Shown one piece after another: positions 1 through 64,000 of a DNA stretch of 64,000 nt (position 1 is its first letter; every line of letters starts with the position of its first letter). The DNA comes from an uncultured Clostridia bacterium (lineage in GTDB: Bacteria > Bacillota > Clostridia > Christensenellales > Borkfalkiaceae). The stretch is taken from assembly GCA_930989535.1 (NCBI GenBank), contig CAKNLK010000015.1:1-64000 (forward strand), in the 5' to 3' direction. Made by a program: the position numbers and the translations under genes. Below the pieces are notes generated by a model. It was not told the DNA's origin. It was given only the letters and a program-made list of their open reading frames with translations, and did not search any database.

Positions 1-236
1 ACAAGAAAGAGAAAGACGAAATACTCGATTTTTTGTGTTTGGTGGAGAAGTACAGTAGCGTCGAAGAACTGACGCCCGAAATCATACGCTCGTTTGTGGA
101 TAAAATTATCGTACATGAAAAGCGGAAAGAGAACGGGCATTACAGGCAGGAAGTCGAAATCGTGTATAACTTTATAGGCGCGGTGGAGATACCCGACTTT
201 CTCGACGACGATGAGTACGACGGTTTGAGCTATTAA
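1..236 (+). CDS. C-terminal end of a large serine recombinase (partial)
   Basis: The reading frame is open from base 3 and stops at 234-236, so only about 77 C-terminal residues are in the window. The charged segment with EIIRSFVDKIIVHEK and a following beta-rich EIVYNFIG stretch is typical of the DUF4368-type C-terminus of large serine recombinases of conjugative elements (TndX-like), which cut and rejoin att sites. The catalytic domain lies outside the window, so this rests on the tail alone. It suggests that a mobile element ends at or near the left edge. The gap that follows holds repeats and no further element genes. Confidence 0.75.
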   Translation, partial: KKEKDEILDFLCLVEKYSSVEELTPEIIRSFVDKIIVHEKRKENGHYRQEVEIVYNFIGAVEIPDFLDDDEYDGLSY

Positions 237-277
237 AAATAGCCCGCTGATGCGGGCATAACATAGGACATGAGAAA

Positions 278-312
278 AGGCGTGGCTTTCACGCCACGCC
301 TGCTCTCTTTTT
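278..312. terminator. Hairpin terminator after the recombinase
   Basis: AGGCGTGG and CCACGCCT arms (278-301) are followed by a pyrimidine-rich run ending in TTTTT. A weaker GCCCGC/GCGGGC hairpin lies at 241-257. Both fit termination of the recombinase transcript. Confidence 0.6.
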
Positions 313-369
313 CAAAGGGCGACCTTTATCAAAATTCCCTATCAGAATTGCGGTAATCGGTACGCCTTT

Positions 370-600
370 TTGCGTCCGGAGTTTTCCTCGCCGCGCGATG
401 ATTTAAGGGCACGCATATTACAAAATCGCGCGGCTTCACCTTTCCTGCCTAAGCCGTTCGGCAAATCGGGGAAAAAAGGCAAAAGCGCGGTTTTGCCTTT
501 TTCGAGTGATTATTTAAATTCACCCTCTTCCCCAAAGCAAAAGGATTTGTAAATTGGGGTGCGCTGCGCACCTACCTCAGTCTATTTTGCGAAACGTCCG
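370..600 (-). repeat. Structured intergenic repeat, copy 1 (minus orientation)
   Basis: Read on the minus strand, this contains the same landmarks as the copies near 34, 37 and 39 kb. These are a GCGCACCCC block, an AAAAAGGCAAAAC.GCG hairpin, AGGAAAGGTGAA, then a hairpin with arms 425-434 and 390-399 (GCCGCGCGAT with ATCGCGCGGC, perfect), a loop containing GTGCCCTTAAA, and GAGGAAAACTCCG. The arms differ from those of the other copies but still pair. No ORF here looks coding. Together with the next repeat it fills the 237-928 gap. Confidence 0.75.
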
Positions 601-671
601 CTTGCGGACATTGAATCAAAATTGACAGAGTTGCGCGATAACTTTGTTATCGCAAAAGCACGGCCCCCTTC

Positions 672-832
672 TGTCATTTCGAGCGGAGCGCGGCAAGAGC
701 CGCACGGAGTGAAAGGCGATGCCGCGCGCAGCCGAGAAATCTCTCAATAAATTCCGTCATTACCGTGCTAAAAGTTCGTTATTTAAGGCAGTTATTGTTT
801 GCGCGCGTTTCGCTTGGTCGAAATGACAACAG
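672..832. repeat. MITE-like repeat with TGTCATTTCGA inverted ends
   Basis: CTGTCATTTCGA at 672-683 faces TCGAAATGACAACAG at 818-832 as an inverted repeat about 160 bp apart. The inner part includes GAGAAATCTCTC and GC-rich near-palindromes. Related fragments lie near 59,447 and 63,893. This looks like the widespread TCATTTCGA..GAGAAATCTC intergenic repeat of Firmicutes and Bacteroidetes. No coding potential is evident. Confidence 0.6.
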
Positions 833-884
833 CAGCCTTCATCTTTCCCGTGCCTGCACTCAAAGAGTAAATTTCCTATACGCA

Positions 885-914
885 AAAAGCGCACCCCGAA
901 CAAGGTGCGCTTTT
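885..914 (-). terminator. Intrinsic terminator of ilvBN
   Basis: AGCGCACC and GGTGCGCT arms flank an 8-base loop with A/T tracts on both sides, 15 bases past the ilvN stop. Confidence 0.75.
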
Positions 915-928
915 CTATATTTTGGTTG

Positions 929-1438
929 TTATCTGTCGCTGCGGCTGACCGATTCGACGGCGACCGCGCCGCCGCGCACCGCCTCCATGCGCGAAAGGAA
1001 ATGCTTTTTATAGTATTTCAGTATGTCGTCGTTCTCCGACTCCGTTTTGACGCTCTCTAAAATGAGGGAACTGCGGTCGTAATCGGTGACGGCAACGCCG
1101 AACACCGCGGCGGAGCGAAATACGTCCTCCATCTCCTCCCGCTTCAGGGCGCGGAGTTTGATGAACAGAATCTCCTTTTTGTGGATGGGCAAATCGGTGA
1201 AATCGAGCACCTTAATGACCTCGACGGAGCGGTTCAGCTGTTTTTTGACCTGCTCGAAAGTCTTGTCGTCGCCGACCATGCTGATGGTCATGCGCGACAC
1301 GGTCGGGTCTTCCGTTTCGCCGACGGTGAGGCTCAAGAGGTTGTACGACTTGCCCGAAAACAGCCCCGAAATTTTCGCGAGCACGCCCACGTCGTTTTCA
1401 ACGTACAGGGAAAGCCAACGCTTTTTCGCCGTATCCAT
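929..1438 (-). CDS. ilvN: Acetolactate synthase small (regulatory) subunit
   Basis: The 169-residue product begins MDTAKKRWLSLYVEND. Its N-terminal ACT domain (about residues 8-80) contains NDVGVLAKISGLFSGKSYN, the valine-binding fold of IlvN; the C-terminal half is the ALS_ss_C domain. It binds the IlvB catalytic subunit and confers valine feedback inhibition in branched-chain amino acid synthesis. The ATG at 1438 was chosen because GGAGGG lies just upstream, inside the end of ilvB, and because the longer frame only reads antisense-like basic sequence. The ilvB stop is 2 bases before this start, so translation is probably coupled. Length is normal for the family. Confidence 0.95.
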   Translation of the reverse strand: MDTAKKRWLSLYVENDVGVLAKISGLFSGKSYNLLSLTVGETEDPTVSRMTISMVGDDKTFEQVKKQLNRSVEVIKVLDFTDLPIHKKEILFIKLRALKREEMEDVFRSAAVFGVAVTDYDRSSLILESVKTESENDDILKYYKKHFLSRMEAVRGGAVAVESVSRSDR

Positions 1439-1440
1439 GA

Positions 1441-3183
1441 TTATTTGCCCTCCTTTTTGTATTCGGTGACCATTTCCGACAGCGCGTTGCCGCCCGGAAC
1501 CATGGGCAGGATGTCCGCCTCTCTGTCGATGATGAATTCGATGAGCGTGGGCGCCTTTTTGTTCGCCTTGGCGCGCTCGAACGCGGCGGCGATTTCTTCG
1601 CGCTTGGTGACGCGGATGCCCTCGATGCCGTAGCTTTCGGCGAGCTTGACGAAATCGGGAATGTACGGCGGGCATTGCGCGTTCGGGTTGGAGCACCACG
1701 CCGCGCACCCCTTGCGCTTTTTCAGGCAGGTGCACGAATATCTGCCGCCGTAGAACATCTCCTGCCACTGCCGCACGTTGCCGAGGTAGGAGTTATTCAG
1801 GATACAGACGGTGATGGGCAGCTCCTGGCAGACGGCCGTCGCCAGCTCCTGCTCGTTCATCTGGAATCCGCCGTCGCCCGAAACGCTGACGACGGGCATA
1901 TCCGGCCGCCCGAGCGCCGCGCCGATGGCGGCGGGCAGGCCGTACCCCATCGTGCCCAGGCCGCCCGAGGTGAGCAGCTTGCTCTTGCCGCGCAGCTGCA
2001 AAAACTGCGTCGTCCACATTTGGTTCTGCCCCACGTCCGTCGTCACGATGGCCTCGGGGAACTGCGCGTTGATTCCCTCGATGATGTCCTGCGGCGTCAA
2101 ATCCCCCTCGCGCGGCATAGCAATGGGCTTTTCCGCGCGCAGCGCCTGCAAGCGCTCCGCCCAGCCCTCCGCATGCTTGGGCGGCACGGCGATTTCGGAA
2201 AACTTTTCGACTGCCTCCTTCGCGTCCGCCACGATGGGCACGTCCACGACGATATTGCGGGAGATGGACGCGGCGTCGATATCGATGTGCACGATCTTCG
2301 CGTTTTTGGCAAACTCGCTGATTTTACCCGTGATGCGGTCGTTGAACCGCGTGCCGATGGAGAACAGCAAATCGCACTCGGACACGGCGGTGTTGGACGC
2401 GACGTTGCCGTGCATCCCCATATTGCCGATGTACAGCGGGTGGTCGGTGGGAAGCGCGCCCTTGCCCATGATGGTCGTGACGACGGGCACGCCCAGCTTT
2501 TCGGCGAGCGCCGTCATCCCCTCGCCCGCGCCCGCGATGTTCACGCCGCCGCCCACGAGGAAGAGGGGGCGCTTGGCGTTCGCGAGCATATCCGCCGCCT
2601 TTTTCAGCTGCCCCATATGCACGCCCGTCGAGGGCTTGTAGCCGCGGATGGAAACCTCCTGCGGATACTCATCGCTGCCCAGGGCGTTCTGGATGTCCTT
2701 GGGGAAGTCGACGAGCACAGGCCCCGGCTTGCCCGTGCGGGCGATGTAGAATGCCTCCTTGATGATGCGGCCGAGGTCTTCGCGCCGCCGCACCGTTACG
2801 GCGTACTTGCAGATGCCGCGGCAGATGCCGACGATATCCACTTCCTGAAAGGCGTCGTTGCCGATGAGGCTGGTGGGCACCTGCCCCGTAAAGCAGACGA
2901 GGGGCACGCTGTCGTAATTGGCGGTGGCGATGCCCGTGACGAGGTTGGTCGCGCCCGGGCCGCTGGTTACGAGGCACACGCCCGTCTTGCCCGTGGCGCG
3001 GGCGTACCCGTCCGCCGCGTGCACCAGCCCCTGCTCGTGGCGGGGCAAAACGACGTTGAACGACGTTTCGCCGTACAACGCGTCGAAAATATCGATTGCC
3101 ATGCCGCCCGGATAGGCGAACAGCGTATCCACGCCCTCCTCGATGAGCGCCTTGACGAATAATTGCGTTCCCTTGATTTTCAT
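1441..3183 (-). CDS. ilvB: Acetolactate synthase large (catalytic) subunit
   Basis: The 580-residue ThDP enzyme condenses pyruvate with pyruvate or 2-ketobutyrate, the first committed step to Val, Leu and Ile. Three domains are visible: an N-terminal PYR domain with FAYPGGMAIDIFDAL and the catalytic Glu in LPRHEQG, a central FAD/DHAP domain, and a C-terminal PP domain with the ThDP motif GDGGFQMNEQE..NNS. The start at 3183 has AGGAGG upstream; an upstream frame extension would run back into the T-box leader. Odd: after YGGRYS there is an insertion of about 20 residues with five cysteines (CTC, KGC, AWC, QCPP) before PDFVKLAESYG. A similar Cys-rich insert is known to me from some clostridial enzymes. 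Confidence 0.95.
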   Translation of the reverse strand: MKIKGTQLFVKALIEEGVDTLFAYPGGMAIDIFDALYGETSFNVVLPRHEQGLVHAADGYARATGKTGVCLVTSGPGATNLVTGIATANYDSVPLVCFTGQVPTSLIGNDAFQEVDIVGICRGICKYAVTVRRREDLGRIIKEAFYIARTGKPGPVLVDFPKDIQNALGSDEYPQEVSIRGYKPSTGVHMGQLKKAADMLANAKRPLFLVGGGVNIAGAGEGMTALAEKLGVPVVTTIMGKGALPTDHPLYIGNMGMHGNVASNTAVSECDLLFSIGTRFNDRITGKISEFAKNAKIVHIDIDAASISRNIVVDVPIVADAKEAVEKFSEIAVPPKHAEGWAERLQALRAEKPIAMPREGDLTPQDIIEGINAQFPEAIVTTDVGQNQMWTTQFLQLRGKSKLLTSGGLGTMGYGLPAAIGAALGRPDMPVVSVSGDGGFQMNEQELATAVCQELPITVCILNNSYLGNVRQWQEMFYGGRYSCTCLKKRKGCAAWCSNPNAQCPPYIPDFVKLAESYGIEGIRVTKREEIAAAFERAKANKKAPTLIEFIIDREADILPMVPGGNALSEMVTEYKKEGK

Positions 3184-3239
3184 TTGCCTGACCTCCTGTT
3201 TTGGCAACCGCGCGCGAAACCGCCGCCCGCCGCCGGAAT

Positions 3240-3552
3240 ATACAAAAAGCCCCGAACAGCCCTTCGGCCGTTCGGGACGGAAAAACCGCGTTACCACCCG
3301 AAATTCGGAAATTCCTTTCCGCACTCCGCCCGATGCAGACGCACTCTTTTTGCCCCTGCAATGTTGCGGGTGCGCGTCGATATCGGTTCCCGTATAACGG
3401 CGGGAAACAACCGTCGAAGCCTACTGAGGCAAAGCCCTTTCGGTTCGCCGCTCGGGGGCTACCTTCCGCCGCAACCTCGCAAGGGCTTTCACCGGCCGCC
3501 CTCTCTCTGAAGCGAAAACTCTGCGGGTACTCCTCCCCGTCGTAGCGTTTGA
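3240..3552 (-). promoter_or_regulatory. T-box leader of ilvBN
   Basis: On the minus strand the leader shows the stem I AGAGAGAGGG motif (around 3505-3515), a GCCGGTGAAAGCC distal part, and the T-box/antiterminator core GGGTGGTAACGCGG (around 3286-3299). A terminator hairpin of CCGAACGG..CCGTTCGG type follows, then CTTTTTG (around 3247-3278). Such leaders sense uncharged tRNA and let RNA polymerase read through into the operon. The candidate specifier triplet by pattern GAA-N-XXX is GUA (Val) at 3462-3460; this reading is inference. It fits valine-responsive control of ilvBN. Confidence 0.9.
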
Positions 3553-3560
3553 TTGAATTT

Positions 3561-3590
3561 ATAATACCACACGTTAGCCCCGCTTGTCAA
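3561..3590 (-). promoter_or_regulatory. Promoter of the ilvBN T-box transcript
   Basis: TTGACA (3590-3585) and TATTAT (3566-3561) on the minus strand, 18 bases apart, start transcription just before the T-box. Confidence 0.75.
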
Positions 3591-3612
3591 CCGCTTTTTG
3601 CCGAAAATTTTC

Positions 3613-3712
3613 GCCCAAGCTATCCCCCAAGCTATCCCCCAAGCTATCCCGCCGTCCGCCCGAACCATGCATTGAAGGGGGGCTATCCGCTGCCGGATAG
3701 CCCCCCTTCAAT
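3613..3712. repeat. Short tandem repeat and long terminator palindrome
   Basis: CCCAAGCTATCC occurs three times in tandem at 3613-3650. Next to it, 3671-3712 is a perfect palindrome (arms ATTGAAGGGGGGCTATCCG, loop CTGC). It sits directly after the protease stop and probably terminates transcription from both sides. Confidence 0.7.
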
Positions 3713-3719
3713 CTTCTTT

Positions 3720-4286
3720 TCAATCTTCTGTCAATTCGCTGTAAAAATAAGATATGGGATACATATAATTGATTTCTTCTCTCAGGTTGCCGCTGTCCTG
3801 AATAATGCTTCCGCACAGAATGCCTATAATTCTGCCGCTCTTTAAATCGACGACCGGGCTCCCCGAATTTCCCGCCTTCGCAGAAATATCGAGCAAAGCA
3901 TACTCTAAATTGTTTCTCTTCTGCCAGCTTGAAACATATCCCTTCGTCAAACTCAGCGAGAGAGAATCGTAATTATCGCTGACAATTTTGCCAAAAGGAT
4001 AGCCTAAAATAATAATATCGTTTCCTATCTCCCTTTGCGGTATGTCCATCAAGGCGCAATTTTGATACTTTCCCTTTTCCAACTTTAAAACAGCCATATC
4101 GATGTTTTCATTGACGGAAAACAACTCCGCTTGAAATATATCAAAGGAGTTATTGCCCGATATTCTTACATAAAATTCGCGGCTGTTTTTTACAACATGC
4201 GCGCAAGTCAGGCAATAGCCGCAAGAACTGACGATAAACCCCGTTCCCGAGCCGTTTTCTGTTTCTATATACACTATGCCTTTCAA
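3720..4286 (-). CDS. Trypsin-like serine protease, probably the C-terminal half of a frameshift fusion
   Basis: The frame encodes a compact chymotrypsin-fold peptidase (Trypsin_2 type) with the full triad visible: His in CLTCAHVV, Asp in NIDMAVLKL and Ser in KAGNSGSPVV. No signal peptide is seen, so a cytoplasmic location is inferred. The start is poor: the only initiator is a TTG at 4286 with no clear ribosome site. The frame is open without a stop back to the end of the TerB-domain gene, where an A AAA AAC slippery heptamer lies. I therefore think it is made mainly as a -1 frameshift extension of that gene. Base composition is clearly lower in GC than the neighbours, which suggests transfer. 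Target unknown. Confidence 0.75.
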   Translation of the reverse strand: MKGIVYIETENGSGTGFIVSSCGYCLTCAHVVKNSREFYVRISGNNSFDIFQAELFSVNENIDMAVLKLEKGKYQNCALMDIPQREIGNDIIILGYPFGKIVSDNYDSLSLSLTKGYVSSWQKRNNLEYALLDISAKAGNSGSPVVDLKSGRIIGILCGSIIQDSGNLREEINYMYPISYFYSELTED

Positions 4287-4327
4287 AAAATCAGCATTTC
4301 CGTACAGTGCAGTGCTTTTGGTATTTG

Positions 4328-4981
4328 TCAGTTTTTTTTTACTTTATTTTTATAGAGTGATTTCAACGAACCGTCTTCGCACGGAGCGTTCTTCGGATTT
4401 TGCGCGTTTTTAGTGTAATGTTGAATTTCGTTTTGAATCCCCATTAAAATGTCGACTATATAATTATTTTTTACGGAGTTTTCTTCCTTCGGGCTAAGAT
4501 TTCCGTCCACACATGATAAATGTGCCAATATAAGCAGCGTTTTATTTTTTATCATTTCCAAACAATCATTTTCTTCGTCCAAATAATCGTAAAACGCAAA
4601 GGCAGCACAAAATTCATCTTTAATTTTGTCCATCTCAAAGCGTATATTATGTAAAAAACTGCTAATTTCACCCTCGTTGCTATTCCAAATCGTCTGCCAG
4701 GATATATTTGTTTGATATTCGTGATTGATATAATCGATAAAATCCGAATATATCGTTATATCCTTTATAAAATACAACTCATCGATGTCCAAAGATGCGT
4801 CGCTTACAGCTAACTGCATAAGAGAATATTGCAGCATACAGTCGTATTGCATTAAAAACCTTCTTTTACTGAAAGATATATTGCCTTTCCTCGCCACTCC
4901 CTCTAAAAAATCCGCCATAATATTCAAAGCGCCCACTAAATCTTCATACTCGTTTTTTGCCAGATTAAAAGCTGCATTCAT
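4328..4981 (-). CDS. TerB-like domain protein
   Basis: The 217-residue protein is mostly alpha-helical. Two segments, AVSDASLDIDELYFI (about residues 58-72) and LSCVDGNLSPKEEN (about 154-167), resemble the paired acidic metal-binding helices of TerB/DjlA-like domains. TerB domains are recurrent in stress and phage-conflict systems, often beside proteases; a role in sensing is inference. The GAATTCAATATG start has GGAGGGGG upstream. The gene ends in nine A residues read as GTA AAA AAA AAC TGA, and the downstream protease frame is in the -1 phase with no intervening stop. Low GC suggests horizontal origin. No close family is certain. Confidence 0.6.
   Translation of the reverse strand: MNAAFNLAKNEYEDLVGALNIMADFLEGVARKGNISFSKRRFLMQYDCMLQYSLMQLAVSDASLDIDELYFIKDITIYSDFIDYINHEYQTNISWQTIWNSNEGEISSFLHNIRFEMDKIKDEFCAAFAFYDYLDEENDCLEMIKNKTLLILAHLSCVDGNLSPKEENSVKNNYIVDILMGIQNEIQHYTKNAQNPKNAPCEDGSLKSLYKNKVKKN
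4331..4337 (-). promoter_or_regulatory. Candidate -1 frameshift (or slippage) site
   Basis: On the minus strand the last sense codons of the TerB gene read A AAA AAC followed at once by TGA, in the phase required for X XXY YYZ tandem slippage. A -1 shift continues CTG ACA AAT into the protease frame. The nine-A run could equally support transcriptional slippage or be a homopolymer sequencing error. Confidence 0.5.
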
Positions 4982-5171
4982 ATTGAATTCCCCCTCCGTT
5001 TATGTTTTTTGCCATTATAACATATAAGTGTAGCAATAATTGATAATAGCAATAAAATTTTTTTAAATTTTTCAATTTTTCTGAAAATACAACAACTTCT
5101 CCCCTCTCGCACCCTCCTTTTCCCGTTCACCCGCAGCCCGCCCCCGCTTTTACAAATTTTTCGTTTAACGC

Positions 5172-5200
5172 TTGACAGATGCATATTGTGATGTTATACT
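5172..5200 (+). promoter_or_regulatory. Promoter of the GntR/ABC operon
   Basis: TTGACA and TATACT with a 17-base spacer. AATACAG is repeated three times just downstream (about 5203-5237), a plausible site for autoregulation by the GntR protein. Confidence 0.75.
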
Positions 5201-5258
5201 TAATACAGATAATACAGAACGGACAGGAATACAGACTAAACAAAGGCGGTGCAAAGCC

Positions 5259-5675
5259 ATGCACTTGAGCGGGAAAAAGAACGTCTACGAGCAAATCGTG
5301 GAAGAATACACCAAATATATCCGCACGGGCGCGCTGCGCGCGGGGGAGGCGCTCCCCTCCTGCCGGCGGCTCGCGGAACAGCTGGGAATCAACCCCAACA
5401 CCGTGCAGCGGGCGTGGTCGGAATTGGAGCGGCGGGGGCTCATCGTCGCCATTCCGAAAAAGGGCGCGTTCGTAGCGGAAGACATTTCCCCCGCCGCGCA
5501 GGCAGCGGAAAACGGGCCGCCACGCACCGCCGCGGCAAAACAAGGCGACTCGGCGCGCGCCCTCCTTGCCGAAGCGGAGGAGCAAATCGCAAAATGGCGG
5601 GGCGCGGGGCTTTCCAAGGAAGAGCTGTTCGCGCTGGCGGAACAAATTTACGGCAAAAGCGAGGGAGAAACATGA
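5259..5675 (+). CDS. GntR family (YtrA-like) transcriptional regulator
   Basis: The 138-residue protein has a winged HTH at about residues 10-75, with the GntR signature LPSCRRLAEQLGINPNTVQR and the wing ERRGLIVAIPKKGAFV. Only a short helical tail (about 60 residues) follows, as in the YtrA subfamily that controls adjacent ABC transporter genes. The ATG at 5259 is preferred to an upstream frame start because it follows AAGGCGGT and begins at the conserved domain. The stop overlaps the start of the ATPase gene (ATGA), so the three genes 5259-7611 form one operon. The likely ligand is unknown; cell-envelope stress is common for the family. Confidence 0.9.
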   Translation: MHLSGKKNVYEQIVEEYTKYIRTGALRAGEALPSCRRLAEQLGINPNTVQRAWSELERRGLIVAIPKKGAFVAEDISPAAQAAENGPPRTAAAKQGDSARALLAEAEEQIAKWRGAGLSKEELFALAEQIYGKSEGET

Positions 5676-6550
5676 TAGAACTTATCCGACTGCAAAAATC
5701 GTTCGGAGAAAAGAAAGTGCTTTCGGGGGTGAATTTGACCATACCCGACGGGAGCATCTTCGGGCTGGTGGGCATCAACGGCGCGGGAAAATCGACGCTT
5801 TTGCGCCTTTTGGCGGGCGTATTGCGCGCGGACGGCGGGCAGATACTCTTTGACGGCGAGGAAATCTTTGAAAACGAAAAAAAGAAGCGGGAAATTTTCT
5901 TTCTGCCCGACGGCCCGTATTACGCCACGGGTACGACGGCGGAAAAGCTCATCGATTTATATTCTGCTTTTTACGATTTCGACAGCGCCGTATTCGCGGA
6001 ATACGAGCAAAAATTCCAAATCCGCCGCCGCGCGCCGATACGCAACTTTTCCAAGGGCATGAAGCGGCAGCTGTTCATCGCGCTCGCGCTGGCGTGCCGC
6101 CCGCGCTGTCTTTTGTTGGACGAGGCGTTCGACGGCCTCGATCCGCTCGCGCGGCTGGAATTCAAGCGCGGGCTGATTGCGCTCAACGAGGATAACGGCT
6201 GCACGGCAATCATCTCCTCCCACTCCCTGCGCGAGCTGGAGGACATCTGCAGCGGATTCGCCCTGCTCGACGGCGGCGAAGTTGCCGACGCGGGCGACAT
6301 ACAGGGCGCGCTCGAAAAGGTTCACAAATTCCAGGTCGCGCTGCCGCGGGAGGCGAAGCGGGAAGACTTCCCCTTCGACTGCCTCTCCTTCGAGGCGACG
6401 GGAAGGGTGGCAAAATTTATCGCGCGGGGCGACCGCGAAGAATTCCTGCAAAAAATCGCGCCGCTCTCGCCCCTGTTCGTCGAGGAAATCCCCGTCGATT
6501 TTGAGGAGTTGTTCCTGTGCGAAGTCAAGGCGAGGGGGTACCTGCAATGA
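5672..6550 (+). CDS. ABC transporter ATP-binding protein
   Basis: The 292-residue ATPase has Walker A GINGAGKST at about residues 36-44, a signature variant RNFSKGMKRQ, Walker B CLLLDEAFDGLDP and the switch His in ISSHS. The signature FSKGM replaces LSGGQ, a common variant in bacitracin/YtrB-type ABC-2 exporters. It is cytoplasmic and pairs with the permease encoded next, whose start overlaps this stop by 4 bases. The start at 5672 overlaps the GntR stop. Substrate not predictable from sequence. Confidence 0.9.
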   Translation: MIELIRLQKSFGEKKVLSGVNLTIPDGSIFGLVGINGAGKSTLLRLLAGVLRADGGQILFDGEEIFENEKKKREIFFLPDGPYYATGTTAEKLIDLYSAFYDFDSAVFAEYEQKFQIRRRAPIRNFSKGMKRQLFIALALACRPRCLLLDEAFDGLDPLARLEFKRGLIALNEDNGCTAIISSHSLRELEDICSGFALLDGGEVADAGDIQGALEKVHKFQVALPREAKREDFPFDCLSFEATGRVAKFIARGDREEFLQKIAPLSPLFVEEIPVDFEELFLCEVKARGYLQ

Positions 6551-7611
6551 AAAAGTATTGGAAATACGAGCTGAAGCGCAACCTTCTGCCGCTGGCGGCG
6601 TTCACGGCAATCGCCTGTTTGATTTGCGCGATTTTCGGGGCGACGAGCTACATCGTCTCTTCTTGGGAGGGAACGCTGCGGGCGGTCAATTCCGTCATCA
6701 GCACACCGACGGTCATCCTGGGCATTCTCTGCACACTCGTGCCGGTGATGCAGTTTTCCTTCCGCATGGAAACGCGCAGCGCCGATTTGTGGTTTTCCCT
6801 GCCCGTAAAGAGGGAACGGCAGCTGCTGGTGCGGCTTTTGGCGGGGCTTCTCCTCGCGTTTATCCCCTACACGGCCGCCTATTGGGTGCAGTTCGTCATC
6901 CTCGTCTGCCGCGAAAACGCCTTCGAGCTCGTGCATTACCTGACATTTTACCTCGCCTCCCTGCCCCTCGGCGCGCTGCTGTTCGGAATCAATTCCTTCG
7001 TCTTTTCCCGCGCGAATACGGTATGGGACGGGCTGGCGTTCCTGCTCGGCTGGAGCTTTTTGCTCGCCATGCCCTTCCTGTACCTGAACACATACATTTA
7101 CTCTTTTTCGAAATACGTCTCCGCTGACGCGTTCATCACCTATGCGCCCCTCGGTTATGCGGCGGTATGGTTCGACGGGCTCATCTGCGGCGACGCCGAA
7201 GCGTTCGCCGAAGCGTCATATATGTTCCCCGTTGCGGCGGCGACGGGCGTCGCCGCCTATGCGGGACTATTCCTGTATGCGGGACGAGACAGGGCGGAAA
7301 GCGCAGGGCAGATATCCGACTCCCCCTGGGGATATAAAACGCTCCTGCCGCTGTACATATTCTTTTTTTCGGCGTGCAACTCCCCCGACAGCGGGAGCAT
7401 GTTCTGGATCCTCTCCGCGCTCATCCTCGTGCTCGGCTTTGTGCTGTACGTGGTCTACCGCCGCTCCTTCCGCCTGAAAAAGCAGGACATCCTCCTTTTG
7501 CTCCTCGCATTCGCCGCGGGCGTCGCGCTCGCCTGCTTCGGTGCGTATGTCATCGCCGAACCGATTGCGCCGCCCTTGCGAATACCCATCGATGAAAACA
7601 TGGCCCTTTGA
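6547..7611 (+). CDS. ABC-2 type transporter permease
   Basis: The 354-residue integral membrane protein starts MKKYWKYELKRNL, the usual amphipathic N-terminus of ABC-2 permeases. About eight to ten hydrophobic segments are visible, for example LPLAAFTAIACLICAIFG, LLLAFIPYTAAYWVQFVIL and ILLLLLAFAAGVALACFGAY near the C-terminus. It overlaps the ATPase gene by 4 bases and probably forms the membrane channel of that exporter. A strong terminator follows at 7619. Confidence 0.85.
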   Translation: MKKYWKYELKRNLLPLAAFTAIACLICAIFGATSYIVSSWEGTLRAVNSVISTPTVILGILCTLVPVMQFSFRMETRSADLWFSLPVKRERQLLVRLLAGLLLAFIPYTAAYWVQFVILVCRENAFELVHYLTFYLASLPLGALLFGINSFVFSRANTVWDGLAFLLGWSFLLAMPFLYLNTYIYSFSKYVSADAFITYAPLGYAAVWFDGLICGDAEAFAEASYMFPVAAATGVAAYAGLFLYAGRDRAESAGQISDSPWGYKTLLPLYIFFFSACNSPDSGSMFWILSALILVLGFVLYVVYRRSFRLKKQDILLLLLAFAAGVALACFGAYVIAEPIAPPLRIPIDENMAL

Positions 7612-7618
7612 TAAAGAA

Positions 7619-7656
7619 CGCCGCCCCGCGGAAATATCCGCGGGGCGGCGCCTTTT
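7619..7656. terminator. Bidirectional terminator between convergent operons
   Basis: CGCCGCCCCGCGGA and TCCGCGGGGCGGCG arms with a 4-base loop and CCTTTT, between the permease stop and the MacB-type gene stop. Confidence 0.8.
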
Positions 7657-7699
7657 CGATGCGATTTTTTCGGGAAAATGTCCCCGATTTTGCGATACG

Positions 7700-10576
7700 T
7701 TACTCCGTTCTGAGCGCCACGACGGGATCGCGCTTGGCGGCCGCCGAAGCGGGGAACAGGCCCGAAATGAGGGTAAGCAGTACGCTGATGACGACCATCA
7801 CGAGCGCGCTGTACCACTGCAGCGACGCCAGCCCTGCGATGCCGGTCAGCGGCGTCAGAATCAGATTGATGATGACCTGCAAGATATACGCCACCGCCAC
7901 GCCGAACAAGCCGGAACACAAACCGATGATAAACGTTTCGGCGTTGAACACGTGCTTGATGTCCTTCTTTCGCGCGCCGATTGCGCGCAGGATGCCGATT
8001 TCCTTCGTTCGTTCGACGACGGAAACATAGGTTATGACGCCGATCATGACGGTCGAAACGACGAGCGATATTCCCGTAAAGGCGACGAGCACGTACGTGA
8101 TTGCGTCGAGTATGGTCTGCACCATGCCCATGAGCATGCCGACGGTATCGGTATAGGTAACTTCCGTTTTCCCTGCATACCCGTCGGCAGAACCGCCGTG
8201 CGCGTCCTTATACGCCTGCAATTCCTGCCGGGCGAGGGTATTCCACCCCTCCAGATAGGAGATAACCTCTTCCTTCGTATTGAAGTCGGTCGGGTAAATA
8301 CTGACGGCGTTGGGCGTATCCTCGCCGCCGAGCATGCGAATCGTACTCTCGTTGTACATGCTGTTCGTAACGAACATATTTCTGACCCACGGCTGCAATA
8401 ATTCGTACACGCCCTGCATTTCTTCCGGCAGAGATTCCTTCGTAATGCGGGAATAATAGCTGCTGTTCAGCCCTTCTACCGGGGCGCGGTACAAAACCGA
8501 GTCGCCGACCGTATATTTCCCGCCCAAATTTTTTGACGGATCCGGATTTTCCACCGAGGAGCCGATCAAATCGCTCACACCGAATTCGACTTCGGTATTC
8601 ATCCACTGCACAATCTGCGAATCTTTGTTCTCTTGGATATACTCCTCGATGAGTTTTTCCGTCAGATTCAATCCGTCGGAAAGGCAGCCGTACGTCAAAC
8701 CGTCCTTCAGGCGCAGCACGGCAGTCACCTTCACTTTCACGCCGTTGCCGTCCGTCACCTCGAGGTCGGCCGATTCCCCTTCCTCGTCTCCCCGCTCGCT
8801 GTTGTAGCGGAAGGGATATTGGTTGGCTGTATCCGTACCGGTATAGCTGTAACTGTAATTTTCGTTCCGCTCGTACACGGCGTCGTTGAAATACAGGGTA
8901 TATTCCTTGCCCGTCAAATCGTCGAAAGGAATACGCATGCCCTCCTCGCCTATCTCTGTGGCATTCGAATCGCCGATATCGCCGCCGCCCAAATCGAACA
9001 GGCCGAGGAAGTCCTCCTCCGAAATAAACCCGAGCTGCGCGAGCAGAAGGTCGGTCATGTCATTATTTCCGCCCACGACGATGACCGCCTCGTTTGCCTC
9101 TTGAGGGAAATAGCCGTCCTTGTTGATGATGTCGTACTGCGACAGGACAAATTCGGAATACCGCTCGGTATCGAAATTGCCCGAGGTGCCGGGCATCACG
9201 CTCACCACGTCGCCGAGGTAGTCGACCAGGTACGCCAGCTGCGCGTATTGCTCCTCCTGCTGGCTTAAAACATTGATATAGTACTGTTTCAGCGCGGAGA
9301 GGGACATATAGTGCGTGCTCTCCTTTTCCGCCCCGTCCTTGATGTCGACCGTCGTGAACAGGTTATTGACGAGTTCCGCGCCCGTATCGAACCGAATGGC
9401 GTTGAACAACTCGGCGGGCATTTCCTGGATATAATCGAGATACCCGTCCTGCGAAATGTCGTTGGAAACAGTCATGTTCTGGGCAATCTTGGTGAGGAAG
9501 GAATTGACGTACACCTCGTTGTCCAGCTCGGACAGATCGGGCATCTCCCCCGCCGAAGCGAACCCGGACATGATTGCGGCAGGGTCGAGCGCCGTTTCGG
9601 TGATTTCCAGCGGATAGTAGGAGAGCATATCCTCCTCCGTCTGGTTGATATAGCCTGAAAAGCCGCTCGAGAGCGCCAAAACGAGGCACACGCTGATGAT
9701 GCCGATGCTGCCCGCCACGCTCGTGACTGCCGTGCGCCCCTTCTTCGTCAAGAGGTTGCGCCCGCTCAGGAGAAACGCCGTCCAGAAGGACATGCTCGTC
9801 TTATTCTTTTTGTCCTTTTTCCTCCGCTTGCCCTTTTGTGCCTCGGCGGGTTCGGGAATATAGCCGCTCCCCTCCTCCGTTTCTGGGTTATAGGGGTTGG
9901 AATCGCTGACAATCAAGCCGTCCTTGAGCTCGACGATGCGGGAGGAATACTGCCTGGCAAGTTCGGGGTTGTGCGTGACCATGATGACCAGCCTCTCGCC
10001 GGCAATTTCCTGGATGAGATCCATAATCTGCACGCTCGTTTCCGTGTCGAGCGCGCCCGTCGGCTCGTCGGCGAGCAAAATCTCGGGGTTGTTGACGAGG
10101 GCGCGGGCAATCGCCACGCGCTGCATCTGCCCGCCCGAAAGCTGGTTGGGCTTTTTATACAGGTGCTCTTCCAACCCCACGCGTTTGAGCGCCTGTTCGG
10201 CGCGCTCCCTGCGCTCCTGCGGCGATACGCCCGAAAGGGTGAGCGCCAGCTCCACGTTGCCCAGCACCGTCTGGTGCGGGATGAGGTTATACGACTGGAA
10301 AACGAACCCGATGCTGTGGTTTCGGTAGGCGTCCCAATCGCTGTCCTTATAATTTTTGGTGGATACGCCCTTGATTACGAGGTCACCGCTCGTATAGTGG
10401 TCGAGTCCGCCGATGATGTTCAGAAGCGTCGTCTTTCCGCAGCCCGAATGGCCGAGCACGGAAACGAACTCTTTTCTGCGGAAATTTAAACTTACGCCCT
10501 TGAGCGCATGTACGGAAGTATCGGCGACTTTATATTCCTTCGTGATGCCTTCCAGTTTCAACATTGCCTGTGCCAT
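7700..10576 (-). CDS. MacB-type ABC transporter, fused ATPase and FtsX-like permease
   Basis: The 958-residue protein joins an N-terminal LolD/MacB ATPase (Walker A GHSGCGKT, signature QLSGGQMQRVAIARAL, Walker B ILLADEPTGALD) to a permease half. A first membrane segment lies near residue 285-315 (AVTSVAGSIGIISVCLVLAL). A large extracytoplasmic domain of roughly 500 residues, rich in acidic and Tyr residues, follows. Three C-terminal membrane helices form an FtsX domain (VERTKEIGILRAIGARKKDI). Such proteins move peptides or lipids outward by mechanotransmission. The ATG at 10576 has AAGGAG 11 bases upstream. The MarR gene upstream on the same strand probably regulates it. Confidence 0.88.
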   Translation of the reverse strand: MAQAMLKLEGITKEYKVADTSVHALKGVSLNFRRKEFVSVLGHSGCGKTTLLNIIGGLDHYTSGDLVIKGVSTKNYKDSDWDAYRNHSIGFVFQSYNLIPHQTVLGNVELALTLSGVSPQERRERAEQALKRVGLEEHLYKKPNQLSGGQMQRVAIARALVNNPEILLADEPTGALDTETSVQIMDLIQEIAGERLVIMVTHNPELARQYSSRIVELKDGLIVSDSNPYNPETEEGSGYIPEPAEAQKGKRRKKDKKNKTSMSFWTAFLLSGRNLLTKKGRTAVTSVAGSIGIISVCLVLALSSGFSGYINQTEEDMLSYYPLEITETALDPAAIMSGFASAGEMPDLSELDNEVYVNSFLTKIAQNMTVSNDISQDGYLDYIQEMPAELFNAIRFDTGAELVNNLFTTVDIKDGAEKESTHYMSLSALKQYYINVLSQQEEQYAQLAYLVDYLGDVVSVMPGTSGNFDTERYSEFVLSQYDIINKDGYFPQEANEAVIVVGGNNDMTDLLLAQLGFISEEDFLGLFDLGGGDIGDSNATEIGEEGMRIPFDDLTGKEYTLYFNDAVYERNENYSYSYTGTDTANQYPFRYNSERGDEEGESADLEVTDGNGVKVKVTAVLRLKDGLTYGCLSDGLNLTEKLIEEYIQENKDSQIVQWMNTEVEFGVSDLIGSSVENPDPSKNLGGKYTVGDSVLYRAPVEGLNSSYYSRITKESLPEEMQGVYELLQPWVRNMFVTNSMYNESTIRMLGGEDTPNAVSIYPTDFNTKEEVISYLEGWNTLARQELQAYKDAHGGSADGYAGKTEVTYTDTVGMLMGMVQTILDAITYVLVAFTGISLVVSTVMIGVITYVSVVERTKEIGILRAIGARKKDIKHVFNAETFIIGLCSGLFGVAVAYILQVIINLILTPLTGIAGLASLQWYSALVMVVISVLLTLISGLFPASAAAKRDPVVALRTE

Positions 10577-10631
10577 ATATTCTGTAACTCCTTGCCCGAA
10601 TGGCGCGGCGCGCCGCACTACGGATTGGCTC

Positions 10632-11096
10632 TTAATCCTGCCCGTCGCCGGCAGTCTGTCTCGCCACGGCGCCGTCGAACGCGTCGACGAACTCGTTCGC
10701 GCTGTTGACGAACGTCTCTACCTTGTCGTTGCCCAGCTCCTCAATCACGCTGCCCAAAATCGCGTTAATCCGCTCCTTCATGTCCTCATACCGCGTGCGG
10801 GCGGAATCGGACAGCTCGATGTAGGCGATCTTTCTGTCCTTATCGTCGGCTACGCGTTTGACGACGTTTTTCGCCTCGAGTTTATTGACCATCTGCGAAA
10901 CCGCCGAACGCGTAATGCCCAGCGCCTCCGCGAGGCGGCTGGAGATGATTTTCTTCCCCGCCTCCTTCGCCTGCAAAATTTCTTTAATCAGCTGCATCTC
11001 CGTATTGTTGAACGGGAACGCATGGTTGAACAGCTGCACGCTGTCCAACCGCCGCGCAATATCATACAATTCGCGCATTAACCGATTCGCTTCCAT
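10632..11096 (-). CDS. MarR family transcriptional regulator
   Basis: The 154-residue protein contains a winged HTH (about residues 30-95) with SSRLAEALGITRSAVSQMVNKLE as recognition region and the MarR wing DDKDRKIAYIELSD. It lies 55 bases upstream of the MacB-type transporter on the same strand, so it probably controls that transporter and itself. The AT-rich upstream region (11,125-11,175) holds GTTAATAATTTAAAACTTAAC-like half-palindromes that could be its operator. Start ATG at 11096 has AAAAGGAGAAAAG upstream. Confidence 0.88.
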   Translation of the reverse strand: MEANRLMRELYDIARRLDSVQLFNHAFPFNNTEMQLIKEILQAKEAGKKIISSRLAEALGITRSAVSQMVNKLEAKNVVKRVADDKDRKIAYIELSDSARTRYEDMKERINAILGSVIEELGNDKVETFVNSANEFVDAFDGAVARQTAGDGQD

Positions 11097-11307
11097 AACT
11101 CTTTTCTCCTTTTCCGATAGCGTTACGATTTGTTAAGTTTTAAATTATTAACTATTTTAGTGATTTCCTTAACAAAAGTCAACCGTTTGCGGGGCATATT
11201 TTCAAATTTCACGGCAATATCACAGCCTTTTTTATTTTGTACACTTTCCGCCGCTTTCGCCGCGCCGAAGCGAAAAAAAACGGAGAACCCGTTCCCGGGC
11301 GCTCCGC

Positions 11308-11487
11308 TCACCAATCCTGCTTTTTCAAAGACTTCGATTTTACGTCGTCATAGTATTCGAAATATTTTTCCTTTTCGTTCTTTTTGCGCTCGCCGAGGAG
11401 ATTTTCCAGCTCGTCGGGCGTAAAATCGGAGAGGTCTGCCTCCCCGTCGTATTGCGAAAACAACTTATACAAATCTGCTTCGGACAT
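11308..11487 (-). CDS. Small acidic hypothetical protein
   Basis: A 59-residue protein beginning MSEADLYKLFSQYDGEADL, rich in Asp/Glu/Lys, with no cysteine, signal peptide or membrane segment. The start was chosen at 11487 because GGGAGGAAAGT lies directly upstream. It follows the NYN gene by 50 bases on the same strand and may be co-transcribed. A helical DFTPDELENLLGERKKNEKEK segment suggests a small helical protein; no family recognised. Confidence 0.6.
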   Translation of the reverse strand: MSEADLYKLFSQYDGEADLSDFTPDELENLLGERKKNEKEKYFEYYDDVKSKSLKKQDW

Positions 11488-11537
11488 ACTTTCCTCCCGA
11501 AATTGCACCCGCCGCAAACGCGCAGCGCGGCGCTCCG

Positions 11538-12314
11538 TTATTTTTTATTGGCGCTGCGGTACAGGTACATGCTCGTGCCGTCCGCCGCCGTGCCGATGCT
11601 GTATTTTTTGAGGTACGGCATCAGCTTTTCCATCATCTTTTTAAAGGAATTGCACCCGAAGTTCTTGGGAATGAAGTCGGAATATTTCTGCTTCATCTCC
11701 GAGGATACCTGCGAGAAGAAGGCGCGGCCGTTGTTGTCGATTAAGCGGTCGATGATGTTGTGCAAATCGCTCTTGCGCTTGTTGTCGAGTATCTCCTCCT
11801 GCGCGGGGGCGGCGGGCTGCTGCACGGGCGCCTTCGCCGCGACGGCCTTCCCCTTTTCCTTCCGGCGGTTGGACGCCTTTTCCTCTCCCTCGTCGAAGTA
11901 GATGAACTCGTTGAAGGCGTTCACAAAGCTCTGGTTGACGTTGCGGCCGCCCAAACCGATGACCGCCTTGTTCCGCTCGCGCAGTTCGCGCACGAGGCGG
12001 GTATAGTCGCTGTCGCCGGCGGCGATGCAGAAGACGTCTACGTCCTTTTCAAAGAGAATTACGAGCGCCTGAATGATGAGCGCGATATCGATGGTGTTTT
12101 TGCGGGGCGTGACTTCGAACTGCTGCACGGCGGTCATCGAATAGCGGTTGACCTCGTCCTTCCAGCCCTTGACGGACGCCTTCGACCAATCGGCGAAGAT
12201 GCGCTTGACCACGATATTCCCGTAGTTCGACGCTTCGTCGAAAATTTGTTTCGCGTTCTGCGCGCCGACGTTTTCCGCGTCGATGAGCACGGCGACGTTG
12301 TTGATTTTATCCAT
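11538..12314 (-). CDS. NYN-domain ribonuclease-like protein with OST-HTH/LOTUS domain
   Basis: The 258-residue protein starts with a NYN (PIN-like) domain, about residues 1-145: NNVAVLIDAENVG, KNTIDIALIIQ and FCIAAGDSDYTRLVRELRE carry the acidic metal-binding residues of LabA/limkain-type nucleases. A low-complexity Ala/Gln/Pro linker (about 150-175) leads to a C-terminal OST-HTH/LOTUS domain (about 178-258), a fold that binds RNA. The combination points to RNA-directed cleavage or binding in the cytoplasm; the target is unknown. The genes on each side give no further hint. Confidence 0.82.
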   Translation of the reverse strand: MDKINNVAVLIDAENVGAQNAKQIFDEASNYGNIVVKRIFADWSKASVKGWKDEVNRYSMTAVQQFEVTPRKNTIDIALIIQALVILFEKDVDVFCIAAGDSDYTRLVRELRERNKAVIGLGGRNVNQSFVNAFNEFIYFDEGEEKASNRRKEKGKAVAAKAPVQQPAAPAQEEILDNKRKSDLHNIIDRLIDNNGRAFFSQVSSEMKQKYSDFIPKNFGCNSFKKMMEKLMPYLKKYSIGTAADGTSMYLYRSANKK

Positions 12315-12349
12315 CCGGAATCCCTCCCCGGCAATTTTTCAATGGCGGT

Positions 12350-13549
12350 TTAATCGCGGCAGAAGATGTCGCGCGTGTACAATTTTCCGCGCACGTCCGC
12401 AAGTTCCGGTGCGTCGCGGTTGGCTACGATAATGTCGCTGCGGCGCTTGAACTCGTCCAAATCGCGGACAAAATCGTAGCGGAACAAATCCTCGCGGGCG
12501 GCGGGTTCGTAGACGATTATCTTTGCCCCGTACCCCTCGAGCCGCTTCATCACGCCCTGTATGGCGCTCTGGCGGAAATTATCCGAACCCTTCTTCATGG
12601 TCAGGCGGTACACGCCGACGGTAATGTCCCGTTTGTGCGGATACCCCGCCTTTTCCATGATTCTCCCCGCAACGAAATTTTTGCGCGTGCGGTTGGATTC
12701 GACGATTGCATGAATCAGATTTTCGGGGATATCCCCGTAGTTGGCGAGCAGCTGCTTGGTATCCTTGGGCAGGCAGTAGCCGCCGTAGCCGAAGGAGGGG
12801 TTGTTGTACCCGTCGCCGATGCGCGGGTCGAGGCACACCCCTTCGATAATCGCCCTGCTGTCCAGCCCGTGCGATTCGGCGTAGGTGTCCAATTCGTTGA
12901 AATAGGAAACGCGCAGCGCCAGATAGGTATTCGCAAAGAGCTTGATTGCCTCCGCTTCCGTGGCGTTGATGATGAGTTTGGGCACGCTTTCTCGGCGCGA
13001 ACCCTGCTCCAACAGATGCGCGAACGTGCGGGCAAGGCCCGCCGACTCCTCGCTCTTCATGTCCGCCCCGACGACGATGCGCGCGGGATACAGGTTGTCG
13101 TACAGCGCCCTCCCCTCCCGCAGAAATTCGGGGGAGAACAGTATTTTTTCGAGCCCGTATTTCCGGCGCACGGCGGCGGTATACCCCACCGGCACGGTCG
13201 ATTTTATTACAAAACACGCGCGCCGCTGCAAGGGCAATGCCGTCTCGATAATATTTTCCACCGACGAAGTGTCGAAGGCGTTCGCCTCCGCGTCGTAGTT
13301 GGTCGGCGTTGCAATCACGATAAAGTCGGCGTCTTTATAGTCCTCGTCCGCGCTCGAAACGGCGCGCAGGTTCAGCTCTGCGCCCGCGAGGTATTCCTCC
13401 GCCTCTCTATCCGCTATCGGCGCCCTGCGCTCATTGAGGAGCCTGACTCTCTCCCCGGAGATATCCACCGCCACAACTTCATTGTGCTGCGCGAGCAAAA
13501 TTGCGATGGAAAGCCCGACGTACCCGATTCCCGCGACAACGATTTTCAT
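12350..13549 (-). CDS. ugd: UDP-glucose/GDP-mannose 6-dehydrogenase family protein
   Basis: The 399-residue NAD-dependent enzyme oxidises a nucleotide sugar to the uronic acid for surface polysaccharide. An N-terminal Rossmann motif GIGYVGLSIA (about residues 7-16) binds NAD; IKSTVPVGYT, EFLREGRALYDNLYP and the catalytic-Cys motif GYGGYCLPKDTK follow. Length matches short bacterial Ugd (about 390). The ATG at 13549 is preferred to an in-frame upstream start because it begins at the Rossmann strand. It stands alone, with no glycosyltransferases nearby, so the donor sugar is uncertain. Confidence 0.88.
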   Translation of the reverse strand: MKIVVAGIGYVGLSIAILLAQHNEVVAVDISGERVRLLNERRAPIADREAEEYLAGAELNLRAVSSADEDYKDADFIVIATPTNYDAEANAFDTSSVENIIETALPLQRRACFVIKSTVPVGYTAAVRRKYGLEKILFSPEFLREGRALYDNLYPARIVVGADMKSEESAGLARTFAHLLEQGSRRESVPKLIINATEAEAIKLFANTYLALRVSYFNELDTYAESHGLDSRAIIEGVCLDPRIGDGYNNPSFGYGGYCLPKDTKQLLANYGDIPENLIHAIVESNRTRKNFVAGRIMEKAGYPHKRDITVGVYRLTMKKGSDNFRQSAIQGVMKRLEGYGAKIIVYEPAAREDLFRYDFVRDLDEFKRRSDIIVANRDAPELADVRGKLYTRDIFCRD

Positions 13550-13786
13550 AGACCACCCTTCCTTTTTCTGAACGGGCGGCCGACGCTCTTGTCCGACTCG
13601 ATTATAGCACGAATACACGCAATCCGTCAAACGGATTTGCATTTTTATCCGCACTTTGCGCAAAAGGCGCAGCGCCGCCGCCGTATAAGACAGTATGTCT
13701 GTTTTCCTCGTTTTTCATTCGGAGGGAGTGCGGCCGCAGCGGCAAAAAAAAGAATAAAAAAAATTTAAAAAACGGTATAAAAACGA

Positions 13787-13815
13787 TTGAAAAATTTTTA
13801 TTTTCCCTGTATAAT
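13787..13815 (+). promoter_or_regulatory. Promoter of tRNA-Ala
   Basis: TTGAAA and TATAAT with a 17-base spacer, 19 bases before the tRNA. The rest of 13,550-13,786 shows nothing recognisable beyond the upstream region of ugd. Confidence 0.75.
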
Positions 13816-13834
13816 ACTATAAGTAAAACGGATT

Positions 13835-13910
13835 GGGGATGTAGCTCACCCGGTAGAGCGATACGTTCGCAACGTATAGGTAGTCAGTTCGAGTCTGATC
13901 ATCTCCACCA
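13835..13910 (+). tRNA. tRNA-Ala (anticodon CGC)
   Basis: A complete cloverleaf: acceptor GGGGATG with CATCTCC, anticodon stem ATACG/CGTAT with loop TTCGCAA, T arm GTCAG/CTGAT with TTCGAGT, and encoded CCA. The AT-rich cassette begins directly after its 3' end. Confidence 0.95.
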
Positions 13911-13987
13911 AGTCAAAATAATCCGAACCTTTTGGTAACAACCGATTGGTTCGGATTTATTATTTTTTACAATTAGGATAAAACCAC

Positions 13988-14013
13988 AGGGCTTGCGGAA
14001 TCTCGCAAGCCCT
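13988..14013. terminator. Left-edge hairpin of the AT-rich cassette
   Basis: Arms AGGGCTTGCG and CGCAAGCCCT with a 6-base loop, followed by TTTAT. The same two arms recur at the right edge (17,003-17,034). It probably terminates the tRNA transcript. Confidence 0.7.
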
Positions 14014-14053
14014 TTATCTAAAATTAAATATGATATATGGTTTAATATAACAC

Positions 14054-14082
14054 TTGAATTTAAGTGTTATATATGCTATACT
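14054..14082 (+). promoter_or_regulatory. Promoter of structured RNA copy C
   Basis: TTGAAT and TATACT with a 17-base spacer. The expected start point (about 14,088) coincides with the first base of the RNA's closing helix. Confidence 0.75.
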
Positions 14083-14087
14083 AATAA

Positions 14088-14222
14088 TGCGACACATTAT
14101 AATATCCTAAAATCAGGGCATACTTTCGGTAAAAACGTATGCTCTTTCCTGGTTTTAGGGAAATGTGTCGCAACATGAAGAGATGCGTTTTTCGATGCGT
14201 CTCTTATAGGGACGCATTTTTT
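14088..14222 (+). ncRNA. Structured small RNA or leader, copy C
   Basis: The transcript folds by eye into an outer helix (14089-14098 with 14162-14171, 10 bp), a 5' bulge starting ATAAT, and an inner helix (14106-14117 with 14148-14159, 12 bp). The apex is a small hairpin (CATAC 14119-14123 with GTATG 14137-14141), followed by CTCTT, which can pair with AAGAG at 14178-14182 as a pseudoknot. It ends with a terminator (ATGCGTC 14195-14201 with GACGCAT 14211-14217, then six T). The same architecture with other arm sequences occurs twice near 31 kb. It ends 23 bases before the lipoprotein ATG, so it may be a terminator-controlled leader or an independent RNA. Class not recognised. Confidence 0.75.
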
Positions 14223-14244
14223 GTTAATAATAAAGGAGATTATT

Positions 14245-16329
14245 ATGAAAACTAAATTTTTGTCCATGGTTCTCATACTAATATTTTTTATCAGTGCTTG
14301 TGTTGGTTGTCAAAATTCTAATAACAAAAATGATAACATTATTGATAATAGTACCGAGCAAGATAAGTTTGCTATACTAAACGACTCTTATTTAACAATG
14401 GATTTGATTAATGCGTTAAATGAAATCAATGTTGATGAGACAAAGATAACTTCATTTGAAAAACTTGAAGATTGGGTTGCAGGACCCAAATATAGTTTTA
14501 CATATGCAGATAAAATAAAGTTAATTGTTTATTGTAATTTAAATTCAACAGTTGAATCTATCAATTATAATGACGAAAAAATTTATTACAGAGGATTTGA
14601 GTCCTATAATATCAATAACTATATTTATCAATCATCCCTATTGGATGCATTGATACCTTATACTCAAAATATCGTTAAATCATATTTAAGCTATCCTTCT
14701 ACAGCTAAATTCCCTTTAGTTAGCAGTGAATGGGCAGTATCTCGGTATAATAATCTTTATTATTTGGAAAGTTGGGTTAAAGCTTCAAATGCCTTTGGGA
14801 TTGAAGATAAAATAAATTTTATAACGGGTGTTTACATAGATCAAAACACTAATTATAAAACCATCTATTTCAAAATTGATGGCAATATAAAACTTGATTT
14901 AACAGAACAATATCAACCATCTGAACAACGGAAGCAAGTTACTCCTAAATATCCAGGTAAAGATATTATAGAATCCAAAGGTATAAATCTAAAATATGGA
15001 CAATTAGGTCAATACGGTGAAGAAAAAATTATAGATGGTGTTTCTTATATTTATTATTATCTTCCCTATGGCACATACAATGTTGTGAACAATGGAAATT
15101 CAGGTATTATCTATGTTGAAAGTGATGAAATGTATCAAAACGAAGAAGGATATTGGGAAAATGTTGATACAGAAATTTACACATTTAAAACAGGAAGCTA
15201 TGGTAATAGTCAAACGATAAGCATACCCGAAAAATATCACATAGAATTATCTATGTATACTAATGTTTCTTTTATAAAGGTATCAGTAGATGATAATACC
15301 GATGATGATGAAACAACTGATGATGAATGTGAACACATATTGGATAGTTATTGTGTTTGTATAAAATGCAAAAAAGCGTTTCATCAAATCGGAGAAGATT
15401 TTCAATGTATCCGATGTAAACAAGGTTACTTACATATTGAAAATAACTATATTTATACAGGTAGTTATCCACAATCAGAAGTTACAGATGAATTAATTTT
15501 AGATTCGCTTAACAAATTGGTTGCCACACATTACCCCATAATAGAAAAAGATTGGGTATCATATGGTTACTTAAGTTATCAAAACAAAGAGCTAGTAAAT
15601 TTAGGCGATTATATGTATTATATTGATATTGAATATAATTATAATAAATATAGAGGGGTATATTTAGGAAATTATCGCAGACCTTATCAACAATATAATA
15701 AGTATGAAACAAAAAAAATTTATTGGTTTAAGTATGAGCCAATAAAGTGGAAAATTATAGAAAAAACAAACGATAAAGCTTTATTGGTAAGTGATGTTAT
15801 CATAGATTCTCAAGAATTTAATACAACAACTTTGTCTAAGGAAATTGAAGGTAAAACTATTTATTCAAATAATTGGGAATATAGCTCTATACGTAACTGG
15901 CTTAATAATAATTTTTTTGAAACTGCATTTGATTCCCTACAACAAGAACGAATTAAAAGCAAAATATTAGATAATAAAACAACTGGTGGAATATATAGAA
16001 AAAATATAAGTTATCCTCCTTATGAGCCATATTATGATTCCACTAATAAATATGCCAGTTGTCAAAATAATACAGAAGATAAAATTTTTCTTTTATCTAG
16101 AAAGGATGTTTATGATATATTTAATAGTAGCGAAGATTTGATTAAAAATAAAACGGATTATTCTATTATTCAAGGTGAAGCAGAAAATGGAGGATGGATG
16201 TTACGTTCCCCGTGTTTTTATGAGGAAAATTATATAGCATTTCCATGTTTAGAAGTTAGTCGATGGTATGCCCGTGAAATTACTGGATTGACGGGTGTTG
16301 TGCCTGCAATAGAAATTTCTTTAATTTAA
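14245..16329 (+). CDS. Lipoprotein with C-terminal DUF6273 domain
   Basis: The 694-residue protein starts with a type II signal peptide (MKTKFLSMVLILIFFISACVGC), so it should be lipid-anchored at the cell surface. Residues about 30-340 are unrecognised. A Cys-rich stretch near 365-400 (CEHIL..CVCIKCKK..CIRCKQGY) resembles the CxxC modules of the lipoprotein at 29.6 kb. The C-terminal part (about 490-694) has YSSIRNWLNNNFFETAF and GGWMLRSP, typical of DUF6273 domains. AAAGGAG precedes the ATG. Codon use is strongly AT-rich, unlike all flanking genes, which implies recent transfer. Ligand unknown. Confidence 0.8.
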   Translation: MKTKFLSMVLILIFFISACVGCQNSNNKNDNIIDNSTEQDKFAILNDSYLTMDLINALNEINVDETKITSFEKLEDWVAGPKYSFTYADKIKLIVYCNLNSTVESINYNDEKIYYRGFESYNINNYIYQSSLLDALIPYTQNIVKSYLSYPSTAKFPLVSSEWAVSRYNNLYYLESWVKASNAFGIEDKINFITGVYIDQNTNYKTIYFKIDGNIKLDLTEQYQPSEQRKQVTPKYPGKDIIESKGINLKYGQLGQYGEEKIIDGVSYIYYYLPYGTYNVVNNGNSGIIYVESDEMYQNEEGYWENVDTEIYTFKTGSYGNSQTISIPEKYHIELSMYTNVSFIKVSVDDNTDDDETTDDECEHILDSYCVCIKCKKAFHQIGEDFQCIRCKQGYLHIENNYIYTGSYPQSEVTDELILDSLNKLVATHYPIIEKDWVSYGYLSYQNKELVNLGDYMYYIDIEYNYNKYRGVYLGNYRRPYQQYNKYETKKIYWFKYEPIKWKIIEKTNDKALLVSDVIIDSQEFNTTTLSKEIEGKTIYSNNWEYSSIRNWLNNNFFETAFDSLQQERIKSKILDNKTTGGIYRKNISYPPYEPYYDSTNKYASCQNNTEDKIFLLSRKDVYDIFNSSEDLIKNKTDYSIIQGEAENGGWMLRSPCFYEENYIAFPCLEVSRWYAREITGLTGVVPAIEISLI

Positions 16330-16362
16330 TGAAAAAGTATTTTACTAATAATATAAATAATA

Positions 16363-16998
16363 ATGATGATGAACAGGCTTGCAATTAAAATTTTTGAACA
16401 AGAAGATTATGCAAAACAATTTATCGACGGCCATATTTATTTTAGTGCAGCTGGACGATTTAATAATTTTACGGATACTCAACGAAAATACGATGAAGGA
16501 GCGATTTTAATTAACGATCAACCAATATGGATCGATGGCCATGAGTTATTTATTCCATATATGTTTAGTTATGAGGAGATTAAGCAAGTACCTATTTTTT
16601 GTTGTACATTATTGGATAAAAGCAATACTATATTTTTTGATAATAATATACGTTACAATATTCCTAAAGAACATCATGATTTAGGTAAATTTGCCGTTAT
16701 TTTTGATTTAGAGTGTTTAATAAAAAAAATTAAATTAGTTCTACAACCCTTTAATGCAGGTATCATAGCTAAGAAAATTAAATATATAAGTTTTAATTCT
16801 TTAAATGATAAAAATTATAAACAAATAAAAACCCCCTATGATTTATTGTTTTTACATGACATTCTTAATGGCAATGAAAAACAAAATGAATTTAGAATAA
16901 CGATCACTAATAGAGTTATTGATAATGGACATAAAGATGCTAGAGTTAATATAGGACCGCATTGGGGGTGGACATCAAAATGTATTCATATTGAATAA
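16363..16998 (+). CDS. Hypothetical protein in the AT-rich cassette
   Basis: A 211-residue soluble protein with no signal peptide or membrane segment. The N-terminal pattern IKIFEQEDYAKQFIDGHIYF followed by FNNFTDTQRKYDEGA loosely recalls DUF2971-like or phage-defence-associated proteins, but I cannot assign a family. Three ATG codons in a row open the frame and no clear ribosome site is present, so coupling to the upstream lipoprotein (33-base gap) is plausible. It shares the AT-rich composition of that gene and is followed by the right-edge hairpin. Confidence 0.6.
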   Translation: MMMNRLAIKIFEQEDYAKQFIDGHIYFSAAGRFNNFTDTQRKYDEGAILINDQPIWIDGHELFIPYMFSYEEIKQVPIFCCTLLDKSNTIFFDNNIRYNIPKEHHDLGKFAVIFDLECLIKKIKLVLQPFNAGIIAKKIKYISFNSLNDKNYKQIKTPYDLLFLHDILNGNEKQNEFRITITNRVIDNGHKDARVNIGPHWGWTSKCIHIE

Positions 16999-17002
16999 AA
17001 AC

Positions 17003-17034
17003 AAAGGGCTTGCGGTTATCCGCAAGCCCTTTTG
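17003..17034. terminator. Right-edge hairpin of the AT-rich cassette
   Basis: Arms AAAGGGCTTGCGG and CCGCAAGCCCTTTT. Composition changes to GC-rich immediately after it, and the truncated glycoside hydrolase lies next on the other strand. Confidence 0.8.
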
Positions 17035-17085
17035 CCGTTGTTCAAGGTTTATGATATTCGGCTCAACCTTTCTGAAATTCACATA

Positions 17086-17850
17086 TTAGGCGGTGTCTTC
17101 CCCGATGTCGTAAAACAGCGCGGGATAATACACCGCGGGCGACTCCCCGTATTTCTGCTCGAACCGCTCGTTGAACTTTTCCGTCCACATCCTGCCTTCC
17201 GCGCCGTAAAATTGCGGCTCGTCGTAGAAGGCGCTGTCAATCACGTTGCCGAAATATTCGGAAAAGTGCCTGTAATACACTTCGTGCGTGCAATCGATGA
17301 ATTTCTGCACCGCCTCCGCGCTCAGATAATCGACATGATTCCAGCCGGAATCGCGCAGAACAAAGCACAGTACAATCCAATTTTCCGCGGGGGCTTCCCA
17401 TTCCAGCCGCCCCTCCGCCGCGAAGGAAGACAAGTCGATTCGCTCCGTACCCTTCATGCCGACGAGCGCCATCACCTTTCCGTCCTGCGGCAGAGCGAGG
17501 GAAAAGCGCTTCCCCTCGGCGGTGTATTCCTCCATATCCAGCCGCTTCGCGCAGGCCTCCGGGTGCTCCCTTTGGAGAATGCCGCCCGCCCAGCCGCTCG
17601 GAAACCACCACTCGTCGTAGAGGCAGATTTTTAAACCGAGGCGCTTCGCCTCCCGCAGCACGAACCCGTACAGGCGCAGATACTCTTCGCCCATGTAGTC
17701 CAGCTTGCAGGCGTCGTACGGCAAGATGCCGAACCCGGCATACTTATCCTGCCGGGCGCAGTTTTCCATAACCTCGCGAATACTCTCCTTCGTCGGTTTT
17801 TCGTTCCAAAACCAGAGAGGGCGCGGATAATATTTTTTGTTCGCTTCCAT
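17086..17850 (-). pseudogene. Glycoside hydrolase, GH106-like, truncated at its 3' end
   Basis: The 254-residue frame begins MEANKKYYPRPLWFWNEKPT and contains REAKRLGLKICLYDEWWFPSGWAGG, which resembles the start of the TIM-barrel region of GH106-type alpha-L-rhamnosidase-like enzymes; these normally exceed 800 residues. The frame stops at DIGEDTA, right where sequence changes to the AT-rich cassette, so about two thirds of the protein is missing. The start at 17850 follows AAAAGGAGCAAAAAG. It lies 60 bases after the isomerase gene on the same strand, consistent with a sugar-use operon. I infer that it is broken by the cassette insertion or an associated deletion. Confidence 0.65.
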
Positions 17851-17910
17851 ATCTTTTTGCTCCTTTTCGGGAAAATCCCTCCCTTTGGTTGTTTGCAGGG
17901 CCAACCGGAA

Positions 17911-19386
17911 TCAAAGGATTACATATTGGATGTTCAGCAATTTTGCGACCTTTTCGAACAGCTTCGCGTTCTTGCCGACCGACATCGCAAAATGGTGCGT
18001 GGGCGCCTCGCGAAACCATTTTTCCATATACGTATCGGGATCTACGGTAAATCGGACGGGCGTCTGCGTGTTTCCGATTTGCATGATTTCCCCGTCCGTC
18101 GCCACGCCCTCGCTGATGATGAGCTTGAGCTTTCCGTCCACCGTCTGCGTCAGGCCGAGGTTGGTCACGTCGCCGTGCTTCACCTTTGCCTCCACCGAGA
18201 TGCCCGAGCCGCGCTTGCCGTGGTACAGCCCCATCTCGCGCAGAATTGGTTTCCCGTCCGCAATCGCGATATGGAAGGGCCCGTCGTGCCCCAAGAGGAT
18301 GGTGCCGTCCACGTAGTCGGTCGTAACGATTTCGCAGAAGCTGCCACCCACGCCCAGCGAGTCGCAGATTTTCATTGCGACGGCGGTCTTCAAATCCCCC
18401 TCGCCCGCGCAGGGCACGTGGTTCGCCGTCAGGAGCGAAAACCCGACGATAAACCCTTCCTGCAGCTGCTCGTATTCGCTGTTGTTCATGCCGTGGTAAT
18501 AGTATGCAAGCCCGCCGAGCGAGAATTTATCCACGAGTTTCTGCTCCGCCGCGGCGACCTTTGCCGACCAATTCAGCTGCTCCTCGCTCGGCCTCTTCGC
18601 CAGGGGCTCTGCGGGCGAATCGCCGCTGATATAGAACAAATCCTTGATTTTGCGGCGCTGTTCGCGGATATCCTCCTCCGTGACGGTATCGAACACGCTC
18701 TTCAAATCGCACATCTCCAGCACTTCCACGTGAATGCCGCTCTGCCCCGTGAGCATGGTGAAATCGCTGTACAAATCGAGCATGCCCGAATAGGTATTGC
18801 CCAAAAAGCCGAAGCGGGTATTCTGCAGGGTACGCACGGCGCCCGCCGCCCTGACCCACTGCTCCGCCTCCTGCCAGGCGCGAATCGCTTCGGGCGCGTC
18901 CGCCGTGTTTTCGTCCGTCAAAGACATATACGGCGTCTCCGAAAGCCCCAACAGTCCGCTGATGACCTCGTATTCGATGCCGCAGCGGTTGAATGCGTTG
19001 CTGATTTCGGGAATTACGCACGCGTTGCAATGCGCCAGCCATTCGCCCGTCGTCGTCTTTTCGTAATTGACGCGGCGGCAGGGCTGCAAATTCAAAATAA
19101 TCGTCTTTGCCTTGCAAATCCTGTGTACGGGAACAATCGCCGCGCTGGTGGCGTACGTCGCCCCGTGCAGGAAGATGATGTCCACGTTGTTCGCGTTGAA
19201 GTACTCGCCGCACTCCTTCGCCTTCTGCTCTGAATCCACCAGGCCGAAATTGTACACCTCCGCCCCGAACCCGGCAACCTTTTCCGCGATGAACGCATTG
19301 TACATCTTCATGCGCTTTTCAAGCTCGGGGAACTGCCCCCAATACGTGTGCAGCCCCACGCTGTAGATACCGACTCTCGCTTTCAT
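17911..19386 (-). CDS. L-fucose/L-arabinose isomerase family protein
   Basis: The 491-residue protein starts MKARVGIYSVGLHTYWGQFP, as in the distant AraA-like branch of the L-fucose/L-arabinose isomerase family that interconverts aldoses and ketoses with a divalent metal. Length fits. Visible conserved blocks include GFLGNTYSGMLDLYSDF, PCAGEGDLKTAVAMKI and GPFHIAIADGKPIL. The start has AAAGGAG upstream. It is divergent from an AraC-type regulator and upstream of a truncated rhamnosidase-like gene, so it belongs to a plant-polysaccharide sugar pathway. The precise sugar is not clear. Confidence 0.82.
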   Translation of the reverse strand: MKARVGIYSVGLHTYWGQFPELEKRMKMYNAFIAEKVAGFGAEVYNFGLVDSEQKAKECGEYFNANNVDIIFLHGATYATSAAIVPVHRICKAKTIILNLQPCRRVNYEKTTTGEWLAHCNACVIPEISNAFNRCGIEYEVISGLLGLSETPYMSLTDENTADAPEAIRAWQEAEQWVRAAGAVRTLQNTRFGFLGNTYSGMLDLYSDFTMLTGQSGIHVEVLEMCDLKSVFDTVTEEDIREQRRKIKDLFYISGDSPAEPLAKRPSEEQLNWSAKVAAAEQKLVDKFSLGGLAYYYHGMNNSEYEQLQEGFIVGFSLLTANHVPCAGEGDLKTAVAMKICDSLGVGGSFCEIVTTDYVDGTILLGHDGPFHIAIADGKPILREMGLYHGKRGSGISVEAKVKHGDVTNLGLTQTVDGKLKLIISEGVATDGEIMQIGNTQTPVRFTVDPDTYMEKWFREAPTHHFAMSVGKNAKLFEKVAKLLNIQYVIL

Positions 19387-19475
19387 ACCAATTGCTCCTT
19401 TGCATTGTTTTTTTCCATTATACGATATTTTCAGCGGGTTTTCAAGTTCGATTTTTGATTAAAAATATAGTTTTA

Positions 19476-19504
19476 TTGACTATTCGCAAAAGCTGTGTTA
19501 TAAT
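19476..19504 (+). promoter_or_regulatory. Promoter of the AraC-type gene (possibly leaderless)
   Basis: TTGACT and TATAAT with a 17-base spacer. The ATG begins 7 bases after the -10 box, so the expected transcript starts at or next to the initiation codon. Confidence 0.75.
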
Positions 19505-19510
19505 GCGGCC

Positions 19511-20392
19511 ATGAGCGAATTATTTGAAAATCTGAGCAATTCCTGGACGGCGGCTTCGGAGCGGAATTTCGTCACGCCGCTCAACGAATTGAAAAACTTT
19601 TTGTTTTACGTGCAGGAAGTGGGCGTTTTTTCCACCTATCCGAACTATTCCGCCGAGCGCATGGGGTTGAACTCCTTTTTAATCCTGCATACCGCGGGCG
19701 GAACGGGCAACCTGCTCTACGGCGGAAGAACGTATGTATTAAACGCCGGCGACGTGTTTTTTATCGACTGCACCGAAAAACATAAATATTTTAACGCGGG
19801 CGGCGAAAATTGGGAGTTCGAGTGGGTGCACTTCAACGGGCCGAACGCGCAGGCGTGCTTCCATTACTTTTTGGCGCAGAACCAGGGCGTTGCGGCGAGA
19901 ACGCAGTCAGACTCCGTCCGCAGGCTCCTGCTCCGCCTGAACCGCATCAACAAGGCGCCCTCCGCGCAGGCGGACATCCTGTCTTTCCGCATCCTGTCGC
20001 AGATTATCTCCGAACTGTTCCTGCTCAAAGCCGCGCCCGCCTACACGAAAAACGAGATACCCGAAGTTATCCTGGACATTCTCAACGAAATCGACCGCTC
20101 CTTCTGCTCCCGCCTCTCCCTGGAATCCCTCGCGAAAAAATTTTCCGTCAACCCCTACGTCCTGTCGAGGAATTTCAAAAAATACGTCGGGCTGGGGCTG
20201 AAGACGTACATCATTCAAAAGCGCATCTCCTACGCCAAGGAGCTGCTGCGGTTCACCGACAAGCCCGTTTCGGAAATTGCGGAAACGCTCTGCTACGAGA
20301 ACGACGAACACTTCATCGCGCTGTTCAAAAGCTACGAGCACCTCACGCCCCTGTCCTTCCGCAAAAAGTGGCAGTCCAATCAGAATCGCTAA
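19511..20392 (+). CDS. AraC family transcriptional regulator
   Basis: The 293-residue protein has an N-terminal cupin-like sugar-sensing domain (about 40-115: YGGRTYVLNAGDVFFIDCTEKH) and a C-terminal double HTH (about 190-290). The second helix region ISEIAETLCYENDEHFIALFKSYEHLTPLSFRKKW is diagnostic for AraC/XylS. It is divergent from the isomerase gene and probably activates it in response to the substrate sugar. No ribosome site precedes the ATG, and the -10 box ends 6 bases upstream, which suggests a leaderless mRNA; an internal start at residue 51 would cut the sensor domain. Confidence 0.88.
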   Translation: MSELFENLSNSWTAASERNFVTPLNELKNFLFYVQEVGVFSTYPNYSAERMGLNSFLILHTAGGTGNLLYGGRTYVLNAGDVFFIDCTEKHKYFNAGGENWEFEWVHFNGPNAQACFHYFLAQNQGVAARTQSDSVRRLLLRLNRINKAPSAQADILSFRILSQIISELFLLKAAPAYTKNEIPEVILDILNEIDRSFCSRLSLESLAKKFSVNPYVLSRNFKKYVGLGLKTYIIQKRISYAKELLRFTDKPVSEIAETLCYENDEHFIALFKSYEHLTPLSFRKKWQSNQNR

Positions 20393-20408
20393 TCCCTTTT
20401 CGCCGCGC

Positions 20409-20446
20409 AAAAAGCGCCGGAACCTCTGTCGGTTCCGGCGCTTTTT
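20409..20446. terminator. Terminator after the AraC-type gene
   Basis: AAAAAGCGCCGGAACC and GGTTCCGGCGCTTTTT arms with a TCTGTC loop. A second hairpin (AGAGCCATGCC-like arms, 20,597-20,637) follows for the opposite strand. Nothing else is clear in 20,447-20,653. Confidence 0.85.
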
Positions 20447-20653
20447 GTTCAGCCATCCGTGCGGACGCCCTTAAATACCGGCTGGCGCATAGAGCCGCGC
20501 GCCGTCTCCTGCATGAAGTGCGCCGTGCCGACGAGCGCGGGTGCGGCCGTCCCTGCCGAAACGGCACAAATATCCGCAAGCGTATGCAAAAAAGGAGAGC
20601 CATGCCGCCCAGCAAGGACAGTATGGCTCTTTTCAGCGTTATTATGGATTTGC

Positions 20654-21646
20654 TCAGCGGAGGGTACCCATCGCGCCGTTCTGCCGCAGCGCGCCCATGA
20701 CGGCGTGCGGGGTGTACGGTTCGTCGATATACGCGACGTCCTCGGGCGTGAGTTTTACATCGAACGCGCCCGCCGCGTCGTCGAGATATTTCGCCTTCGT
20801 CGCGCCGACGATAGGCGAAGCGACGCCCTTGGCGAAATGCCAGGCAAAGGTGACGGCCGTCATCGAAGTTTCGTACTTTTCCGCAAGGTCTGCGATGCGC
20901 GCGGCAATCGCCTTGTCCGCCTCCTCGGTGGAATCGTACTTGCCGCGGGCGACCTTGTCCGTCTTACTGCGCAGGGTATCCGCCTCCCAATTCGGGCGGG
21001 CGCACCTGCCCGAGGCGAGCGGGCTGTACGGCGTGAGCGCCACGTTCATTTGCTTACAAACGGGGATGAGCTCGCGCTCGTCCTCGCGGTACAGCGGATT
21101 GTAGTGGTTCTGCATGGAGACGAAAGGGGTAAACCCGTTGTCGCGCGCACAAATCTGCATGTTGTGGAACTGGTAGCCGTACATCGCGGAAGCGCCGAGC
21201 GCGCGCACCTTGCCCGCCTTTACGAGCCCGTGCAGCGCCTCCATCGTCTCCTCAATCGGCGTGCCGTAGTCGAAGCGGTGGATGATATACAAATCGAGAT
21301 AGTCGGTGCCCAGCCGCCGGAGCGTGCCGTCGATTTCGCGGTTGATTGCCCCTTTCGAGAGGTTTCCGTCGTTGAAATACACCTTCGACGCGAGCACGAC
21401 CTTATCGCGCGGAACGTTGTTTTTGATTGCGCGGCCGAGGTACTCCTCGCTCGTGCCCGCCGAATAGCAGTTGGCCGTATCGAAGAAATTGATGCCCAAA
21501 TCGAGCGCGTGTTTGATTATTTTTTCGCTTTCTTCGGGGTTGAGCGTCCACGCGTGCATCTGGCTGGCGGTGTCGCCGAAGCTCATGCACCCCAGGCACA
21601 GGCGGGAAACCTCGATGCCGCTGTTTCCGAGTTTCGTATATTCCAT
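20654..21646 (-). CDS. Aldo/keto reductase
   Basis: The 330-residue NADPH-dependent oxidoreductase has the AKR signatures: FFDTANCYSAGTSEEYLGRAI with catalytic Asp and Tyr, the Lys in VVLASKV, the His in YIIHRFD, and the cofactor-binding block SPIVGATKAKYLDDA. It reduces aldehydes or ketones in the cytoplasm. It is last in a same-strand cluster flavodoxin - CMD protein - cupin - AKR with small spacers (10 bases after the cupin), under a LysR regulator. This grouping is common in Clostridia for carbonyl or quinone detoxification, which is inference here. Confidence 0.9.
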   Translation of the reverse strand: MEYTKLGNSGIEVSRLCLGCMSFGDTASQMHAWTLNPEESEKIIKHALDLGINFFDTANCYSAGTSEEYLGRAIKNNVPRDKVVLASKVYFNDGNLSKGAINREIDGTLRRLGTDYLDLYIIHRFDYGTPIEETMEALHGLVKAGKVRALGASAMYGYQFHNMQICARDNGFTPFVSMQNHYNPLYREDERELIPVCKQMNVALTPYSPLASGRCARPNWEADTLRSKTDKVARGKYDSTEEADKAIAARIADLAEKYETSMTAVTFAWHFAKGVASPIVGATKAKYLDDAAGAFDVKLTPEDVAYIDEPYTPHAVMGALRQNGAMGTLR

Positions 21647-21656
21647 AAAAACCTCC

Positions 21657-22082
21657 CTATTGCAGGCGGCCGTACTGCTCGTCGGAGACGGGCTCCAGCC
21701 ATTCGTTTTTCGTATCCGTGCCGGGCGCCTCCACCGCGATGTGCGAAAACCAGCTGTCCTTTTTGGCGCCGTGCCAGTGCTTGACGCCCGCGGGGATGAC
21801 GACCACGTCGCCGGGGTTCAGGCTCCGCGCCTCCTTGCCCCACTCCTGGTACCAGCCGCTGCCCGCCACGCACAGAAGAATCTGCCCGCCGCCGCTCTCG
21901 GCGTGGTGGATATGCCAGTTATTGCGGCACCCCGGCTCGAAGGTGACGTTCGCAAACGCCAGCCCGTCGCCCGGCTTCGTGAGCGGGTTGAGGTAGGAAT
22001 TTCCGATAAAATACTGCGCGAACGCTGTATTCTCCTGCCCTTTGCCGAAAATATTGCTCTTTTCAAAATCCTTGTAATCCAT
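21657..22082 (-). CDS. Cupin domain protein
   Basis: The 141-residue protein is a single double-stranded beta-helix. Metal ligands are visible as NWHIHHAE and a later VKHWHGAK, with PGDVVVIPAG between them. Related proteins are annotated as carboxymuconolactone-decarboxylase-associated cupins. The start at 22082 has AGGAGG-type sequence upstream; the longer frame overlaps the CMD gene. It sits between the CMD and AKR genes in one operon. Substrate unknown. Confidence 0.88.
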   Translation of the reverse strand: MDYKDFEKSNIFGKGQENTAFAQYFIGNSYLNPLTKPGDGLAFANVTFEPGCRNNWHIHHAESGGGQILLCVAGSGWYQEWGKEARSLNPGDVVVIPAGVKHWHGAKKDSWFSHIAVEAPGTDTKNEWLEPVSDEQYGRLQ

Positions 22083-22108
22083 AATATCCTCCTTTTTGCC
22101 GTGTTCCT

Positions 22109-22873
22109 TTATTTTGCCTGCGCTTTCGCCGCCTCGTTTACGCACCGCAATGCGTTGAGGCTGCGCGGATATCCGATGTACGGCAGGCACTGCGACACGA
22201 TTTTGATTAAAAATTCCCTGCTGTTGCCCACGCGCATGTTCGCCGCCGCGTGCGAGGTGAGCTGCGGCTCGCACCCGCCCTGCGCTGCGAGGAAACAGAA
22301 GGTAATCATCTCCCGCTGCTTATAGTCCAACCCGCCGCGGGTGTAATAATCGCCGAAGCAGTTGTCCACGAGCCACTTGTTCACCTGGCCGTTGGTCTCC
22401 CTGCCCGTTTCCGCAAAGCCGCGCATCCCCTCGCCGAAGATGTCGATTTGCGCCTGTTCGCCCGCCTGCAAACGGTTTTCCGTCGTCGTGTGCGCCTGCC
22501 CCTCGAGCGGAAGCTGTACGCCCCGCGCGCGCAGAATTTCGTTCGTTGCGTTCAGAAAGGGCAAAACCCTGCCGATGCCGAGGTAGGCGACCGCCTGGTA
22601 GACGACTTCTTTCGCCTCGACGGGCGTGACGCCGAAGTTGAGCGCCGCGGGAAGCATCGCCTTGAATTCGTCGATGCCCTGGCAGCCGAGGAGCGCCGCC
22701 AGAATCGCCAAAAAGCGGATTTTATCGTCCAAATCGTCGCTGCTTACCACCTCGTCGAACGCAAAATTGTTGAACCGTTCGATAAATTCGGGATCCGTTT
22801 CCGCGAGCGAAGATTTTTCGTCCCCGAACATCTTTTGTTGATATTGTTCTGCAAATTCAGAAATTTCCATCAT
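22109..22873 (-). CDS. Carboxymuconolactone decarboxylase family protein (two CMD domains)
   Basis: The 254-residue protein carries two AhpD/CMD-like repeats: residues about 30-120 (RFLAILAALLGCQGIDEFK) and about 165-250 (REMITFCFLAAQGGCEPQL). The CxxxC/H redox motif of AhpD is not present; the single Cys in GCQG and GGCEP leave the catalytic role open. The start follows CGGAGGATAAG; two ATG codons are adjacent (22873 and 22870). It is second in the flavodoxin - CMD - cupin - AKR operon, 11 bases after the flavodoxin stop. Confidence 0.85.
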   Translation of the reverse strand: MMEISEFAEQYQQKMFGDEKSSLAETDPEFIERFNNFAFDEVVSSDDLDDKIRFLAILAALLGCQGIDEFKAMLPAALNFGVTPVEAKEVVYQAVAYLGIGRVLPFLNATNEILRARGVQLPLEGQAHTTTENRLQAGEQAQIDIFGEGMRGFAETGRETNGQVNKWLVDNCFGDYYTRGGLDYKQREMITFCFLAAQGGCEPQLTSHAAANMRVGNSREFLIKIVSQCLPYIGYPRSLNALRCVNEAAKAQAK

Positions 22874-22884
22874 CTTATCCTCCG

Positions 22885-23394
22885 TTATATCGACTGTTTC
22901 GCCCATAGGGCAATCTTATCTTCCGCCTGCGCCACTTCCGTGCCGCGGATTGACAGACCGCGCGCGATTGTCGCGCCCGCGCAGACCTTCGCCAAGTCGC
23001 GCTCGCTCGAGCCCATGCCGCTGCCCTCGTTGGTGCAGAAGGGAATCACCCTCTTCCCCGCCCAGCGGAAATGCTCCAAAAAGGTGAACATCGGCATGGG
23101 CATCGTTCCCCACCAGTTGGGGTAACCGACAAACACCGTATCGTATTGCCCGATACTTTCGGGAAACGCCCGGAGCGCGGGGCGCGCCTTCTCGCGCAGT
23201 TCCCGCTGCGCCTCGTCGGTGCAGGCATAGTAGTCCTTCGGGTACTCCTTGACTGTTTCCACCTCGAACAAATCGCCCCCGACCGCCCTTTGAATGAATT
23301 CCGCGGCAATCTCCGTGTTGCCCTTGGGCAAATCGCGGATGGTGCCCTTCCAATAGTTTTCGCCCTTGCGCGAATAATAGACGATGAGATTCAT
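22885..23394 (-). CDS. Flavodoxin family protein
   Basis: The 169-residue protein has the FMN-binding fold: MNLIVYYSRKGENYWKG as phosphate loop variant and FVGYPNWWGTMPMPMFTFLE as the second flavin loop. An electron-transfer or quinone-reductase role is likely. It is the first gene of the LysR-controlled cluster and has its own promoter at 23,422-23,450. AGGAGGCGG precedes the ATG. Confidence 0.9.
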   Translation of the reverse strand: MNLIVYYSRKGENYWKGTIRDLPKGNTEIAAEFIQRAVGGDLFEVETVKEYPKDYYACTDEAQRELREKARPALRAFPESIGQYDTVFVGYPNWWGTMPMPMFTFLEHFRWAGKRVIPFCTNEGSGMGSSERDLAKVCAGATIARGLSIRGTEVAQAEDKIALWAKQSI

Positions 23395-23421
23395 GGTATA
23401 CCGCCTCCTTTTTTCGCCGCC

Positions 23422-23450
23422 ATTATACCACCCTTTCCGCGGCGGAGCAA
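23422..23450 (-). promoter_or_regulatory. Promoter of the flavodoxin-CMD-cupin-AKR operon
   Basis: TTGCTC (23450-23445) and TATAAT (23427-23422) on the minus strand with a 17-base spacer. The predicted start is about 23,415. Confidence 0.75.
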
Positions 23451-23468
23451 TTTTGTTTTTCGGGCATT

Positions 23469-23489
23469 TCGATAAGTAAAACTTATCGA
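23469..23489. promoter_or_regulatory. LysR-type operator palindrome
   Basis: TCGATAAGT AAA ACTTATCGA is a perfect 21-bp palindrome that contains the T-N11-A LTTR pattern. Its centre is about 64 bases upstream of the predicted operon start, the classic position of a LysR recognition site. Confidence 0.7.
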
Positions 23490-23496
23490 TAAAAAA

Positions 23497-23523
23497 ACCT
23501 CCCCGAAACGCTTCGGAGAGGTC
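23497..23523 (-). terminator. Terminator of the LysR gene
   Basis: ACCTC and GAGGT arms with CCGAA/TTCGG inside, followed on the minus strand by TTTTTTTATCG. It separates the LysR gene from the operon it controls. Confidence 0.6.
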
Positions 23524-23537
23524 GATTTATTGCGATA

Positions 23538-24428
23538 TTAATTTTTTTCGGCGAATTGGCCGCGCAGAATGGCAGCAAATTCCTCGAGATAGTAGTTGGA
23601 ACGCTTCTTCTGCCAAAAGGCGCAGTAGGTGCGCACGATGCGCCCGCCGTCCGCGCGGCGCACTTCCAGCCGCACGAGGGGCGGCGCGGCCGTCGGCTTG
23701 GCGCTCGCCACCGGCAGAAAGCCGCGGCCGCTCATCGCCAGCAAACGCGCTTCGTCCAGGCTCGCGGCAAAGAGAAACTGCTTTCCGATGCCGAGATATT
23801 CGCCGTAATATTTTTTCTCCGTCTCCTCCTCCGCCCTGTCGGAAACGACGATGCAGGGATATTTTTCCAGCTCGTCGTTCGTAACGATTCCCCTGCCCGC
23901 GAGCGGGTGAGCTGCGGCGACGTCGATATAGGCGGGGCTTTGGCTGAGGATAAAATTTTCGCACTCGTCGGAAAAGACGCGCCTTTGGTCACTCAGCAAA
24001 AAGTTCGCCTCGCCGCTCAAAATCGCGCGGTACAGCTCCTCGTGCGTGCCCTTGAATACGCTGACGACAACCTCGGGATAGGTTGCCGAAAACGCCACGA
24101 CGGCGCGCTGCAATTCCGGCCCGTCGTAGCCGGAAAGATAGCCGATATTCAGGTTCAGCTCGCTGTCCGAGCCGATGCGCACCGTCTCCTCGCGCATCTC
24201 GTCCATGTCCGCGAGGATGGCGCGGCTGCGGCGGGCAAAGTACTCGCCCGCGGGGGTGAGGCGGAATTTTCGGCCTTCCCGCTCGATAAGTTTTACGCCC
24301 AGCTCCGCTTCGAGCGAGGCGATTTGCTGGGAAACCGCCGATTGGGAGATAAAGCACCGTTCCGCCGCCTCGGTAAAGCTGCCGCAGTCGGCGATGGCAA
24401 CAAAATATTTCATCTGCCGAAACAGCAT
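23538..24428 (-). CDS. LysR family transcriptional regulator
   Basis: The 296-residue protein has the N-terminal HTH (RQMKYFVAIADCGSFTEAAERCFISQSAVSQQI) and a substrate-binding domain starting near residue 90 (LNLNIGYLSGYDGPELQRAV). The ATG at 24428 is used because GGGGAGGGG lies 9 bases upstream and the first codon of the longer frame is a TTG inside that spacer. It is upstream of, and on the same strand as, the flavodoxin - AKR cluster, and a LysR-type palindrome lies at the right place before that operon. Co-inducer unknown. Confidence 0.9.
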   Translation of the reverse strand: MLFRQMKYFVAIADCGSFTEAAERCFISQSAVSQQIASLEAELGVKLIEREGRKFRLTPAGEYFARRSRAILADMDEMREETVRIGSDSELNLNIGYLSGYDGPELQRAVVAFSATYPEVVVSVFKGTHEELYRAILSGEANFLLSDQRRVFSDECENFILSQSPAYIDVAAAHPLAGRGIVTNDELEKYPCIVVSDRAEEETEKKYYGEYLGIGKQFLFAASLDEARLLAMSGRGFLPVASAKPTAAPPLVRLEVRRADGGRIVRTYCAFWQKKRSNYYLEEFAAILRGQFAEKN

Positions 24429-24536
24429 AGGCAAGCCCCTCCCCTTTTTTATTTATACGGTATCGGACAGTACAGTTTTAATGCGTTTTGCATGTAGTTC
24501 CATCATGCATCGGTGCTCTTTCCCTAATCCAAACAG

Positions 24537-25970
24537 CTACTTCCTCTCCAGGCATACGAGGGTTTCTATCCACTTCGTTTGAGGAAACATGTCGAAAGGT
24601 TGTATTGATATGACAGAATAAAATCCTTCCTGCCAGCCCGAGGCAAAGTTCGGGTTCTTTTTGAGTTCACTCCCCTCCTCAACGAGCGCGCCCGTGAGAA
24701 TACCGACGTCGCGCGCCATCGTGGCGGGGTTGCAGGAAATCATCGCGACGCGCGGAATGCCCGAATGGAGAATCGCGCGCAATGTGCCGCGGTCGACGCC
24801 CTTGCGCGGCGGGTCGACGACCAAAAAGGTCTCCTTGGCGATAGCCTCGCTCAAAACTTCGGGCAGCTTGTCCTCGACGCGGCCGCAGATATTGAACATG
24901 CGCCCCTCCAATTTATTCGGCTCGACGAGCGCGTCCGCACATGCCGATGCTTCCGACACCGCCTCGATGCCGTACGCCTTTCCGATTTGCCGCGCCAGGA
25001 GCGCAGTGAGGATACCGCCGCCGCTGTACGCGTCGATAGCGACGGCCGCGCCGCTCTCCACGCCGTAACGCGCAACGCGCTCGTACAGCTTGCGGCATAC
25101 GCCGCGGTTGACCTGCAAAAAGGTGTTCGGCCCCGCCTCGAAGCGCACGCCGCACTCGTGCCCGACGAAGCGCGGCTCGCCGTACAAGAGGCGGAAATCC
25201 TTGCCGAATACGCCGTTGCCGTCCCCCTTGTTCACATTCTGCCAGAGGGAAAAACTCTTGAATTTTTCGCCCAAAAGGGCAATCAGCCTGTCCGAACGCG
25301 GCAGGCAGTCCTTTGCGGTGACGGCGGTGACGATGAAGTTCCCCTCCACCTCGCGCACGACGATATGGCGCAGAACGCCGCTGCCGTCCGCCTCGCTGTA
25401 TCCGCGCACGCCGCATTTTTCCATATACGCGGAAAAGGCGGAAACAACCTGTTCCGCCCAATACGGGTGAATGGGGCAGCGCTGTACGGGCACGATGCGG
25501 TGGCTGCGTTCGGCGTAAAATCCGATTACGTTCTCGCCGTTTTTGTCCACGCCCACGGGAATCTGCAATTTATTGCGGTACTCGTATTGGAAATCGCTCT
25601 TGACGGCGAGCGGCACTTCCATATCGATGCCGGCAATCTTGCGCAGGGCGTCCTTGACCGTTTTGCTCTTGAGTTTGAGCTGCGCGCCGTAGCGCAGGTG
25701 CTGCAGCTGGCAGCCGCCGCACTTGGTGAACAGCGGGCAGCGCGGCCGCACCCGTTCGTCGGCGGGGGTGAGTATTTCCAGCGCCTTCGCGTAACCGATG
25801 CGGTCTTTGACCTTTAACGCCTTGAACTTGACCTTTTCGCCCACGGCGGTAAAGGGCGCAAAAAACACCGTTTCGCCCATATGTACGATTCCTTCGCCGT
25901 TGCTCCCGAGCGACTCGACCAACCCCGTAAACTCGCCGTTCTTTTCCACGATCTGCATATCTTCCGTCAT
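24537..25970 (-). CDS. rlmD: 23S rRNA (uracil-5-)-methyltransferase, RumA/RlmD family
   Basis: The 477-residue protein has an N-terminal TRAM domain (about 8-65), a 4Fe-4S cluster motif CPLFTKCGGCQLQH (about 80-93 plus a further Cys upstream), and a SAM-dependent methyltransferase domain with DAYSGGGILT. The TrmA-family catalytic core has DPPRKGVD and the nucleophile Cys in ISCNPATMARD. It methylates a uridine in 23S rRNA; which position cannot be read from sequence alone. Full length for the family. The ATG at 25970 has AAGGAAG upstream. Confidence 0.9.
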   Translation of the reverse strand: MTEDMQIVEKNGEFTGLVESLGSNGEGIVHMGETVFFAPFTAVGEKVKFKALKVKDRIGYAKALEILTPADERVRPRCPLFTKCGGCQLQHLRYGAQLKLKSKTVKDALRKIAGIDMEVPLAVKSDFQYEYRNKLQIPVGVDKNGENVIGFYAERSHRIVPVQRCPIHPYWAEQVVSAFSAYMEKCGVRGYSEADGSGVLRHIVVREVEGNFIVTAVTAKDCLPRSDRLIALLGEKFKSFSLWQNVNKGDGNGVFGKDFRLLYGEPRFVGHECGVRFEAGPNTFLQVNRGVCRKLYERVARYGVESGAAVAIDAYSGGGILTALLARQIGKAYGIEAVSEASACADALVEPNKLEGRMFNICGRVEDKLPEVLSEAIAKETFLVVDPPRKGVDRGTLRAILHSGIPRVAMISCNPATMARDVGILTGALVEEGSELKKNPNFASGWQEGFYSVISIQPFDMFPQTKWIETLVCLERK

Positions 25971-26013
25971 CTTCCTTTCTCCGCTATTCTCTCTCGTTTT
26001 TCACTTTCTCCCG

Positions 26014-26739
26014 CTATGCCTGCCCGTCTTTGCCCGTCTCGTCCTCCTCGGAATGTGTATCCTGCGCTTTATCCTTATCCGCGCACACGCCGCCCGGCTC
26101 CGCGTTCTCCTTCCCTTCCTCCGGCGCAACGTCCGCATCGTCCGCAAACGGATCGAAACCGTCGGCTCTCTGCGCGGGCGCGCCGCCCGCCTGCCTGCCG
26201 CCCCTGCCCCGCTCGATTTTGCCGACATAATAGTCTGCAAACTTCTGGAAGCGGAACATCACCCAATCGTACAGCAGGAACACGAGCGTTCCCAGCACGA
26301 CGACGATGGGATAGATCCACGCGGCCGACCAGCCGAAGGGCATCGTGATTTCGACGTTGAAGGTAAACAGCAGTGCGACGGTGGCGCACAGCATTCCGTC
26401 AAACCAAATTGCCTTGATTGACCAGGCAACCCACTTTTTGACGCTGTATTTCCTCTGCAGGGAATTGACGAGCGGGTGCAGGCCGAAAAAGGCAACAAAC
26501 GGAAACAGCCTGTAAAAATAGGCGATTCCGCCGAATGCGAGGCACAACAGGCAGGTTGCCATATATGCCAAAAAGCCGCCCAGCCGAAAATTCTTGGCGA
26601 GCGGCAGCATGAGCGCGACGGACGCAAATACATACCCCGTGAGTACCAGCACGGGTATGTTGATTCCGAGGCTCATAAAGACAGTGGCGAGTGCGCACGA
26701 CACGGCGGACAGCGCAATCGAAAAAGATTTCCCTCGCAT
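26014..26739 (-). CDS. Integral membrane protein of unknown function
   Basis: The 241-residue protein has about five membrane helices in residues 5-165 (for example ALSAVSCALATVFMSLGI and IYPIVVVLGTLVFLLYDW). A highly charged cytoplasmic tail of about 70 residues, rich in Gly, Asp and Glu, follows. The N-terminal pattern recalls ECF-type substrate-binding membrane proteins, but no motif fixes this. It is downstream of the J-domain gene on the same strand with a 16-base gap. Confidence 0.65.
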   Translation of the reverse strand: MRGKSFSIALSAVSCALATVFMSLGINIPVLVLTGYVFASVALMLPLAKNFRLGGFLAYMATCLLCLAFGGIAYFYRLFPFVAFFGLHPLVNSLQRKYSVKKWVAWSIKAIWFDGMLCATVALLFTFNVEITMPFGWSAAWIYPIVVVLGTLVFLLYDWVMFRFQKFADYYVGKIERGRGGRQAGGAPAQRADGFDPFADDADVAPEEGKENAEPGGVCADKDKAQDTHSEEDETGKDGQA

Positions 26740-26755
26740 AGCCTTGCGCGCCGCT

Positions 26756-27394
26756 CTACCTGCAGTTGCAGCAGGCGTTGAGGCAGCAGTTCAAGAGCAT
26801 ATTGCAAGCGCAACATGTGGCGCACTGCTCGCAGAAGCCGCCGCCCATCTGCTGCTGTTCGTCGTACCCCGGCTGCGGCCCGCTCTGCGCATAGCCGCCC
26901 TGCGACTGCTGCTGCGGGTTTTCCGCCTGCTTTTTATCGTACTCGATTTTTTCCTTCAATTTATTGTACGCGGTACGGTACTTTTCGTTGGAGGAGTCCA
27001 TCTGAATGGCAATCTCGAGCTGTTTTTTGCTCTCGTTCATCCAGTTCTTTTTATAAAACACGACCGATTGCAGGTAATGCCATTCGGCGGGGCGCTCGTT
27101 GAACTCGTCGAGCACGGCCTGCGCCTCGTTGATTTTGCCCGCACGGATGTACTCGTCCACCTTCGCGTAAGACGAGCCCGCGTTTTCGGCGGAGTGCTTT
27201 TCGCTCCGCTCAATCATGATTTCGTTGTACGCGACGTCGATGCGGTTGAGCATGCGCGCCGCTTCGTTGCCCGCCTCCCCTTCGAGGAAACGCTCTTCCG
27301 AATATTTCTTTTTCAGTTCCTCGTAACGCGCCTTGATTTCCTCGTCGGTCGCGGTCTCGGAAACGCCCAAGAGTTCGTAATATTGTTTATTCAT
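26756..27394 (-). CDS. J-domain-like protein with Cys-rich C-terminus
   Basis: The 212-residue protein opens with a DnaJ-like domain (MNKQYYELLGVSETATDEEIKARYEELKKKY), but the HPD tripeptide needed to stimulate Hsp70 is not present. A TPR-like helical middle (about 75-145) includes KVDEYIRAGKINEAQAVLDE. A Gln/Gly-rich linker leads to a tail with ten Cys (FCEQCATCCACNMLLNCCLN). Similar proteins occur widely in Clostridia, and metal binding by the tail is inference. Start 27394 chosen at the domain start. The DUF5685 gene lies 45 bases upstream on the same strand. Confidence 0.75.
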   Translation of the reverse strand: MNKQYYELLGVSETATDEEIKARYEELKKKYSEERFLEGEAGNEAARMLNRIDVAYNEIMIERSEKHSAENAGSSYAKVDEYIRAGKINEAQAVLDEFNERPAEWHYLQSVVFYKKNWMNESKKQLEIAIQMDSSNEKYRTAYNKLKEKIEYDKKQAENPQQQSQGGYAQSGPQPGYDEQQQMGGGFCEQCATCCACNMLLNCCLNACCNCR

Positions 27395-27439
27395 GGTCTT
27401 TCCTTCGGCTGTCAGCCTTTTACGCTCGTTTGCGCCCAA

Positions 27440-28315
27440 TCAGCGCAGGCGCGCCTTTTCGGGCCGGATTTTATCTTTGCATCCGCACTTCACCCGCTGT
27501 GTGGCGGCGGGCAATCCGCGCAGGATGATGTTGTCCGTCAAATCGTGATTGAAATAAAAGCGGATATTTTTGAGGTTCTCCGCATTGGTCGCGAACACGC
27601 TCTTAAACACGAAATCCGCTTCCTCGCCGTTCTTTGCCAGCATCTCCGCGCGCGTTTTCTCCCCGAACGCCTCGTAAAAGGGGTTGTAGTTACCCTTCTT
27701 CACGTCCTTGTCGTAGTCGTCGAGCGCGTCGATGAGGTACACCCACTTGCCGATGCCGTAGCACAGCCCGCGCGTGGCTTCGGTGGCGTATTCGCCGAGG
27801 CAGTAGTCGGAAAGCTCCGCAATCATGCTGCCGAACGGGTCGGCGGCCATGTCGAGGCTGGAACATTTCTTCTTTTCCAAAGCGGCGAGCGCCTGCATGT
27901 TGCGGCGGATAATCCTGCCGATTTCGGGGTGCAGGGCGGAAGCCCTTTTCATCCCCTTTTTGAAGAGGGAGCGCTTGAACCTGCCCTTCTTTTCGTCCTC
28001 CACGTCGTCGCAGAGTTTATAGTAAGTGAACGCGGTGTTGAGGCAGGCGACGGCGCGGGTGATGTCGTCGTCCGCCGCCATCGGGCGCTTGACGACGGGG
28101 TTCAGGGCGCAGCGCCTGTTCTCGATTTTAACATCCGTATTCATTATATTGTGCAGAAGGGCGGACAAAAATGTCATGTCATACGAAAGCCCGAGCCGCG
28201 CCCGCTGGCCGCAGGAAGCGCCGATGCTCTTGCACAGTCCGCAGTACAGCGCCTTGTACAGAACGCCGTCCTTCACGTACATATGGGGAATATCCGGCTG
28301 TATATACCCGAACAA
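27440..28315 (-). CDS. DUF5685 family protein
   Basis: The 291-residue protein begins FGYIQPDIPHMYVKDGVLYKALYCGLCKSIG, the hallmark of the DUF5685 family, and includes the acidic motif LIDALDDYDKDVKKGNYNPF. The family is widespread in Clostridia and of unknown function; the DxxDD-like motif faintly recalls prenyl-synthase-like helical folds, which is speculation. The initiation codon appears to be TTG at 28315, with GGGGGAG 9 bases upstream that overlaps the trpS stop region, so translation is coupled to trpS. Confidence 0.8.
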   Translation of the reverse strand: MFGYIQPDIPHMYVKDGVLYKALYCGLCKSIGASCGQRARLGLSYDMTFLSALLHNIMNTDVKIENRRCALNPVVKRPMAADDDITRAVACLNTAFTYYKLCDDVEDEKKGRFKRSLFKKGMKRASALHPEIGRIIRRNMQALAALEKKKCSSLDMAADPFGSMIAELSDYCLGEYATEATRGLCYGIGKWVYLIDALDDYDKDVKKGNYNPFYEAFGEKTRAEMLAKNGEEADFVFKSVFATNAENLKNIRFYFNHDLTDNIILRGLPAATQRVKCGCKDKIRPEKARLR

Positions 28316-28321
28316 CTTTCT

Positions 28322-29335
28322 TTACTCCCCCGAATAGAATCCGACCTTGCGGTACACTTTGGAGAGAGTTCTCCGCGCCATGCGCGCGGCGCTCTCCGCG
28401 CCCCTCTGCATGATGCCGTTGAGATATGCCTTATCCGCAAGCAGCTTTGCCCGCTCCGCCTGGATGGGCGCGAGCGCGTCGGCGACCGCTTCCCCTACCG
28501 CGAGTTTGAAATCGCCGTAGCCCTTGCCCTCGAACTCCTTTTCCGCCTCCGCGATGCTCTTGCCCGTGAACGCGTGATAGATGGTCAGCAGGTTGGATAC
28601 GCCCGGCTTTTCCTCGGGTGCGTAGCGGATAACGCTGTCGCTGTCCGTCACCGCGCGCTTGAATTTGCGGATAACGGTGTCCTTATCGTCGGACATGGTG
28701 ACAAAGCCGTTGGGGTTTTCGTCCGACTTGCTCATCTTTTTGGAAGGATCGGCAAGGCTCATGACGCGCGCGCCGCTGTCCTTCGGGATATACCCGTCGG
28801 GCACGGTGAAAGTAGCGCCGTAGCGGTTGTTGAAGCGGATGGCCAAATCGCGCGTCAGCTCCAGGTGCTGTTTCTGGTCTGCGCCGACGGGCACGAGCGC
28901 CGCCTGGTACAGGAGAATGTCCGACGCCATGAGCACGGGGTAGTCCATGAGCCCCATATTGACGTTTTCGGCATGCTTGGCGCTCTTGTCCTTGAACTGC
29001 GTCATGCGCGAAAGTTCGCCGGGGTATGCGATGGTGTTGAGCACCCACGTCAGCTCGCAGTGCGCGGGCACGTGCGACTGCACGAACAGCACGCACTTTT
29101 CGGGGTTGATGCCGCAGGCGATGAACAGCGCCATCAGCTCGAGCGTATTTCTGCGCAGCTGCGCCGCCTCCTGCCTGACGGTGATGGCGTGCAAATCGGC
29201 GACGGCATAGATGCACTCGTATTCGTCCTGCAACTTTGCGAAATTGCGGATGGCGCCGATATAGTTGCCGATGGTGACCGAGCCGCTCGGCTGAACGGCG
29301 GAGAACAGTTTTTTCTTTGCTGCGGATTCTTCCAT
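28322..29335 (-). CDS. trpS: Tryptophanyl-tRNA synthetase
   Basis: The 337-residue class I synthetase charges tRNA-Trp. The HIGH-like motif is in PSGSVTIGNYIGAIRN, the KMSKS loop is intact (DPSKKMSKSDENP), and DLHAIT and GADQKQHLELTRDLA are conserved TrpRS blocks. Length is normal. The promoter at 29,381-29,409 gives a leader of about 40 bases, with no T-box visible. The DUF5685 gene follows after 6 bases. Confidence 0.95.
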   Translation of the reverse strand: MEESAAKKKLFSAVQPSGSVTIGNYIGAIRNFAKLQDEYECIYAVADLHAITVRQEAAQLRRNTLELMALFIACGINPEKCVLFVQSHVPAHCELTWVLNTIAYPGELSRMTQFKDKSAKHAENVNMGLMDYPVLMASDILLYQAALVPVGADQKQHLELTRDLAIRFNNRYGATFTVPDGYIPKDSGARVMSLADPSKKMSKSDENPNGFVTMSDDKDTVIRKFKRAVTDSDSVIRYAPEEKPGVSNLLTIYHAFTGKSIAEAEKEFEGKGYGDFKLAVGEAVADALAPIQAERAKLLADKAYLNGIMQRGAESAARMARRTLSKVYRKVGFYSGE

Positions 29336-29380
29336 AAACTCTCTTACACCCTTTAATCAATTTAAGAATATTCGTAGAAA

Positions 29381-29409
29381 AGTATACCATACTGCGCAAT
29401 AAAAAGCAA
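29381..29409 (-). promoter_or_regulatory. Promoter of trpS
   Basis: TTGCTT (29409-29404) and TATACT (29386-29381) on the minus strand, 17-base spacer. The remaining intergenic DNA to 29,592 has a GCGTCCGCGC hairpin that may end the lipoprotein transcript. Confidence 0.7.
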
Positions 29410-29592
29410 ACGAGTTTCCGCGTTATTTCCCAAAATTGCCAAAATTAACGGTATTTTAATAAAACCGCTACAATTTTCAGCAAAATGTCACGGAAAAGGC
29501 GCCCGCGCGGATATGCGCGGACGCCCTGCTATTTTATGCGTTTCTCTTTGTTTTTTGCGTGCGCACGGCGGGGAAATTTTCGCTTTTCCCGC

Positions 29593-30894
29593 TTATGCCG
29601 CGGGTTGCCCCGCCAAATCTACGTTTATCTGATACTTGCTGAAATCAATCTCGGCTTTACCATTTAATTTGAACTCGTCTTTTTGTATATACTCGACAAG
29701 TTCGTTGTCTTGAATATTAGGGGTAATAACGACAAACCGTCTAACGCCAAAATTATTGATAAGTACAACAGAAAAGAAACGCCCTTGACCGTAATCGTTA
29801 TCAAGTTGCGAGCCAATATCCGTATAAAGCCACATTGTTTCGGGGGCGGAGTAGTCGAAATCGGGGTCAAGTTTATCCGCCACCGCCTTTATAAATTCGT
29901 CTTTGTCGCCTTGTGTATCGGGGGCGTAAATGTACGAATACTTTTGCGTTATATCTTTATAACTTTCTTCAAATTCAATCGATGCGATAATTGTTTCATT
30001 ATATAAATCTGCTACACTTAAAGGTTCGGGAAAGGAAATATCCCAAACCATATAAGCGAGATTGTTTGTACGTTTATCATTGTAATGAATAGAAAATTGA
30101 GCGGTGTCAATTATATCAATATTTTTATTACTAAAATCAAACTTGTAACTTATTGTTTCAGCATTTTTAGTTATATAATTACTTTTAATGTAATTGTAAA
30201 TTATTTCAAAATTTTCTTGCACTACTTTCTGATAATATTCCGCGCGGGCGAGTTCCACGGCGGTGGCGGTTGTTTCGTCGGGGAAAAGCTCGTCGAGCGT
30301 GGCGGGCGCGGTATCTTCCGCAGGGTTGTACTTATAGCCGCATTCCGTGCAGGTCAAGCCGCTCCCGAAATCGTGGTCGGCTTTCTCCGTTTTTTTGCCG
30401 CATACTTCGCACTCTTTCCAATGCCCGCCGTTATCTCTTTCCCACTCGCCGTATGTATGGTTATCCGTTACGGGAATGACCGTGTCCGCTTGCGTTATTT
30501 CCGTTTTGCCCTCGCCGTCCGAAAACAGTTTTTCACAAACCGTACAAGTCCAGTATTCCGTAACGCCCTCGTCTTTACAGGTCGCGGGCTTGCCGTTCGT
30601 CTTTGTCAGCGTATGCCCCTTTGCCGCAATCGTTACCGCCGCAAGCGTGGTTTCGGTTTTGCCGTTTTTATCCGAAAACAGTTTGCCGCAGTCGGTGCAT
30701 TCCCAATAGGCAAGGTTGCCGTTTTCGGTGCAGGTCGCGTCCTTTGCCTTATGCTCCGTGAGCGTGTGTTCCGTGGTAGTCGTGCCGCCGTTCTCGTTGT
30801 TGTTATCGTTTCCGCCTCCGCAGGCGGCAAGCCCGAACACAAAGCATACCGCCAACCCCGCCACCGCGATAGCCGCTAAAACCCTTTGTTTCAT
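29593..30894 (-). CDS. Cys-rich repeat lipoprotein
   Basis: The 433-residue protein starts MKQRVLAAIAVAGLAVCF with lipobox LAACGGG, so it should be lipid-anchored outside the membrane. Residues about 40-165 hold three related modules, with YWECTDCGKLFSD, YWTCTVCEKLFSD and KECEVCGKKTEK, each with a CxxC pair and a HTLT/HTYG element. The rest (about 180-433) is an unrecognised soluble domain. The start at 30894 follows GGAGGCAGAGGAA; 21 codons of upstream frame lie in the terminator of a structured RNA and are not coding. The arrangement RNA - terminator - lipoprotein is the same as at 14 kb. Confidence 0.8.
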   Translation of the reverse strand: MKQRVLAAIAVAGLAVCFVFGLAACGGGNDNNNENGGTTTTEHTLTEHKAKDATCTENGNLAYWECTDCGKLFSDKNGKTETTLAAVTIAAKGHTLTKTNGKPATCKDEGVTEYWTCTVCEKLFSDGEGKTEITQADTVIPVTDNHTYGEWERDNGGHWKECEVCGKKTEKADHDFGSGLTCTECGYKYNPAEDTAPATLDELFPDETTATAVELARAEYYQKVVQENFEIIYNYIKSNYITKNAETISYKFDFSNKNIDIIDTAQFSIHYNDKRTNNLAYMVWDISFPEPLSVADLYNETIIASIEFEESYKDITQKYSYIYAPDTQGDKDEFIKAVADKLDPDFDYSAPETMWLYTDIGSQLDNDYGQGRFFSVVLINNFGVRRFVVITPNIQDNELVEYIQKDEFKLNGKAEIDFSKYQINVDLAGQPAA

Positions 30895-30927
30895 TTCCTC
30901 TGCCTCCGAAATTTTTTTCGCAAGGGC

Positions 30928-31070
30928 AAAAAAAGGCGCGCCTTCAACCGAAGACACGCCCCTGCATCAGTATCTCCGATTGATGTCACTCAAACCATTT
31001 GCACAATGGAAAATAGAGATACGATATGCCTATTCGTACCCATTGTGCAAATTATTCAGTTTGAGTGACG
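30928..31070 (-). ncRNA. Structured small RNA or leader, copy B
   Basis: The minus-strand transcript begins with the outer helix (31069-31059 with 30995-30985, 11 bp). A 5' bulge, a long inner helix (ATTTGCACAATGG with its complement, 13 bp), a small TACGA/TCGTA hairpin and the single-stranded TCTCTATTTT follow. GTATCTC in the apex (31022-31016) is complementary to GAGATAC in the linker (30976-30970), a possible pseudoknot. The terminator hairpin 30960-30935 with seven T ends it 33 bases before the lipoprotein start. The apex matches copy A almost exactly, while both helices differ but remain fully paired. Confidence 0.8.
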
Positions 31071-31075
31071 GTAAC

Positions 31076-31104
31076 AGTATACCACAATCGGAAAAGAAAA
31101 GCAA
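31076..31104 (-). promoter_or_regulatory. Promoter of structured RNA copy B
   Basis: TTGCTT (31104-31099) and TATACT (31081-31076), 17-base spacer. The predicted +1 is the first base of the outer helix. Confidence 0.8.
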
Positions 31105-31107
31105 CAA

Positions 31108-31247
31108 CAAAAAAGCGTGCCTTCAACCGAAGACACGCCCTGCACCTGTATCTCCGATTGTTGGCACAAAACTTCCCTTATAACGGAAAATAGAGATACG
31201 AAATGCCTGTTCGTACCCGTTATAAGGAATTATGAAGTTTTGTGCCG
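31108..31247 (-). ncRNA. Structured small RNA or leader, copy A
   Basis: This lies in tandem with copy B, on the minus strand. Outer helix 31246-31234 with 31175-31163 (13 bp, GGCACAAAACTTC and its complement), 5' bulge ATAATT, inner helix CCTTATAACGG with CCGTTATAAGG (11 bp). The apex has hairpin TACGAA/TTCGTA followed by TCTCTATTTT. GTATCTC (31199-31193) can pair with GAGATAC (31154-31148). The terminator GCGTG..CACGC (31138-31115) with eight T is nearly identical to that of copy B. Helix sequences share nothing with copy B apart from pairing, which argues for a conserved RNA fold. Confidence 0.8.
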
Positions 31248-31252
31248 ATTAC

Positions 31253-31281
31253 AGTATAACACAACCGAAGAATAAAAGCAA
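31253..31281 (-). promoter_or_regulatory. Promoter of structured RNA copy A
   Basis: TTGCTT (31281-31276) and TATACT (31258-31253), 17-base spacer, placed exactly as for copy B. Confidence 0.8.
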
Positions 31282-31290
31282 CAACAAAAA

Positions 31291-31406
31291 TGCCCCGCAT
31301 ATCTCGCAAAATACCTCCCCGCGTATCTTTGCGCGCGTATCCCGCAAAAAACCGCCCCGCGTATCTTTGCGGAAACAAATAAAAATCCCCGCGTGGAAAC
31401 GCGGGG
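31291..31406. repeat. Degenerate short repeats and a hairpin downstream of IS200
   Basis: CCCCGCGTATCTTTGCG-like units recur about four times between 31,291 and 31,380 with variable joins, followed by a CCCCGCG/CGCGGGG hairpin at 31,387-31,406. The unit lengths and spacers are irregular, so it is not a CRISPR array. Confidence 0.5.
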
Positions 31407-31487
31407 TATTTCATTTTCGGGTATAACCCTAAACTTTACTGGCTGCGCACAAGTGCGCTTTTTATTGGCCTGCCAGCCATGCATTGG

Positions 31488-31958
31488 TTACTTGCTACCC
31501 GTAAACGGGTCCCGCGGGTCAAATATGCTTAACTGCTCGCTTTCCTTATCCTTCTTCAACTGGTTTGCTATGTATTCTTTTATCGCTGCCGTGTTCTTTC
31601 CTACCGTGTCTACATAGTATCCCTTACACCAAAATTCGCGGTTGCGGTATGCAAATTTCATATTTCCCCATTTTTGATATATCATCAAACTACTCTTCCC
31701 TTTCAAATACCCCATGAATCCCGCAACGCTCATTTTGGGCGGGATACTTACCAGCATATGGATATGATCCGGGCATATCTCTCCCTCGATCACCTCCACT
31801 CCTTTCCACTGACACAGCTTTCTCAGTATCTCTCGTATCTCCATTCGCTTTTCTTCATAAAATACTTTCCTTCTGTATTTTGGCGCGAACACGATATGGT
31901 ACTTGCAATTCCATTTTGTATGTGCTAAACTGTTTACGATATTGTTTTGCTCCTGCAT
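31488..31958 (-). CDS. tnpA: IS200/IS605 family transposase TnpA (Y1 HUH)
   Basis: The 156-residue protein is a complete single-domain Y1 transposase: starts near HTKWNCKYHIVFAPKYRRKV, has the HUH motif in CPDHIHMLVSIPPK and the catalytic Tyr in CKGYYVDTVGKN. It excises and inserts single-stranded DNA by hairpin recognition. No tnpB/orfB partner is present, so it is IS200-like. GGAGG lies 8 bases upstream of the ATG but is locked in a long hairpin. Intact, so possibly active. Confidence 0.95.
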   Translation of the reverse strand: MQEQNNIVNSLAHTKWNCKYHIVFAPKYRRKVFYEEKRMEIREILRKLCQWKGVEVIEGEICPDHIHMLVSIPPKMSVAGFMGYLKGKSSLMIYQKWGNMKFAYRNREFWCKGYYVDTVGKNTAAIKEYIANQLKKDKESEQLSIFDPRDPFTGSK

Positions 31959-32026
31959 TATGATATCCTCCGATTGTGTATTCTTTTTCTGACTGGCAGG
32001 TCAGTTCTCATTTTACACAATCGGAG
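31488..32026 (-). mobile_element. IS200-like insertion sequence with leader hairpin
   Basis: The transposase gene is preceded by a hairpin of 13-bp arms (CTCCGATTGTGTA 31968-31980 with TACACAATCGGAG 32014-32026) and an inner CTGACTGGCAGGTCAG palindrome. The ribosome site of tnpA (31967-31971) lies in one arm, matching the known translational repression of IS200. Exact ends are not certain; the right end may lie near the subterminal hairpin around 31,445-31,480. Confidence 0.7.
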
Positions 32027-32067
32027 TCCTTTTGTCATCCTCATCGGCTTAGCCTTCTCTCAACCCC

Positions 32068-32130
32068 GCGACTATCGCGGGGTTTTCGTTATACAAAAAA
32101 AGTTCCCCGTTCTGCACGACGGGGAACTCT
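32068..32130. terminator. Two back-to-back terminators before thrC's end
   Basis: CCCCGCG/CGCGGGG (32,069-32,086, then TTTTCG) and AGTTCCCCGT/ACGGGGAACT (32,101-32,129, then CTTT) isolate the IS200 element from thrC. Together with the IS leader they account for 31,959-32,145. Confidence 0.75.
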
Positions 32131-32145
32131 TTCTGAACCGTAAAA

Positions 32146-33636
32146 TTATTTTTTGTCGATAAACTCCAAAACCTTTGCGTACAGCTTGTCCTTGTCCGCC
32201 GTCTCCTTGAAGCGGATGGGCTTGTCGCGCAGTTTGGAAAGGCTTGCGGGCACTTTCATCGCCGTCGCGATGTTCAGGTGCTTGATCGCCTTGAAGCTGT
32301 CCTTGATGTCGTTGCCCGTGACGGCGTACATGACGTCCTGCGGGAACTTGTACGGGCTGGCCGTGGATACGACGACCATCGGATTCCCGTCCTTGGTCTC
32401 CTCCCCCGCCATGTAGTTGGCGGCGGCGTACATCGCGCACGCGGTATGCGTATCCATCGGGTATTGGTATTCCTCGAAAAATTCGTAAATCGTTTCGACC
32501 GTTTCGTCCTCGCCGCAGAAGTCCGCCCAGAACAGTTTTTCCAGCTCCTCGCGCTCCTCGTCGTAGATTTCGTACACGCCCTCGGCCGCGAGCTTGTCCA
32601 TGCGCATTTTGACGCGCTTGGGCTCCCTGCCCGACAGCTCGAACAGCAGCCGCTCGAGGTTGCTGGAAATCAGAATGTCCATGGAAGGCGACATCGTTTT
32701 ATAAAATTCGCGCCGCTTGTCGTACGTGCCCGTGCGGATAAAGTCGGTGAGAATGTTGTTTTTATTGGACGCGCAGATAAGTTTGCCCACGGGCAGCCCC
32801 ATGCGCTTTGCGTAGTAGGCGGCGAGAATATTGCCGAAGTTGCCCGTCGGCACCGCGAAATCGACGGCGTCCCCCATTTTGATTTGCTCGGAGGAAACGA
32901 GGTCGAGATAGGCGGAAAAATAGTAGGCAATCTGCGGGGCGAGACGGCCGAAGTTGATGGAGTTTGCCGAAGAGAGCACGACGCCCTTGCTTTTCAGCTC
33001 CTCCTTGCACTCCTCGCTCGTGAAAATCTTTTTGACGGCGGACTGGCACTCGTCGAAGTTGCCGCGCACGGCAAGCACGTTGACGTTTTTGCCCTCCTGC
33101 GTCGCCATCTGCAATTTCTGCATTTTGGAGACGCCCTCGCTGGGGTAAAACACCATGATTTTGACGCCCTCGGCGTCCTTGAACCCCTCGAGCGCGGCTT
33201 TGCCCGTATCGCCGCTGGTGGCGACGAGGATGAGCACCTGCTCCTTGACGCCGCTCAGGTTGCAGCCTTCGCGCAGAAGGTAAGGCAGAAGCGTCAGCGC
33301 GAGGTCTTTAAAGGCACAGGTGGGGCCGTGGAACAGCTCGAGCATATAGAGGGAATCGTCGATTTTCACCAGCGGCGCGGCGTCCCCTTCCTCGAATTTG
33401 GAATACGCCTTTTCGCAGGCGGCTTTCAGGCCGTCGAAGTCGTAATCGTCGAGATATTTATGGAGCACGCAGGCGGCGCGCTCCGCATAGTTCATGGTAA
33501 GCATGTCCTCCATTTCCTTTTCGGAAACGGAGGGGAAGGTTTCGGGCACGAACAGCCCGCCGTCCTTGGCGATGCCCTGTGCAATCGCCTGCGCACCCGT
33601 AACGCATTCTCCCCCTCGCGTACTGATGAACTTCAT
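32146..33636 (-). CDS. thrC: Threonine synthase
   Basis: The 496-residue PLP enzyme converts O-phosphohomoserine to threonine. The N-terminus MKFISTRGGECVTGAQAIAQGIAKDGGLFVPE and the PLP-lysine motif HGPTCAFKDLALTLLP are typical of long ThrC proteins, as is the phosphate-binding ATSGDTGKAALEGF. Full length. The start at 33636 has AGGAGGAG upstream. No promoter is obvious in the 90 bases before a GAAGCCTCCCG/CGGGAGGCTTC terminator at 33,735-33,762 that ends the neighbouring gene. Confidence 0.95.
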   Translation of the reverse strand: MKFISTRGGECVTGAQAIAQGIAKDGGLFVPETFPSVSEKEMEDMLTMNYAERAACVLHKYLDDYDFDGLKAACEKAYSKFEEGDAAPLVKIDDSLYMLELFHGPTCAFKDLALTLLPYLLREGCNLSGVKEQVLILVATSGDTGKAALEGFKDAEGVKIMVFYPSEGVSKMQKLQMATQEGKNVNVLAVRGNFDECQSAVKKIFTSEECKEELKSKGVVLSSANSINFGRLAPQIAYYFSAYLDLVSSEQIKMGDAVDFAVPTGNFGNILAAYYAKRMGLPVGKLICASNKNNILTDFIRTGTYDKRREFYKTMSPSMDILISSNLERLLFELSGREPKRVKMRMDKLAAEGVYEIYDEEREELEKLFWADFCGEDETVETIYEFFEEYQYPMDTHTACAMYAAANYMAGEETKDGNPMVVVSTASPYKFPQDVMYAVTGNDIKDSFKAIKHLNIATAMKVPASLSKLRDKPIRFKETADKDKLYAKVLEFIDKK

Positions 33637-33774
33637 AACTCCTCCTGCCCTAAAAATTGAAAACACGCGAAAACGCGCGCCTCCCCTTTCGGGCGCGTTC
33701 AAAAATAATTTATAAAACTTTGGAACCGTTTGGGAAGCCTCCCGGCTCTGCGGGAGGCTTCTCGCCGTAATTGT

Positions 33775-34182
33775 TTACAGATATTTCGCGACGAAGTCGG
33801 GCAGCTCCTCTTTCGCGCAGCTGCACGTGACGTAAATCGTCAATCCGGTCTGCTCGGAAAGTTTATCGAGCATATAGTAGAAGGCCGCCATGTCCTTGAT
33901 TTCCTTGCCGGCGATACGCGCCGCACCGTCGATGAACAGGTACTCGTTGTCGTTGTTCGCCGCCACGACGCCCTTTACAAAGCCGATGAGCGCCTCTTCG
34001 CCAGCGACCATAAAGTCGTTCGTATCGATTACACGGATATCCCTGTGCAGGTCGTACATATAGCGCTTTGTGTTCGTAATGAAAATCAGGTGCCCTTTGG
34101 CGCCCGCCACCTTGCTGTTCGCCTCGTCGATGATGATTTTTGTTTTGCCGGTGCCTTTCGGGCCGTAAATTACTTTAATCAT
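33775..34182 (-). CDS. Small P-loop ATP-binding protein
   Basis: The 135-residue protein starts MIKVIYGPKGTGKTKIIIDEAN, with a Walker A motif at residues 7-14 and a Walker B-like EYLFIDGAARI near residue 79-89. It lacks a further domain. Similar short proteins are found throughout Clostridia, sometimes labelled PilT-like, but no function is established. The ATG at 34182 has AGGAACCTCC-complement (GGAGG) upstream, and a good promoter lies at 34,216-34,244. Confidence 0.75.
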   Translation of the reverse strand: MIKVIYGPKGTGKTKIIIDEANSKVAGAKGHLIFITNTKRYMYDLHRDIRVIDTNDFMVAGEEALIGFVKGVVAANNDNEYLFIDGAARIAGKEIKDMAAFYYMLDKLSEQTGLTIYVTCSCAKEELPDFVAKYL

Positions 34183-34215
34183 AGGAACCTCCGCAATATC
34201 TTTTTTTGTATATCT

Positions 34216-34244
34216 ATTGTAAACTATTTTTATTTTCTTTTCAA
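34216..34244 (-). promoter_or_regulatory. Promoter of the P-loop gene
   Basis: TTGAAA (34244-34239) and TACAAT (34221-34216) on the minus strand, 17-base spacer. Confidence 0.75.
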
Positions 34245-34369
34245 TAGCTTTTTGAAAAAATTCTGAAAAATTTTGCGACAGCCGCGCGAAAAGAGACGCC
34301 GCCCGACTCATTTGCCGCCTTGTCCACGAAAATCTCACCGCGTCGCGATTTGCCGTGATTCTATGGTTT

Positions 34370-34590
34370 TATATTTTTATAATAATCTCTCGAAAAAGGC
34401 AAAACCACGCTTTTGCCTTTTTCACTCAATTTGGCAATCCCTTGCCTTACGGAAAGGGTGAAATCGATGCGCATATTTGTGGTGTGCCATTCAAAAGCGC
34501 ATCGATGAGGGGAAAACCGCTCGGGTTTCCCCTCAAAATCGCAAGATTTTGTTTTGTCAGTTCAAAACAAAATCTGCGAGCGAGTTTTTT
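34370..34590 (+). repeat. Structured intergenic repeat, copy 2
   Basis: AATAATCTCTCG and a GGCAAAAC..GTTTTGCC-like hairpin lead to GGAAAGGGTGAA. Arms ATCGATGCGC (34463-34472) and GCGCATCGAT (34497-34506) flank loop GTGTGCCATTCAAAA. GAGGGGAAAACC and a GGGGAAAACC..GGTTTCCCC hairpin follow, then AGATTTTGTTTTG/CAAAACAAAATCT ends at the synthase stop codon. It occupies most of the 34,245-34,589 gap. Confidence 0.8.
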
Positions 34591-35996
34591 TACTTGCCCT
34601 TCTTCACTCTCCCGAACGCCTCGAACTCGAGATGCCTGTCCTTGTCGATCTGGCGAATCATGTTGTCCAGCTCGTCGTCGCCCCAGATGCTGTTGCGCCC
34701 CGCGGCGTACTCCGCGTCGATAATCTCCTTCATTTTCAGCACCAGCGCGTCCTTTTTGTCGATTTTGTGCTCATCGGTCAGATAATAATAGTCGTTAATC
34801 CAGTACGCGATGCCCGCAAGTCCGCTCGCATTGTTGATGGATACGCGCGCGGGGCGGTTCAAAATCTTTTCGGTGTCGAAAATATTGTAGATTTCGGGGT
34901 CTTTGAGCATGCCGTCCGCATGGATGCCCGCGCGCGTCGCGTTGAATGCGCGCCCGACAAAGGGCGTCTGCGGCGGGATGATGTAGCCGAGCTCCGTTTC
35001 GAAATAGCTCGCGATGTCGGTGATGGCGGAAAGGTCCATGCCGTCGGCCGTGCCGCGCAGGGACGCATACTCGATGGCCATCGCCTCGAGCGGGCAGTTG
35101 CCCGTGCGCTCGCCGATGCCGAGCAGCGAGCAGTTGACCGAGCTCGCGCCGTACAGCCACGCCGTGGTGGCGTTGGTGACGACCTTATAGAAATCGTTGT
35201 GCCCGTGCCATTCGAGCAGTTCGCTGGGCACTTCCGCATGGTGGTGCAGGCCGTACACCAGCCCCTGCACGCTGCGCGGCACGCTCGTGCCGGGGTAGTT
35301 GACGCCGAAGCCCATCGTGTCGCACATGCGGATTTTGATGGGGATGCCGCTCTCGCGCGAGAGCTTCATCAATTCGTTTGCGAACGGCACGACGAAGCCG
35401 TAGAAATCGGCGCGCGTCAAATCCTCAAAGTGGCAGCGCGGCTTGATGCCGTGCGCGAGCGCGCTCTTGACGATGCCGAGGTACTTGTCCATCGCCTGCG
35501 CGCGGGTGAGGTTCATCTTTTTGAAGATATGATAGTCGGAGCAGCTCACCAAAATGCCCGTTTCGGCGACGCCCGCCTGCTTGACGAGCTCGAAGTCCTT
35601 TTCGTTCGCGCGAATCCAGGTCGTGATTTCGGGAAATTGCAGCCCTAAATCCTGGCAGGCTTTGAGCGCGGCGCGGTCTTTTTCGCTGTAGAGGAAAAAT
35701 TCGCTCTGCCGCACGATGCCCTTCGGCCCGCCGAGGCGGGACATGAGCTTGAACAAATCGACGATTTGCTGCACCGTAAAGGGCGAGGTGGATTGCTGCC
35801 CGTCGCGGAAAGTAGTATCGGTAATCCAGATTTCCGCGGGCATATCCATGGGAACGTGGCGGTAGTTGAACACCACTTTCGGAATCTCCTCGTAGGGATA
35901 AATGTCGCGGAACAGCTCGGGCTCGGGCACGTCCTGCAGCTGATAGTGATATTTATCCTCTTCGAGCAGGTTTTTGCTTTTGTCGAAGTAAATCAC
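34590..35996 (-). CDS. HMGL-like acyltransferase: 2-isopropylmalate synthase or Re-citrate synthase
   Basis: The 468-residue protein belongs to the DRE-TIM family: TDTTFRDGQQSTSPF supplies the R-D-G metal motif and EWHGHNDFYKVVTNAT the His ligands; GERTGNCPLEA follows. The N-terminal extension (FDKSKNLLEEDKYHYQLQDVPEPELFR) and FNATRAGIHADGMLKDPEIYN are typical of a clostridial branch usually labelled 2-isopropylmalate synthase. To my knowledge that branch includes the Re-citrate synthase of Clostridium kluyveri; the leucine regulatory domain of LeuA is absent. It is followed upstream by an aminotransferase, 3 bases away, so a role in glutamate/aspartate metabolism is plausible. Confidence 0.8.
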   Translation of the reverse strand: MIYFDKSKNLLEEDKYHYQLQDVPEPELFRDIYPYEEIPKVVFNYRHVPMDMPAEIWITDTTFRDGQQSTSPFTVQQIVDLFKLMSRLGGPKGIVRQSEFFLYSEKDRAALKACQDLGLQFPEITTWIRANEKDFELVKQAGVAETGILVSCSDYHIFKKMNLTRAQAMDKYLGIVKSALAHGIKPRCHFEDLTRADFYGFVVPFANELMKLSRESGIPIKIRMCDTMGFGVNYPGTSVPRSVQGLVYGLHHHAEVPSELLEWHGHNDFYKVVTNATTAWLYGASSVNCSLLGIGERTGNCPLEAMAIEYASLRGTADGMDLSAITDIASYFETELGYIIPPQTPFVGRAFNATRAGIHADGMLKDPEIYNIFDTEKILNRPARVSINNASGLAGIAYWINDYYYLTDEHKIDKKDALVLKMKEIIDAEYAAGRNSIWGDDELDNMIRQIDKDRHLEFEAFGRVKKGK

Positions 35997-35999
35997 GGT

Positions 36000-37190
36000 T
36001 TAGAAGACCTCCTTGACGAACTCTTCGATGCGGTCGAGGCCGGTCGCGATGTCCTCCTTGGAAATGGCATAGGAGAGGCGCACGCACTCGTCGTCGCCGA
36101 AGGCAATGCCGGGCACGACCGCCACACCCTTTTCGAGGAGCATGTCCGCCACGTCCATCGAACCGCTGATCTTGCGGCCGTTGAAGCGCTTGCCGTACAG
36201 CTTGTCGACGATGAGCATGATGTAGAAAGCGCCGTCCGGCTCGATACAGTCTAAGCCGTCGATTTTGCGAATGCGCTCAATCATGAATTTGCGGCGGTCG
36301 TTGAAGATAGCGCGCATCTTGTCGAGCTCCTCTTCGCTGCCGTTGAGCGCGGCGAGAGTCGCGTACTGCGAGATGCTCGTCGGGTTGCTCGTGGCGTGGC
36401 TCTGGAAGGAGTCGATGGCCTTGGCAACGTCCTTCGGGGCGGCGAGCCAGCCGATACGCCAGCCCGTCATCGCATACGTCTTGGAAACGCCGTTGATGAT
36501 GACCGTGTGCTCCTTCATCTTTTCGCTGACCTGCGCGATGGAGAAGTGTTTCACGCCGTCGTAGATGAGTTTGGAATAGATTTCGTCGGAGAGCACCCAG
36601 ATGCCCGCGTCCTCGCAGACCTTGCCGATGGCGCGGATTTCCGCCTCGGTATACACCGAGCCCGTAGGGTTGGACGGAGAATTGAAGATGAGCATCTTCG
36701 TCTTGGGCGTAATCGCCTTTTGGAGGTCTTCGGGCGTAATTTTAAAGTGGTTTTCCTTGTGCCCCTCGACGAACACGCTCACGCCGCCGCAGACCTTGAC
36801 GACCTCGGGATAGGTGAGCCAATACGGCGCGGGGATAATCACTTCGTCCCCCTCCTCGACGAGCGCGAACATCGCGTTGAAGATGGAGTGTTTCGCGCCC
36901 GAGGACACGATAATCTGCGACATATCGTAGTCGAGCCCCTGCTCCTCCTTGAATTTTTCGGCAATCTTCTTGCGCAGGGCGGGAAGACCGGAAGACGGGG
37001 TATATTTGGTGCAGCCGTCGTCGAGCGCCTTTTTCGCCGCGTCGATGATGTGCTGCGGGGTATTGAAGTCGGGCTCGCCCGCGCCGAAGCCGATGACGGA
37101 CTTCCCTTCCGCCTTCATCGCCTTAGCCTTGGCGGTGATCGCAAGGGTCAGAGAGGGAGAAATGGAAGAAATTCTCTTTGTGGTGTTCAT
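36000..37190 (-). CDS. Aspartate aminotransferase (class I/II, AspB-type)
   Basis: The 396-residue PLP enzyme shows the fold-type I features: FGAGEPDFNTPQHI at the N-terminus, substrate-binding NSPSNPTGSVY, DEIYSKLIYDG and the PLP lysine in NGVSKTYAMTGWRIG, and the C-terminal Arg in CVRLSYA. It transfers amino groups between aspartate or related acids and 2-oxoglutarate. The gene precedes the acyltransferase gene with a 3-base gap, so both form one operon. The start codon follows directly after AT-rich DNA and a structured repeat. Confidence 0.92.
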   Translation of the reverse strand: MNTTKRISSISPSLTLAITAKAKAMKAEGKSVIGFGAGEPDFNTPQHIIDAAKKALDDGCTKYTPSSGLPALRKKIAEKFKEEQGLDYDMSQIIVSSGAKHSIFNAMFALVEEGDEVIIPAPYWLTYPEVVKVCGGVSVFVEGHKENHFKITPEDLQKAITPKTKMLIFNSPSNPTGSVYTEAEIRAIGKVCEDAGIWVLSDEIYSKLIYDGVKHFSIAQVSEKMKEHTVIINGVSKTYAMTGWRIGWLAAPKDVAKAIDSFQSHATSNPTSISQYATLAALNGSEEELDKMRAIFNDRRKFMIERIRKIDGLDCIEPDGAFYIMLIVDKLYGKRFNGRKISGSMDVADMLLEKGVAVVPGIAFGDDECVRLSYAISKEDIATGLDRIEEFVKEVF

Positions 37191-37204
37191 ATCTATGTAC
37201 CTCG

Positions 37205-37400
37205 TAAGATTTTTACCGAAATGTATTCACAAAAATTTGCGAAAAGAGTTCGCAAATTTTTCGTGACTATCATGAAAAACCCAACGTTCGCCGACCTTTG
37301 TCGGCTCTGCGTTCGGTTTTTCCTCTGCGCCGCTTTTAAGTGCTCACATATTATTGATGCGGCGCATTCACCTTTTCCGCCCGCGCGAAAGCGTAGCCTG
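37205..37400 (-). repeat. Structured intergenic repeat, copy 3 (minus orientation)
   Basis: Read on the minus strand: AAAAGGTGAA, arms TGCGCCGC/GCGGCGCA (37366-37359 with 37333-37326, perfect), loop with GTGAGCACTTAAAA, GAGGAAAAACCG, a GCCGAC/GTCGGC hairpin, GAACGTTGGGTTTTT. The last part is an AAATTTGCGAA/TTCGCAAATTT hairpin (37,228-37,261) abutting the aminotransferase start region. Confidence 0.8.
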
Positions 37401-37469
37401 CTGCCCTGCCGAGGGTTCCCGTTTACGGGAAACGGCAGATGCGCTTATCGCGCAAATTGGGGGCTTTTT

Positions 37470-37740
37470 GCCAAAAGCGTGGTTTTGGCAAACGCATTCA
37501 ACTTTTATAATACTCGCGCAAGGAAAACCTCGTTTTTCCGCAGCGCACCCCTGTTTGCAAACACCTTTGCTTTTGCAGGAAAGGTGAAGCCACGGCATTT
37601 TATATTATGTGTGCCCTTAAAAATGCCGTAGCGAGGAAAACTCCGACGGTCAGCGGCATAGCCGCATGCCGTGGGGTTGTCCTTAAACTCACGAAAATTT
37701 GTTTTGACAGCTCAAAACAAATTTTGTGAACCCAACTGCG
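37470..37740 (+). repeat. Structured intergenic repeat, copy 4
   Basis: TATAATACTCGCGC and a GGAAAACC..GTTTTTCC hairpin, GCGCACCCC, TTGCAAACAC, AGGAAAGGTGAA. Arms 37589-37600 and 37621-37632 follow (GCCACGGCATTT with AAATGCCGTAGC, one mismatch) around loop GTGTGCCCTTAAA, then GAGGAAAACTCCGACGGTC, a GCGGC/GCCGC hairpin, and AAAATTTGTTTT/AAAACAAATTTT overlapping the prfA stop. With copy 3 it fills 37,191-37,711. Confidence 0.8.
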
Positions 37741-38785
37741 CTTCCCTGTCCGCAATGGCGAGGCTCTCGAGCATGCCGCCGATGTCCCCCATCATGAAGG
37801 AATCGAGCGAGTACAGCGTGAGCCCGATGCGGTGGTCGGTGACGCGGTTCTGCGGGAAATTATAGGTGCGGATGCGCTCGCTCCGATCGCCCGTGCCGAT
37901 TTGGCTCTTGCGGTTCTCCGCATAGTCGCTCTGGTATTTGCTGTTATAATAGTCATAGAGGCGGCTCTTCAAAACTTTCATCGCCTTTTCGCGGTTCTTG
38001 ATTTGCGAGCGCTCGTCCTGGCAGGTGACGACGATGCCCGTGGGCAGGTGGGTGATGCGGATACAGCTCTCCGTCTTGTTGATGTGCTGGCCGCCCGCGC
38101 CGCCTGAACGGTAGGTATCGATTTTCAAGTCCTTTTCGTTGATTTCCACGTCCACGTCCTCCGGCTCTGGGAGCACGGCGACGGTGACGGTGGAAGTATG
38201 GATGCGCCCCTGCGACTCCGTTTCGGGCACGCGCTGCACGCGGTGCACGCCGCTCTCGTATTTCAGCTTGCTGTACACCCCCTTGCCCGATACGGTGAAC
38301 ACGACCTCCTTCATACCGCCGAGCTCCGTTTCGTTACAGTCGATGATCTCCGTCTTCCAGCGCATGGATTCGGCGTAGCGGCAGTACATGGAATACAGCT
38401 CCGCCGCGAACAGGTTGGCCTCGTCGCCGCCCGCGCCGCCGCGGATTTCCATGACGACGTTGCGCTCGTCGTTCTTGTCCTTGGGCAGAAGAAGGATGCG
38501 CAGCTCGCCGTGGATTTCCTCGAGCTTCTGCTTGCAGGCGTAGCCCTCCTCGGTGAGCATGTCCTTGAGCTCGCGGTCGGTTTCCGTTTCAGCGGCGGCG
38601 AAAGCGTCGTTCATCTCCTTTTCCGTCTTTTTGTATTCGAGATACTTTTCGGCGGTTTCGGCGATGTCGGCGTGCTCTTTGGCGCACTGCGTCCACTTTT
38701 CCGGCTGGGAAATGACGGCAGGGTCAGCCATCTCCGCGGACAGTTTATTGTATTTTTCTAAGATGTCTTCTAATTTTTTAATCAT
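37712..38785 (-). CDS. prfA: Peptide chain release factor 1
   Basis: The 357-residue protein terminates translation at UAA/UAG. The catalytic GGQ is in [16 protein letters not shown], the codon-recognition PxT tripeptide appears as RVPETESQG (PET in place of the usual PAT), and [15 protein letters not shown] is the conserved domain 2 block. Length is normal. The ATG at 38785 gives the usual MIKKLE start; a TTG six codons upstream is less likely. Its modifying enzyme PrmC is encoded just upstream on the same strand, separated by a repeat-filled gap. Confidence 0.95.
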
Positions 38786-38799
38786 AATAGCAGCTTCGC

Positions 38800-38970
38800 G
38801 CAAAATCTCTCAAAAGAGATGAGAGCTTTTGCTTGATTTTAGAGAAAACCCAACATTCGCCGCACTTCTGCGGCTCTGTGTTCGGTTTTCTCTCTGCGGC
38901 GATATGTTACGGCTCTCTCAATTTTTAATCGCCGCATTCACTCTTTCCGCGTATGCCCTTCGGCATATTG
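38800..38970 (-). repeat. Structured intergenic repeat, copy 5 (minus orientation)
   Basis: Minus strand: GGAAAGAGTGAA, arms TGCGGCGAT/ATCGCCGCA (38936-38928 with 38903-38895, perfect), GAGAGAAAACCGAACACAGAGCC, a GCCGCA/TGCGGC hairpin and GAATGTTGGGTTTTCTC. The ending hairpin AATCTCTC/GAGATGAGAG lies at 38,799-38,825. The loop sequence differs from the other copies. Confidence 0.75.
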
Positions 38971-38989
38971 AGGGCAAAAGCAAAAAGCG

Positions 38990-39200
38990 TGGTTTTCGCT
39001 TTTGCGAAAGATCATTTTAATAATATTTGCGCGTTCCAAAATCGCTATTTTGGATTAGCGCACCCAATTTGTCGCATACTTGCGACCTCCGCGGGTGAAT
39101 GTGCGCGAGTTAATAATATGCGTGCCCTTAAAAAGCGCGCACAAAGGGCAGAGCCCTCCATTCGCAGAAATTCGCAGCCGACAGCTCGGCGAGAATTTCG
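38990..39200 (+). repeat. Structured intergenic repeat, copy 6
   Basis: TTAATAATATTTGCGCG, a TCCAAAATCG/CGCTATTTTGGA hairpin and GCGCACCC are followed by GGTGAA. Arms TGTGCGCG (39100-39107) and CGCGCACA (39136-39143) flank ATAATATGCGTGCCCTTAAA. After it the sequence degenerates to GGGCAGAGCCC and a CGGC/GCCG hairpin ending near 39,200. Confidence 0.75.
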
Positions 39201-39437
39201 CGAGCCGAATATTTACTCGCGCAAGCAAAACCGCGCTTTTGCGTTAGCGCACCCCATTTGCAAACACTTTTGCTTTTGCAGGAAAGGTGAATGCGACGCG
39301 CATACTATGGCGTGCCCTTAAAAAGCGCGCCGCAAAGGAAAACTCCGACGGTCAGCGGCTTTGCCGCGTGCCGTGGGGTTGTCCTCAAAATCTCGATTTT
39401 TTGTTTCGTCAGCTCGAAACAAAAAGTGAGAACCTGT
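39201..39437 (+). repeat. Structured intergenic repeat, copy 7
   Basis: ATTTACTCGCGC, AGCAAAACCGCGCTTTTGCG, GCGCACCCC, TTGCAAACAC, AGGAAAGGTGAA are all present. Arms 39292-39301 and 39325-39334 (one mismatch) flank GGCGTGCCCTTAAAA; AGGAAAACTCCGACGGTC, a GCGGC/GCCGC hairpin and TTTTTGTTTCG/CGAAACAAAAA follow, ending at the PrmC stop. Copies 5-7 fill 38,786-39,437; no gene is seen there. Confidence 0.8.
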
Positions 39438-41273
39438 TCACAGCACCGCCCGCACGAACCGCTCGACGTCGTTGTAGTCGCGCGAAACCATCGTGTAGTC
39501 GAATTTTTTGAACAGTTTTACGATTTCCTGCGCCTGCCCGATGCCGCACTCCACCAGGAGAGTGCCGCCGCGCACGAGGTGCTTGGGCGCTTCCACAGCC
39601 AGACGGCGGTAGAAATCCAGCCCGTCCTCTCCGCCGTCCAGAGCGGAAAGCGGCTCAAAATCGCGCACTTCCCTCTGCAGCGCGGGGATATCCCCCCGCT
39701 TGATATAGGGCGGATTGCATACGACGATATTAAATTTCCCTTTTACATTCGCAAACATATCGCTCTCGATGAACTTGACGTCCGCACCGTTGCGGCGGGC
39801 GTTGTCCTGCGCGACTTCCAAAGCCGCCGCGCTGACGTCTGCCGCCGTTACAGAAACGTACTTGCCCTGCAGTTCCTTCGCCACGGCGACGGCGACGCAG
39901 CCGCTGCCCGTGCACAAATCGAGAATTTTATCCCCTTCCGCAGCCGTCTTGATGGCAAGCTCCGCCAACAGCTCCGTTTCGGGGCGGGGTATGAGCACCC
40001 GCTCGTCCACCCTGATGGTATAGCCGTAGAACTCGGTGTCGCCGAGGATGTACCAAAGCGGACGGCCCTTGAGCCGCTCCCCCGCGACGGCGTCCATCTC
40101 GCGCACCTGGCTGGGAACGAGCATTTTTTCCGTTTTATCCAGCTCGCCGCGCGGCACGCCCGCCTTGACGGATACCAGCCATTCGGCGTCGCTCTCGTCG
40201 ATGCCCTCGGAAGAAAACAGCGCCTTCAGCTCCTCGGTGTACTTTTTCACCGATTTGGAGACGATGAAATCCGTCTCCGGCACGCTCGCGTCGGCGTCCA
40301 TTTCCGCGACCTTTTTGAAGGCGGCAATGGCGACTTCGAGCATATCCTCGGTCGGCTCACGGGTGGTGAGGCGCTGCAGCGCGAAGCCGGGCGCCTTGAT
40401 GGGCAGAAGAATCTTGCTCTGCGATTTGGCGAGGAGCTTCAAAACCTCGTAGGAGATGCCCGCAACGAATGGCAGAAACAAGATTTTGACGGCGAACTGA
40501 ATGAGATAATTGACGACCTCTCCGTACACGAAAAAGTCGAGGTATTCGTCGCACACCCAGTTGACGACGGAGAACACGACGATGCTGACCGCCATCACCA
40601 AAAACAGAAAGGTTGTGCCGCAGCGGTCGTGGATGCGCGAGCAGGTCTTCGCGTTTTCGGGGGTGAGCTCCAATCCCTTTTCAAAGCAGGTAATCGTCTT
40701 GTGCTCGGCGCCGTGGTACATGAATACGCGGCGGATATCCTTCATCGCGGTAATCACGACGATATACACTATAAATATAGCGAGGCGCAGGCCGCCCTGC
40801 GTGAGGTTGTAGCCGATGGTATAGCGCAGGCCGCTCTCCTCCGAAAAGATGAGGTTGGAAAGCCACATGGGCAGGGCGATGAACAGCCCCACCGCCAGAA
40901 CAATGCCCAAAAGCGTCGCGATAAAGGACACGGCAGACATGACGTTCAGATGCAGTTTCTGCTCGCACCAACGCTCGAACTTCGACTGCTCCGCCTCGTC
41001 GCCGTACACTTCGGCGCTGCGCATGAGGATTTTCGAGCCCGACACAAGCGAGGAGACGAAGTTGACGACGCCGCGCACGATGGGGATTTTCGCCACGCGC
41101 TTCATGCCCTTGGAAGTATTGAGGCGGCGGCTCTCCACCTGGATGCGCCCCTCGGGGTCGCGCACGGCGGTGGCATACGCCGTTTTGCCGCGCATCATCA
41201 CCCCTTCGAGTACCGCCTGGCCGCCGATATAAGTACGATTTTCCTTTTTATTATGTTCTTTTTTGCTGCTCAT
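39438..41273 (-). CDS. DUF1385 membrane protein fused to release factor glutamine methyltransferase PrmC
   Basis: The 611-residue product joins two normally separate proteins. Residues about 12-310 are DUF1385: YIGGQAVLEGVMMRGK, AMKDIRRVFMYHGAEHKTI and FLPFVAGISYEVLKL, with several membrane helices. Residues about 325-611 are PrmC/HemK: FYGYTIRVDERVLIPRPETE, the SAM-binding ILDLCTGSGCVAVAVA and the catalytic CNPPYIKRGD, which methylates the GGQ glutamine of release factors. The usual clostridial order rpmE - DUF1385 - prmC - prfA is kept, so the fusion arose by loss of the intervening stop. The frame is continuous with no sign of a frameshift. The methyltransferase would be membrane-tethered. 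Confidence 0.88.
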   Translation of the reverse strand: MSSKKEHNKKENRTYIGGQAVLEGVMMRGKTAYATAVRDPEGRIQVESRRLNTSKGMKRVAKIPIVRGVVNFVSSLVSGSKILMRSAEVYGDEAEQSKFERWCEQKLHLNVMSAVSFIATLLGIVLAVGLFIALPMWLSNLIFSEESGLRYTIGYNLTQGGLRLAIFIVYIVVITAMKDIRRVFMYHGAEHKTITCFEKGLELTPENAKTCSRIHDRCGTTFLFLVMAVSIVVFSVVNWVCDEYLDFFVYGEVVNYLIQFAVKILFLPFVAGISYEVLKLLAKSQSKILLPIKAPGFALQRLTTREPTEDMLEVAIAAFKKVAEMDADASVPETDFIVSKSVKKYTEELKALFSSEGIDESDAEWLVSVKAGVPRGELDKTEKMLVPSQVREMDAVAGERLKGRPLWYILGDTEFYGYTIRVDERVLIPRPETELLAELAIKTAAEGDKILDLCTGSGCVAVAVAKELQGKYVSVTAADVSAAALEVAQDNARRNGADVKFIESDMFANVKGKFNIVVCNPPYIKRGDIPALQREVRDFEPLSALDGGEDGLDFYRRLAVEAPKHLVRGGTLLVECGIGQAQEIVKLFKKFDYTMVSRDYNDVERFVRAVL

Positions 41274-41381
41274 AGGAATACACGCCGTAAAAATTTCGAT
41301 TTAATTGCCGCCCGGAGAGGGCGATTCGGGTGCAAAAAAAGAAAATCAGCCCCAAGAATACACTCGGAGCTGAAACACATG

Positions 41382-41585
41382 CTAAATTCCGTATCTTTTT
41401 TTGAACTTATCGACTCGGCCGCCTGTATCTACGAGTTTCTGCCTACCGGTGAAAAAGGGATGGCATTTGCTGCAAATATCCACTTTGATGGTATCGCCTT
41501 TTTTGGTCGTGCCGGTCTTAAAGGTGGCCCCGCATGCACACGTTACCGTCACCTCGTGATAGTCGGGATGTATTTCGGGTTTCAT
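41382..41585 (-). CDS. rpmE: 50S ribosomal protein L31 (zinc type)
   Basis: The 67-residue protein starts [22 protein letters not shown] and has the four-Cys zinc set CxC...[13 protein letters not shown]. It is an ordinary L31 (C+ form) of the large subunit. The start at 41585 has GAGAGGTGATACG upstream. A strong promoter lies at 41,632-41,660, and the DUF1385-PrmC gene follows on the same strand, probably after a small CACTCGG/CCGAGTG hairpin near 41,350. Confidence 0.95.
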
Positions 41586-41631
41586 CGTATCACCTCTCTT
41601 ACGCTTACTTTCTTTATCAAGATGCTGAATC

Positions 41632-41660
41632 ATTATATACTATTTCGGCCGGCAAGTCAA
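41632..41660 (-). promoter_or_regulatory. Promoter of rpmE
   Basis: TTGACT (41660-41655) and TATAAT (41637-41632) on the minus strand, 17-base spacer. Confidence 0.8.
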
Positions 41661-41895
41661 ACAGATTTCGGCGGCTTTTTGAAATTGTGCGGCAAAAATT
41701 TTTGAATTTTTACGGCGGCGAGCAGGCGCAGCGGCGGCGCCTGCCGGACATTTTCGGCCTTTTGACGGGCACGGACGCTCTTTTTTGTGCGAATTTTGCT
41801 TGCAAATTCCACCGCATTGCATTATAATGAACGATACTAAGATGTTCCGCGCCGCAAAAATCTGCGGCACGAGGATGATTTTTCAAAGGAGTTTT

Positions 41896-42912
41896 ATGAA
41901 GACCTGGAAAATCCTTTCCCCGAAAGTGCTTACCGAAGAGGAAAGGCCGGACAACATCACGGCCGACACGCAGGCGAAAGTGAAGGTGACGCAGGTGCTG
42001 TTCACCGGCACGGAACTTTCCGCCTATCTCGGCCACCCCAAACCGAAATACCCCGTCGTGCCCGGCCGCTACGCCGTGGGCGTGGTGGGCGAAACGGGCG
42101 CGGGCTGCTCCGTCGAGAAAAACGAGCGGGTATACTTCCGCGACTTTACGCCCTGCGGCAGCTGCCCGGCTTGCCTGCGCGGCGATTCCGACGACTGCGC
42201 CGAACCCAAGACCGCCGGCGTGAATATGGACGGATACATGCGCGACTTTGTGGTGAGCGAGGAGAGCAACCTCTCCCCCCTGCCCCCCTCCGTTTCGGAC
42301 GACGAGGCGCTGTTCATCGGCATCGTTTCGCTGGGCGAGGCGGTCATCGACCGCCTGAACGTCTCCAAGGGCATGCACGTGGCGGTGCTCGGCGCGGGCG
42401 AAATCGGCAATATCCTGTCGCAGCTCTTGATTTACCACCAGGCGGTGCCCATCCTCATCGATTCGGACGAGGAGCGGCTCGCCGTCGCCGCGCAATGCGG
42501 CATCTATTACACGGTGAAAGCGGACGAGACGATGGAGGAAAACATCGCGCGCATCACCGGCGGCAGAATGGCGGCGGGGAGCGTGTATTCCAGCTTCTGC
42601 GGGCTCGCGCCCGATTTGCCCTTCGGCATCACCGCCGCGGGCGGCATCGTCGTGTATACCGGCTACAGTTTCCCCGAAATATCGGCGCAGCTCAAAGCCG
42701 CGCTGGACAAACACCTGACCATCACTTCCGTCGCCAACGACCGCACGGGCGACGCTGCGGCAATCAACCTGCTCGTGAACAAGGCGGTAAACCTCGCCCC
42801 TTTCCAACTGCAAAAGCGCCCCGCCGCGCAGCTGGCAGACATTTTCAAGGAGGAGGCCGCAAAGGCCGAAGCGGGCAAGCGCATGCAGTGCTGCATCGTC
42901 AACATGCTGTAA
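41896..42912 (+). CDS. Zinc-type medium-chain alcohol dehydrogenase-like protein
   Basis: The 338-residue protein has the MDR layout: a GroES-like N-terminal domain with the structural-zinc cluster CGSCPACLRGDSDDC and a Rossmann domain with VAVLGAGEIGNILSQLL. The catalytic-zinc residues are not clear in their usual places (VLFTGTELSAYLG replaces the GICGTD-type block), so activity on alcohols is doubtful. The start at 41896 follows AAAGGAG. The cardiolipin synthase gene begins 16 bases later on the same strand. Substrate unknown. Confidence 0.75.
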   Translation: MKTWKILSPKVLTEEERPDNITADTQAKVKVTQVLFTGTELSAYLGHPKPKYPVVPGRYAVGVVGETGAGCSVEKNERVYFRDFTPCGSCPACLRGDSDDCAEPKTAGVNMDGYMRDFVVSEESNLSPLPPSVSDDEALFIGIVSLGEAVIDRLNVSKGMHVAVLGAGEIGNILSQLLIYHQAVPILIDSDEERLAVAAQCGIYYTVKADETMEENIARITGGRMAAGSVYSSFCGLAPDLPFGITAAGGIVVYTGYSFPEISAQLKAALDKHLTITSVANDRTGDAAAINLLVNKAVNLAPFQLQKRPAAQLADIFKEEAAKAEAGKRMQCCIVNML

Positions 42913-42928
42913 CAGGCCGGAGGCTTGC

Positions 42929-44479
42929 ATGAAATTCAGAAAATTCCTGAAACTTTTGACGAGCAAATTTTTGCTCGTCTGTCTTTTATTGCTGTTGGAG
43001 ATTGCGCTCATCCCCGCGCTCATCATCGGCGCGTCGTATCTGCTCAACCTGACGCCGATTCTGACCGTGGTGCTCGCCGTTATCGACATCGTGCTCGTGC
43101 TGTACATCATCAATTCGGACATCAATGCGGAGTACAAAATCGCGTGGATCGTGCCCATCCTGCTTCTGCCGTTCGTCGGGTGCATCCTGTACCTTGCCCT
43201 GCGCCGCAGGCAGACGCCGCGCCGCAAGCTGAAAAAACTGATGAACAATCTGCACGGCGTCGACTGCCTGTATTCGCAGAGCATCCCCATGATGGAGAAG
43301 TACCGCGAAAAGAGCGACTTCGCCGCCCAATGCGCCGAATACGTGAGCCGCGAGTGCCTGCTCCCCGCCGCCGACTGCTACGAGGCGGAGTATTTCCCCT
43401 GCGGCGAAGCGTACGCGGAGCGGCTTCTGGAGGAGCTGAAAAAGGCGAAAAAGTTTATCTTTCTCGAATACTTTATCATCGCCGAGGGCAAATTTTGGGG
43501 AGACGTACTCGAAATTTTGAAACAAAAGGTCGCCGAAGGGGTGGACGTGCGCCTCACCTACGACGACATCGGCTCCATGTTCAAAGTACCCTCCGACTAC
43601 GATAAGCAGATGGAAAAGCTGGGCATCAAATGCCTGTGCTTCAACCGCTTCCGCCCCGTGCTCGACGTGGCGCAGAACAACCGCACCCACCGCAAAATCG
43701 TGGTCATCGACGGGCTGACCGCCTTCACGGGCGGCATCAACCTCGCGGACGAATACGTCAACATTGCACACCCCTACGGGCATTGGAAGGATACCGGCGT
43801 CATGATTCGCGGGCGGGCGGTGCAGAACTTTACCGCCATGTTCCTGCAGATTTGGACGCTCAAGGGGGACAAAAAGGACAACTATTCGGAATTTATCACC
43901 GACGCGCCCGAAGGAGACTGCCTGTGCCTTCCCTTCAGCGACACCCCCTTCGACGACAGCACGGACAACGGCCAGCACAACCTGTGCGAGGACTTGTACC
44001 TGAAAATCATCTACCATGCGCGCAAATATGTGTACATCAACACCCCCTACCTCGTCATTGACGGGGAGATGAAGCGCGCGCTGATTTCCGCCGCGCGCTC
44101 GGGCGTGGACGTGCGCATCACCGTCCCCGAAATCCCCGACAAAAAATACGTGTTCGCGCTGACGAAGGCATTCTACTCCCAGCTCATCAAGGAAGGCATC
44201 AAAATTTACCGCTACACGCCCGGCTTTATCCACGCCAAGAGCATCGTCAGCGACGGAAAATACTGCATCGTCGGCACGTCGAACATGGACTTCCGCAGCT
44301 TTTACCTGCACTGCGAATGCAACGCGATGTTCTTCGACGAGCGCATGAGCGAAAAGCTGCACGAGGACTACTTAAAGACCTGCGAGGAGAGCCACCTGGT
44401 CACCGAGGAGGAAATCAAGGTCGGATTTTTCGGCCTCATCTACCGCTCGGTGCTGCGCATCTTCGCGCCTCTGATGTAA
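42929..44479 (+). CDS. cls: Cardiolipin synthase
   Basis: The 516-residue enzyme joins two phosphatidylglycerol molecules. Two or three N-terminal membrane helices (LLVCLLLLLEIALIPALIIG, LTVVLAVIDIVLVLYII, IAWIVPILLLPFVGCILYL) precede two phospholipase-D HKD motifs: HRKIVVIDG (near 249) and HAKSIVSDG (near 433). Length matches bacterial Cls. GGAGGCTTGC precedes the ATG. The gene is downstream of the MDR gene and upstream of an HAD phosphatase. Confidence 0.93.
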   Translation: MKFRKFLKLLTSKFLLVCLLLLLEIALIPALIIGASYLLNLTPILTVVLAVIDIVLVLYIINSDINAEYKIAWIVPILLLPFVGCILYLALRRRQTPRRKLKKLMNNLHGVDCLYSQSIPMMEKYREKSDFAAQCAEYVSRECLLPAADCYEAEYFPCGEAYAERLLEELKKAKKFIFLEYFIIAEGKFWGDVLEILKQKVAEGVDVRLTYDDIGSMFKVPSDYDKQMEKLGIKCLCFNRFRPVLDVAQNNRTHRKIVVIDGLTAFTGGINLADEYVNIAHPYGHWKDTGVMIRGRAVQNFTAMFLQIWTLKGDKKDNYSEFITDAPEGDCLCLPFSDTPFDDSTDNGQHNLCEDLYLKIIYHARKYVYINTPYLVIDGEMKRALISAARSGVDVRITVPEIPDKKYVFALTKAFYSQLIKEGIKIYRYTPGFIHAKSIVSDGKYCIVGTSNMDFRSFYLHCECNAMFFDERMSEKLHEDYLKTCEESHLVTEEEIKVGFFGLIYRSVLRIFAPLM

Positions 44480-44543
44480 TATATCCCCCTTTTTCCGCCC
44501 CCGCACGGCGAACGGCGGAGCACCCCCACAATTACTCCCGACT

Positions 44544-45353
44544 ATGATACGATTGATAGCGACCGATTTGGACGGAACTTTGCTCGACCCCTGCGGGCAC
44601 ATGCCGGAGGGGATTTTCGGGGCAATCGAAAAACTGCACAGGCGCGGAATCCTGTTCTGCGCGGCGAGCGGACGGCAGCTGGCGGGCTTGAAGGCGCTGT
44701 TCCGCCCCGTTGCGGATAAAATCGTATTCCTCGCCGAAAACGGCGCGCTCATCGCCTACGGGGAGGAAACGCTGTACACCGATACTCTCTCCGAAGAGAA
44801 AGTTTTGCGCGCGCTGAAAGCGATTGAGCGCGTGCCCGGCGCCCATCCCCTGCTCTGCACGCCCGGCAAGGCGTACTACGGCGACTGCTCGCAGCCGTTT
44901 TTGCGCTACGTGCAGCTCTCCTACATCTCCAACGGGCAGCGCGATTTGTACGACGCGGCGAACGAGCCGATTTGCAAAATCGCCGTATACGACGAGCGCG
45001 GGCCGGAAAACAACAGCATGCAGATTCTGCCGCCCCTGCTCCCCGACGTGCGGCTCACGCAGTCGGGCGGGAATTGGCTGGATATCAGCGAAAAGAGCGC
45101 GAACAAGGGCAACGCCATGCGCATTTTGCAGGAAAAGTTTTCCCTTGCGGCGGACGAGTGCGCCGCCTTCGGCGACCACATGAACGACTACGAGATGCTG
45201 CTCGCCTGCGGGCATCCCTATCTCCCGACGAACGCCTATCCGCGGCTGAAAGAGCTGTTTTCGGGCGCCGTCATCGTGCCGTCCAACGCGGAAAACGGCG
45301 TGTTGCGGGCACTGAACGCGATCGCGGACGGCAAGCCCGTACCCCGCGCGTAA
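44544..45353 (+). CDS. Cof-type HAD family phosphatase
   Basis: The 269-residue protein has HAD motif I DLDGTLLD, motif II in FCAASGRQ, the motif III Lys in ISEKSANKGNAM and motif IV GDHMNDYEML, with a C2B cap between. These enzymes hydrolyse sugar phosphates or similar compounds. The ATG is preceded by weak ribosome-site sequence. A strong terminator lies at 45,412. Confidence 0.9.
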   Translation: MIRLIATDLDGTLLDPCGHMPEGIFGAIEKLHRRGILFCAASGRQLAGLKALFRPVADKIVFLAENGALIAYGEETLYTDTLSEEKVLRALKAIERVPGAHPLLCTPGKAYYGDCSQPFLRYVQLSYISNGQRDLYDAANEPICKIAVYDERGPENNSMQILPPLLPDVRLTQSGGNWLDISEKSANKGNAMRILQEKFSLAADECAAFGDHMNDYEMLLACGHPYLPTNAYPRLKELFSGAVIVPSNAENGVLRALNAIADGKPVPRA

Positions 45354-45411
45354 CACCATCGAAAGCCCCATCATGGCATCCGCCCAAATACGATCGGAAT
45401 TTTTCTGACAG

Positions 45412-45450
45412 AAGGGGAGCGCCGCGTTTGACAAACGCGGCGCTCCCCTT
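45412..45450. terminator. Bidirectional terminator
   Basis: AAGGGGAGCGCCGCGTTTG and its complement form a near-perfect 19-bp stem between the convergent HAD and XRE genes. Confidence 0.85.
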
Positions 45451-45468
45451 CTGTATTATTTCCCGGCT

Positions 45469-45939
45469 TCATCCTTCCACCCAGATTTCGCCTTTACTGC
45501 CGTCGGCTTCCTCAAACTCGACCAGCTTGCCGAGTTTCCCGCTTCGCACACAGGACGCAATCTTTGCAAAATCGATTTTCTTCAAGTTTCCTTTTCCGAA
45601 ATTAATTATACCCCCGTTTATAAACGTTTCCGCTTCCGAGAGCGGCAAATTGATTTGATAGGTTTCACCATTTTCTATATAGCGAATATGCAGGATATAA
45701 TTTCCCAAATCAACGGCATCCTCTTCCGCGCCACTGCATTTCTCCCTGCCCAAAAGTTCGTCCGCTGAAACGCCGAACAATTCCGCCAGCGGGACAAGCA
45801 GGGAAATATCCGGCGCGGACAAATCGTTTTCCCACTTGGAAACCGCCTGCGGCGTTACGGAACATTTTTCCGCGAGCTGTTCCTGCGTCAGCCCGCTCTT
45901 TTTGCGGTAATAAGCGATGCGTTCGCCCAAGGTCTTCAT
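45469..45939 (-). CDS. XRE family transcriptional regulator
   Basis: The 156-residue protein has an N-terminal HTH_3 domain (MKTLGERIAYYRKKSGLTQEQLAEKC, VTPQAVSKWENDLSAPD) and a C-terminal beta-rich domain of about 80 residues, partly with SEAETFINGGIINFGKGNL, of unknown role. The start at 45939 has AGGAGG upstream. The 170-base upstream region carries GTTGCATTTG twice (46,030 and 46,052) with a partial inverted GTTACAAC, a possible operator. Confidence 0.85.
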   Translation of the reverse strand: MKTLGERIAYYRKKSGLTQEQLAEKCSVTPQAVSKWENDLSAPDISLLVPLAELFGVSADELLGREKCSGAEEDAVDLGNYILHIRYIENGETYQINLPLSEAETFINGGIINFGKGNLKKIDFAKIASCVRSGKLGKLVEFEEADGSKGEIWVEG

Positions 45940-46107
45940 AACAACAAGCACCTCCTGTTTTATACGCCCATTGTACGGCGGCAGCGACGGAAAAACAAGC
46001 GACGAAACGTTGAATCGCACAACCGCCCGTTGCATTTGTTACAACCTGCGGTTGCATTTGCCTCCGATCCTCCGTTCCGCCGCCTTTGTTCGGGCAAATG
46101 CGCCCGC

Positions 46108-46632
46108 TTACCGCAAAATTTCCACCTGGCACGCCGCCATCGCGCCCAAGGCGCGCGCATGGCTCTCCGGCGTTACGCCCGCACAGCAGTCCGCCCGCAC
46201 GGAAATTTCCGCCTCGGGCAAATACGCCTTTAAAAGCAGCGCGTTGGAGATAACGCAGATATCCGTACATACGCCGACAAGCTCGATTTTCCCGAACCCT
46301 TCCGCCGCGGCATACTCCGCCAGCGCCGCACTGCCGAACGTCGGCTTGTCGAAAATTGCATCCCCCTCTTCCGCAAGCCCTTCGGCAAGCTGCCAACCCG
46401 CCGTGCCCGCGATGCAGTGCGGCACGGGTAGGTTTTTCCCTTCCCGCGTCGAGAGATAGTCCTGCCCGTGCGTATCGCGCGTAAAGGCGACGGAATACCC
46501 CTCGCGCCTCGCCCGCGCAATCCGCTCGCGCACGCGCGGCAAAACCGATTTCGCCTCCGCCGTCCCCAGCGCGCCGCCGATAAAATCTTCCTGCATGTCG
46601 ATTACGGCGAGCAATTTTTTACACGATTTCAT
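46108..46632 (-). CDS. Isochorismatase/nicotinamidase family cysteine hydrolase
   Basis: The 174-residue protein has the catalytic triad Asp (VIDMQEDFIGG), Lys (IFDKPTFGS) and Cys (GVCTDICVISNAL) of the family, and the TRDTHGQDYLSTREG region with the metal ligands seen in nicotinamidases. Nicotinamide hydrolysis for NAD salvage is the likeliest role. It overlaps the SGNH hydrolase gene stop by 4 bases, so ppa - SGNH - isochorismatase form one operon with overlapping ends. Confidence 0.88.
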   Translation of the reverse strand: MKSCKKLLAVIDMQEDFIGGALGTAEAKSVLPRVRERIARARREGYSVAFTRDTHGQDYLSTREGKNLPVPHCIAGTAGWQLAEGLAEEGDAIFDKPTFGSAALAEYAAAEGFGKIELVGVCTDICVISNALLLKAYLPEAEISVRADCCAGVTPESHARALGAMAACQVEILR

Positions 46633-47234
46633 AGGAACGCCGCCAATTTTTTGATGATATTGTCCGCAATGAGCCGTTCGGCGCGGTGGGTGGGATGCAC
46701 GCCGTCGGGCGAATAGGCGGCGATGCCAGCGTTCTGGCTGACGCCCGCAAAAATCTCGTCCAGCGAGACGTGCGCGTCCGCATACTGCGCGGCGAGTGCC
46801 CGTATTTTGGCGAGGGCGGCGTCGAAATTGCGGCGGAACCGCTTTTTATCCGGCACGGCAAAGAGAAAGGGCTCGGCGACGATGAGCTTCGCGCCGCACT
46901 CCTTCACCCGCCGGAGGATATCCTCGTAATCGGCGGCAAAGGCGTCCGCGTCGAATGGTTCGCCCGGCGCTCGCTCGCGCACGACGTCGTTCACTCCCGC
47001 GAGCACCACCACGACGTCCGGCTTTTCGGAGAGGACGTCCGCCTCCAGCCGCGCCCGCATGTCCGCCACACAGTCGCCGGAAACGCCCCGGTTGCGCACG
47101 ATGAAAGGGATATCCTCGTACAGGTTGCGCAATTTATTGTAAAAAAGTTCGACGTATTCGCTGCCGAGGCTCGCCGGGTCGCTTCTGTCGCGGCCGCCCT
47201 CCGTAATCGAATCGCCGAGAAATACGATTTTCAT
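46629..47234 (-). CDS. SGNH/GDSL family hydrolase
   Basis: The 201-residue protein shows block I FLGDSITEGG with the nucleophile Ser, block II Gly in NRGVSGDCVADM, block III VVLAGVNDV and block V DGVHPTHRAE with Asp and His. No signal peptide, so cytoplasmic. Esterase or deacetylase activity on carbohydrate is typical. It overlaps both neighbours by 4 bases in the ppa operon. Confidence 0.9.
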   Translation of the reverse strand: MKIVFLGDSITEGGRDRSDPASLGSEYVELFYNKLRNLYEDIPFIVRNRGVSGDCVADMRARLEADVLSEKPDVVVVLAGVNDVVRERAPGEPFDADAFAADYEDILRRVKECGAKLIVAEPFLFAVPDKKRFRRNFDAALAKIRALAAQYADAHVSLDEIFAGVSQNAGIAAYSPDGVHPTHRAERLIADNIIKKLAAFL

Positions 47235-47770
47235 TTTTCCGCTCCCCCGAAATGTTTATTGTACGCGTCGATGCTCTTGCGCACGATTCCGACCGCGCTC
47301 TTGCGGGACAGAATTTCCCGCACGGACGTCTTTTTGTGTTCCAACACCTTATATACTTCGAAAAAGTGCATCATTTCGTCGAAAATATGGCGCGGAAGTT
47401 GCCCGATATCGCTGTAAATGTTGTAGGTCGGCTCGCGGAAAGGTATGGCGATAATCTTTTCGTCCATTTTTCCGTCGTCGACCATGTTGATGACGCCGAT
47501 CGGATAACAGCGCACGAGCGTAGCGGGCAAAATCGGCTCGCTGCACAGCACGAGGACGTCGAGAGGATCTCCGTCGTCGGCGAGCGTGCGCGGGATAAAG
47601 CCGTAACTTGCGGGATACACGGTGGACGTATATAAAATTCTGTCCAGCCGCAGAACGCCCGTCCCCTTATCCAATTCGTACTTGCTCTTCGAGCCCTTCT
47701 GTATTTCGATGTAACACATGAAGTCCTCGTCTCGGATGCGCTCGGCGGCGATATCGTGCCAAATATTCAT
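47231..47770 (-). CDS. ppa: Inorganic pyrophosphatase (family I)
   Basis: The 179-residue enzyme hydrolyses pyrophosphate. Active-site blocks are visible: EIQKGSKSKYELDKGTG, YGFIPRTLADDGDPLDVLVL with the metal-binding aspartates, and a later MVDDGKMDEKIIAIP. The ATG at 47770 is preferred to a TTG two codons earlier, with AAGGGG upstream. First gene of a three-gene overlapping operon. Confidence 0.93.
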   Translation of the reverse strand: MNIWHDIAAERIRDEDFMCYIEIQKGSKSKYELDKGTGVLRLDRILYTSTVYPASYGFIPRTLADDGDPLDVLVLCSEPILPATLVRCYPIGVINMVDDGKMDEKIIAIPFREPTYNIYSDIGQLPRHIFDEMMHFFEVYKVLEHKKTSVREILSRKSAVGIVRKSIDAYNKHFGGAEK

Positions 47771-47909
47771 TTTCAAACCCCTTTTTTGTTATTTTAACAC
47801 AGAAACCGCCCGTTTGCAAGGCTTCTCCGAAAATTTTATGCCGCAAAAAGGGGAAATATAAATTTTCATATTTCCCGAAAAAGTTTTTGCAAAACTTCTG
47901 CAATATACT

Positions 47910-47938
47910 TTGACATTCCCGCCGATTTATGGTATTAT
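47910..47938 (+). promoter_or_regulatory. Promoter of tRNA-Ser
   Basis: TTGACA and TATTAT with a 17-base spacer, 38 bases before the tRNA. Confidence 0.75.
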
Positions 47939-47975
47939 AAATTAGCTATGCGAGAAGAGCCATATAGCGCAGAGT

Positions 47976-48066
47976 GCAGAAGTACCCAAGTGGCTCAAGG
48001 GGCTCCCCTGCTAAGGGAGTAGTACGGGAAACCGTAGCGCGGGTTCAAATCCCGCCTTCTGCGCCA
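47976..48066 (+). tRNA. tRNA-Ser (anticodon GCT)
   Basis: Acceptor GCAGAAG with CTTCTGC, anticodon stem CTCCC/GGGAG with loop CTGCTAA, a long variable arm (TACGGGAAACCGTA), T arm GCGGG/CCCGC and encoded CCA. Confidence 0.95.
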
Positions 48067-48672
48067 CAAAAAGAGCTATCCGAAATCGGATAGCTCTTTT
48101 TGTTATGCAGAGGCATTGAACCACGCGCGACAGCAAAGACGGCAGCCGGCGTTCTGCCCGACCGCGCGTCGGTTCACGCGAGCGGGCCGCGCCCGCGATG
48201 CTCAGCCGAGGGGGCCCCTCCGGGGTTTCGGCTGTATGCCGCACTTCTGCGCCAAAATCAAAAAACAGCCGTTTTGGGGTAAAATGCTCCGAAAACGGCT
48301 TTTTTCTTTAAAAAGTTTTTGCATTATGCCGGGTTTTCGTGTATTTTGTTACTAAAATTGTTATCAAAAACAAAGCAATTATGACCATGCCGCTATCAAA
48401 ACATTCGCCAGCATAAATCACTTTTGGGATTGCTCCTTTTTCAAAGCGGCAATCGGAAAAAATGCGCTTAAACGGCAAACCATGCAGAAATAATTTTCAA
48501 AACCGTTTGCTAAATTTCTGTTTCAATGGTATTATGAAAGCTACCCAAAAATTATAGCCTTAAAATTTTTTCAGAATGTTGATTTAGATTTCTTCCGACT
48601 GTTGGCATTTGTCAAATATTGGTAAGTCATTCTCTTTTTGCATTTTTATGATAATAAGGGGAGGACTTACGT
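48067..48672. other. Intergenic region after tRNA-Ser
   Basis: A strong terminator lies at 48,067-48,101 (AAGAGCTATCCG and its complement). A GC-rich stretch follows, ending in a second copy of the tRNA 3' end CTTCTGCGCCA (48,244-48,254), then AAAACAGCCGTTTT/GAAAACGGCTTTTTT hairpin (48,262-48,303). 48,310-48,650 is AT-rich and shows only the upstream region of the next gene. Confidence 0.6.
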
Positions 48673-48987
48673 ATGCAAACAGTTATCGAAAAAGAAAAAA
48701 CCATCTGCCGAATGCTCGACAAGAAAGATCCGTACGCTCTTCAGGCGCTGGAACACCTGTTTATCCGCTTCGACCGCGACGACAACCTGCGGCCGACCAT
48801 TCATCCGACGCTGATCAGCGCCATCTACCTCGAGCGCACCGAGCAGGAGCGCTGGAAGCTGAGCGTACAAAGCAACAGCAGCGACACGACCTGCAACCGC
48901 TACAGAAATCGATACATAAAGTTCTTTTACTACTTTTACGAGCGGGCGAAGGCGCTTGCCGAAGCCGCCGCGGCGGAAGCAAAATAA
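48673..48987 (+). CDS. Hypothetical protein, possibly phage- or element-derived
   Basis: A 104-residue, all-helical, charged protein (MQTVIEKEKTICRMLDKKDP at the start). The C-terminal half NRYRNRYIKFFYYFYERAK resembles the DNA-binding end of small sigma-like or ArpU-type phage regulators, but no assignment is safe. GGGGAGGA lies 7 bases upstream. It sits downstream of a tRNA with a duplicated 3' end, a typical integration site. A GCCGGC hairpin terminator follows. Confidence 0.6.
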   Translation: MQTVIEKEKTICRMLDKKDPYALQALEHLFIRFDRDDNLRPTIHPTLISAIYLERTEQERWKLSVQSNSSDTTCNRYRNRYIKFFYYFYERAKALAEAAAAEAK

Positions 48988-49147
48988 CTTCCCCCCCCCC
49001 TATAATCTCCGCCGGCATTGCCGGCGTTTTTTCGTTTGCGGACTGTCCCCTTTCCTCTCCCGCAAATTTTCTCTGCTTTGCGATCGATGGCAGTCGGATA
49101 CGTAAAAAGGGCGGCCGCAGCCGCCCTTTTTATATGTCGATTGCAAT

Positions 49148-50590
49148 TCATGCGACGGAAGAAAAGTCCGCCAACTCCAAAGTGACGGAATTGCCGGTTT
49201 TGTTCGATACGCCGCTGCGTTCGTATTTTACCGTAAGCGTATCGCCCGGGCGCAGAGCAAACAAAATGTCGGAAATATCGAAGGTGCGGTTGACGCTGTA
49301 TTCGATTTCCTCCCCGCTCCTGCCGATAACAAAGGAACTGACGATATCACCCGCCTCCAGGCCGAGCTCGGAAGCCATTCCCGTAGCCGTACCCAAAACC
49401 ACGTCCTCGACGATTTCCCCTTTGCCGGTATCCGCGTCGTATACGTAGCGGGAATTCTGCGACACAAGCGAACTCGTTTGCGTGAAATCGATTTTATATA
49501 CCCCGTTGGTCAATTCGTTGCCGTCCTCATAGAAATAGATGATATTGTCCGCAGTGCCCGTCACAATCGAAATCGGAATCGCAAAATTGATGTTTTCCTC
49601 CGTCGAATTGCCGGCGTTGGCGATGCCGATGAGTTCGCCGTCGGTATTGAACAGCCCGCCGCCCGAGTTGCCCTGATACAGCGGCGTATCGATGCGGATG
49701 GAACGGTATTGCCGTGTGGTGCCGTCAATATTCAGAGAGATATATTCGTCCGCCACGCTGACGATCCCCTCCGTCACGCTGATGCCCTCGCCCTCGGGGT
49801 TGCCGATGGTATAGGCGGCGTCGCCCACCGAATACCCGTCCGCCGCTTTGACCGCCTGCGCCTGTTCATTGACGGCGAGCACATCGTCGGTATCCGCGCG
49901 GATCACCGCGATGTCGGAAACGACCGATCCGCCCACATAGTCGCATTCAATGGCATAACTGCCGTAATCGACGGCGGTATAGCCGTCCGAGCCGCGGCCG
50001 ATTCGCTCGGGCTCGCTCTCGCTGCCGTACAGATAGCAGACAATTTTGCGCGCGATGTTCGCGCCGTTCTCATTCGAGTTCCCGCTCGAAGCGTCTGCAT
50101 CGTATACGACGTGGTAATTGGTCAAAATGTACGTATCTTCCTCATCCATCGAGTAAATAACCCCGCCGCCCGTGTAAACGGCAGTATCCTCGTAGGGATT
50201 AAAAATATTCCCCTGCCTCTCGATAAATTCGGTATACACCTTCATGCTGGAGAGGAGTGATTCGCCGATGACCGCAGAATTGTCGTCCGACTCGAAGGTG
50301 AGGTACTTTTCCAGAAATTCTTCGTAGGAAATGTCGTCGCCCGTTTCCTGTACATACGTATCGTACAAATCGGAGGCGGTAATATCCTGCCCGTCCTTTC
50401 CGCCCTCGATAACCAGCTCCGACGTACTGCCGTCCGAATACGTAATGATATACACGTTTTCCGACCCGCGCTCATCCGATTTTTCGATGGAAACGACGCT
50501 CGGGTTGCTGCTGCACCCGCTCAGCGCGAACGTAAACGCCAGGAGCGCCGCCGCAAGGAACGCAAGCAGCCATTTGCCCGCTCTTTTCAT
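49148..50590 (-). CDS. HtrA-like surface lipoprotein serine protease
   Basis: The 480-residue protein has a lipobox signal peptide (FALSGCSS), an acidic N-terminal region (about 25-110, with a YSDGSTSELVIEGG repeat-like segment), and a trypsin domain with His in LTNYHVVYD, Asp in VVSDIAVIRAD and Ser in LYQGNSGGGLF. A C-terminal PDZ-like region (about 395-480: GLEAGDIVSSF..FALRPGDTLTVKYERSG) follows. It is thus a membrane-anchored DegP/HtrA relative for envelope protein quality control. The start at 50590 has CGGAGGAATTTTTT upstream. A AAGGGCGGC/GCCGCCCTT terminator is at 49,107-49,130. Confidence 0.9.
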   Translation of the reverse strand: MKRAGKWLLAFLAAALLAFTFALSGCSSNPSVVSIEKSDERGSENVYIITYSDGSTSELVIEGGKDGQDITASDLYDTYVQETGDDISYEEFLEKYLTFESDDNSAVIGESLLSSMKVYTEFIERQGNIFNPYEDTAVYTGGGVIYSMDEEDTYILTNYHVVYDADASSGNSNENGANIARKIVCYLYGSESEPERIGRGSDGYTAVDYGSYAIECDYVGGSVVSDIAVIRADTDDVLAVNEQAQAVKAADGYSVGDAAYTIGNPEGEGISVTEGIVSVADEYISLNIDGTTRQYRSIRIDTPLYQGNSGGGLFNTDGELIGIANAGNSTEENINFAIPISIVTGTADNIIYFYEDGNELTNGVYKIDFTQTSSLVSQNSRYVYDADTGKGEIVEDVVLGTATGMASELGLEAGDIVSSFVIGRSGEEIEYSVNRTFDISDILFALRPGDTLTVKYERSGVSNKTGNSVTLELADFSSVA

Positions 50591-50663
50591 AAAAAATTCC
50601 TCCGAATTTTTATTTTTCGGCAATAGTATAGCGCGCAAAAAAATCAAAATCATTACGCTTCGG

Positions 50664-51770
50664 TTAAAAATCGGTGAACTTTTGGATATTTTTACCGCAA
50701 TCCGCGCCCTCCCCGCCCGCGCGGCGGCAGAAATCGGCGCGCGCGGATATATCGAGGAGCGCCGGCTTCCGCAGGGCGGCGAAGTCGCGCATCTGCACGA
50801 ACTGCACGCGCAGATTTTCGTGACTCGTCCAATAATAGCGCAGCGATTCGAGGCAGGCGACGGCGGTATACACCGTGTAATCGAAGGGAAGCACCTCCTC
50901 GTCGTGCTCGGTCACGTCTGAAAAGTCGCTCACGCGCACCGCGCCGAGCGGAAACGCCGCGCTGCCCAGCAGGCGGAACATCTTGGTCACGCCGTCCTCC
51001 TCCCCCTTTCCCCGCACGGCGTGCTCCTTTAAAAAACACAGCCGCACAAAGCGGGAGGGCGAAGACCAATCGCCCGGCATGCCGAGCGCGCCGCTGCCCG
51101 AAAAGCACTGTTCGATTCGCCTGCCGCACACGGTAACCGCGTCGTAGTCCAGGTTGCGCATGTGCGCATAGTTGAGCAGGTTCCGCTCGTGCCACTCATA
51201 ATCGGGGCTGTTCGTCATAACGCCGACGGTATTCCTGTATACGCGCACGCCGCCCTCGCGCGGCTCCACGACGATGCTTTCGCCCGTTTTGTCGGTAAAG
51301 CTCCAATGCAGGGGCGGAACGGCGCCGAACAGCGGCTCGGCAACGAGCGTCAGCCCGCCCAAAAATTCGCGCGCCGCCTCCTCGCAGGTGGCGCACTGCG
51401 AGAGAATATACGGCAGGGCCAGCCCCGCCTGCACGGGCACCGTGCCCGGCCTTGCGCCGCGTTCGTAATGCGCGAATTCGCGGAAATACAGCTGGCCGCC
51501 CGCAAGCCCCGCTTCGTTTACGCCGTCGTACAGCACGGGCGCGCCCGGAACGGACAGCGTCCCCATGCCCAGCGCGGCGTACTTCGCGGGGTACGTTTCC
51601 CCGTGCGCTTCCCCCTCGCGGCGGAAGGCGCATACGGGCGTGCCCTGCGGCAGATACAGCACCCCGCTCCCTTTATCGAATCGGTTGAAATCGAAATTCC
51701 TGCCCCAAAAATGTTTTTTATCCTCGCTCTCCCAGATCACGGCGCTGCAGCCGCCGAACATTCCTTTCAT
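50664..51770 (-). CDS. Linear amide C-N hydrolase, penicillin V acylase/bile salt hydrolase family
   Basis: The 368-residue Ntn hydrolase resembles penicillin V acylase of Bacillus-type: the nucleophile Cys follows a short pro-peptide (MKGMFGGCSAVIW), then FWGRNFDFNRF with the Arg-Asp pair, YDGVNEAGLAGG and MTNSPDYEWHERNL with the oxyanion Asn. The Cys is at position 8, so autocatalytic removal of up to seven residues is needed. AAGGAGG lies 8 bases upstream of the ATG at 51770. The substrate may be bile salt, penicillin V or N-acyl homoserine lactone; the sequence alone does not decide. Confidence 0.88.
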   Translation of the reverse strand: MKGMFGGCSAVIWESEDKKHFWGRNFDFNRFDKGSGVLYLPQGTPVCAFRREGEAHGETYPAKYAALGMGTLSVPGAPVLYDGVNEAGLAGGQLYFREFAHYERGARPGTVPVQAGLALPYILSQCATCEEAAREFLGGLTLVAEPLFGAVPPLHWSFTDKTGESIVVEPREGGVRVYRNTVGVMTNSPDYEWHERNLLNYAHMRNLDYDAVTVCGRRIEQCFSGSGALGMPGDWSSPSRFVRLCFLKEHAVRGKGEEDGVTKMFRLLGSAAFPLGAVRVSDFSDVTEHDEEVLPFDYTVYTAVACLESLRYYWTSHENLRVQFVQMRDFAALRKPALLDISARADFCRRAGGEGADCGKNIQKFTDF

Positions 51771-51958
51771 GCGCTATGCCTCCTTTTACTCTCCGATTAG
51801 TTTGTATCCGCGCCGGAAAAATTATTGCTGCCGCGCACAATCCGCACCCCCGCCGAAATTCAAAAAGCGGCGCATAATTTTTTGTCAATGCGGGAAAATA
51901 ATGGAAAACCGCGGGCGCGGCACCCGCCCCGGCCGCGGCAAATAAGGAGGTAAATTCC

Positions 51959-52630
51959 ATGAAACCGAAAAAACTGTTCATCGCCGCCGCCATACTCGGC
52001 ATGCTCGCCTGCATCGGCGCGGGGAGCGTCTGCGCGGCCGCCCAAACGCAGCCTATCGGCGGCGCCTGCCTGAGCGTCACGGGCACCGCTTCCGTCGAGG
52101 CGGCGGCGGACGCCTGCATCTTCAGCGGCAGCGTCGAAGCGGTGGGCAACGACATGCGCGCCGCCGAAGAGACCTGCGCCGCCATGCTGCAATCCGTGAA
52201 GGATATCTTTGCCGCCTACGGCTCGCTGCGCGAGGAAAGCTCCTCCGCGTACCCCTCGTGCAACGGCGGCTATACCGCGACGAAATATCTGTCGTTCACG
52301 ACCGACATGGTGGATAAGGCTGCCGAAATCCGCGCCGCGCTCGCCAAAACGGGCGTCACCTGCCTGGACGGGGTGCGCTATGTCTGCCGGGAGGACGGCG
52401 GCCACAAGCTCGCAGCGCTTGCAAAGGCGATTGAAAACGCGCGCGAGAAGGCGAAAGCGCTCGGCGCGGAGGGAGAGCTCGTCCGCGTTGAAGAGCAGTG
52501 CTGCTATCCCTGCGCGCGCGCCGAAAACGGCGAGGGTAAGGTGACGTATACCGCCACCGTGCGCGCCGTATTCGCCAAACGGCCGCATGCGGAAGCCGGG
52601 CAGAAGGCGGAAACCGCCCCGCAGGGCTGA
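51959..52630 (+). CDS. SIMPL (DUF541) domain secreted protein
   Basis: The 223-residue protein has a signal peptide (KKLFIAAAILGMLACIGAGSVCA) and a SIMPL domain (about 35-205: LSVTGTASVEAAADACIFSG, AIENAREKAKALG). The family is periplasmic or extracellular and of unclear function, linked to stress in some species. AAGGAGG lies upstream of the ATG. A strong terminator is at 52,644-52,675. Confidence 0.88.
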   Translation: MKPKKLFIAAAILGMLACIGAGSVCAAAQTQPIGGACLSVTGTASVEAAADACIFSGSVEAVGNDMRAAEETCAAMLQSVKDIFAAYGSLREESSSAYPSCNGGYTATKYLSFTTDMVDKAAEIRAALAKTGVTCLDGVRYVCREDGGHKLAALAKAIENAREKAKALGAEGELVRVEEQCCYPCARAENGEGKVTYTATVRAVFAKRPHAEAGQKAETAPQG

Positions 52631-52824
52631 CAAACAAAAATACAGGGCGCCCATTCGCAGGAACGGGCGCCCTTTTGCCGCAAAAACGAGGAATAGCGGC
52701 GCAATTTTGCGTTACATATGTAAAAAATTTGGAAAATTTGAAAAAATTGTTCAAGAAATATTGACTTTTCCGCAAAAATGGATTATTCTATTTGAAATAA
52801 AAATCTTTCATGGAGGGGATTGTT

Positions 52825-53319
52825 ATGTATTGCCAAGACTGCGGCAACAAACTTGCTTTGAAATTCTGCGAAAACGAAGGTCTCGTCCCCTACTGCAACG
52901 AATGCGGGGAATTTAAATTTCCGCCCTTTAAAACGGCCGTGAGCATGGTCGTCGTCAACCGGGCGCAAGACCGCATTCTCATCGCGAAACACACCAACGG
53001 CAACTACTTGCTGTATGCGGGTTACGTGAAAAAGGGCGAGTCCGCGGAAAAGACAATCGTGCGCGAAATCAAGGAGGAGACGGGGCTGAACGCCGTCAAA
53101 TACAAGTACATGAGCTCGCGCTATCACGAGCCGCGCAATGTGCTGATGCTCAATTTTATCGTCGTCGTTTCCGACGGGGAAATCCGCTCGAACGAGGACG
53201 AAATATCCGAAACGAAGTGGTGCACCTTCGACGAAGCGCTCGAAACGGTGTTGCACGACTCCACCGCGGAGTTTTTCCTCAAAAACGCGGTGGCGGAGCT
53301 GAAAAAGGGCAAAATTTAA
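52825..53319 (+). CDS. Nudix hydrolase with N-terminal zinc ribbon
   Basis: The 164-residue protein starts with a Cys4 ribbon (MYCQDCGNKL..YCNECGEFKF) and a Nudix domain with the box GYVKKGESAEKTIVREIKEE (TGL follows). This resembles NudC/YrfE-like NAD or nucleoside diphosphate hydrolases. GGAGGGG lies 6 bases before the ATG at 52825; an upstream in-frame ATG overlaps that ribosome site. Terminators flank the gene on both sides (52,644 and 53,328). Confidence 0.9.
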   Translation: MYCQDCGNKLALKFCENEGLVPYCNECGEFKFPPFKTAVSMVVVNRAQDRILIAKHTNGNYLLYAGYVKKGESAEKTIVREIKEETGLNAVKYKYMSSRYHEPRNVLMLNFIVVVSDGEIRSNEDEISETKWCTFDEALETVLHDSTAEFFLKNAVAELKKGKI

Positions 53320-53611
53320 TTTCGGGAAAAGGACGGCAGCCGCGCGCAGCCGTCCTTTTTTTCGGCACACCGTTTTCCGCCCCGCCGCGCTTTTTCACAC
53401 TTTCCCTCATCCCTTGCCCACCCATCGCTCGGCCCCTTTTTTTCGGATACTTTTTCAGGTCTCTTTTTTCGGCCCTTCTTTCGCCGCGCGCTTTGCGCCG
53501 GCGCGAACGCAGGCGCTGCCGCCGGACGGGCTATCGGAAAAGCAAATCGCACAGAAACGAAATCGCACGAAAAGAGCGGAGGCCGATTGCAATCGGTCTC
53601 CGCTCTTTCCC
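53320..53611. other. Gap with a terminator only
   Basis: A GGACGGC/GCCGTCC terminator with T tract (53,328-53,361) ends the Nudix gene. The rest is low-complexity pyrimidine-rich and GC-rich DNA, plus an AGAGCGGAG..CTCCGCTCT hairpin (53,574-53,608) that may end the DUF1540 gene. Confidence 0.6.
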
Positions 53612-53767
53612 TTATTTGCAGCGATAATTCTCGCAGCACGTGCATTTTTCCGCGTCGCAGTCGCAGGTGTTGCCCACCGTAATCCTGTCGAGCGTGCAAT
53701 TTTTTCCGTCGCAGTTATACATGCAGTCGGAAACTTCGCAGCCGATTGCCTGGTTAATCTTATTCAT
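53612..53767 (-). CDS. DUF1540 family Cys-rich protein
   Basis: The 51-residue protein MNKINQAIGCEVSDCMYNCD has eight further Cys in a CxxxxC..C..CDCDAEKCTCCENYRC pattern, the DUF1540 domain common in spore-forming Clostridia. Metal binding is likely, role unknown. GGAGGTGGTT precedes the ATG at 53767. The longer frame upstream is spurious. Confidence 0.85.
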   Translation of the reverse strand: MNKINQAIGCEVSDCMYNCDGKNCTLDRITVGNTCDCDAEKCTCCENYRCK

Positions 53768-53889
53768 GATAACCACCTCCTGCATACAGTATACCCCGAA
53801 TCGGGCGCGGTTATACGCCGCCGCAGGGAGCGCTTTTGCACAAAAAAACGATACCGTTTCAGCAGTTTTGCGCCAACATCGCGGCACAC

Positions 53890-54138
53890 TCAACGCGCGG
53901 CGTATTTTCGCTTTGTGGCGTTTCCGCCGCGGATATGCCTTTCAGACAAATTTAAATCGAGCACTTTCCGCACCCGTTCGCACAGCTCTCCGTCAATCTC
54001 CGCCAACCGCTCGGTTATGTCCTTATGTACGGTCGACTTGCTGATGCCGAAATGCTCGGCGCAGGCGCGCACGGTCGCACCCGTTTCCAAAATATATTCC
54101 GCGCATTTGCGTACGCGCCGCTCCATATACTCCCACAC
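53890..54138 (-). CDS. spoIIID: Sporulation transcriptional regulator SpoIIID
   Basis: The 82-residue protein has the HTH ATVRACAEHFGISKSTVHKDITERL followed by the family-specific C-terminus LNLSERHIRGGNATKRKY. SpoIIID acts in the mother cell to tune sigma-E genes. The initiation codon appears to be GTG at 54138, after AAAGGGGGTG, which keeps the four N-terminal residues found in Bacillus SpoIIID. Its presence supports a spore-forming host. Confidence 0.92.
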   Translation of the reverse strand: MWEYMERRVRKCAEYILETGATVRACAEHFGISKSTVHKDITERLAEIDGELCERVRKVLDLNLSERHIRGGNATKRKYAAR

Positions 54139-54229
54139 TCTGCTACACCCCCTTTCCGGCGATGTTACAGTTTATGTCGAATTATGGGAATTTATGCCGT
54201 TTTACAGCCAGATTTTCTCAATCCGAGTT

Positions 54230-54310
54230 TTATCTCCGCTTTCCGATTTTAAACACTTTGTAAAAAATATCTTCTATATCCAATAAAATGTTCACGATGA
54301 GCCACAGCAT
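54230..54310 (-). CDS. Candidate small hydrophobic protein upstream of spoIIID
   Basis: A 26-codon frame reads MLWLIVNILLDIEDIFYKVF and ends KIGKRR. AAGGAGGG lies 7 bases upstream of the ATG, which is why it is listed. One short hydrophobic helix with a basic tail suggests a membrane microprotein or leader peptide. It is 91 bases upstream of spoIIID on the same strand. No family recognised. Confidence 0.4.
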   Translation of the reverse strand: MLWLIVNILLDIEDIFYKVFKIGKRR

Positions 54311-54343
54311 AATATTACCCTCCTTTTCTTCATTGTAGCACAT

Positions 54344-54370
54344 AAAACTTGACATATACTGTCAAGTTTT
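54344..54370. promoter_or_regulatory. Operator-like palindrome with embedded TTGACA
   Basis: AAAACTTGACA and TGTCAAGTTTT form perfect 11-bp arms around TATAC, so a -35-like TTGACA faces each direction, between the spoIIID-side genes and the small XRE gene. Probable binding site for the XRE protein at 54,506. Confidence 0.55.
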
Positions 54371-54505
54371 TTAAAAAAATTAAAATTTTTTTTATTTTTT
54401 TGTGCCCCGTCTTGCGCAAGTCTTCAACCTGTCAAAATTTGGGATTATTGCCATTTTTTGGAATGATAGAATATTTTCATCTTAATACAGAGGAGAAAAT
54501 ATTCT

Positions 54506-54751
54506 ATGCAATCCATCCATGCCATCTCATTCCGCGTTATCCAACTGCTCAACGAGCGCGATTGGTCAGCTTACAAGCTCGCCCTCGAATGCGGCCTGCC
54601 CCATTCCACCCTCTCCAACATCATACTCGGCAAATGCAAGTCCTGCAATTTTGATACGATTTTAAACATTTGCAGAGGGTTCCGCATTCAGCCGGTTGAG
54701 TTTATGAGCTCCGACATGTTCTTTTTGGAAAACCTCGACGACAACGATTGA
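54506..54751 (+). CDS. Small XRE-type HTH protein
   Basis: The 81-residue protein is essentially one HTH domain (about 8-70: VIQLLNERDWSAYKLALECG, LPHSTLSNIILGKCKSCNFD). GAGGAG lies about 10 bases upstream. Its neighbours are the palindrome at 54,344 and the candidate microprotein gene; autoregulation there is inference. Confidence 0.82.
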   Translation: MQSIHAISFRVIQLLNERDWSAYKLALECGLPHSTLSNIILGKCKSCNFDTILNICRGFRIQPVEFMSSDMFFLENLDDND

Positions 54752-54871
54752 TGAACCGCCCCGCTTCGTTTTTGCCGTCCGTCCCCGAACGGCTTTTCGG
54801 CATGCCCGGCGGTCTCTCCTCCGAACAGCACGCTCAACCGCAACCAAACTCCGCTCGCCGTAAACGCTAAA

Positions 54872-54903
54872 AGCCTCCGGGAGAGTTAAACTCTCCCGGA
54901 GGC
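54872..54903. terminator. Terminator
   Basis: AAGCCTCCGGGAGAGTT and its complement (loop AAACT region) lie between the XRE gene and the rhaA remnant. The rest of 54,752-54,941 shows nothing. Confidence 0.75.
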
Positions 54904-54941
54904 CGCACTGTCTGTGTTCTTGTCAAACGCACCCCGCGCCG

Positions 54942-55571
54942 TCAGCGGCGGGACAAAACGTCTTTCTCATAAACGCGCATTTCGGAAATCCATTTATCGC
55001 GGACGGGCACGCCGTTCATCTCGCAATACCTGTCCCAAACCGCGCCGAACGGCAGGCTCTTCAGCTCCTCCAAATATCCGAGGCGGCCGGCCCAATCCCC
55101 TTCGCGCTCCACCTTGCGCAGAAGCTCCACCGGCTCCAAAAGGCTGACGAGGATTGCTTTGAGCGTGTTGCGCGCGCCGATTACCCAGGCGCCGATGCGG
55201 TTGATGCTCGCGTCGAAGAAGTCGAAAGCGATATTGACCTTGGAAAACGCCTCCGCGCGGTTGATTTCGTTGAATACGCTCTGCAGCTCTTCGTTGTACG
55301 CGACGACGTGGTCGCTGTCCCAGCGGACGCCGCGGCTGACGTGCAGCAACAGCTCGTCCGAGAAGGTAAGAATCGAGCTGATTTTATCGCTGACAAGCTC
55401 CGTGGGATGGAAATGCCCCATGTCGAGGCAGAGAAGTTTTTTGTTTAAAAGCGCATACGAAAGGTAAAATTCGAGGCTGCCTACGACGAAGCTCTCCGTG
55501 CCGATGCCGAACAATTTCGGCTCGAGCGCGTACCAGAGTTCTTTCTGCGTCAGCGTTTTATCCTCGAACAC
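54942..55571 (-). pseudogene. rhaA: L-rhamnose isomerase, C-terminal half only
   Basis: About 209 residues match the second half of RhaA (full length near 420): KLFGIGTESFVVGSLEFYL, CLDMGHFHPTELVSDKI, HVSRGVRWDSDHVV and FFDASINRIGAWVIG include metal and substrate ligands. The N-terminal half is missing. Immediately beyond 55,571 the opposite strand reads into the truncated DeoR-type gene, also lacking its 5' half. A deletion that removed both 5' ends is the simplest cause. No promoter or ribosome site precedes it, so no product is expected. Confidence 0.85.
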
Positions 55572-55579
55572 GCGTTTTT

Positions 55580-56146
55580 GATTGCCGCAAGCGAATCGCC
55601 GAGGTTCGCCTCGCCGACGCGAAGAAGCAAATCGGCGAATGTGCCGCGGAATTTATCAAGGACGGCGATACCATTTTTATCGACTCGTCCTCGACGGCGG
55701 CGTTCCTCATCCCGCGGCTCGCCTCGAAAAAGGGGCTCCGCATCGTCACGAACGGCGCAAAAGCGGTGCTCATGCTCTCCAAGCTCACCGACTGCGAAAT
55801 TTATTGCGTCGGCGGCAAACTGCGCGAAAACAGCCTGTCGTTTATCGGCAGCGAGACAATCGGAACTCTGAAAAACTTTCATTTCGACGCGGCTTTCTTC
55901 TCCTGCCGCGGCGTCGACCTCCGCTTCGGCCTGACCGACTCCAACATCAACGAGGCGGAGATGCGGCGCATCTTAATCGGGAATTCGAAAAAATCTTACC
56001 TGCTGGCGGACGATTCGAAATTCGACGTCGTCTCCTTCTATACCATCGCCGAGCTTTCCGCCGTCACCGCCGTCGTGACCAATCTCCGCCCCAAGCGGGA
56101 ATGGGAAGAGCGGCTCAAACAGGCGGGCGTGGCGGTATACCTGTAA
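55580..56146 (+). pseudogene. DeoR-family regulator, C-terminal sensor domain only
   Basis: The frame encodes about 188 residues of the DeoRC sugar-phosphate-sensing domain: CAAEFIKDGDTIFIDSSST, IVTNGAKAV, YCVGGKLRENSLSFIG and SYLLADDSKFD are characteristic. The N-terminal HTH (about 70-80 residues) is absent, and the frame opens without a plausible start at the junction with the rhaA remnant. It probably once regulated rhamnose genes. A tail starting at the GTG at 55,766 could be translated but would not bind DNA. Confidence 0.82.
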
Positions 56147-56304
56147 CCCCTCGCATCTCCCGGCGCCGTAGGCGGAATGTCAGGTGGCGCGCTCTCTGAA
56201 TATCCGTCCACCCTTCGCCGCGCCTATGCGGCACCGCGCGCGCGGCCGTGCGCCGTCATATTCTTAACTTGGTACCGCGCCTATGCGATATTACACACAA
56301 TGCG

Positions 56305-56401
56305 CGCGAAAGGGGGCGCTTCTTGCGAAGCGCCCCCTTTCGTCATATCGGTAGGTTATTATAATGGAGTAATCAAGATGGGTTATTTATTAACCGAAGT
56401 T
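56305..56401 (-). ncRNA. Candidate short transcript from the orphan promoter
   Basis: From the predicted start (about 56,401) to a GAAAGGGGGCGCTT/AAGCGCCCCCTTTC hairpin (56,308-56,342) there are about 95 bases with no ORF and no ribosome site. The T tract after the hairpin is short, so termination is uncertain. It could be a small RNA or the leftover leader of a deleted operon. Confidence 0.35.
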
Positions 56402-56457
56402 TACTCTATTATACCCGATTTTCTTTCTCCCGTCAACTGAATTAACCGTAGTTTACT
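56389..56457 (-). promoter_or_regulatory. Orphan promoter flanked by two operator copies
   Basis: The minus-strand promoter has TTGACG (56436-56431) and TATAAT (56413-56408), 17-base spacer. The 17-mer ATTAACCG(A/T)AGTTTACT occurs at 56,389-56,405 and 56,441-56,457, exactly 52 bp (five helical turns) apart and bracketing the promoter. No gene follows in this orientation before the antisense DeoR remnant. Confidence 0.75.
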
Positions 56458-56470
56458 AAATATCGATAAA

Positions 56471-56502
56471 ACAATCCCCGCCGATGAAGGCGGGGATTGT
56501 TC
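56471..56502 (-). terminator. Terminator of the HU gene
   Basis: CAATCCCCGCC and GGCGGGGATTG arms, loop GATGAA, 15 bases after the HU stop. The remainder of 56,147-56,388 shows only GC-rich DNA and the hairpin noted above. Confidence 0.8.
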
Positions 56503-56516
56503 TCCCGACAGCCGAT

Positions 56517-56792
56517 TTATTTATTCATCTCGTCTTTCAAGGATTTGGCGGGCTTAAAGGACGGCACCTTGCAGGCGGCGATTTCGATTTTTTCGCCGGT
56601 CGCGGGGTTGACGCCGCTCTTGGCGGCGCGGTCTTTCGCTTCAAAGGTACCGAATCCGACGATTTGCAGCTTGTCCCCGTTCGCCATCAATTCCTTGACG
56701 TTGGAGACAAACGCATCGAAAAACTTTTCGGCATCCGCCTTTTTCAAGCCCGCATCTTCGGCGAGCTTTGCGATAAATTCGCTCTTGTTCAT
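56517..56792 (-). CDS. hup: DNA-binding protein HU
   Basis: The 91-residue protein MNKSEFIAKLAEDAGLKKAD matches HU throughout; the DNA-binding arm GVNPATGEKIEIAACKVPSF (KPAK follows) is intact, with the usual GFGTFEAKDRAA before it. It bends and compacts DNA as a dimer. Promoter at 56,831-56,859; AGGAGG precedes the ATG. Confidence 0.97.
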   Translation of the reverse strand: MNKSEFIAKLAEDAGLKKADAEKFFDAFVSNVKELMANGDKLQIVGFGTFEAKDRAAKSGVNPATGEKIEIAACKVPSFKPAKSLKDEMNK

Positions 56793-56830
56793 GAATTTTC
56801 CTCCTATAAAGTTCGCTGCTAAGCACTTCT

Positions 56831-56859
56831 ATTGTACCATACGGTACTGAAAAATGCAA
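56831..56859 (-). promoter_or_regulatory. Promoter of hup
   Basis: TTGCAT (56859-56854) and TACAAT (56836-56831), 17-base spacer. Confidence 0.75.
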
Positions 56860-56889
56860 CCGTTTGCGCGTATTTGAGCCATTTCTCCG

Positions 56890-57714
56890 TTATTTCATCT
56901 CCCGCTGCAACGTTTCGGCGATATCCTTGCCCGCGCTGGTGCCGATGCGGTCGGCGCCCGCTTCAATCATCTCGCGGAATTTTTCCGCCGTGCGGATGCC
57001 GCCCGACGCCTTGACGCTGCACTTGCCGTCCACCGTCTGTTTGAGCAGCTTCACGTCCTCCGCCCTGGCCCCCTCGCCGAAATAGCCGGTGCTCGTTTTG
57101 ACGAACGCCGCGCCCGCGTCGCGCGCGCACAGCGCCGCGCGCACCATCTCGTCGCGCGTCAGGAGGGAGGTCTCCAAAATCACCTTGACGGGGCTCCCCT
57201 TCGCCGCCTTGACGATTTGCTTGATTTCCCGCCGCACGTACGCATAGTTCCCGTTTTTGATGGTGGAAATGCAGGCGACCATATCGATTTCGTCCGCGCC
57301 GTCGGCGATGGCGCGCTTGGTCTCGTATACTTTGGTTTCCGTCTTATTTTCGCCCATGGGGAAGCCGACCACGCACGCGATTTTGATGCTCGGCGAATTT
57401 TTTAAAAACTCGCAGCACGCCGAAACGTACACCGGCTGCACGCAGACGGAATAGAACCCGTATTCGCGCGCCTCGTCGCACAGTTTTTTGATGTCGGAAC
57501 GCGTCGCCGTCTGCTTGAGCAGGGTGTGGTCAATCATGCGCAGAAGCCGCCGCATTTCCAGCAGTTTTTTCTGGCGGCGGAACTCCTCGAACTCCGCGCG
57601 CTCGTCCGCCGAAATTTCCAAATTGCCCGCCGCCGGCGCGGCCGCCGCGAGCGGCTTTTTCTCCGCGGTATCCTTTTCCGCCTCTTCGTCCCTCTTTTTT
57701 CCGAACTTAAACAT
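56890..57714 (-). CDS. deoC: Deoxyribose-phosphate aldolase with charged N-terminal extension
   Basis: The catalytic part (about residues 58-274) has IDHTLLKQTAT, VVGFPMGENKTETKVYE, the Schiff-base lysine in AFVKTSTGYF and the proton-relay lysine in SVKASGGIRT. It splits deoxyribose 5-phosphate to acetaldehyde and glyceraldehyde 3-phosphate. The first 55 residues (KKRDEEAEKDTAEKK, then Ala-rich, then a coiled-coil-like EEFRRQKKLLEMRRLLR) are not part of the usual enzyme. The gene follows the nucleoside phosphorylase by 2 bases, so both act in nucleoside salvage. Confidence 0.93.
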   Translation of the reverse strand: MFKFGKKRDEEAEKDTAEKKPLAAAAPAAGNLEISADERAEFEEFRRQKKLLEMRRLLRMIDHTLLKQTATRSDIKKLCDEAREYGFYSVCVQPVYVSACCEFLKNSPSIKIACVVGFPMGENKTETKVYETKRAIADGADEIDMVACISTIKNGNYAYVRREIKQIVKAAKGSPVKVILETSLLTRDEMVRAALCARDAGAAFVKTSTGYFGEGARAEDVKLLKQTVDGKCSVKASGGIRTAEKFREMIEAGADRIGTSAGKDIAETLQREMK

Positions 57715-57716
57715 TT

Positions 57717-59012
57717 TCAGTCCTCCTCTCCGATATAGCTGTACACGAGCGGCTGCGGCTCGTACGTCTGCACGGTTTCGAATGCGCCCCGCGCCAGGGC
57801 GAGGGCGTCGTTATCCTCTCTGTTGAAATACACTTCCGCGACCGTTTCGCCCTCCCGGACGAAATCGCCGGCGCGGCGCTTTAACAGGATTGCGACGGTA
57901 TGGTCAATCTCGTCGCCCTCCTTTTGCCTCCCGCCGCCCAAAGCGCAGCATGCCTTGCCCAGCGCCAGGGCGGAGATTTTCAGCCGGCCGCTCCCCGCGG
58001 CGCGTAGAATTTCGCAGTTCCCCGCGAGCGGAAGCATCGATTCGTCGTACACGGCGCGCGCGTCTCCGCCCTGCGCCCCGACGATTTCGGCGAGTTTTTT
58101 GAGCGCCGCACCCGAGGCGATTGCCTCCTCCGCGCGGCGGCGTGCCTCCGCTTCGGGGATGCCCAAAGCGAGCGCAGCGAGCTTTTCGCTGTGAAAAACC
58201 GACAATTCCGCGAGCGCGTTTTTCTTGCCCTTGAGCACCTCGATTGCCTCGCGCACTTCGGCGTTGCAGCCGATGCTGTCGCCGAGCGGCGCATCCATGC
58301 AGGTGACGGCGGCGCACATCTTCCGCCCCGCCTTTCTGCCGATGGAGACCATCAGCCGCGCGAGTTTTTCCGCCTCCGCGGGCGATTGCATAAACGCCCC
58401 GTCGCCGTATTTCACGTCCAAGAGGATAACGTCCGCAAAGGAGGCGAGCTTTTTGCTCATCACCGACGAGGCGATGAGCGGAATACTGTCTACGGTGGCG
58501 GTCACGTCGCGCACGGCGTACATGCGCTTATCGGCGGGCACGGTGCTCTTCGTCTGCCCCGCGACGGCGCCGCCAATCCTCTCCACCTGCCGCTCGAACT
58601 GCCCGGCAGTCAGATTGACGTTGAAGCCGGGGAAGCTCTCCAGCTTATCCAAAGTCCCGCCCGTATGGCCGAGCCCCCTGCCCGAATACTTGGCGCACCG
58701 CACGCCGAGGGCGCACAATACGGGCACGAGCACGAGCGTCGTCGAATCGGACACGCCGCCCGTCGAATGTTTATCCGCGCATATGCCCGTAAAGTTCGGG
58801 CGGGGCGCGATGTCGCCGCTGCGGGCCATCGCGTCGGTCAGAACGAAGCACTCCTCGTCCGTCATGCCGCGCAGGAGCACCGCCATGCAAAAGGCGGCAA
58901 TCTGCGCGTCCGAAACGCTCCCGTCCGCAACTCCCCGCACAAAAAAGCGGATTTCTTTTTCGGAAAGCGCGGCACCCCTCTTTTTCGCGTCGATGATGTC
59001 GTAAGCCCTCAT
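57717..59012 (-). CDS. pdp: Pyrimidine-nucleoside/thymidine phosphorylase
   Basis: The 431-residue enzyme cleaves pyrimidine nucleosides with phosphate. The family signature SGRGLGHTGGTLDKLE is complete, ADKHSTGGVSD binds phosphate, and DVKYGDGAFM is conserved. The C-terminal PYNP domain is present. The start at 59012 has GGGGGAGG upstream; extra upstream frame is not conserved-looking. Operon with deoC (2-base gap): deoxyribose 1-phosphate would still need a phosphopentomutase encoded elsewhere. Confidence 0.93.
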   Translation of the reverse strand: MRAYDIIDAKKRGAALSEKEIRFFVRGVADGSVSDAQIAAFCMAVLLRGMTDEECFVLTDAMARSGDIAPRPNFTGICADKHSTGGVSDSTTLVLVPVLCALGVRCAKYSGRGLGHTGGTLDKLESFPGFNVNLTAGQFERQVERIGGAVAGQTKSTVPADKRMYAVRDVTATVDSIPLIASSVMSKKLASFADVILLDVKYGDGAFMQSPAEAEKLARLMVSIGRKAGRKMCAAVTCMDAPLGDSIGCNAEVREAIEVLKGKKNALAELSVFHSEKLAALALGIPEAEARRRAEEAIASGAALKKLAEIVGAQGGDARAVYDESMLPLAGNCEILRAAGSGRLKISALALGKACCALGGGRQKEGDEIDHTVAILLKRRAGDFVREGETVAEVYFNREDNDALALARGAFETVQTYEPQPLVYSYIGEED

Positions 59013-59105
59013 TTCGCCAAAAACCTCCCCCGTGCGGCAAAAAATGCCCTCTTTTTTCCTCCCCGCCGTGATACTATACAGAAAACGCTTGGGGGACATA
59101 CTGCA

Positions 59106-59429
59106 ATGCTGCTCAACCTTTTATCGAGCGCCGTCGAAGGCGCGGCGTATCTGATCCTGCTGTTCGGGCTGTGCTTCGGCGCCGTCGTCGGCGTAAAAAC
59201 CATCAACCGCAAACTGCGCGAACGGGAAGAAAAGCCCGACTCCGCCGAAGAAGACGAGGAAAAACCGGCCCCCGCGCCCAAGCCGGCACGCGCCGCGGCG
59301 AAAGCACCGCCCCGCACGCCCGCCAAACGGAAGGCGGCGCGGCCGCGCGCCCAAAAAATCTATTATATCCTCGAGCGCGCGGAGGATGACAAGGCGGAAA
59401 AACCGCGGGAAAGGGCGAAGACCAAATAG
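59106..59429 (+). CDS. Small membrane-anchored basic/Pro-Ala-rich protein
   Basis: A 107-residue protein with one N-terminal membrane helix (GAAYLILLFGLCFGAVVGV) and a long charged tail rich in Lys, Glu, Ala and Pro (about 32-107). It is divergent from the phosphorylase gene. GGGGGA lies about 10 bases before the ATG at 59106; a much longer frame from 58,191 is antisense to pdp and rejected. No family recognised. Confidence 0.6.
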   Translation: MLLNLLSSAVEGAAYLILLFGLCFGAVVGVKTINRKLREREEKPDSAEEDEEKPAPAPKPARAAAKAPPRTPAKRKAARPRAQKIYYILERAEDDKAEKPRERAKTK

Positions 59430-59442
59430 CCGCCTCCCCCCT

Positions 59443-59500
59443 GCCATTTCAACCAAGCGCAGCGCGCGGAGAAATCTCTGCAATAAATAGTCCTATTTAT
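59443..59500 (+). repeat. Fragment of the TCATTTCGA repeat
   Basis: GCCATTTCAACCAAGCG..GCGGAGAAATCTCTGCAATAAAT closely matches the copy at 63,893 and the ends of the element at 672. It lies between convergent genes. Confidence 0.65.
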
Positions 59501-59530
59501 CCTTGATAGCCCGCGCCGAAAAAGGCGCTA

Positions 59531-59875
59531 TTACTCGTACCGCTTCACGTTGTCCCCCTCTTCCCACAGCCGTTCGAGGTGGTAGAAGAGGCGGGATTCG
59601 TCGTTGAAGATATGCACGATGACGTCGCCGTAGTCGACCACGCCCCAGCGCCCGTCGCGCACGCCCTCGGTGCGGCGGGGCTCGATGCCTTCCCTGGAAA
59701 ATTTCTCCTCGAGGTTTTCGCACAGCGCCTTGACCTGCGTGGTGTTGCGGCCGCTCGCGATGACAAAGTAATCGCACAGCACCGTCTTTTCGCGCACGTC
59801 AATCATGAGGATGTCCTCCGCCTTTTTGGAGGAGAGAAATTTGCAGATTTCTTCGGTAAATTGTTTGCTTTCCAT
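59531..59875 (-). CDS. rsfS: Ribosomal silencing factor RsfS
   Basis: The 114-residue protein has the RsfS hallmarks AEDILMIDVREKTVLCDYFV and WGVVDYGDVIVHIFNDESR (FYHLERLW follows). It binds L14 and blocks subunit joining when nutrients are low. The start at 59875 is set by the domain start and lies 2 bases after the nadD-yqeK stop, so translation is coupled. Usual Firmicutes neighbourhood. Confidence 0.93.
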   Translation of the reverse strand: MESKQFTEEICKFLSSKKAEDILMIDVREKTVLCDYFVIASGRNTTQVKALCENLEEKFSREGIEPRRTEGVRDGRWGVVDYGDVIVHIFNDESRLFYHLERLWEEGDNVKRYE

Positions 59876-59877
59876 CG

Positions 59878-61011
59878 TTAGCTCCTGTTTTCTTGATAGT
59901 ATTCGAACGCCCGCTCGGTGAGCGGATAGATGTTTTGGCGGCTCTTTTTCAGGTGTTTCAGCTCCCGCTTGAGGCTGAAAAACATGCACTCGTCGATATC
60001 CTCGTAAAAGAGCTTGCGCAATTTATCGACGCCGGGGAAATCCCTGCCCTCTTCGAGCATGTCGGAGAGGAACACCACCTTTTCGAGCATGCTCATGTTC
60101 GGCCTGCCCGAGGTGTGGTAGCGGACGGCGTTCAGCACGTCCTCGTTCTGAACGCCGAAAAGGTGTTCGGCGAGGTACGCGCCCGTGTATTGGTGCAAAA
60201 CGGGCGGCGGCACCTCTTCCCGCATCGAAAAGCCCGCGAGCTCGGGCGCGGATAAATCGAGGTTCTTCGCCGCGTCGTGCAGGCCGCACGCCTGAATCAC
60301 GTCGTGTTCGTTCAGCTTATACTTCGCGGCGACGGCCGTCCCCATGAGCGCCACGCGCACCGAATGTTTGCGGCGGGCGGGCGTCATGAGCCGCAGCGCC
60401 GCCTTGACGTGCTCGACGCGGTACAGTTCCCGCGCCTCGATGTACTCGATTACGTCCGCGGGCAGGTACGGCTTTACGTCTTCGCCGAACGCGCACAGCA
60501 CGCGCGCCTTGGTGGAGGATACGTTCCGCCCCGTATATTCGAGCAGCTGAAAGCGCTTGCGGAACTTCGCAAAAAAGCGCAGCTGTTCGGCGCGCACGTT
60601 CAGCTCCTCCCCCTCGCGGCGGCAGGCGACCAGCTCGCACTGCTCCAAAATCCGCTCGGGCTCCCGCCAGGTATAAAAATCTTTGAGCATATCCGCGCCG
60701 ACGAGCAGATAAAACTGCGCGTCGGGATATTTGCCGCGGAAGTAGTCGAGCGTGAGGCATGTATAGCTCGTGCCGCCCGCGTTCAGCTCGTAGGCGCTCA
60801 CCTCGCAGCCCTTGACGCCCGCAAAGGCGAGCTTGGCCATGTTCAGCCTGTCCTGCGCGGGCGCCATGTTTTTGCCCTGCTTATGCGGCGGCACAAACGC
60901 CGGCACGACGATAATTTTATCCGTTTCCAATTTTTCCGCCGCCGAACGCACCAAATTGACGTGTTCCGCGTGGACGGGGTCGAACGACCCGCCGAATATC
61001 GCAATTTTCAT
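59878..61011 (-). CDS. nadD: NadD-YqeK fusion: nicotinate-nucleotide adenylyltransferase and HD-domain hydrolase
   Basis: The 377-residue protein combines NadD (about 1-195: IFGGSFDPVHAEHVNLV, GADMLKDFYTWREPERI, NVSSTKARV), which makes deamido-NAD, with YqeK (about 200-377: RKHSVRVALMGTAVA, GLHDAAKNLD with the HD metal ligands, YHTSGRPNMS), a diadenosine tetraphosphate (Ap4A) hydrolase family. In Bacillus these are adjacent separate genes; here the frame is continuous. Fused forms occur in some Clostridia. Promoter at 61,133-61,161. The start at 61011 begins at the nucleotidyltransferase strand. Confidence 0.93.
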   Translation of the reverse strand: MKIAIFGGSFDPVHAEHVNLVRSAAEKLETDKIIVVPAFVPPHKQGKNMAPAQDRLNMAKLAFAGVKGCEVSAYELNAGGTSYTCLTLDYFRGKYPDAQFYLLVGADMLKDFYTWREPERILEQCELVACRREGEELNVRAEQLRFFAKFRKRFQLLEYTGRNVSSTKARVLCAFGEDVKPYLPADVIEYIEARELYRVEHVKAALRLMTPARRKHSVRVALMGTAVAAKYKLNEHDVIQACGLHDAAKNLDLSAPELAGFSMREEVPPPVLHQYTGAYLAEHLFGVQNEDVLNAVRYHTSGRPNMSMLEKVVFLSDMLEEGRDFPGVDKLRKLFYEDIDECMFFSLKRELKHLKKSRQNIYPLTERAFEYYQENRS

Positions 61012-61132
61012 CTTCCGCTCCGTTTTGCCAAAGCGGAAGGGCGCGCCGCCCAGCAATGCTCCGCCTTGGTATTGTATGCCACATCGGGCGCGTTTCTATA
61101 CCCGATTTCTGCCAAAAACTGCCTTTTTTAAT

Positions 61133-61161
61133 AGTATACCACATCTTTTCTCCGCGCGCAA
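61133..61161 (-). promoter_or_regulatory. Promoter of nadD-yqeK and rsfS
   Basis: TTGCGC (61161-61156) and TATACT (61138-61133), 17-base spacer. The rest of 61,012-61,319 shows nothing else definite. Confidence 0.7.
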
Positions 61162-61319
61162 TGTTTAAAAATGAGAAAATTCGGATAAAATCCATATACC
61201 CGCCCCGGCGCGCCTTTTTTCCGCGGCAATCCGGAAAAATCCTCTTTCCGCGCCGCCGCGAAGGGCGCCGCCCGTCCCCTTCCGCAGGGGCGCAATCTTT
61301 TCCGGCGGGCACATATGGT

Positions 61320-62216
61320 ATGAAGCGTTTCGATTTTCCCCTTTGGTCGGATACGGCTTTCGTGTTTTCGATCGCCTTTCTCCTCTTTTTCTGCATATTC
61401 CGCTTTTACCTGAACGGCCTGTGGGCGGCGCTGCTGTGCGCCCTCGCGGCGGGCGGAGCGGCGGGCACACTTTTCTTTTTCTTTCTCCGCGCGCGGCGAA
61501 AAAAAAGGCACGCGAGCGAGGGCGAAAAGGAAGAAATCGGCAAACTCGCCTTTCACCTGGCGATGGACTCCCCCGAAAACAACGCCGAGCTCATCGCCCG
61601 ATGCCTCACCCGCGAACACGAACGGGCGGAAGAGACGGGCGGTAAAGAGGAGGAACAACCCGAAAGCGCCGCCAAAAAGGCGGCAACAAGCGCGGACGAA
61701 ACAGCCGGACAGCGGCAGAGCGAGACCGCCGCGGCCGATTCCGCGGAGGAAGCCGCCGCGCCGTTCGCGCAAATTCGCGGCGGGCGCATCGACACCGAAG
61801 CGGGGAGCACCTACCTAAAATTCCAATTCGAAGCGGTGACGGCGGACGAACTTTCTCCCATCATCCGCGCCGAGGGCGGACAAAAGACGGTGCTCGGCGC
61901 GGCGTTCACCGACGAGGCGCAAAAGCTCGCCCAAGCGTTCGGCGTGACGCTGAAGAGCGCGGCGGACGTGTATACCCTCGTGAAAGACAGCGGCTGCATG
62001 CCCGAAAAGCTCATCACCCCGCCCGAGCAGAGGGGCGGTTTCCGTGCAAAACTCTCCTTCCGCGTGCGGAAAAGCGCGTGGCGCGGCTACCTGTTTTCGG
62101 GGGTGTTTCTGCTGCTCTTTTCCCTCTTTACCGTCTTCCCCGTCTACTATGTCGTGTCGGGCGGGATACTGCTCGCCGTCGCCGCCGCCGTGCGGTTTTT
62201 CGGAAAAAAGGATTAA
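61320..62216 (+). CDS. Membrane protein with central charged region
   Basis: The 298-residue protein has two N-terminal membrane helices (FVFSIAFLLFFCIFRFYL, ALLCALAAGGAAGTLFFFF) and a long acidic Ala/Glu-rich cytoplasmic segment (about 60-150). A small folded segment (about 150-235: TYLKFQFEAVTADELSPII) and two C-terminal helices (YLFSGVFLLLFSLFTVF, GILLAVAAAVRFF) follow. No family recognised. The start at 61320 is chosen at the first helix; the ribosome site is weak. Confidence 0.65.
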   Translation: MKRFDFPLWSDTAFVFSIAFLLFFCIFRFYLNGLWAALLCALAAGGAAGTLFFFFLRARRKKRHASEGEKEEIGKLAFHLAMDSPENNAELIARCLTREHERAEETGGKEEEQPESAAKKAATSADETAGQRQSETAAADSAEEAAAPFAQIRGGRIDTEAGSTYLKFQFEAVTADELSPIIRAEGGQKTVLGAAFTDEAQKLAQAFGVTLKSAADVYTLVKDSGCMPEKLITPPEQRGGFRAKLSFRVRKSAWRGYLFSGVFLLLFSLFTVFPVYYVVSGGILLAVAAAVRFFGKKD

Positions 62217-62239
62217 AAACGCATATACGTATGCAAAAT

Positions 62240-62267
62240 TTGCGCGCCGCCGAAAATTCGGCGGCGC
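62240..62267. terminator. Terminator between convergent genes
   Basis: GCGCGCCGCCGAA and TTCGGCGGCGCGC arms, loop AA, then CTCTTTT. Confidence 0.8.
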
Positions 62268-62294
62268 GCTCTTTTCTGTCTGTTTTCCCTACCG

Positions 62295-62615
62295 TCAGAA
62301 CAACCCCGCGGGCAAGACAGCCAGAATGAGGGCTATTATAAACAGCGCCCACTCTCCAATCTTACCCGTAATCAAACGAAAGTCGCTCGGTTCGCCGTCG
62401 CAGGGATTTTTTTCGTGCCATGCGGCGTGCCACTTGTTTTCCCACTTGCACAGGCTGTAATTGAAGTACAGAGTCGGAATCGAAATCAGCATGAGCGGAA
62501 TATACGCCGCGAGCAGGACGGCGTTCCCCTTGATAAGGATGGCCAAAGCGCCGAGTACCGCAACGGCGATTTGACAAATCACAAAAATCCTATCCTTCTT
62601 GTTCTTTTCGTCCAT
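62295..62615 (-). CDS. Small membrane protein
   Basis: A 106-residue protein with three or so membrane helices (FVICQIAVAVLGALAILI, AVLLAAYIPLMLISIPTLYF, WALFIIALILAVLPAGLF) and a cytoplasmic loop with WENKWHAAWHEKNPC. Its ATG overlaps the stop of the XRE-membrane gene (TAATG), so the two are coupled and may interact. No family recognised. Confidence 0.7.
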   Translation of the reverse strand: MDEKNKKDRIFVICQIAVAVLGALAILIKGNAVLLAAYIPLMLISIPTLYFNYSLCKWENKWHAAWHEKNPCDGEPSDFRLITGKIGEWALFIIALILAVLPAGLF

Positions 62616-63409
62616 TATGCCAAATCCCCCTCTATCGACAAAACTTCGAAACCGCGATCAAACGCTATTTCTGAGATATGGATTGTCTCTTCCGCCGTAT
62701 CGTCCTTGCGCAATACCCCGGCGGAAACAGTAACCGTTTCAAAAAAATCATCGTCATAAAAATGCCCAAACTTTACGCGCACCGTGAGCCGAAGGTCGGT
62801 AATATACTCTTTCGCCGTAACGCGCAGAACATAATCGTCCGGGTTGAAACTTTCCGTGGGGACGACATCTATTTCAATAAAATCGCGGTAGTTTTCCATC
62901 GTCAGTGCGCGCGGGCGGGCCAGCCATCCCGTAAACTGCACCGCCAGCATGATGACGATGACGACGGTAAAAAGGACAAAAACGACGTACCCGAATAGGC
63001 GCTCGCCCTTGGAATAGCCGTTATACTCGCCCCCGCCAATCCGATAATCGGGGCCGGAGGGGTTGTCGGAATAACGGATTTTTTTATGTAATTTTTCGTA
63101 ATAACTCTCCTGCGGCGCGGCCTTTTCCTGCGCAAAACTCTCCCCTCTCTCTTTCCGCACCCCGCCGAAATCGAAGCGGTGCGAATCGGCGTTTTCCTCC
63201 CCGCCGTCCGCATTGTCCCCGCCGCGCAGGATATCCTCGACGGAAATTTCCAGCAATCCGGAGAGCGCCAACAGGTGCTCCGAATCGGGCAGCTCGCCTG
63301 CCTCCCACCGCTCAACCTCCTCGGCGGGCACACCCAGCTCTTGCGCGAGCGCCGAAACGGAAAACCCCTTTTCTATCCGCTTATCGGATAAAAGCTCCCC
63401 TCTTTTCAT
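62615..63409 (-). CDS. XRE-type HTH protein with a membrane helix and extracellular domain
   Basis: The 264-residue protein has an N-terminal HTH (about 5-62: GFSVSALAQELGVPAEEVERW), a charged linker, one membrane helix (about 140-160: YVVFVLFTVVIVIMLAVQF) and a C-terminal beta-rich domain outside (about 165-264: DYVLRVTAKEYITDLRLTVRV). Such one-component membrane regulators (RodZ-like or anti-sigma-like layouts) couple outside signals to DNA. It overlaps the next membrane gene by 1 base. Target unknown. Confidence 0.75.
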   Translation of the reverse strand: MKRGELLSDKRIEKGFSVSALAQELGVPAEEVERWEAGELPDSEHLLALSGLLEISVEDILRGGDNADGGEENADSHRFDFGGVRKERGESFAQEKAAPQESYYEKLHKKIRYSDNPSGPDYRIGGGEYNGYSKGERLFGYVVFVLFTVVIVIMLAVQFTGWLARPRALTMENYRDFIEIDVVPTESFNPDDYVLRVTAKEYITDLRLTVRVKFGHFYDDDFFETVTVSAGVLRKDDTAEETIHISEIAFDRGFEVLSIEGDLA

Positions 63410-63499
63410 ACTTCTCCCTTCTCAACTTTCCGGGTCAAAATAACTTTACAGAAACAGTACAGTACCCGTTTGTAATAAAGTCGTCGATTTTTTGCTGTA

Positions 63500-63793
63500 T
63501 CAAAACTGAATATGCTCGAAATTTTTGCGGGAGGAGCGGCGGTACAAAATGACCTTGCGGCCGATGACCGCCACGCACTCCGCCATCAGTTTTTCGGCGA
63601 GTTCGGCGCCCAAAAACTTAGCGTCGTCCTCGGCATTGGTGAGCACGTTGACTTTGATAATTTCGCGCGCTTCGAGCGCGTCGGAAAGGGAACGAATCAT
63701 ATTTTCGTTGATGCCGCCCTTCCCCAGCTGTGCCACCGGCTGAATATTCGCCGCAATGCTCTTTAAATTGCTTCTCTGTTTACTTGTCAGCAT
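63500..63793 (-). CDS. yhbY: YhbY family RNA-binding protein (CRM domain)
   Basis: The 97-residue protein MLTSKQRSNLKSIAANIQPV is a single CRM domain with the QLGKGGINENMIRSL (GxxG loop) and VIGRKVILYRRS motifs. It associates with pre-50S ribosomes. Start at 63793 at the domain start, with weak AT-rich upstream sequence. In Firmicutes yhbY commonly precedes nadD-yqeK-rsfS, as here with three genes inserted. Confidence 0.93.
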   Translation of the reverse strand: MLTSKQRSNLKSIAANIQPVAQLGKGGINENMIRSLSDALEAREIIKVNVLTNAEDDAKFLGAELAEKLMAECVAVIGRKVILYRRSSRKNFEHIQF

Positions 63794-63892
63794 ACTGTAC
63801 TCCAAATTAAAAAATTTCCTTCGCGCGAATCTCGCAAAAGAGATCGCACCGCTTTCGGCATAGCCGAAAGCCAATCAAAAAACCGACTTCTT

Positions 63893-63945
63893 TGTCATTT
63901 CGACCAAGCGAAGCGCGTGGAGAAATCTCTGTAATAAATATTGAC
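63893..63945 (+). repeat. TCATTTCGA repeat copy near the right edge
   Basis: TGTCATTTCGACCAAGCG, GCGTGGAGAAATCTCTGTAA and AATATTGACC match the copies at 672-832 (ends) and 59,443. Only the left half is evident; the rest may lie outside the window. Confidence 0.65.
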
Positions 63946-64000
63946 CTTGTTTTTTTGCCAATGCGCGGAAAAGTACTGCAACGACAGTATTTTTCAAGAG

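Follow-up and report, generated by a model that had tools for sequence, protein, structure and literature searches.

A structured RNA family unmatched in Rfam, with a predicted terminator/antiterminator choice, precedes surface and accessory genes in uncultured Clostridia

The 64,000-nucleotide stretch of DNA analysed here (the window), from an uncultured Clostridia bacterium, contains three similar elements next to lipoprotein genes, which raises the question of whether they form a structured RNA family and, if so, what such an RNA might do. The original prediction, of a structured RNA family that is not a recognised one and that shows compensatory changes, was supported by the absence of Rfam matches, by homologues and by covariation. 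On the basis of the sequence analyses below, we consider it likely that the RNA is a cis-acting 5' leader that attenuates transcription under the control of a pseudoknot, probably as a riboswitch.

All three copies were present where they had been predicted, copy 1 at 14088-14223 (+), copy 2 at 31107-31247 (-) and copy 3 at 30928-31070 (-). Each was preceded by the claimed sigma-A promoter with a 17-base spacer and TATACT: TTGAAT 14054-14059 and TATACT 14077-14082 (14054-14082, +) for copy 1, TTGCTT 31281-31276 and TATACT 31258-31253 (-) for copy 2, and TTGCTT 31104-31099 and TATACT 31081-31076 (-) for copy 3. The predicted start fell, as proposed, at the base of the outer helix. A bulge with AATA, expected in all copies, was present in copies 1 and 3, whereas that of copy 2 reads CATAAT. 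Copy 1 is followed by a 694-aa lipoprotein gene (14245-16329, +; ORF, lipobox, C-terminal DUF6273 by Pfam) whose ATG at 14245 is preceded by AAGGAG. Because copies 2 and 3 stand in tandem before a single 433-aa lipoprotein gene (29593-30894, -; ORF, lipobox, no Pfam match at E 0.01), each copy does lie upstream of a lipoprotein gene, but there are two such genes in total and not three.

The folds of the three copies were far better than those of shuffled sequences, in line with the claim that they are structured, with z-scores of -8.70, -8.35 and -8.56 for copies 1, 2 and 3 and none of 200 shuffles as good in any case. In copy 1 (+), the fold, checked pairs and family covariation place helix P1 at 14089-14098 with 14162-14171, helix P2 at 14105-14117 with 14148-14160, and the P3 hairpin at 14118-14142. 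Since MAFFT, applied to the three copies, put the arms of copy 1 in the wrong place, the first covariance model (R1) was built from copies 2 and 3 alone. It found copy 1 at E = 4.1e-10, which identifies copy 1 as a relative of the other two. Model R3 matched copies 1, 2 and 3 at E = 7.6e-17, 8.9e-23 and 2.8e-21, respectively.

At gathering score, Rfam 15 left the RNA unmatched in the window and in 20 loci of relatives; the matches obtained were three tRNAs and one T-box, all away from the RNA copies. Scans at permissive settings, which covered two regions of the window and two relatives, gave weak sub-gathering matches only (best E 0.0066), none of them credible. No name for the RNA was found in the literature searched, which lay mostly outside subscription journals and included passages of PMC8040213, PMC11109978, PMC8632094 and PMC7266159. 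PMC8040213 lists 3161 candidate RNAs from human microbiomes, and this RNA could be among its unnamed entries; the passages of its text describe no such motif, regulon or mechanism.

Covariance model searches revealed many further covarying homologues. Counting the window's own genome, matches occurred in 21 of 37 genomes sampled from the genus, in 115 of 396 from the order and in 87 of 391 from the class, with 8 candidates per genome scored at the order and class levels. In a draw from the phylum, some of it from the same class, none of 397 genomes other than the window's own had a match at E <= 1e-4, again with 8 candidates scored each. Twelve chosen genomes carried 5 to 21 matches each. A pattern scan of named genomes gave 50 loci, of which 47 were confirmed by the model; the other three (in Neomelitea, Tannerella and a Lachnospiraceae MAG) were taken as chance. 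A blastn search of phages and plasmids with the RNA region of one relative (L275:1456-1700) gave no match, and a single viral contig was found by one of two pattern scans of viral contigs. Of the 232 distinct matches, 11 were discarded as antisense overlaps; 215 tails, all distinct and at least 40 nt long, were retained. Order-level matches entered as 28 new loci and 98 from the list, mostly in descending order of score, which enriches the set for well-paired members.

The helices are evident in the alignment of this family. In 101 members, all 40 modelled pairs showed changes on both sides, including those of the terminator helix (helix 4 of the model), which covaries as well. In alignment A7 of these members, which was fitted to the structure, 94.6% of cells pair, compared with 33-48% in slid controls, and none of 500 shuffles scored as high on any of five measures. 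P1, commonly about 12 bp, is followed by a 5' bulge, often with AAUA, then by P2, also commonly about 12 bp, and by the apical hairpin P3 with a conserved G and A in its loop L3. The tail after P1 usually begins A-N-C-A. The four antisense matches and a degenerate copy (L085) were dropped for the P1 and P2 lengths, leaving 210 members; in some of these, the fold parser fused neighbouring helices or broke them up, which obscured any correlation between the two lengths. Counting letters only in the 101 members, the bases conserved outside the modelled helices were one A in J1/2 (95%), the G (90%) and A (95%) of L3, and A (94%), C (96%) and A (93%) just 3' of P1. These six bases at 90-96% form a conserved core of the kind expected of a riboswitch; other bases there were less conserved. 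Within P1, ACACAA was conserved at 70-93% per base. The promoter is likewise a family trait: after removal of four antisense matches from the 215, 210 of the remaining 211 had enough upstream sequence, and in 162 of these the -10 element starts 11 nt before RNA base 1, while the best spacer was 17 in 170.

The strand between the outer helix and the terminator has two competing partners, the 5' arm and loop of the terminator or the apical hairpin; the covariance models included neither of these pairings. For the first, predicted antiterminator pairing, the 215 tails (with the four antisense matches and L085 still included, as for the PK1 score and the start-codon distance below) gave a duplex score of 8.9 for own and 5.5 for foreign partners, the latter taken from members whose strand differs at three or more of nine positions; in 68% of members the own partner outscored 95% of the foreign ones. 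By energy, in 224 members, own pairs reached -13.2 and crossed pairs -6.7 kcal/mol, with 79% in the best 5%. The pairing was in register with a score of at least 6 in 175 of 213 tails and was not obtained in register in the other 38. Eight of the first ten positions of the in-register duplexes showed at least four standard pair types; position 0 was C-G almost throughout, and position 8 had three pair types. Terminator and antiterminator are thus mutually exclusive by complementarity, as expected of an attenuator. In the window, the predicted antiterminator pairs 14178-14185 with 14198-14205 (+), 31160-31149 with 31135-31124 (-) and 30983-30971 with 30956-30944 (-), all found by program and checked. 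The corresponding terminators from the tail folds lie at 14194-14204 with 14208-14218 followed by a U run (14194-14223, +), 31141-31129 with 31124-31112 (-) and 30963-30950 with 30945-30932 (-). The energies of the antiterminator hairpin (-14.6, -16.2 and -18.0 for copies 1, 2 and 3) and of the full tail fold with the terminator (-16.7, -19.5 and -24.6) are not far apart.

For the second pairing, of tail and apex, the duplex energy was -17.7 for own, -12.0 for cross-class and -10.5 for shuffled partners, with 64% of members in the best 5%. PK1 taken by itself, with a simpler score, gave only a modest separation of own and foreign partners (7.0 and 5.8, with 17% of members ranking in the top 5%). 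When PK2 was sought automatically in a fixed register next to PK1, in 226 members (the 210 plus 16 from outside the order), own and foreign partners did not separate (4.2 versus 3.9, with 5% in the top 5%). Sequence classes of L3 went together with tail motifs, both defined after inspection of the sequences: GUAAAA with UUUU in 36 of 36 members (23 of 190 others), GGCA with UGC in 109 of 142 (26 of 84 others), and GCCAA with a UUGG-like motif in 8 of 22 (5 of 204 others). This association is incomplete, as the last figure indicates and as does UGC in 13 of the 36 GUAAAA members, and may come partly from shared descent. Copy 1, assigned by eye to the GUAAAA class, has a predicted pseudoknot of tail 14177-14192 with apical strand 14131-14147 (+; complementarity, duplex energy), laid out by eye as 16 pairs and one bulged base and recovered in part by program. 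Copies 2 and 3 are of the GGCA class. Their predicted pseudoknots are PK1 31155-31148 with 31199-31192 and PK2 31145-31142 with 31206-31203 (-) in copy 2, where the register was read from the sequence and checked and the pairing program picked another, and PK1 30977-30970 with 31022-31015 and PK2 30967-30964 with 31029-31026 (-) in copy 3, found by program and checked; duplex energy was computed for both.

Next to these tails lie genes. Among 209 loci with at least 300 nt downstream, an ORF was present in 208, and the RNA lay a median of 33 nt from the chosen start codon, the gene behind tandem copies being counted twice. For 201 copies examined, the downstream neighbour was co-directional in 129 and opposite in 20, the next ORF of at least 100 aa began beyond 700 nt in 34, and there was none in 18; upstream neighbours were co-directional in 87 and opposite in 58. 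The RNA is therefore placed as a 5' leader, co-directional with and close to its gene, as a cis-regulatory attenuator would be. The genes encode mainly lipoproteins, BspA-type proteins and accessory functions, with no common metabolic theme pointing to a ligand in a Pfam scan that covered 129 of the 161 downstream proteins selected, each trimmed to 400 aa (25 of 68 families listed; 10 of 25 genes from outside the order scanned).

We infer that the complementary strands do pair in the transcript and that termination is regulated. RNA polymerase would initiate at the leader's own promoter, and the transcript would fold into P1, the 5' bulge, P2 and then P3. The tail emerging after P1 would meet one of two mutually exclusive fates. 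Pairing with L3, with the 3' arm of P3 and with the following pyrimidine stretch (PK2, PK1) would leave the terminator free, and transcription would stop; pairing with the 5' arm and loop of the terminator would let polymerase read into the gene. Because transcription produces the apical strand earlier than the antiterminator partner, the leader would probably be OFF by default unless something keeps the apex, or the bulge, from the tail. That something would presumably be a small molecule and not a protein or an RNA.

An RNA with its own promoter and terminator might instead be an independent small RNA that acts in trans or sequesters a protein, stops at the terminator and stands before genes by chance. 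Part of the copies indeed have no close co-directional gene, and in L271, L273 and L275 a second terminator-like hairpin was seen by eye directly after the RNA. The short distance to start codons and the excess of co-directional downstream neighbours speak against this, as does an antiterminator pairing that would be purposeless there and is nevertheless kept through compensatory changes, and we regard it as improbable. Still less credible is a mobile repeat or transposon end carrying a promoter and a hairpin with no regulatory role. Copies are many and dispersed within genomes, and copy 2 adjoins an IS200-type transposase gene (31488-31958, -), but the promoter-RNA-terminator unit precedes quite different genes and its sequences diverge with near-complete compensation, which indicates long selection on the RNA.

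Two further explanations keep attenuation and change what controls it. A small tail ORF (GGAG-n-AUG, in many GGCA-class members) could couple translation to termination, and a motif resembling a ribosome site does precede a tail ATG in 59 of 142 members of that class. The motif with ATG occurs, however, in only 66 of 226 members and in 1 of 36 of the GUAAAA class, and frame lengths vary widely rather than outlining a conserved small ORF, so that a leader peptide seems very unlikely. An RNA-binding protein that holds the apical loop or bulge and frees the tail, a reading that overlaps with our own, is less remote though still rather unlikely: the conserved sequence of P1 (ACACAA), L3 and J1/2 would suit a protein site and a ligand pocket equally, and diverse genes are what a global regulon would contain. 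CsrA, the RNA-binding protein looked for, was absent from all 20 chosen carriers (control genomes were positive in 3 of 14), which disfavours a CsrA-controlled leader.

The predicted attenuator, most likely a riboswitch, can be set beside known RNAs. The fluoride/crcB and ZTP riboswitches have transcription-terminating, pseudoknotted aptamers; the present RNA resembles them as a 5' leader with bases conserved outside helices and a tail strand shared by a predicted pseudoknot and the terminator/antiterminator choice. It differs in matching no Rfam class, in its two long helices of about one turn each, and in standing mostly before surface and accessory genes, not before those of a single pathway. 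Riboswitches for c-di-GMP occur in several copies per genome before secreted and surface proteins, as this RNA does. That identity is disfavoured by the lack of an Rfam match and by GGDEF domains, found in 11 of 20 chosen carrier genomes (incomplete assemblies) and not found in 9, among them the window's own genome and two of 99% completeness that carry 12 and 14 matches. A T-box, a leader attenuator in the same organism, was located by Rfam at 3270-3552 (-) of the window; the RNA copies have no T-box match, and no aminoacyl-tRNA synthetase was among the 25 Pfam families listed (of 68) for the 129 downstream proteins. 6S RNA is a long bulged hairpin with a sigma-A promoter, features that this RNA shares, in contrast to its multiple copies per genome, predicted terminator switch and cis position; the 6S RNA family, RF00013, gave no match in the gathering and permissive scans of the window.

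That an RNA unmatched in Rfam 15 is matched in 87 of 391 sampled genomes of the class, with up to 21 matches in a single genome, suggests that uncultured gut Clostridia have a level of gene control for which these searches gave no name. More tentatively, it could be a new, abundant Clostridia riboswitch class for a novel signalling compound that sets the repertoire of surface and accessory genes, with a tail that would either invade the apical hairpin of the aptamer or open the terminator, spread as a self-contained promoter-aptamer-terminator cassette. Should the RNA be a riboswitch, a general signal is its likely ligand, because the genes share a location, often the cell surface, and not a pathway. 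Concrete mutations for testing follow from the alignment and from the two competing pairings.

The pseudoknots, the antiterminator pairing, the cis-regulatory position before diverse genes and the class-wide spread did not figure in the original prediction. In a subset of members only, GCCCTGCA follows the terminator and is complementary to UGCAGGGC before it: 65 of 221 scored at least 7, as did 12.6% of shuffles, with means of 6.1 for own, 5.6 for foreign and 5.4 for shuffled partners.

The three copies of the leader RNA in the window, copy 1 (14088-14223, +), copy 2 (31107-31247, -) and copy 3 (30928-31070, -), were all present as originally described, each with its promoter, helices and terminator. 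Against 200 shuffles per copy, each native sequence folded about 8.5 SD lower in energy, and no shuffle equalled it. R1, a covariance model trained on copies 2 and 3 only, recovered copy 1 at E = 4.1e-10 and found three more strong copies (C9, C14 and C29) in the window's own genome. The class had not been recognised in the original prediction, and in agreement with this no Rfam family reached its gathering score at any window copy or at 20 loci from relatives, and permissive Rfam scans returned no credible relative.

R1 matches at E ≤ 1 were present in 24 of 61 genomes, 21 of these belonging to the genus, from which 37 genomes were searched, the window's own included. With eight candidates scored per genome, R2 (built from 61 members) matched 115 of the 396 genomes sampled from the order (E ≤ 0.01), and R3 (built from 101 members) matched 87 of the 391 sampled from the class (E ≤ 1e-4), covering 52 of 223 genera. 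In a draw from the phylum, scored identically and serving as a false-positive control, R3 matched 1 of 398 genomes at E ≤ 1e-4, the window's own only. Carriers were named Candidatus Gallimonas, Candidatus Coproplasma, and uncultured Clostridia and Firmicutes, and from these names we infer that the class searched was Clostridia. In twelve genomes picked for many copies, with up to 150 candidates scored in each, the number of matches at E ≤ 0.01 ranged from 5 to 21, a few being weak or antisense echoes. The model confirmed 47 of 50 pattern-scan loci.

The search for covarying homologues suggested with the original prediction was productive across genus, order and class, and among 101 distinct members all 40 modelled pairs had changed on both sides. 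Standard pairs filled 94.6% of cells (P1 outer helix, 96.6%; P2 inner helix, 93.9%; P3 apical hairpin, 93.8%; terminator, 93.4%) in an alignment fitted to the structure, compared with up to 63% for shuffles and 33-48% for slid structures on the identical alignment. By folding, 10 to 13 pairs were found for P1 in 148 and for P2 in 114 of 203 members; in part of the remainder the fold parser merges or splits helices. The 5' arm of P1 reads ACACAA in most members of the 101-member alignment (70-93% per base), though pairing alone would permit change, a possible sign that the helix itself is recognised. The leader unit includes its promoter: 187 of 210 members matched the -10 element at five or six of six bases (14 of 197 control stretches), TG lay just upstream in 181, the best spacer was 17 in 170, and in 162 the distance from the start of the -10 to RNA base 1 was 11 bases.

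The strand after P1 (the tail) reads UCAAUCGGAGAUA in copy 3 and is the complement of UGUCUUCGGUUGA, which comprises the terminator loop and the upper part of the terminator's 5' arm. This antiterminator pairing, absent from all covariance models, scored 8.9 with a tail's own partner versus 5.5 with partners from members of differing strand (215 distinct tails), and its energy was -13.2 versus -6.7 kcal/mol for foreign partners (224 members). It lay in register with a score of at least 6 in 175 of 213 members; among these 175, at least three standard pair types occurred at nine of the first ten positions, and position 0 was C-G in nearly all. Energies in the window copies were not far apart, at -14.6 to -18.0 for the antiterminator hairpin and -16.7 to -24.6 for the complete tail plus terminator.

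The tail has a second complementary region in the apex, made up of the P3 3' arm with the following pyrimidines (PK1) and the P3 loop, L3 (PK2). Tail-apex energy was -17.7 with a member's own apex, versus -12.0 when the apex came from another loop class and -10.5 when the tail was shuffled. L3 classes, defined after inspection, co-occurred with complementary tail motifs (GUAAAA with UUUU, 36/36; GGCA with UGC, 109/142; GCCAA with UUGG-like, 8/22). Narrower tests gave a weaker difference for PK1 alone (own 7.0 versus foreign 5.8) and no separation for PK2 in fixed register (4.2 versus 3.9). Laid out by eye, copy 1 allows 16 pairs between the tail and the apical strand. Apical pairing and the antiterminator are mutually exclusive; apical pairing and the terminator are compatible.

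Judged from sequence, the leader most likely works as a transcription attenuator whose sensor domain is pseudoknotted, and the order of synthesis suggests that its default state would be OFF. Outside the modelled helices, six bases (in the 5' bulge J1/2, in L3 and immediately following P1) are conserved at 90-96%, a pattern compatible with either a ligand-binding pocket or a protein site. A leader peptide showed no conservation in the family, and a CsrA search returned none in 20 chosen carrier genomes. Cyclic di-GMP is unlikely as the signal because GGDEF was not found in 9 of 20 chosen carriers. This kind of element, a riboswitch-like leader attenuator, is already known. As far as our searches show, the parts of the literature consulted do not describe the RNA family, its strand-swapping tail or its use as a cassette ahead of genes for surface and accessory functions; it may be included as an unnamed entry in a bulk candidate list like that of PMC8040213.

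An element after the terminator, GCCCTGCA or GCCCGCA, occurs in part of the family (for example L048:924-935, L056:4984-4996, and L071 just below 6066, -) and is complementary to a segment just preceding the terminator, UGCAGGGC or UGCGGGC. This pairing scored at least 7 in 65 of 221 members versus 12.6% of shuffles, and could reseal the leader after read-through. At L271, L273 and L275 a second terminator-like hairpin was seen by eye directly 3' of the leader RNA, and these copies may therefore be free-standing.

The chosen start codon lay a median of 33 nt beyond the leader RNA. Simple rules assigned a lipobox to 106 and a hydrophobic N-terminus to 142 of the 208 proteins encoded downstream, both counts being raw and uncorrected for background. 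Pfam matches in 129 scanned proteins included BspA-type leucine-rich repeats (35), zinc ribbon (9) and Listeria-Bacteroides repeat (8), with single-member matches to a response regulator with LytTR domain, AraC-type domains, an AAA ATPase and a phosphotransferase. Zinc-ribbon-first proteins (MNKCPNCGTEFEG and similar) recurred at L145, L155, L161, L181, L186 and L210. Outside the order, genes behind the leader encoded, among others, an AMP-binding enzyme, a peptidase M23, proteins with BspA repeats and very small products with no Pfam match. At 201 loci examined, the downstream neighbour was co-directional in 129 and opposite in 20, and the upstream neighbour in 87 and 58, respectively.

More than one copy was present on 11 of 215 locus strands, some being one contig fetched twice. 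Tandem units occurred at L051, L039, L058, L040, L038, L178, L233, L252 and window 30928-31247, with separate promoters in those looked at. Tandem copies 2 and 3 each have their own promoter and precede a single gene (29593-30894, -). Just upstream of them lies an IS200-type Y1 transposase (31488-31958, -; Pfam Y1_Tnp, E 5.7e-40), with G+C-rich palindromes, seen by eye, between it and copy 2. Elsewhere in the window, a T-box leader was found at 3270-3552 (-) with 113.6 bits.
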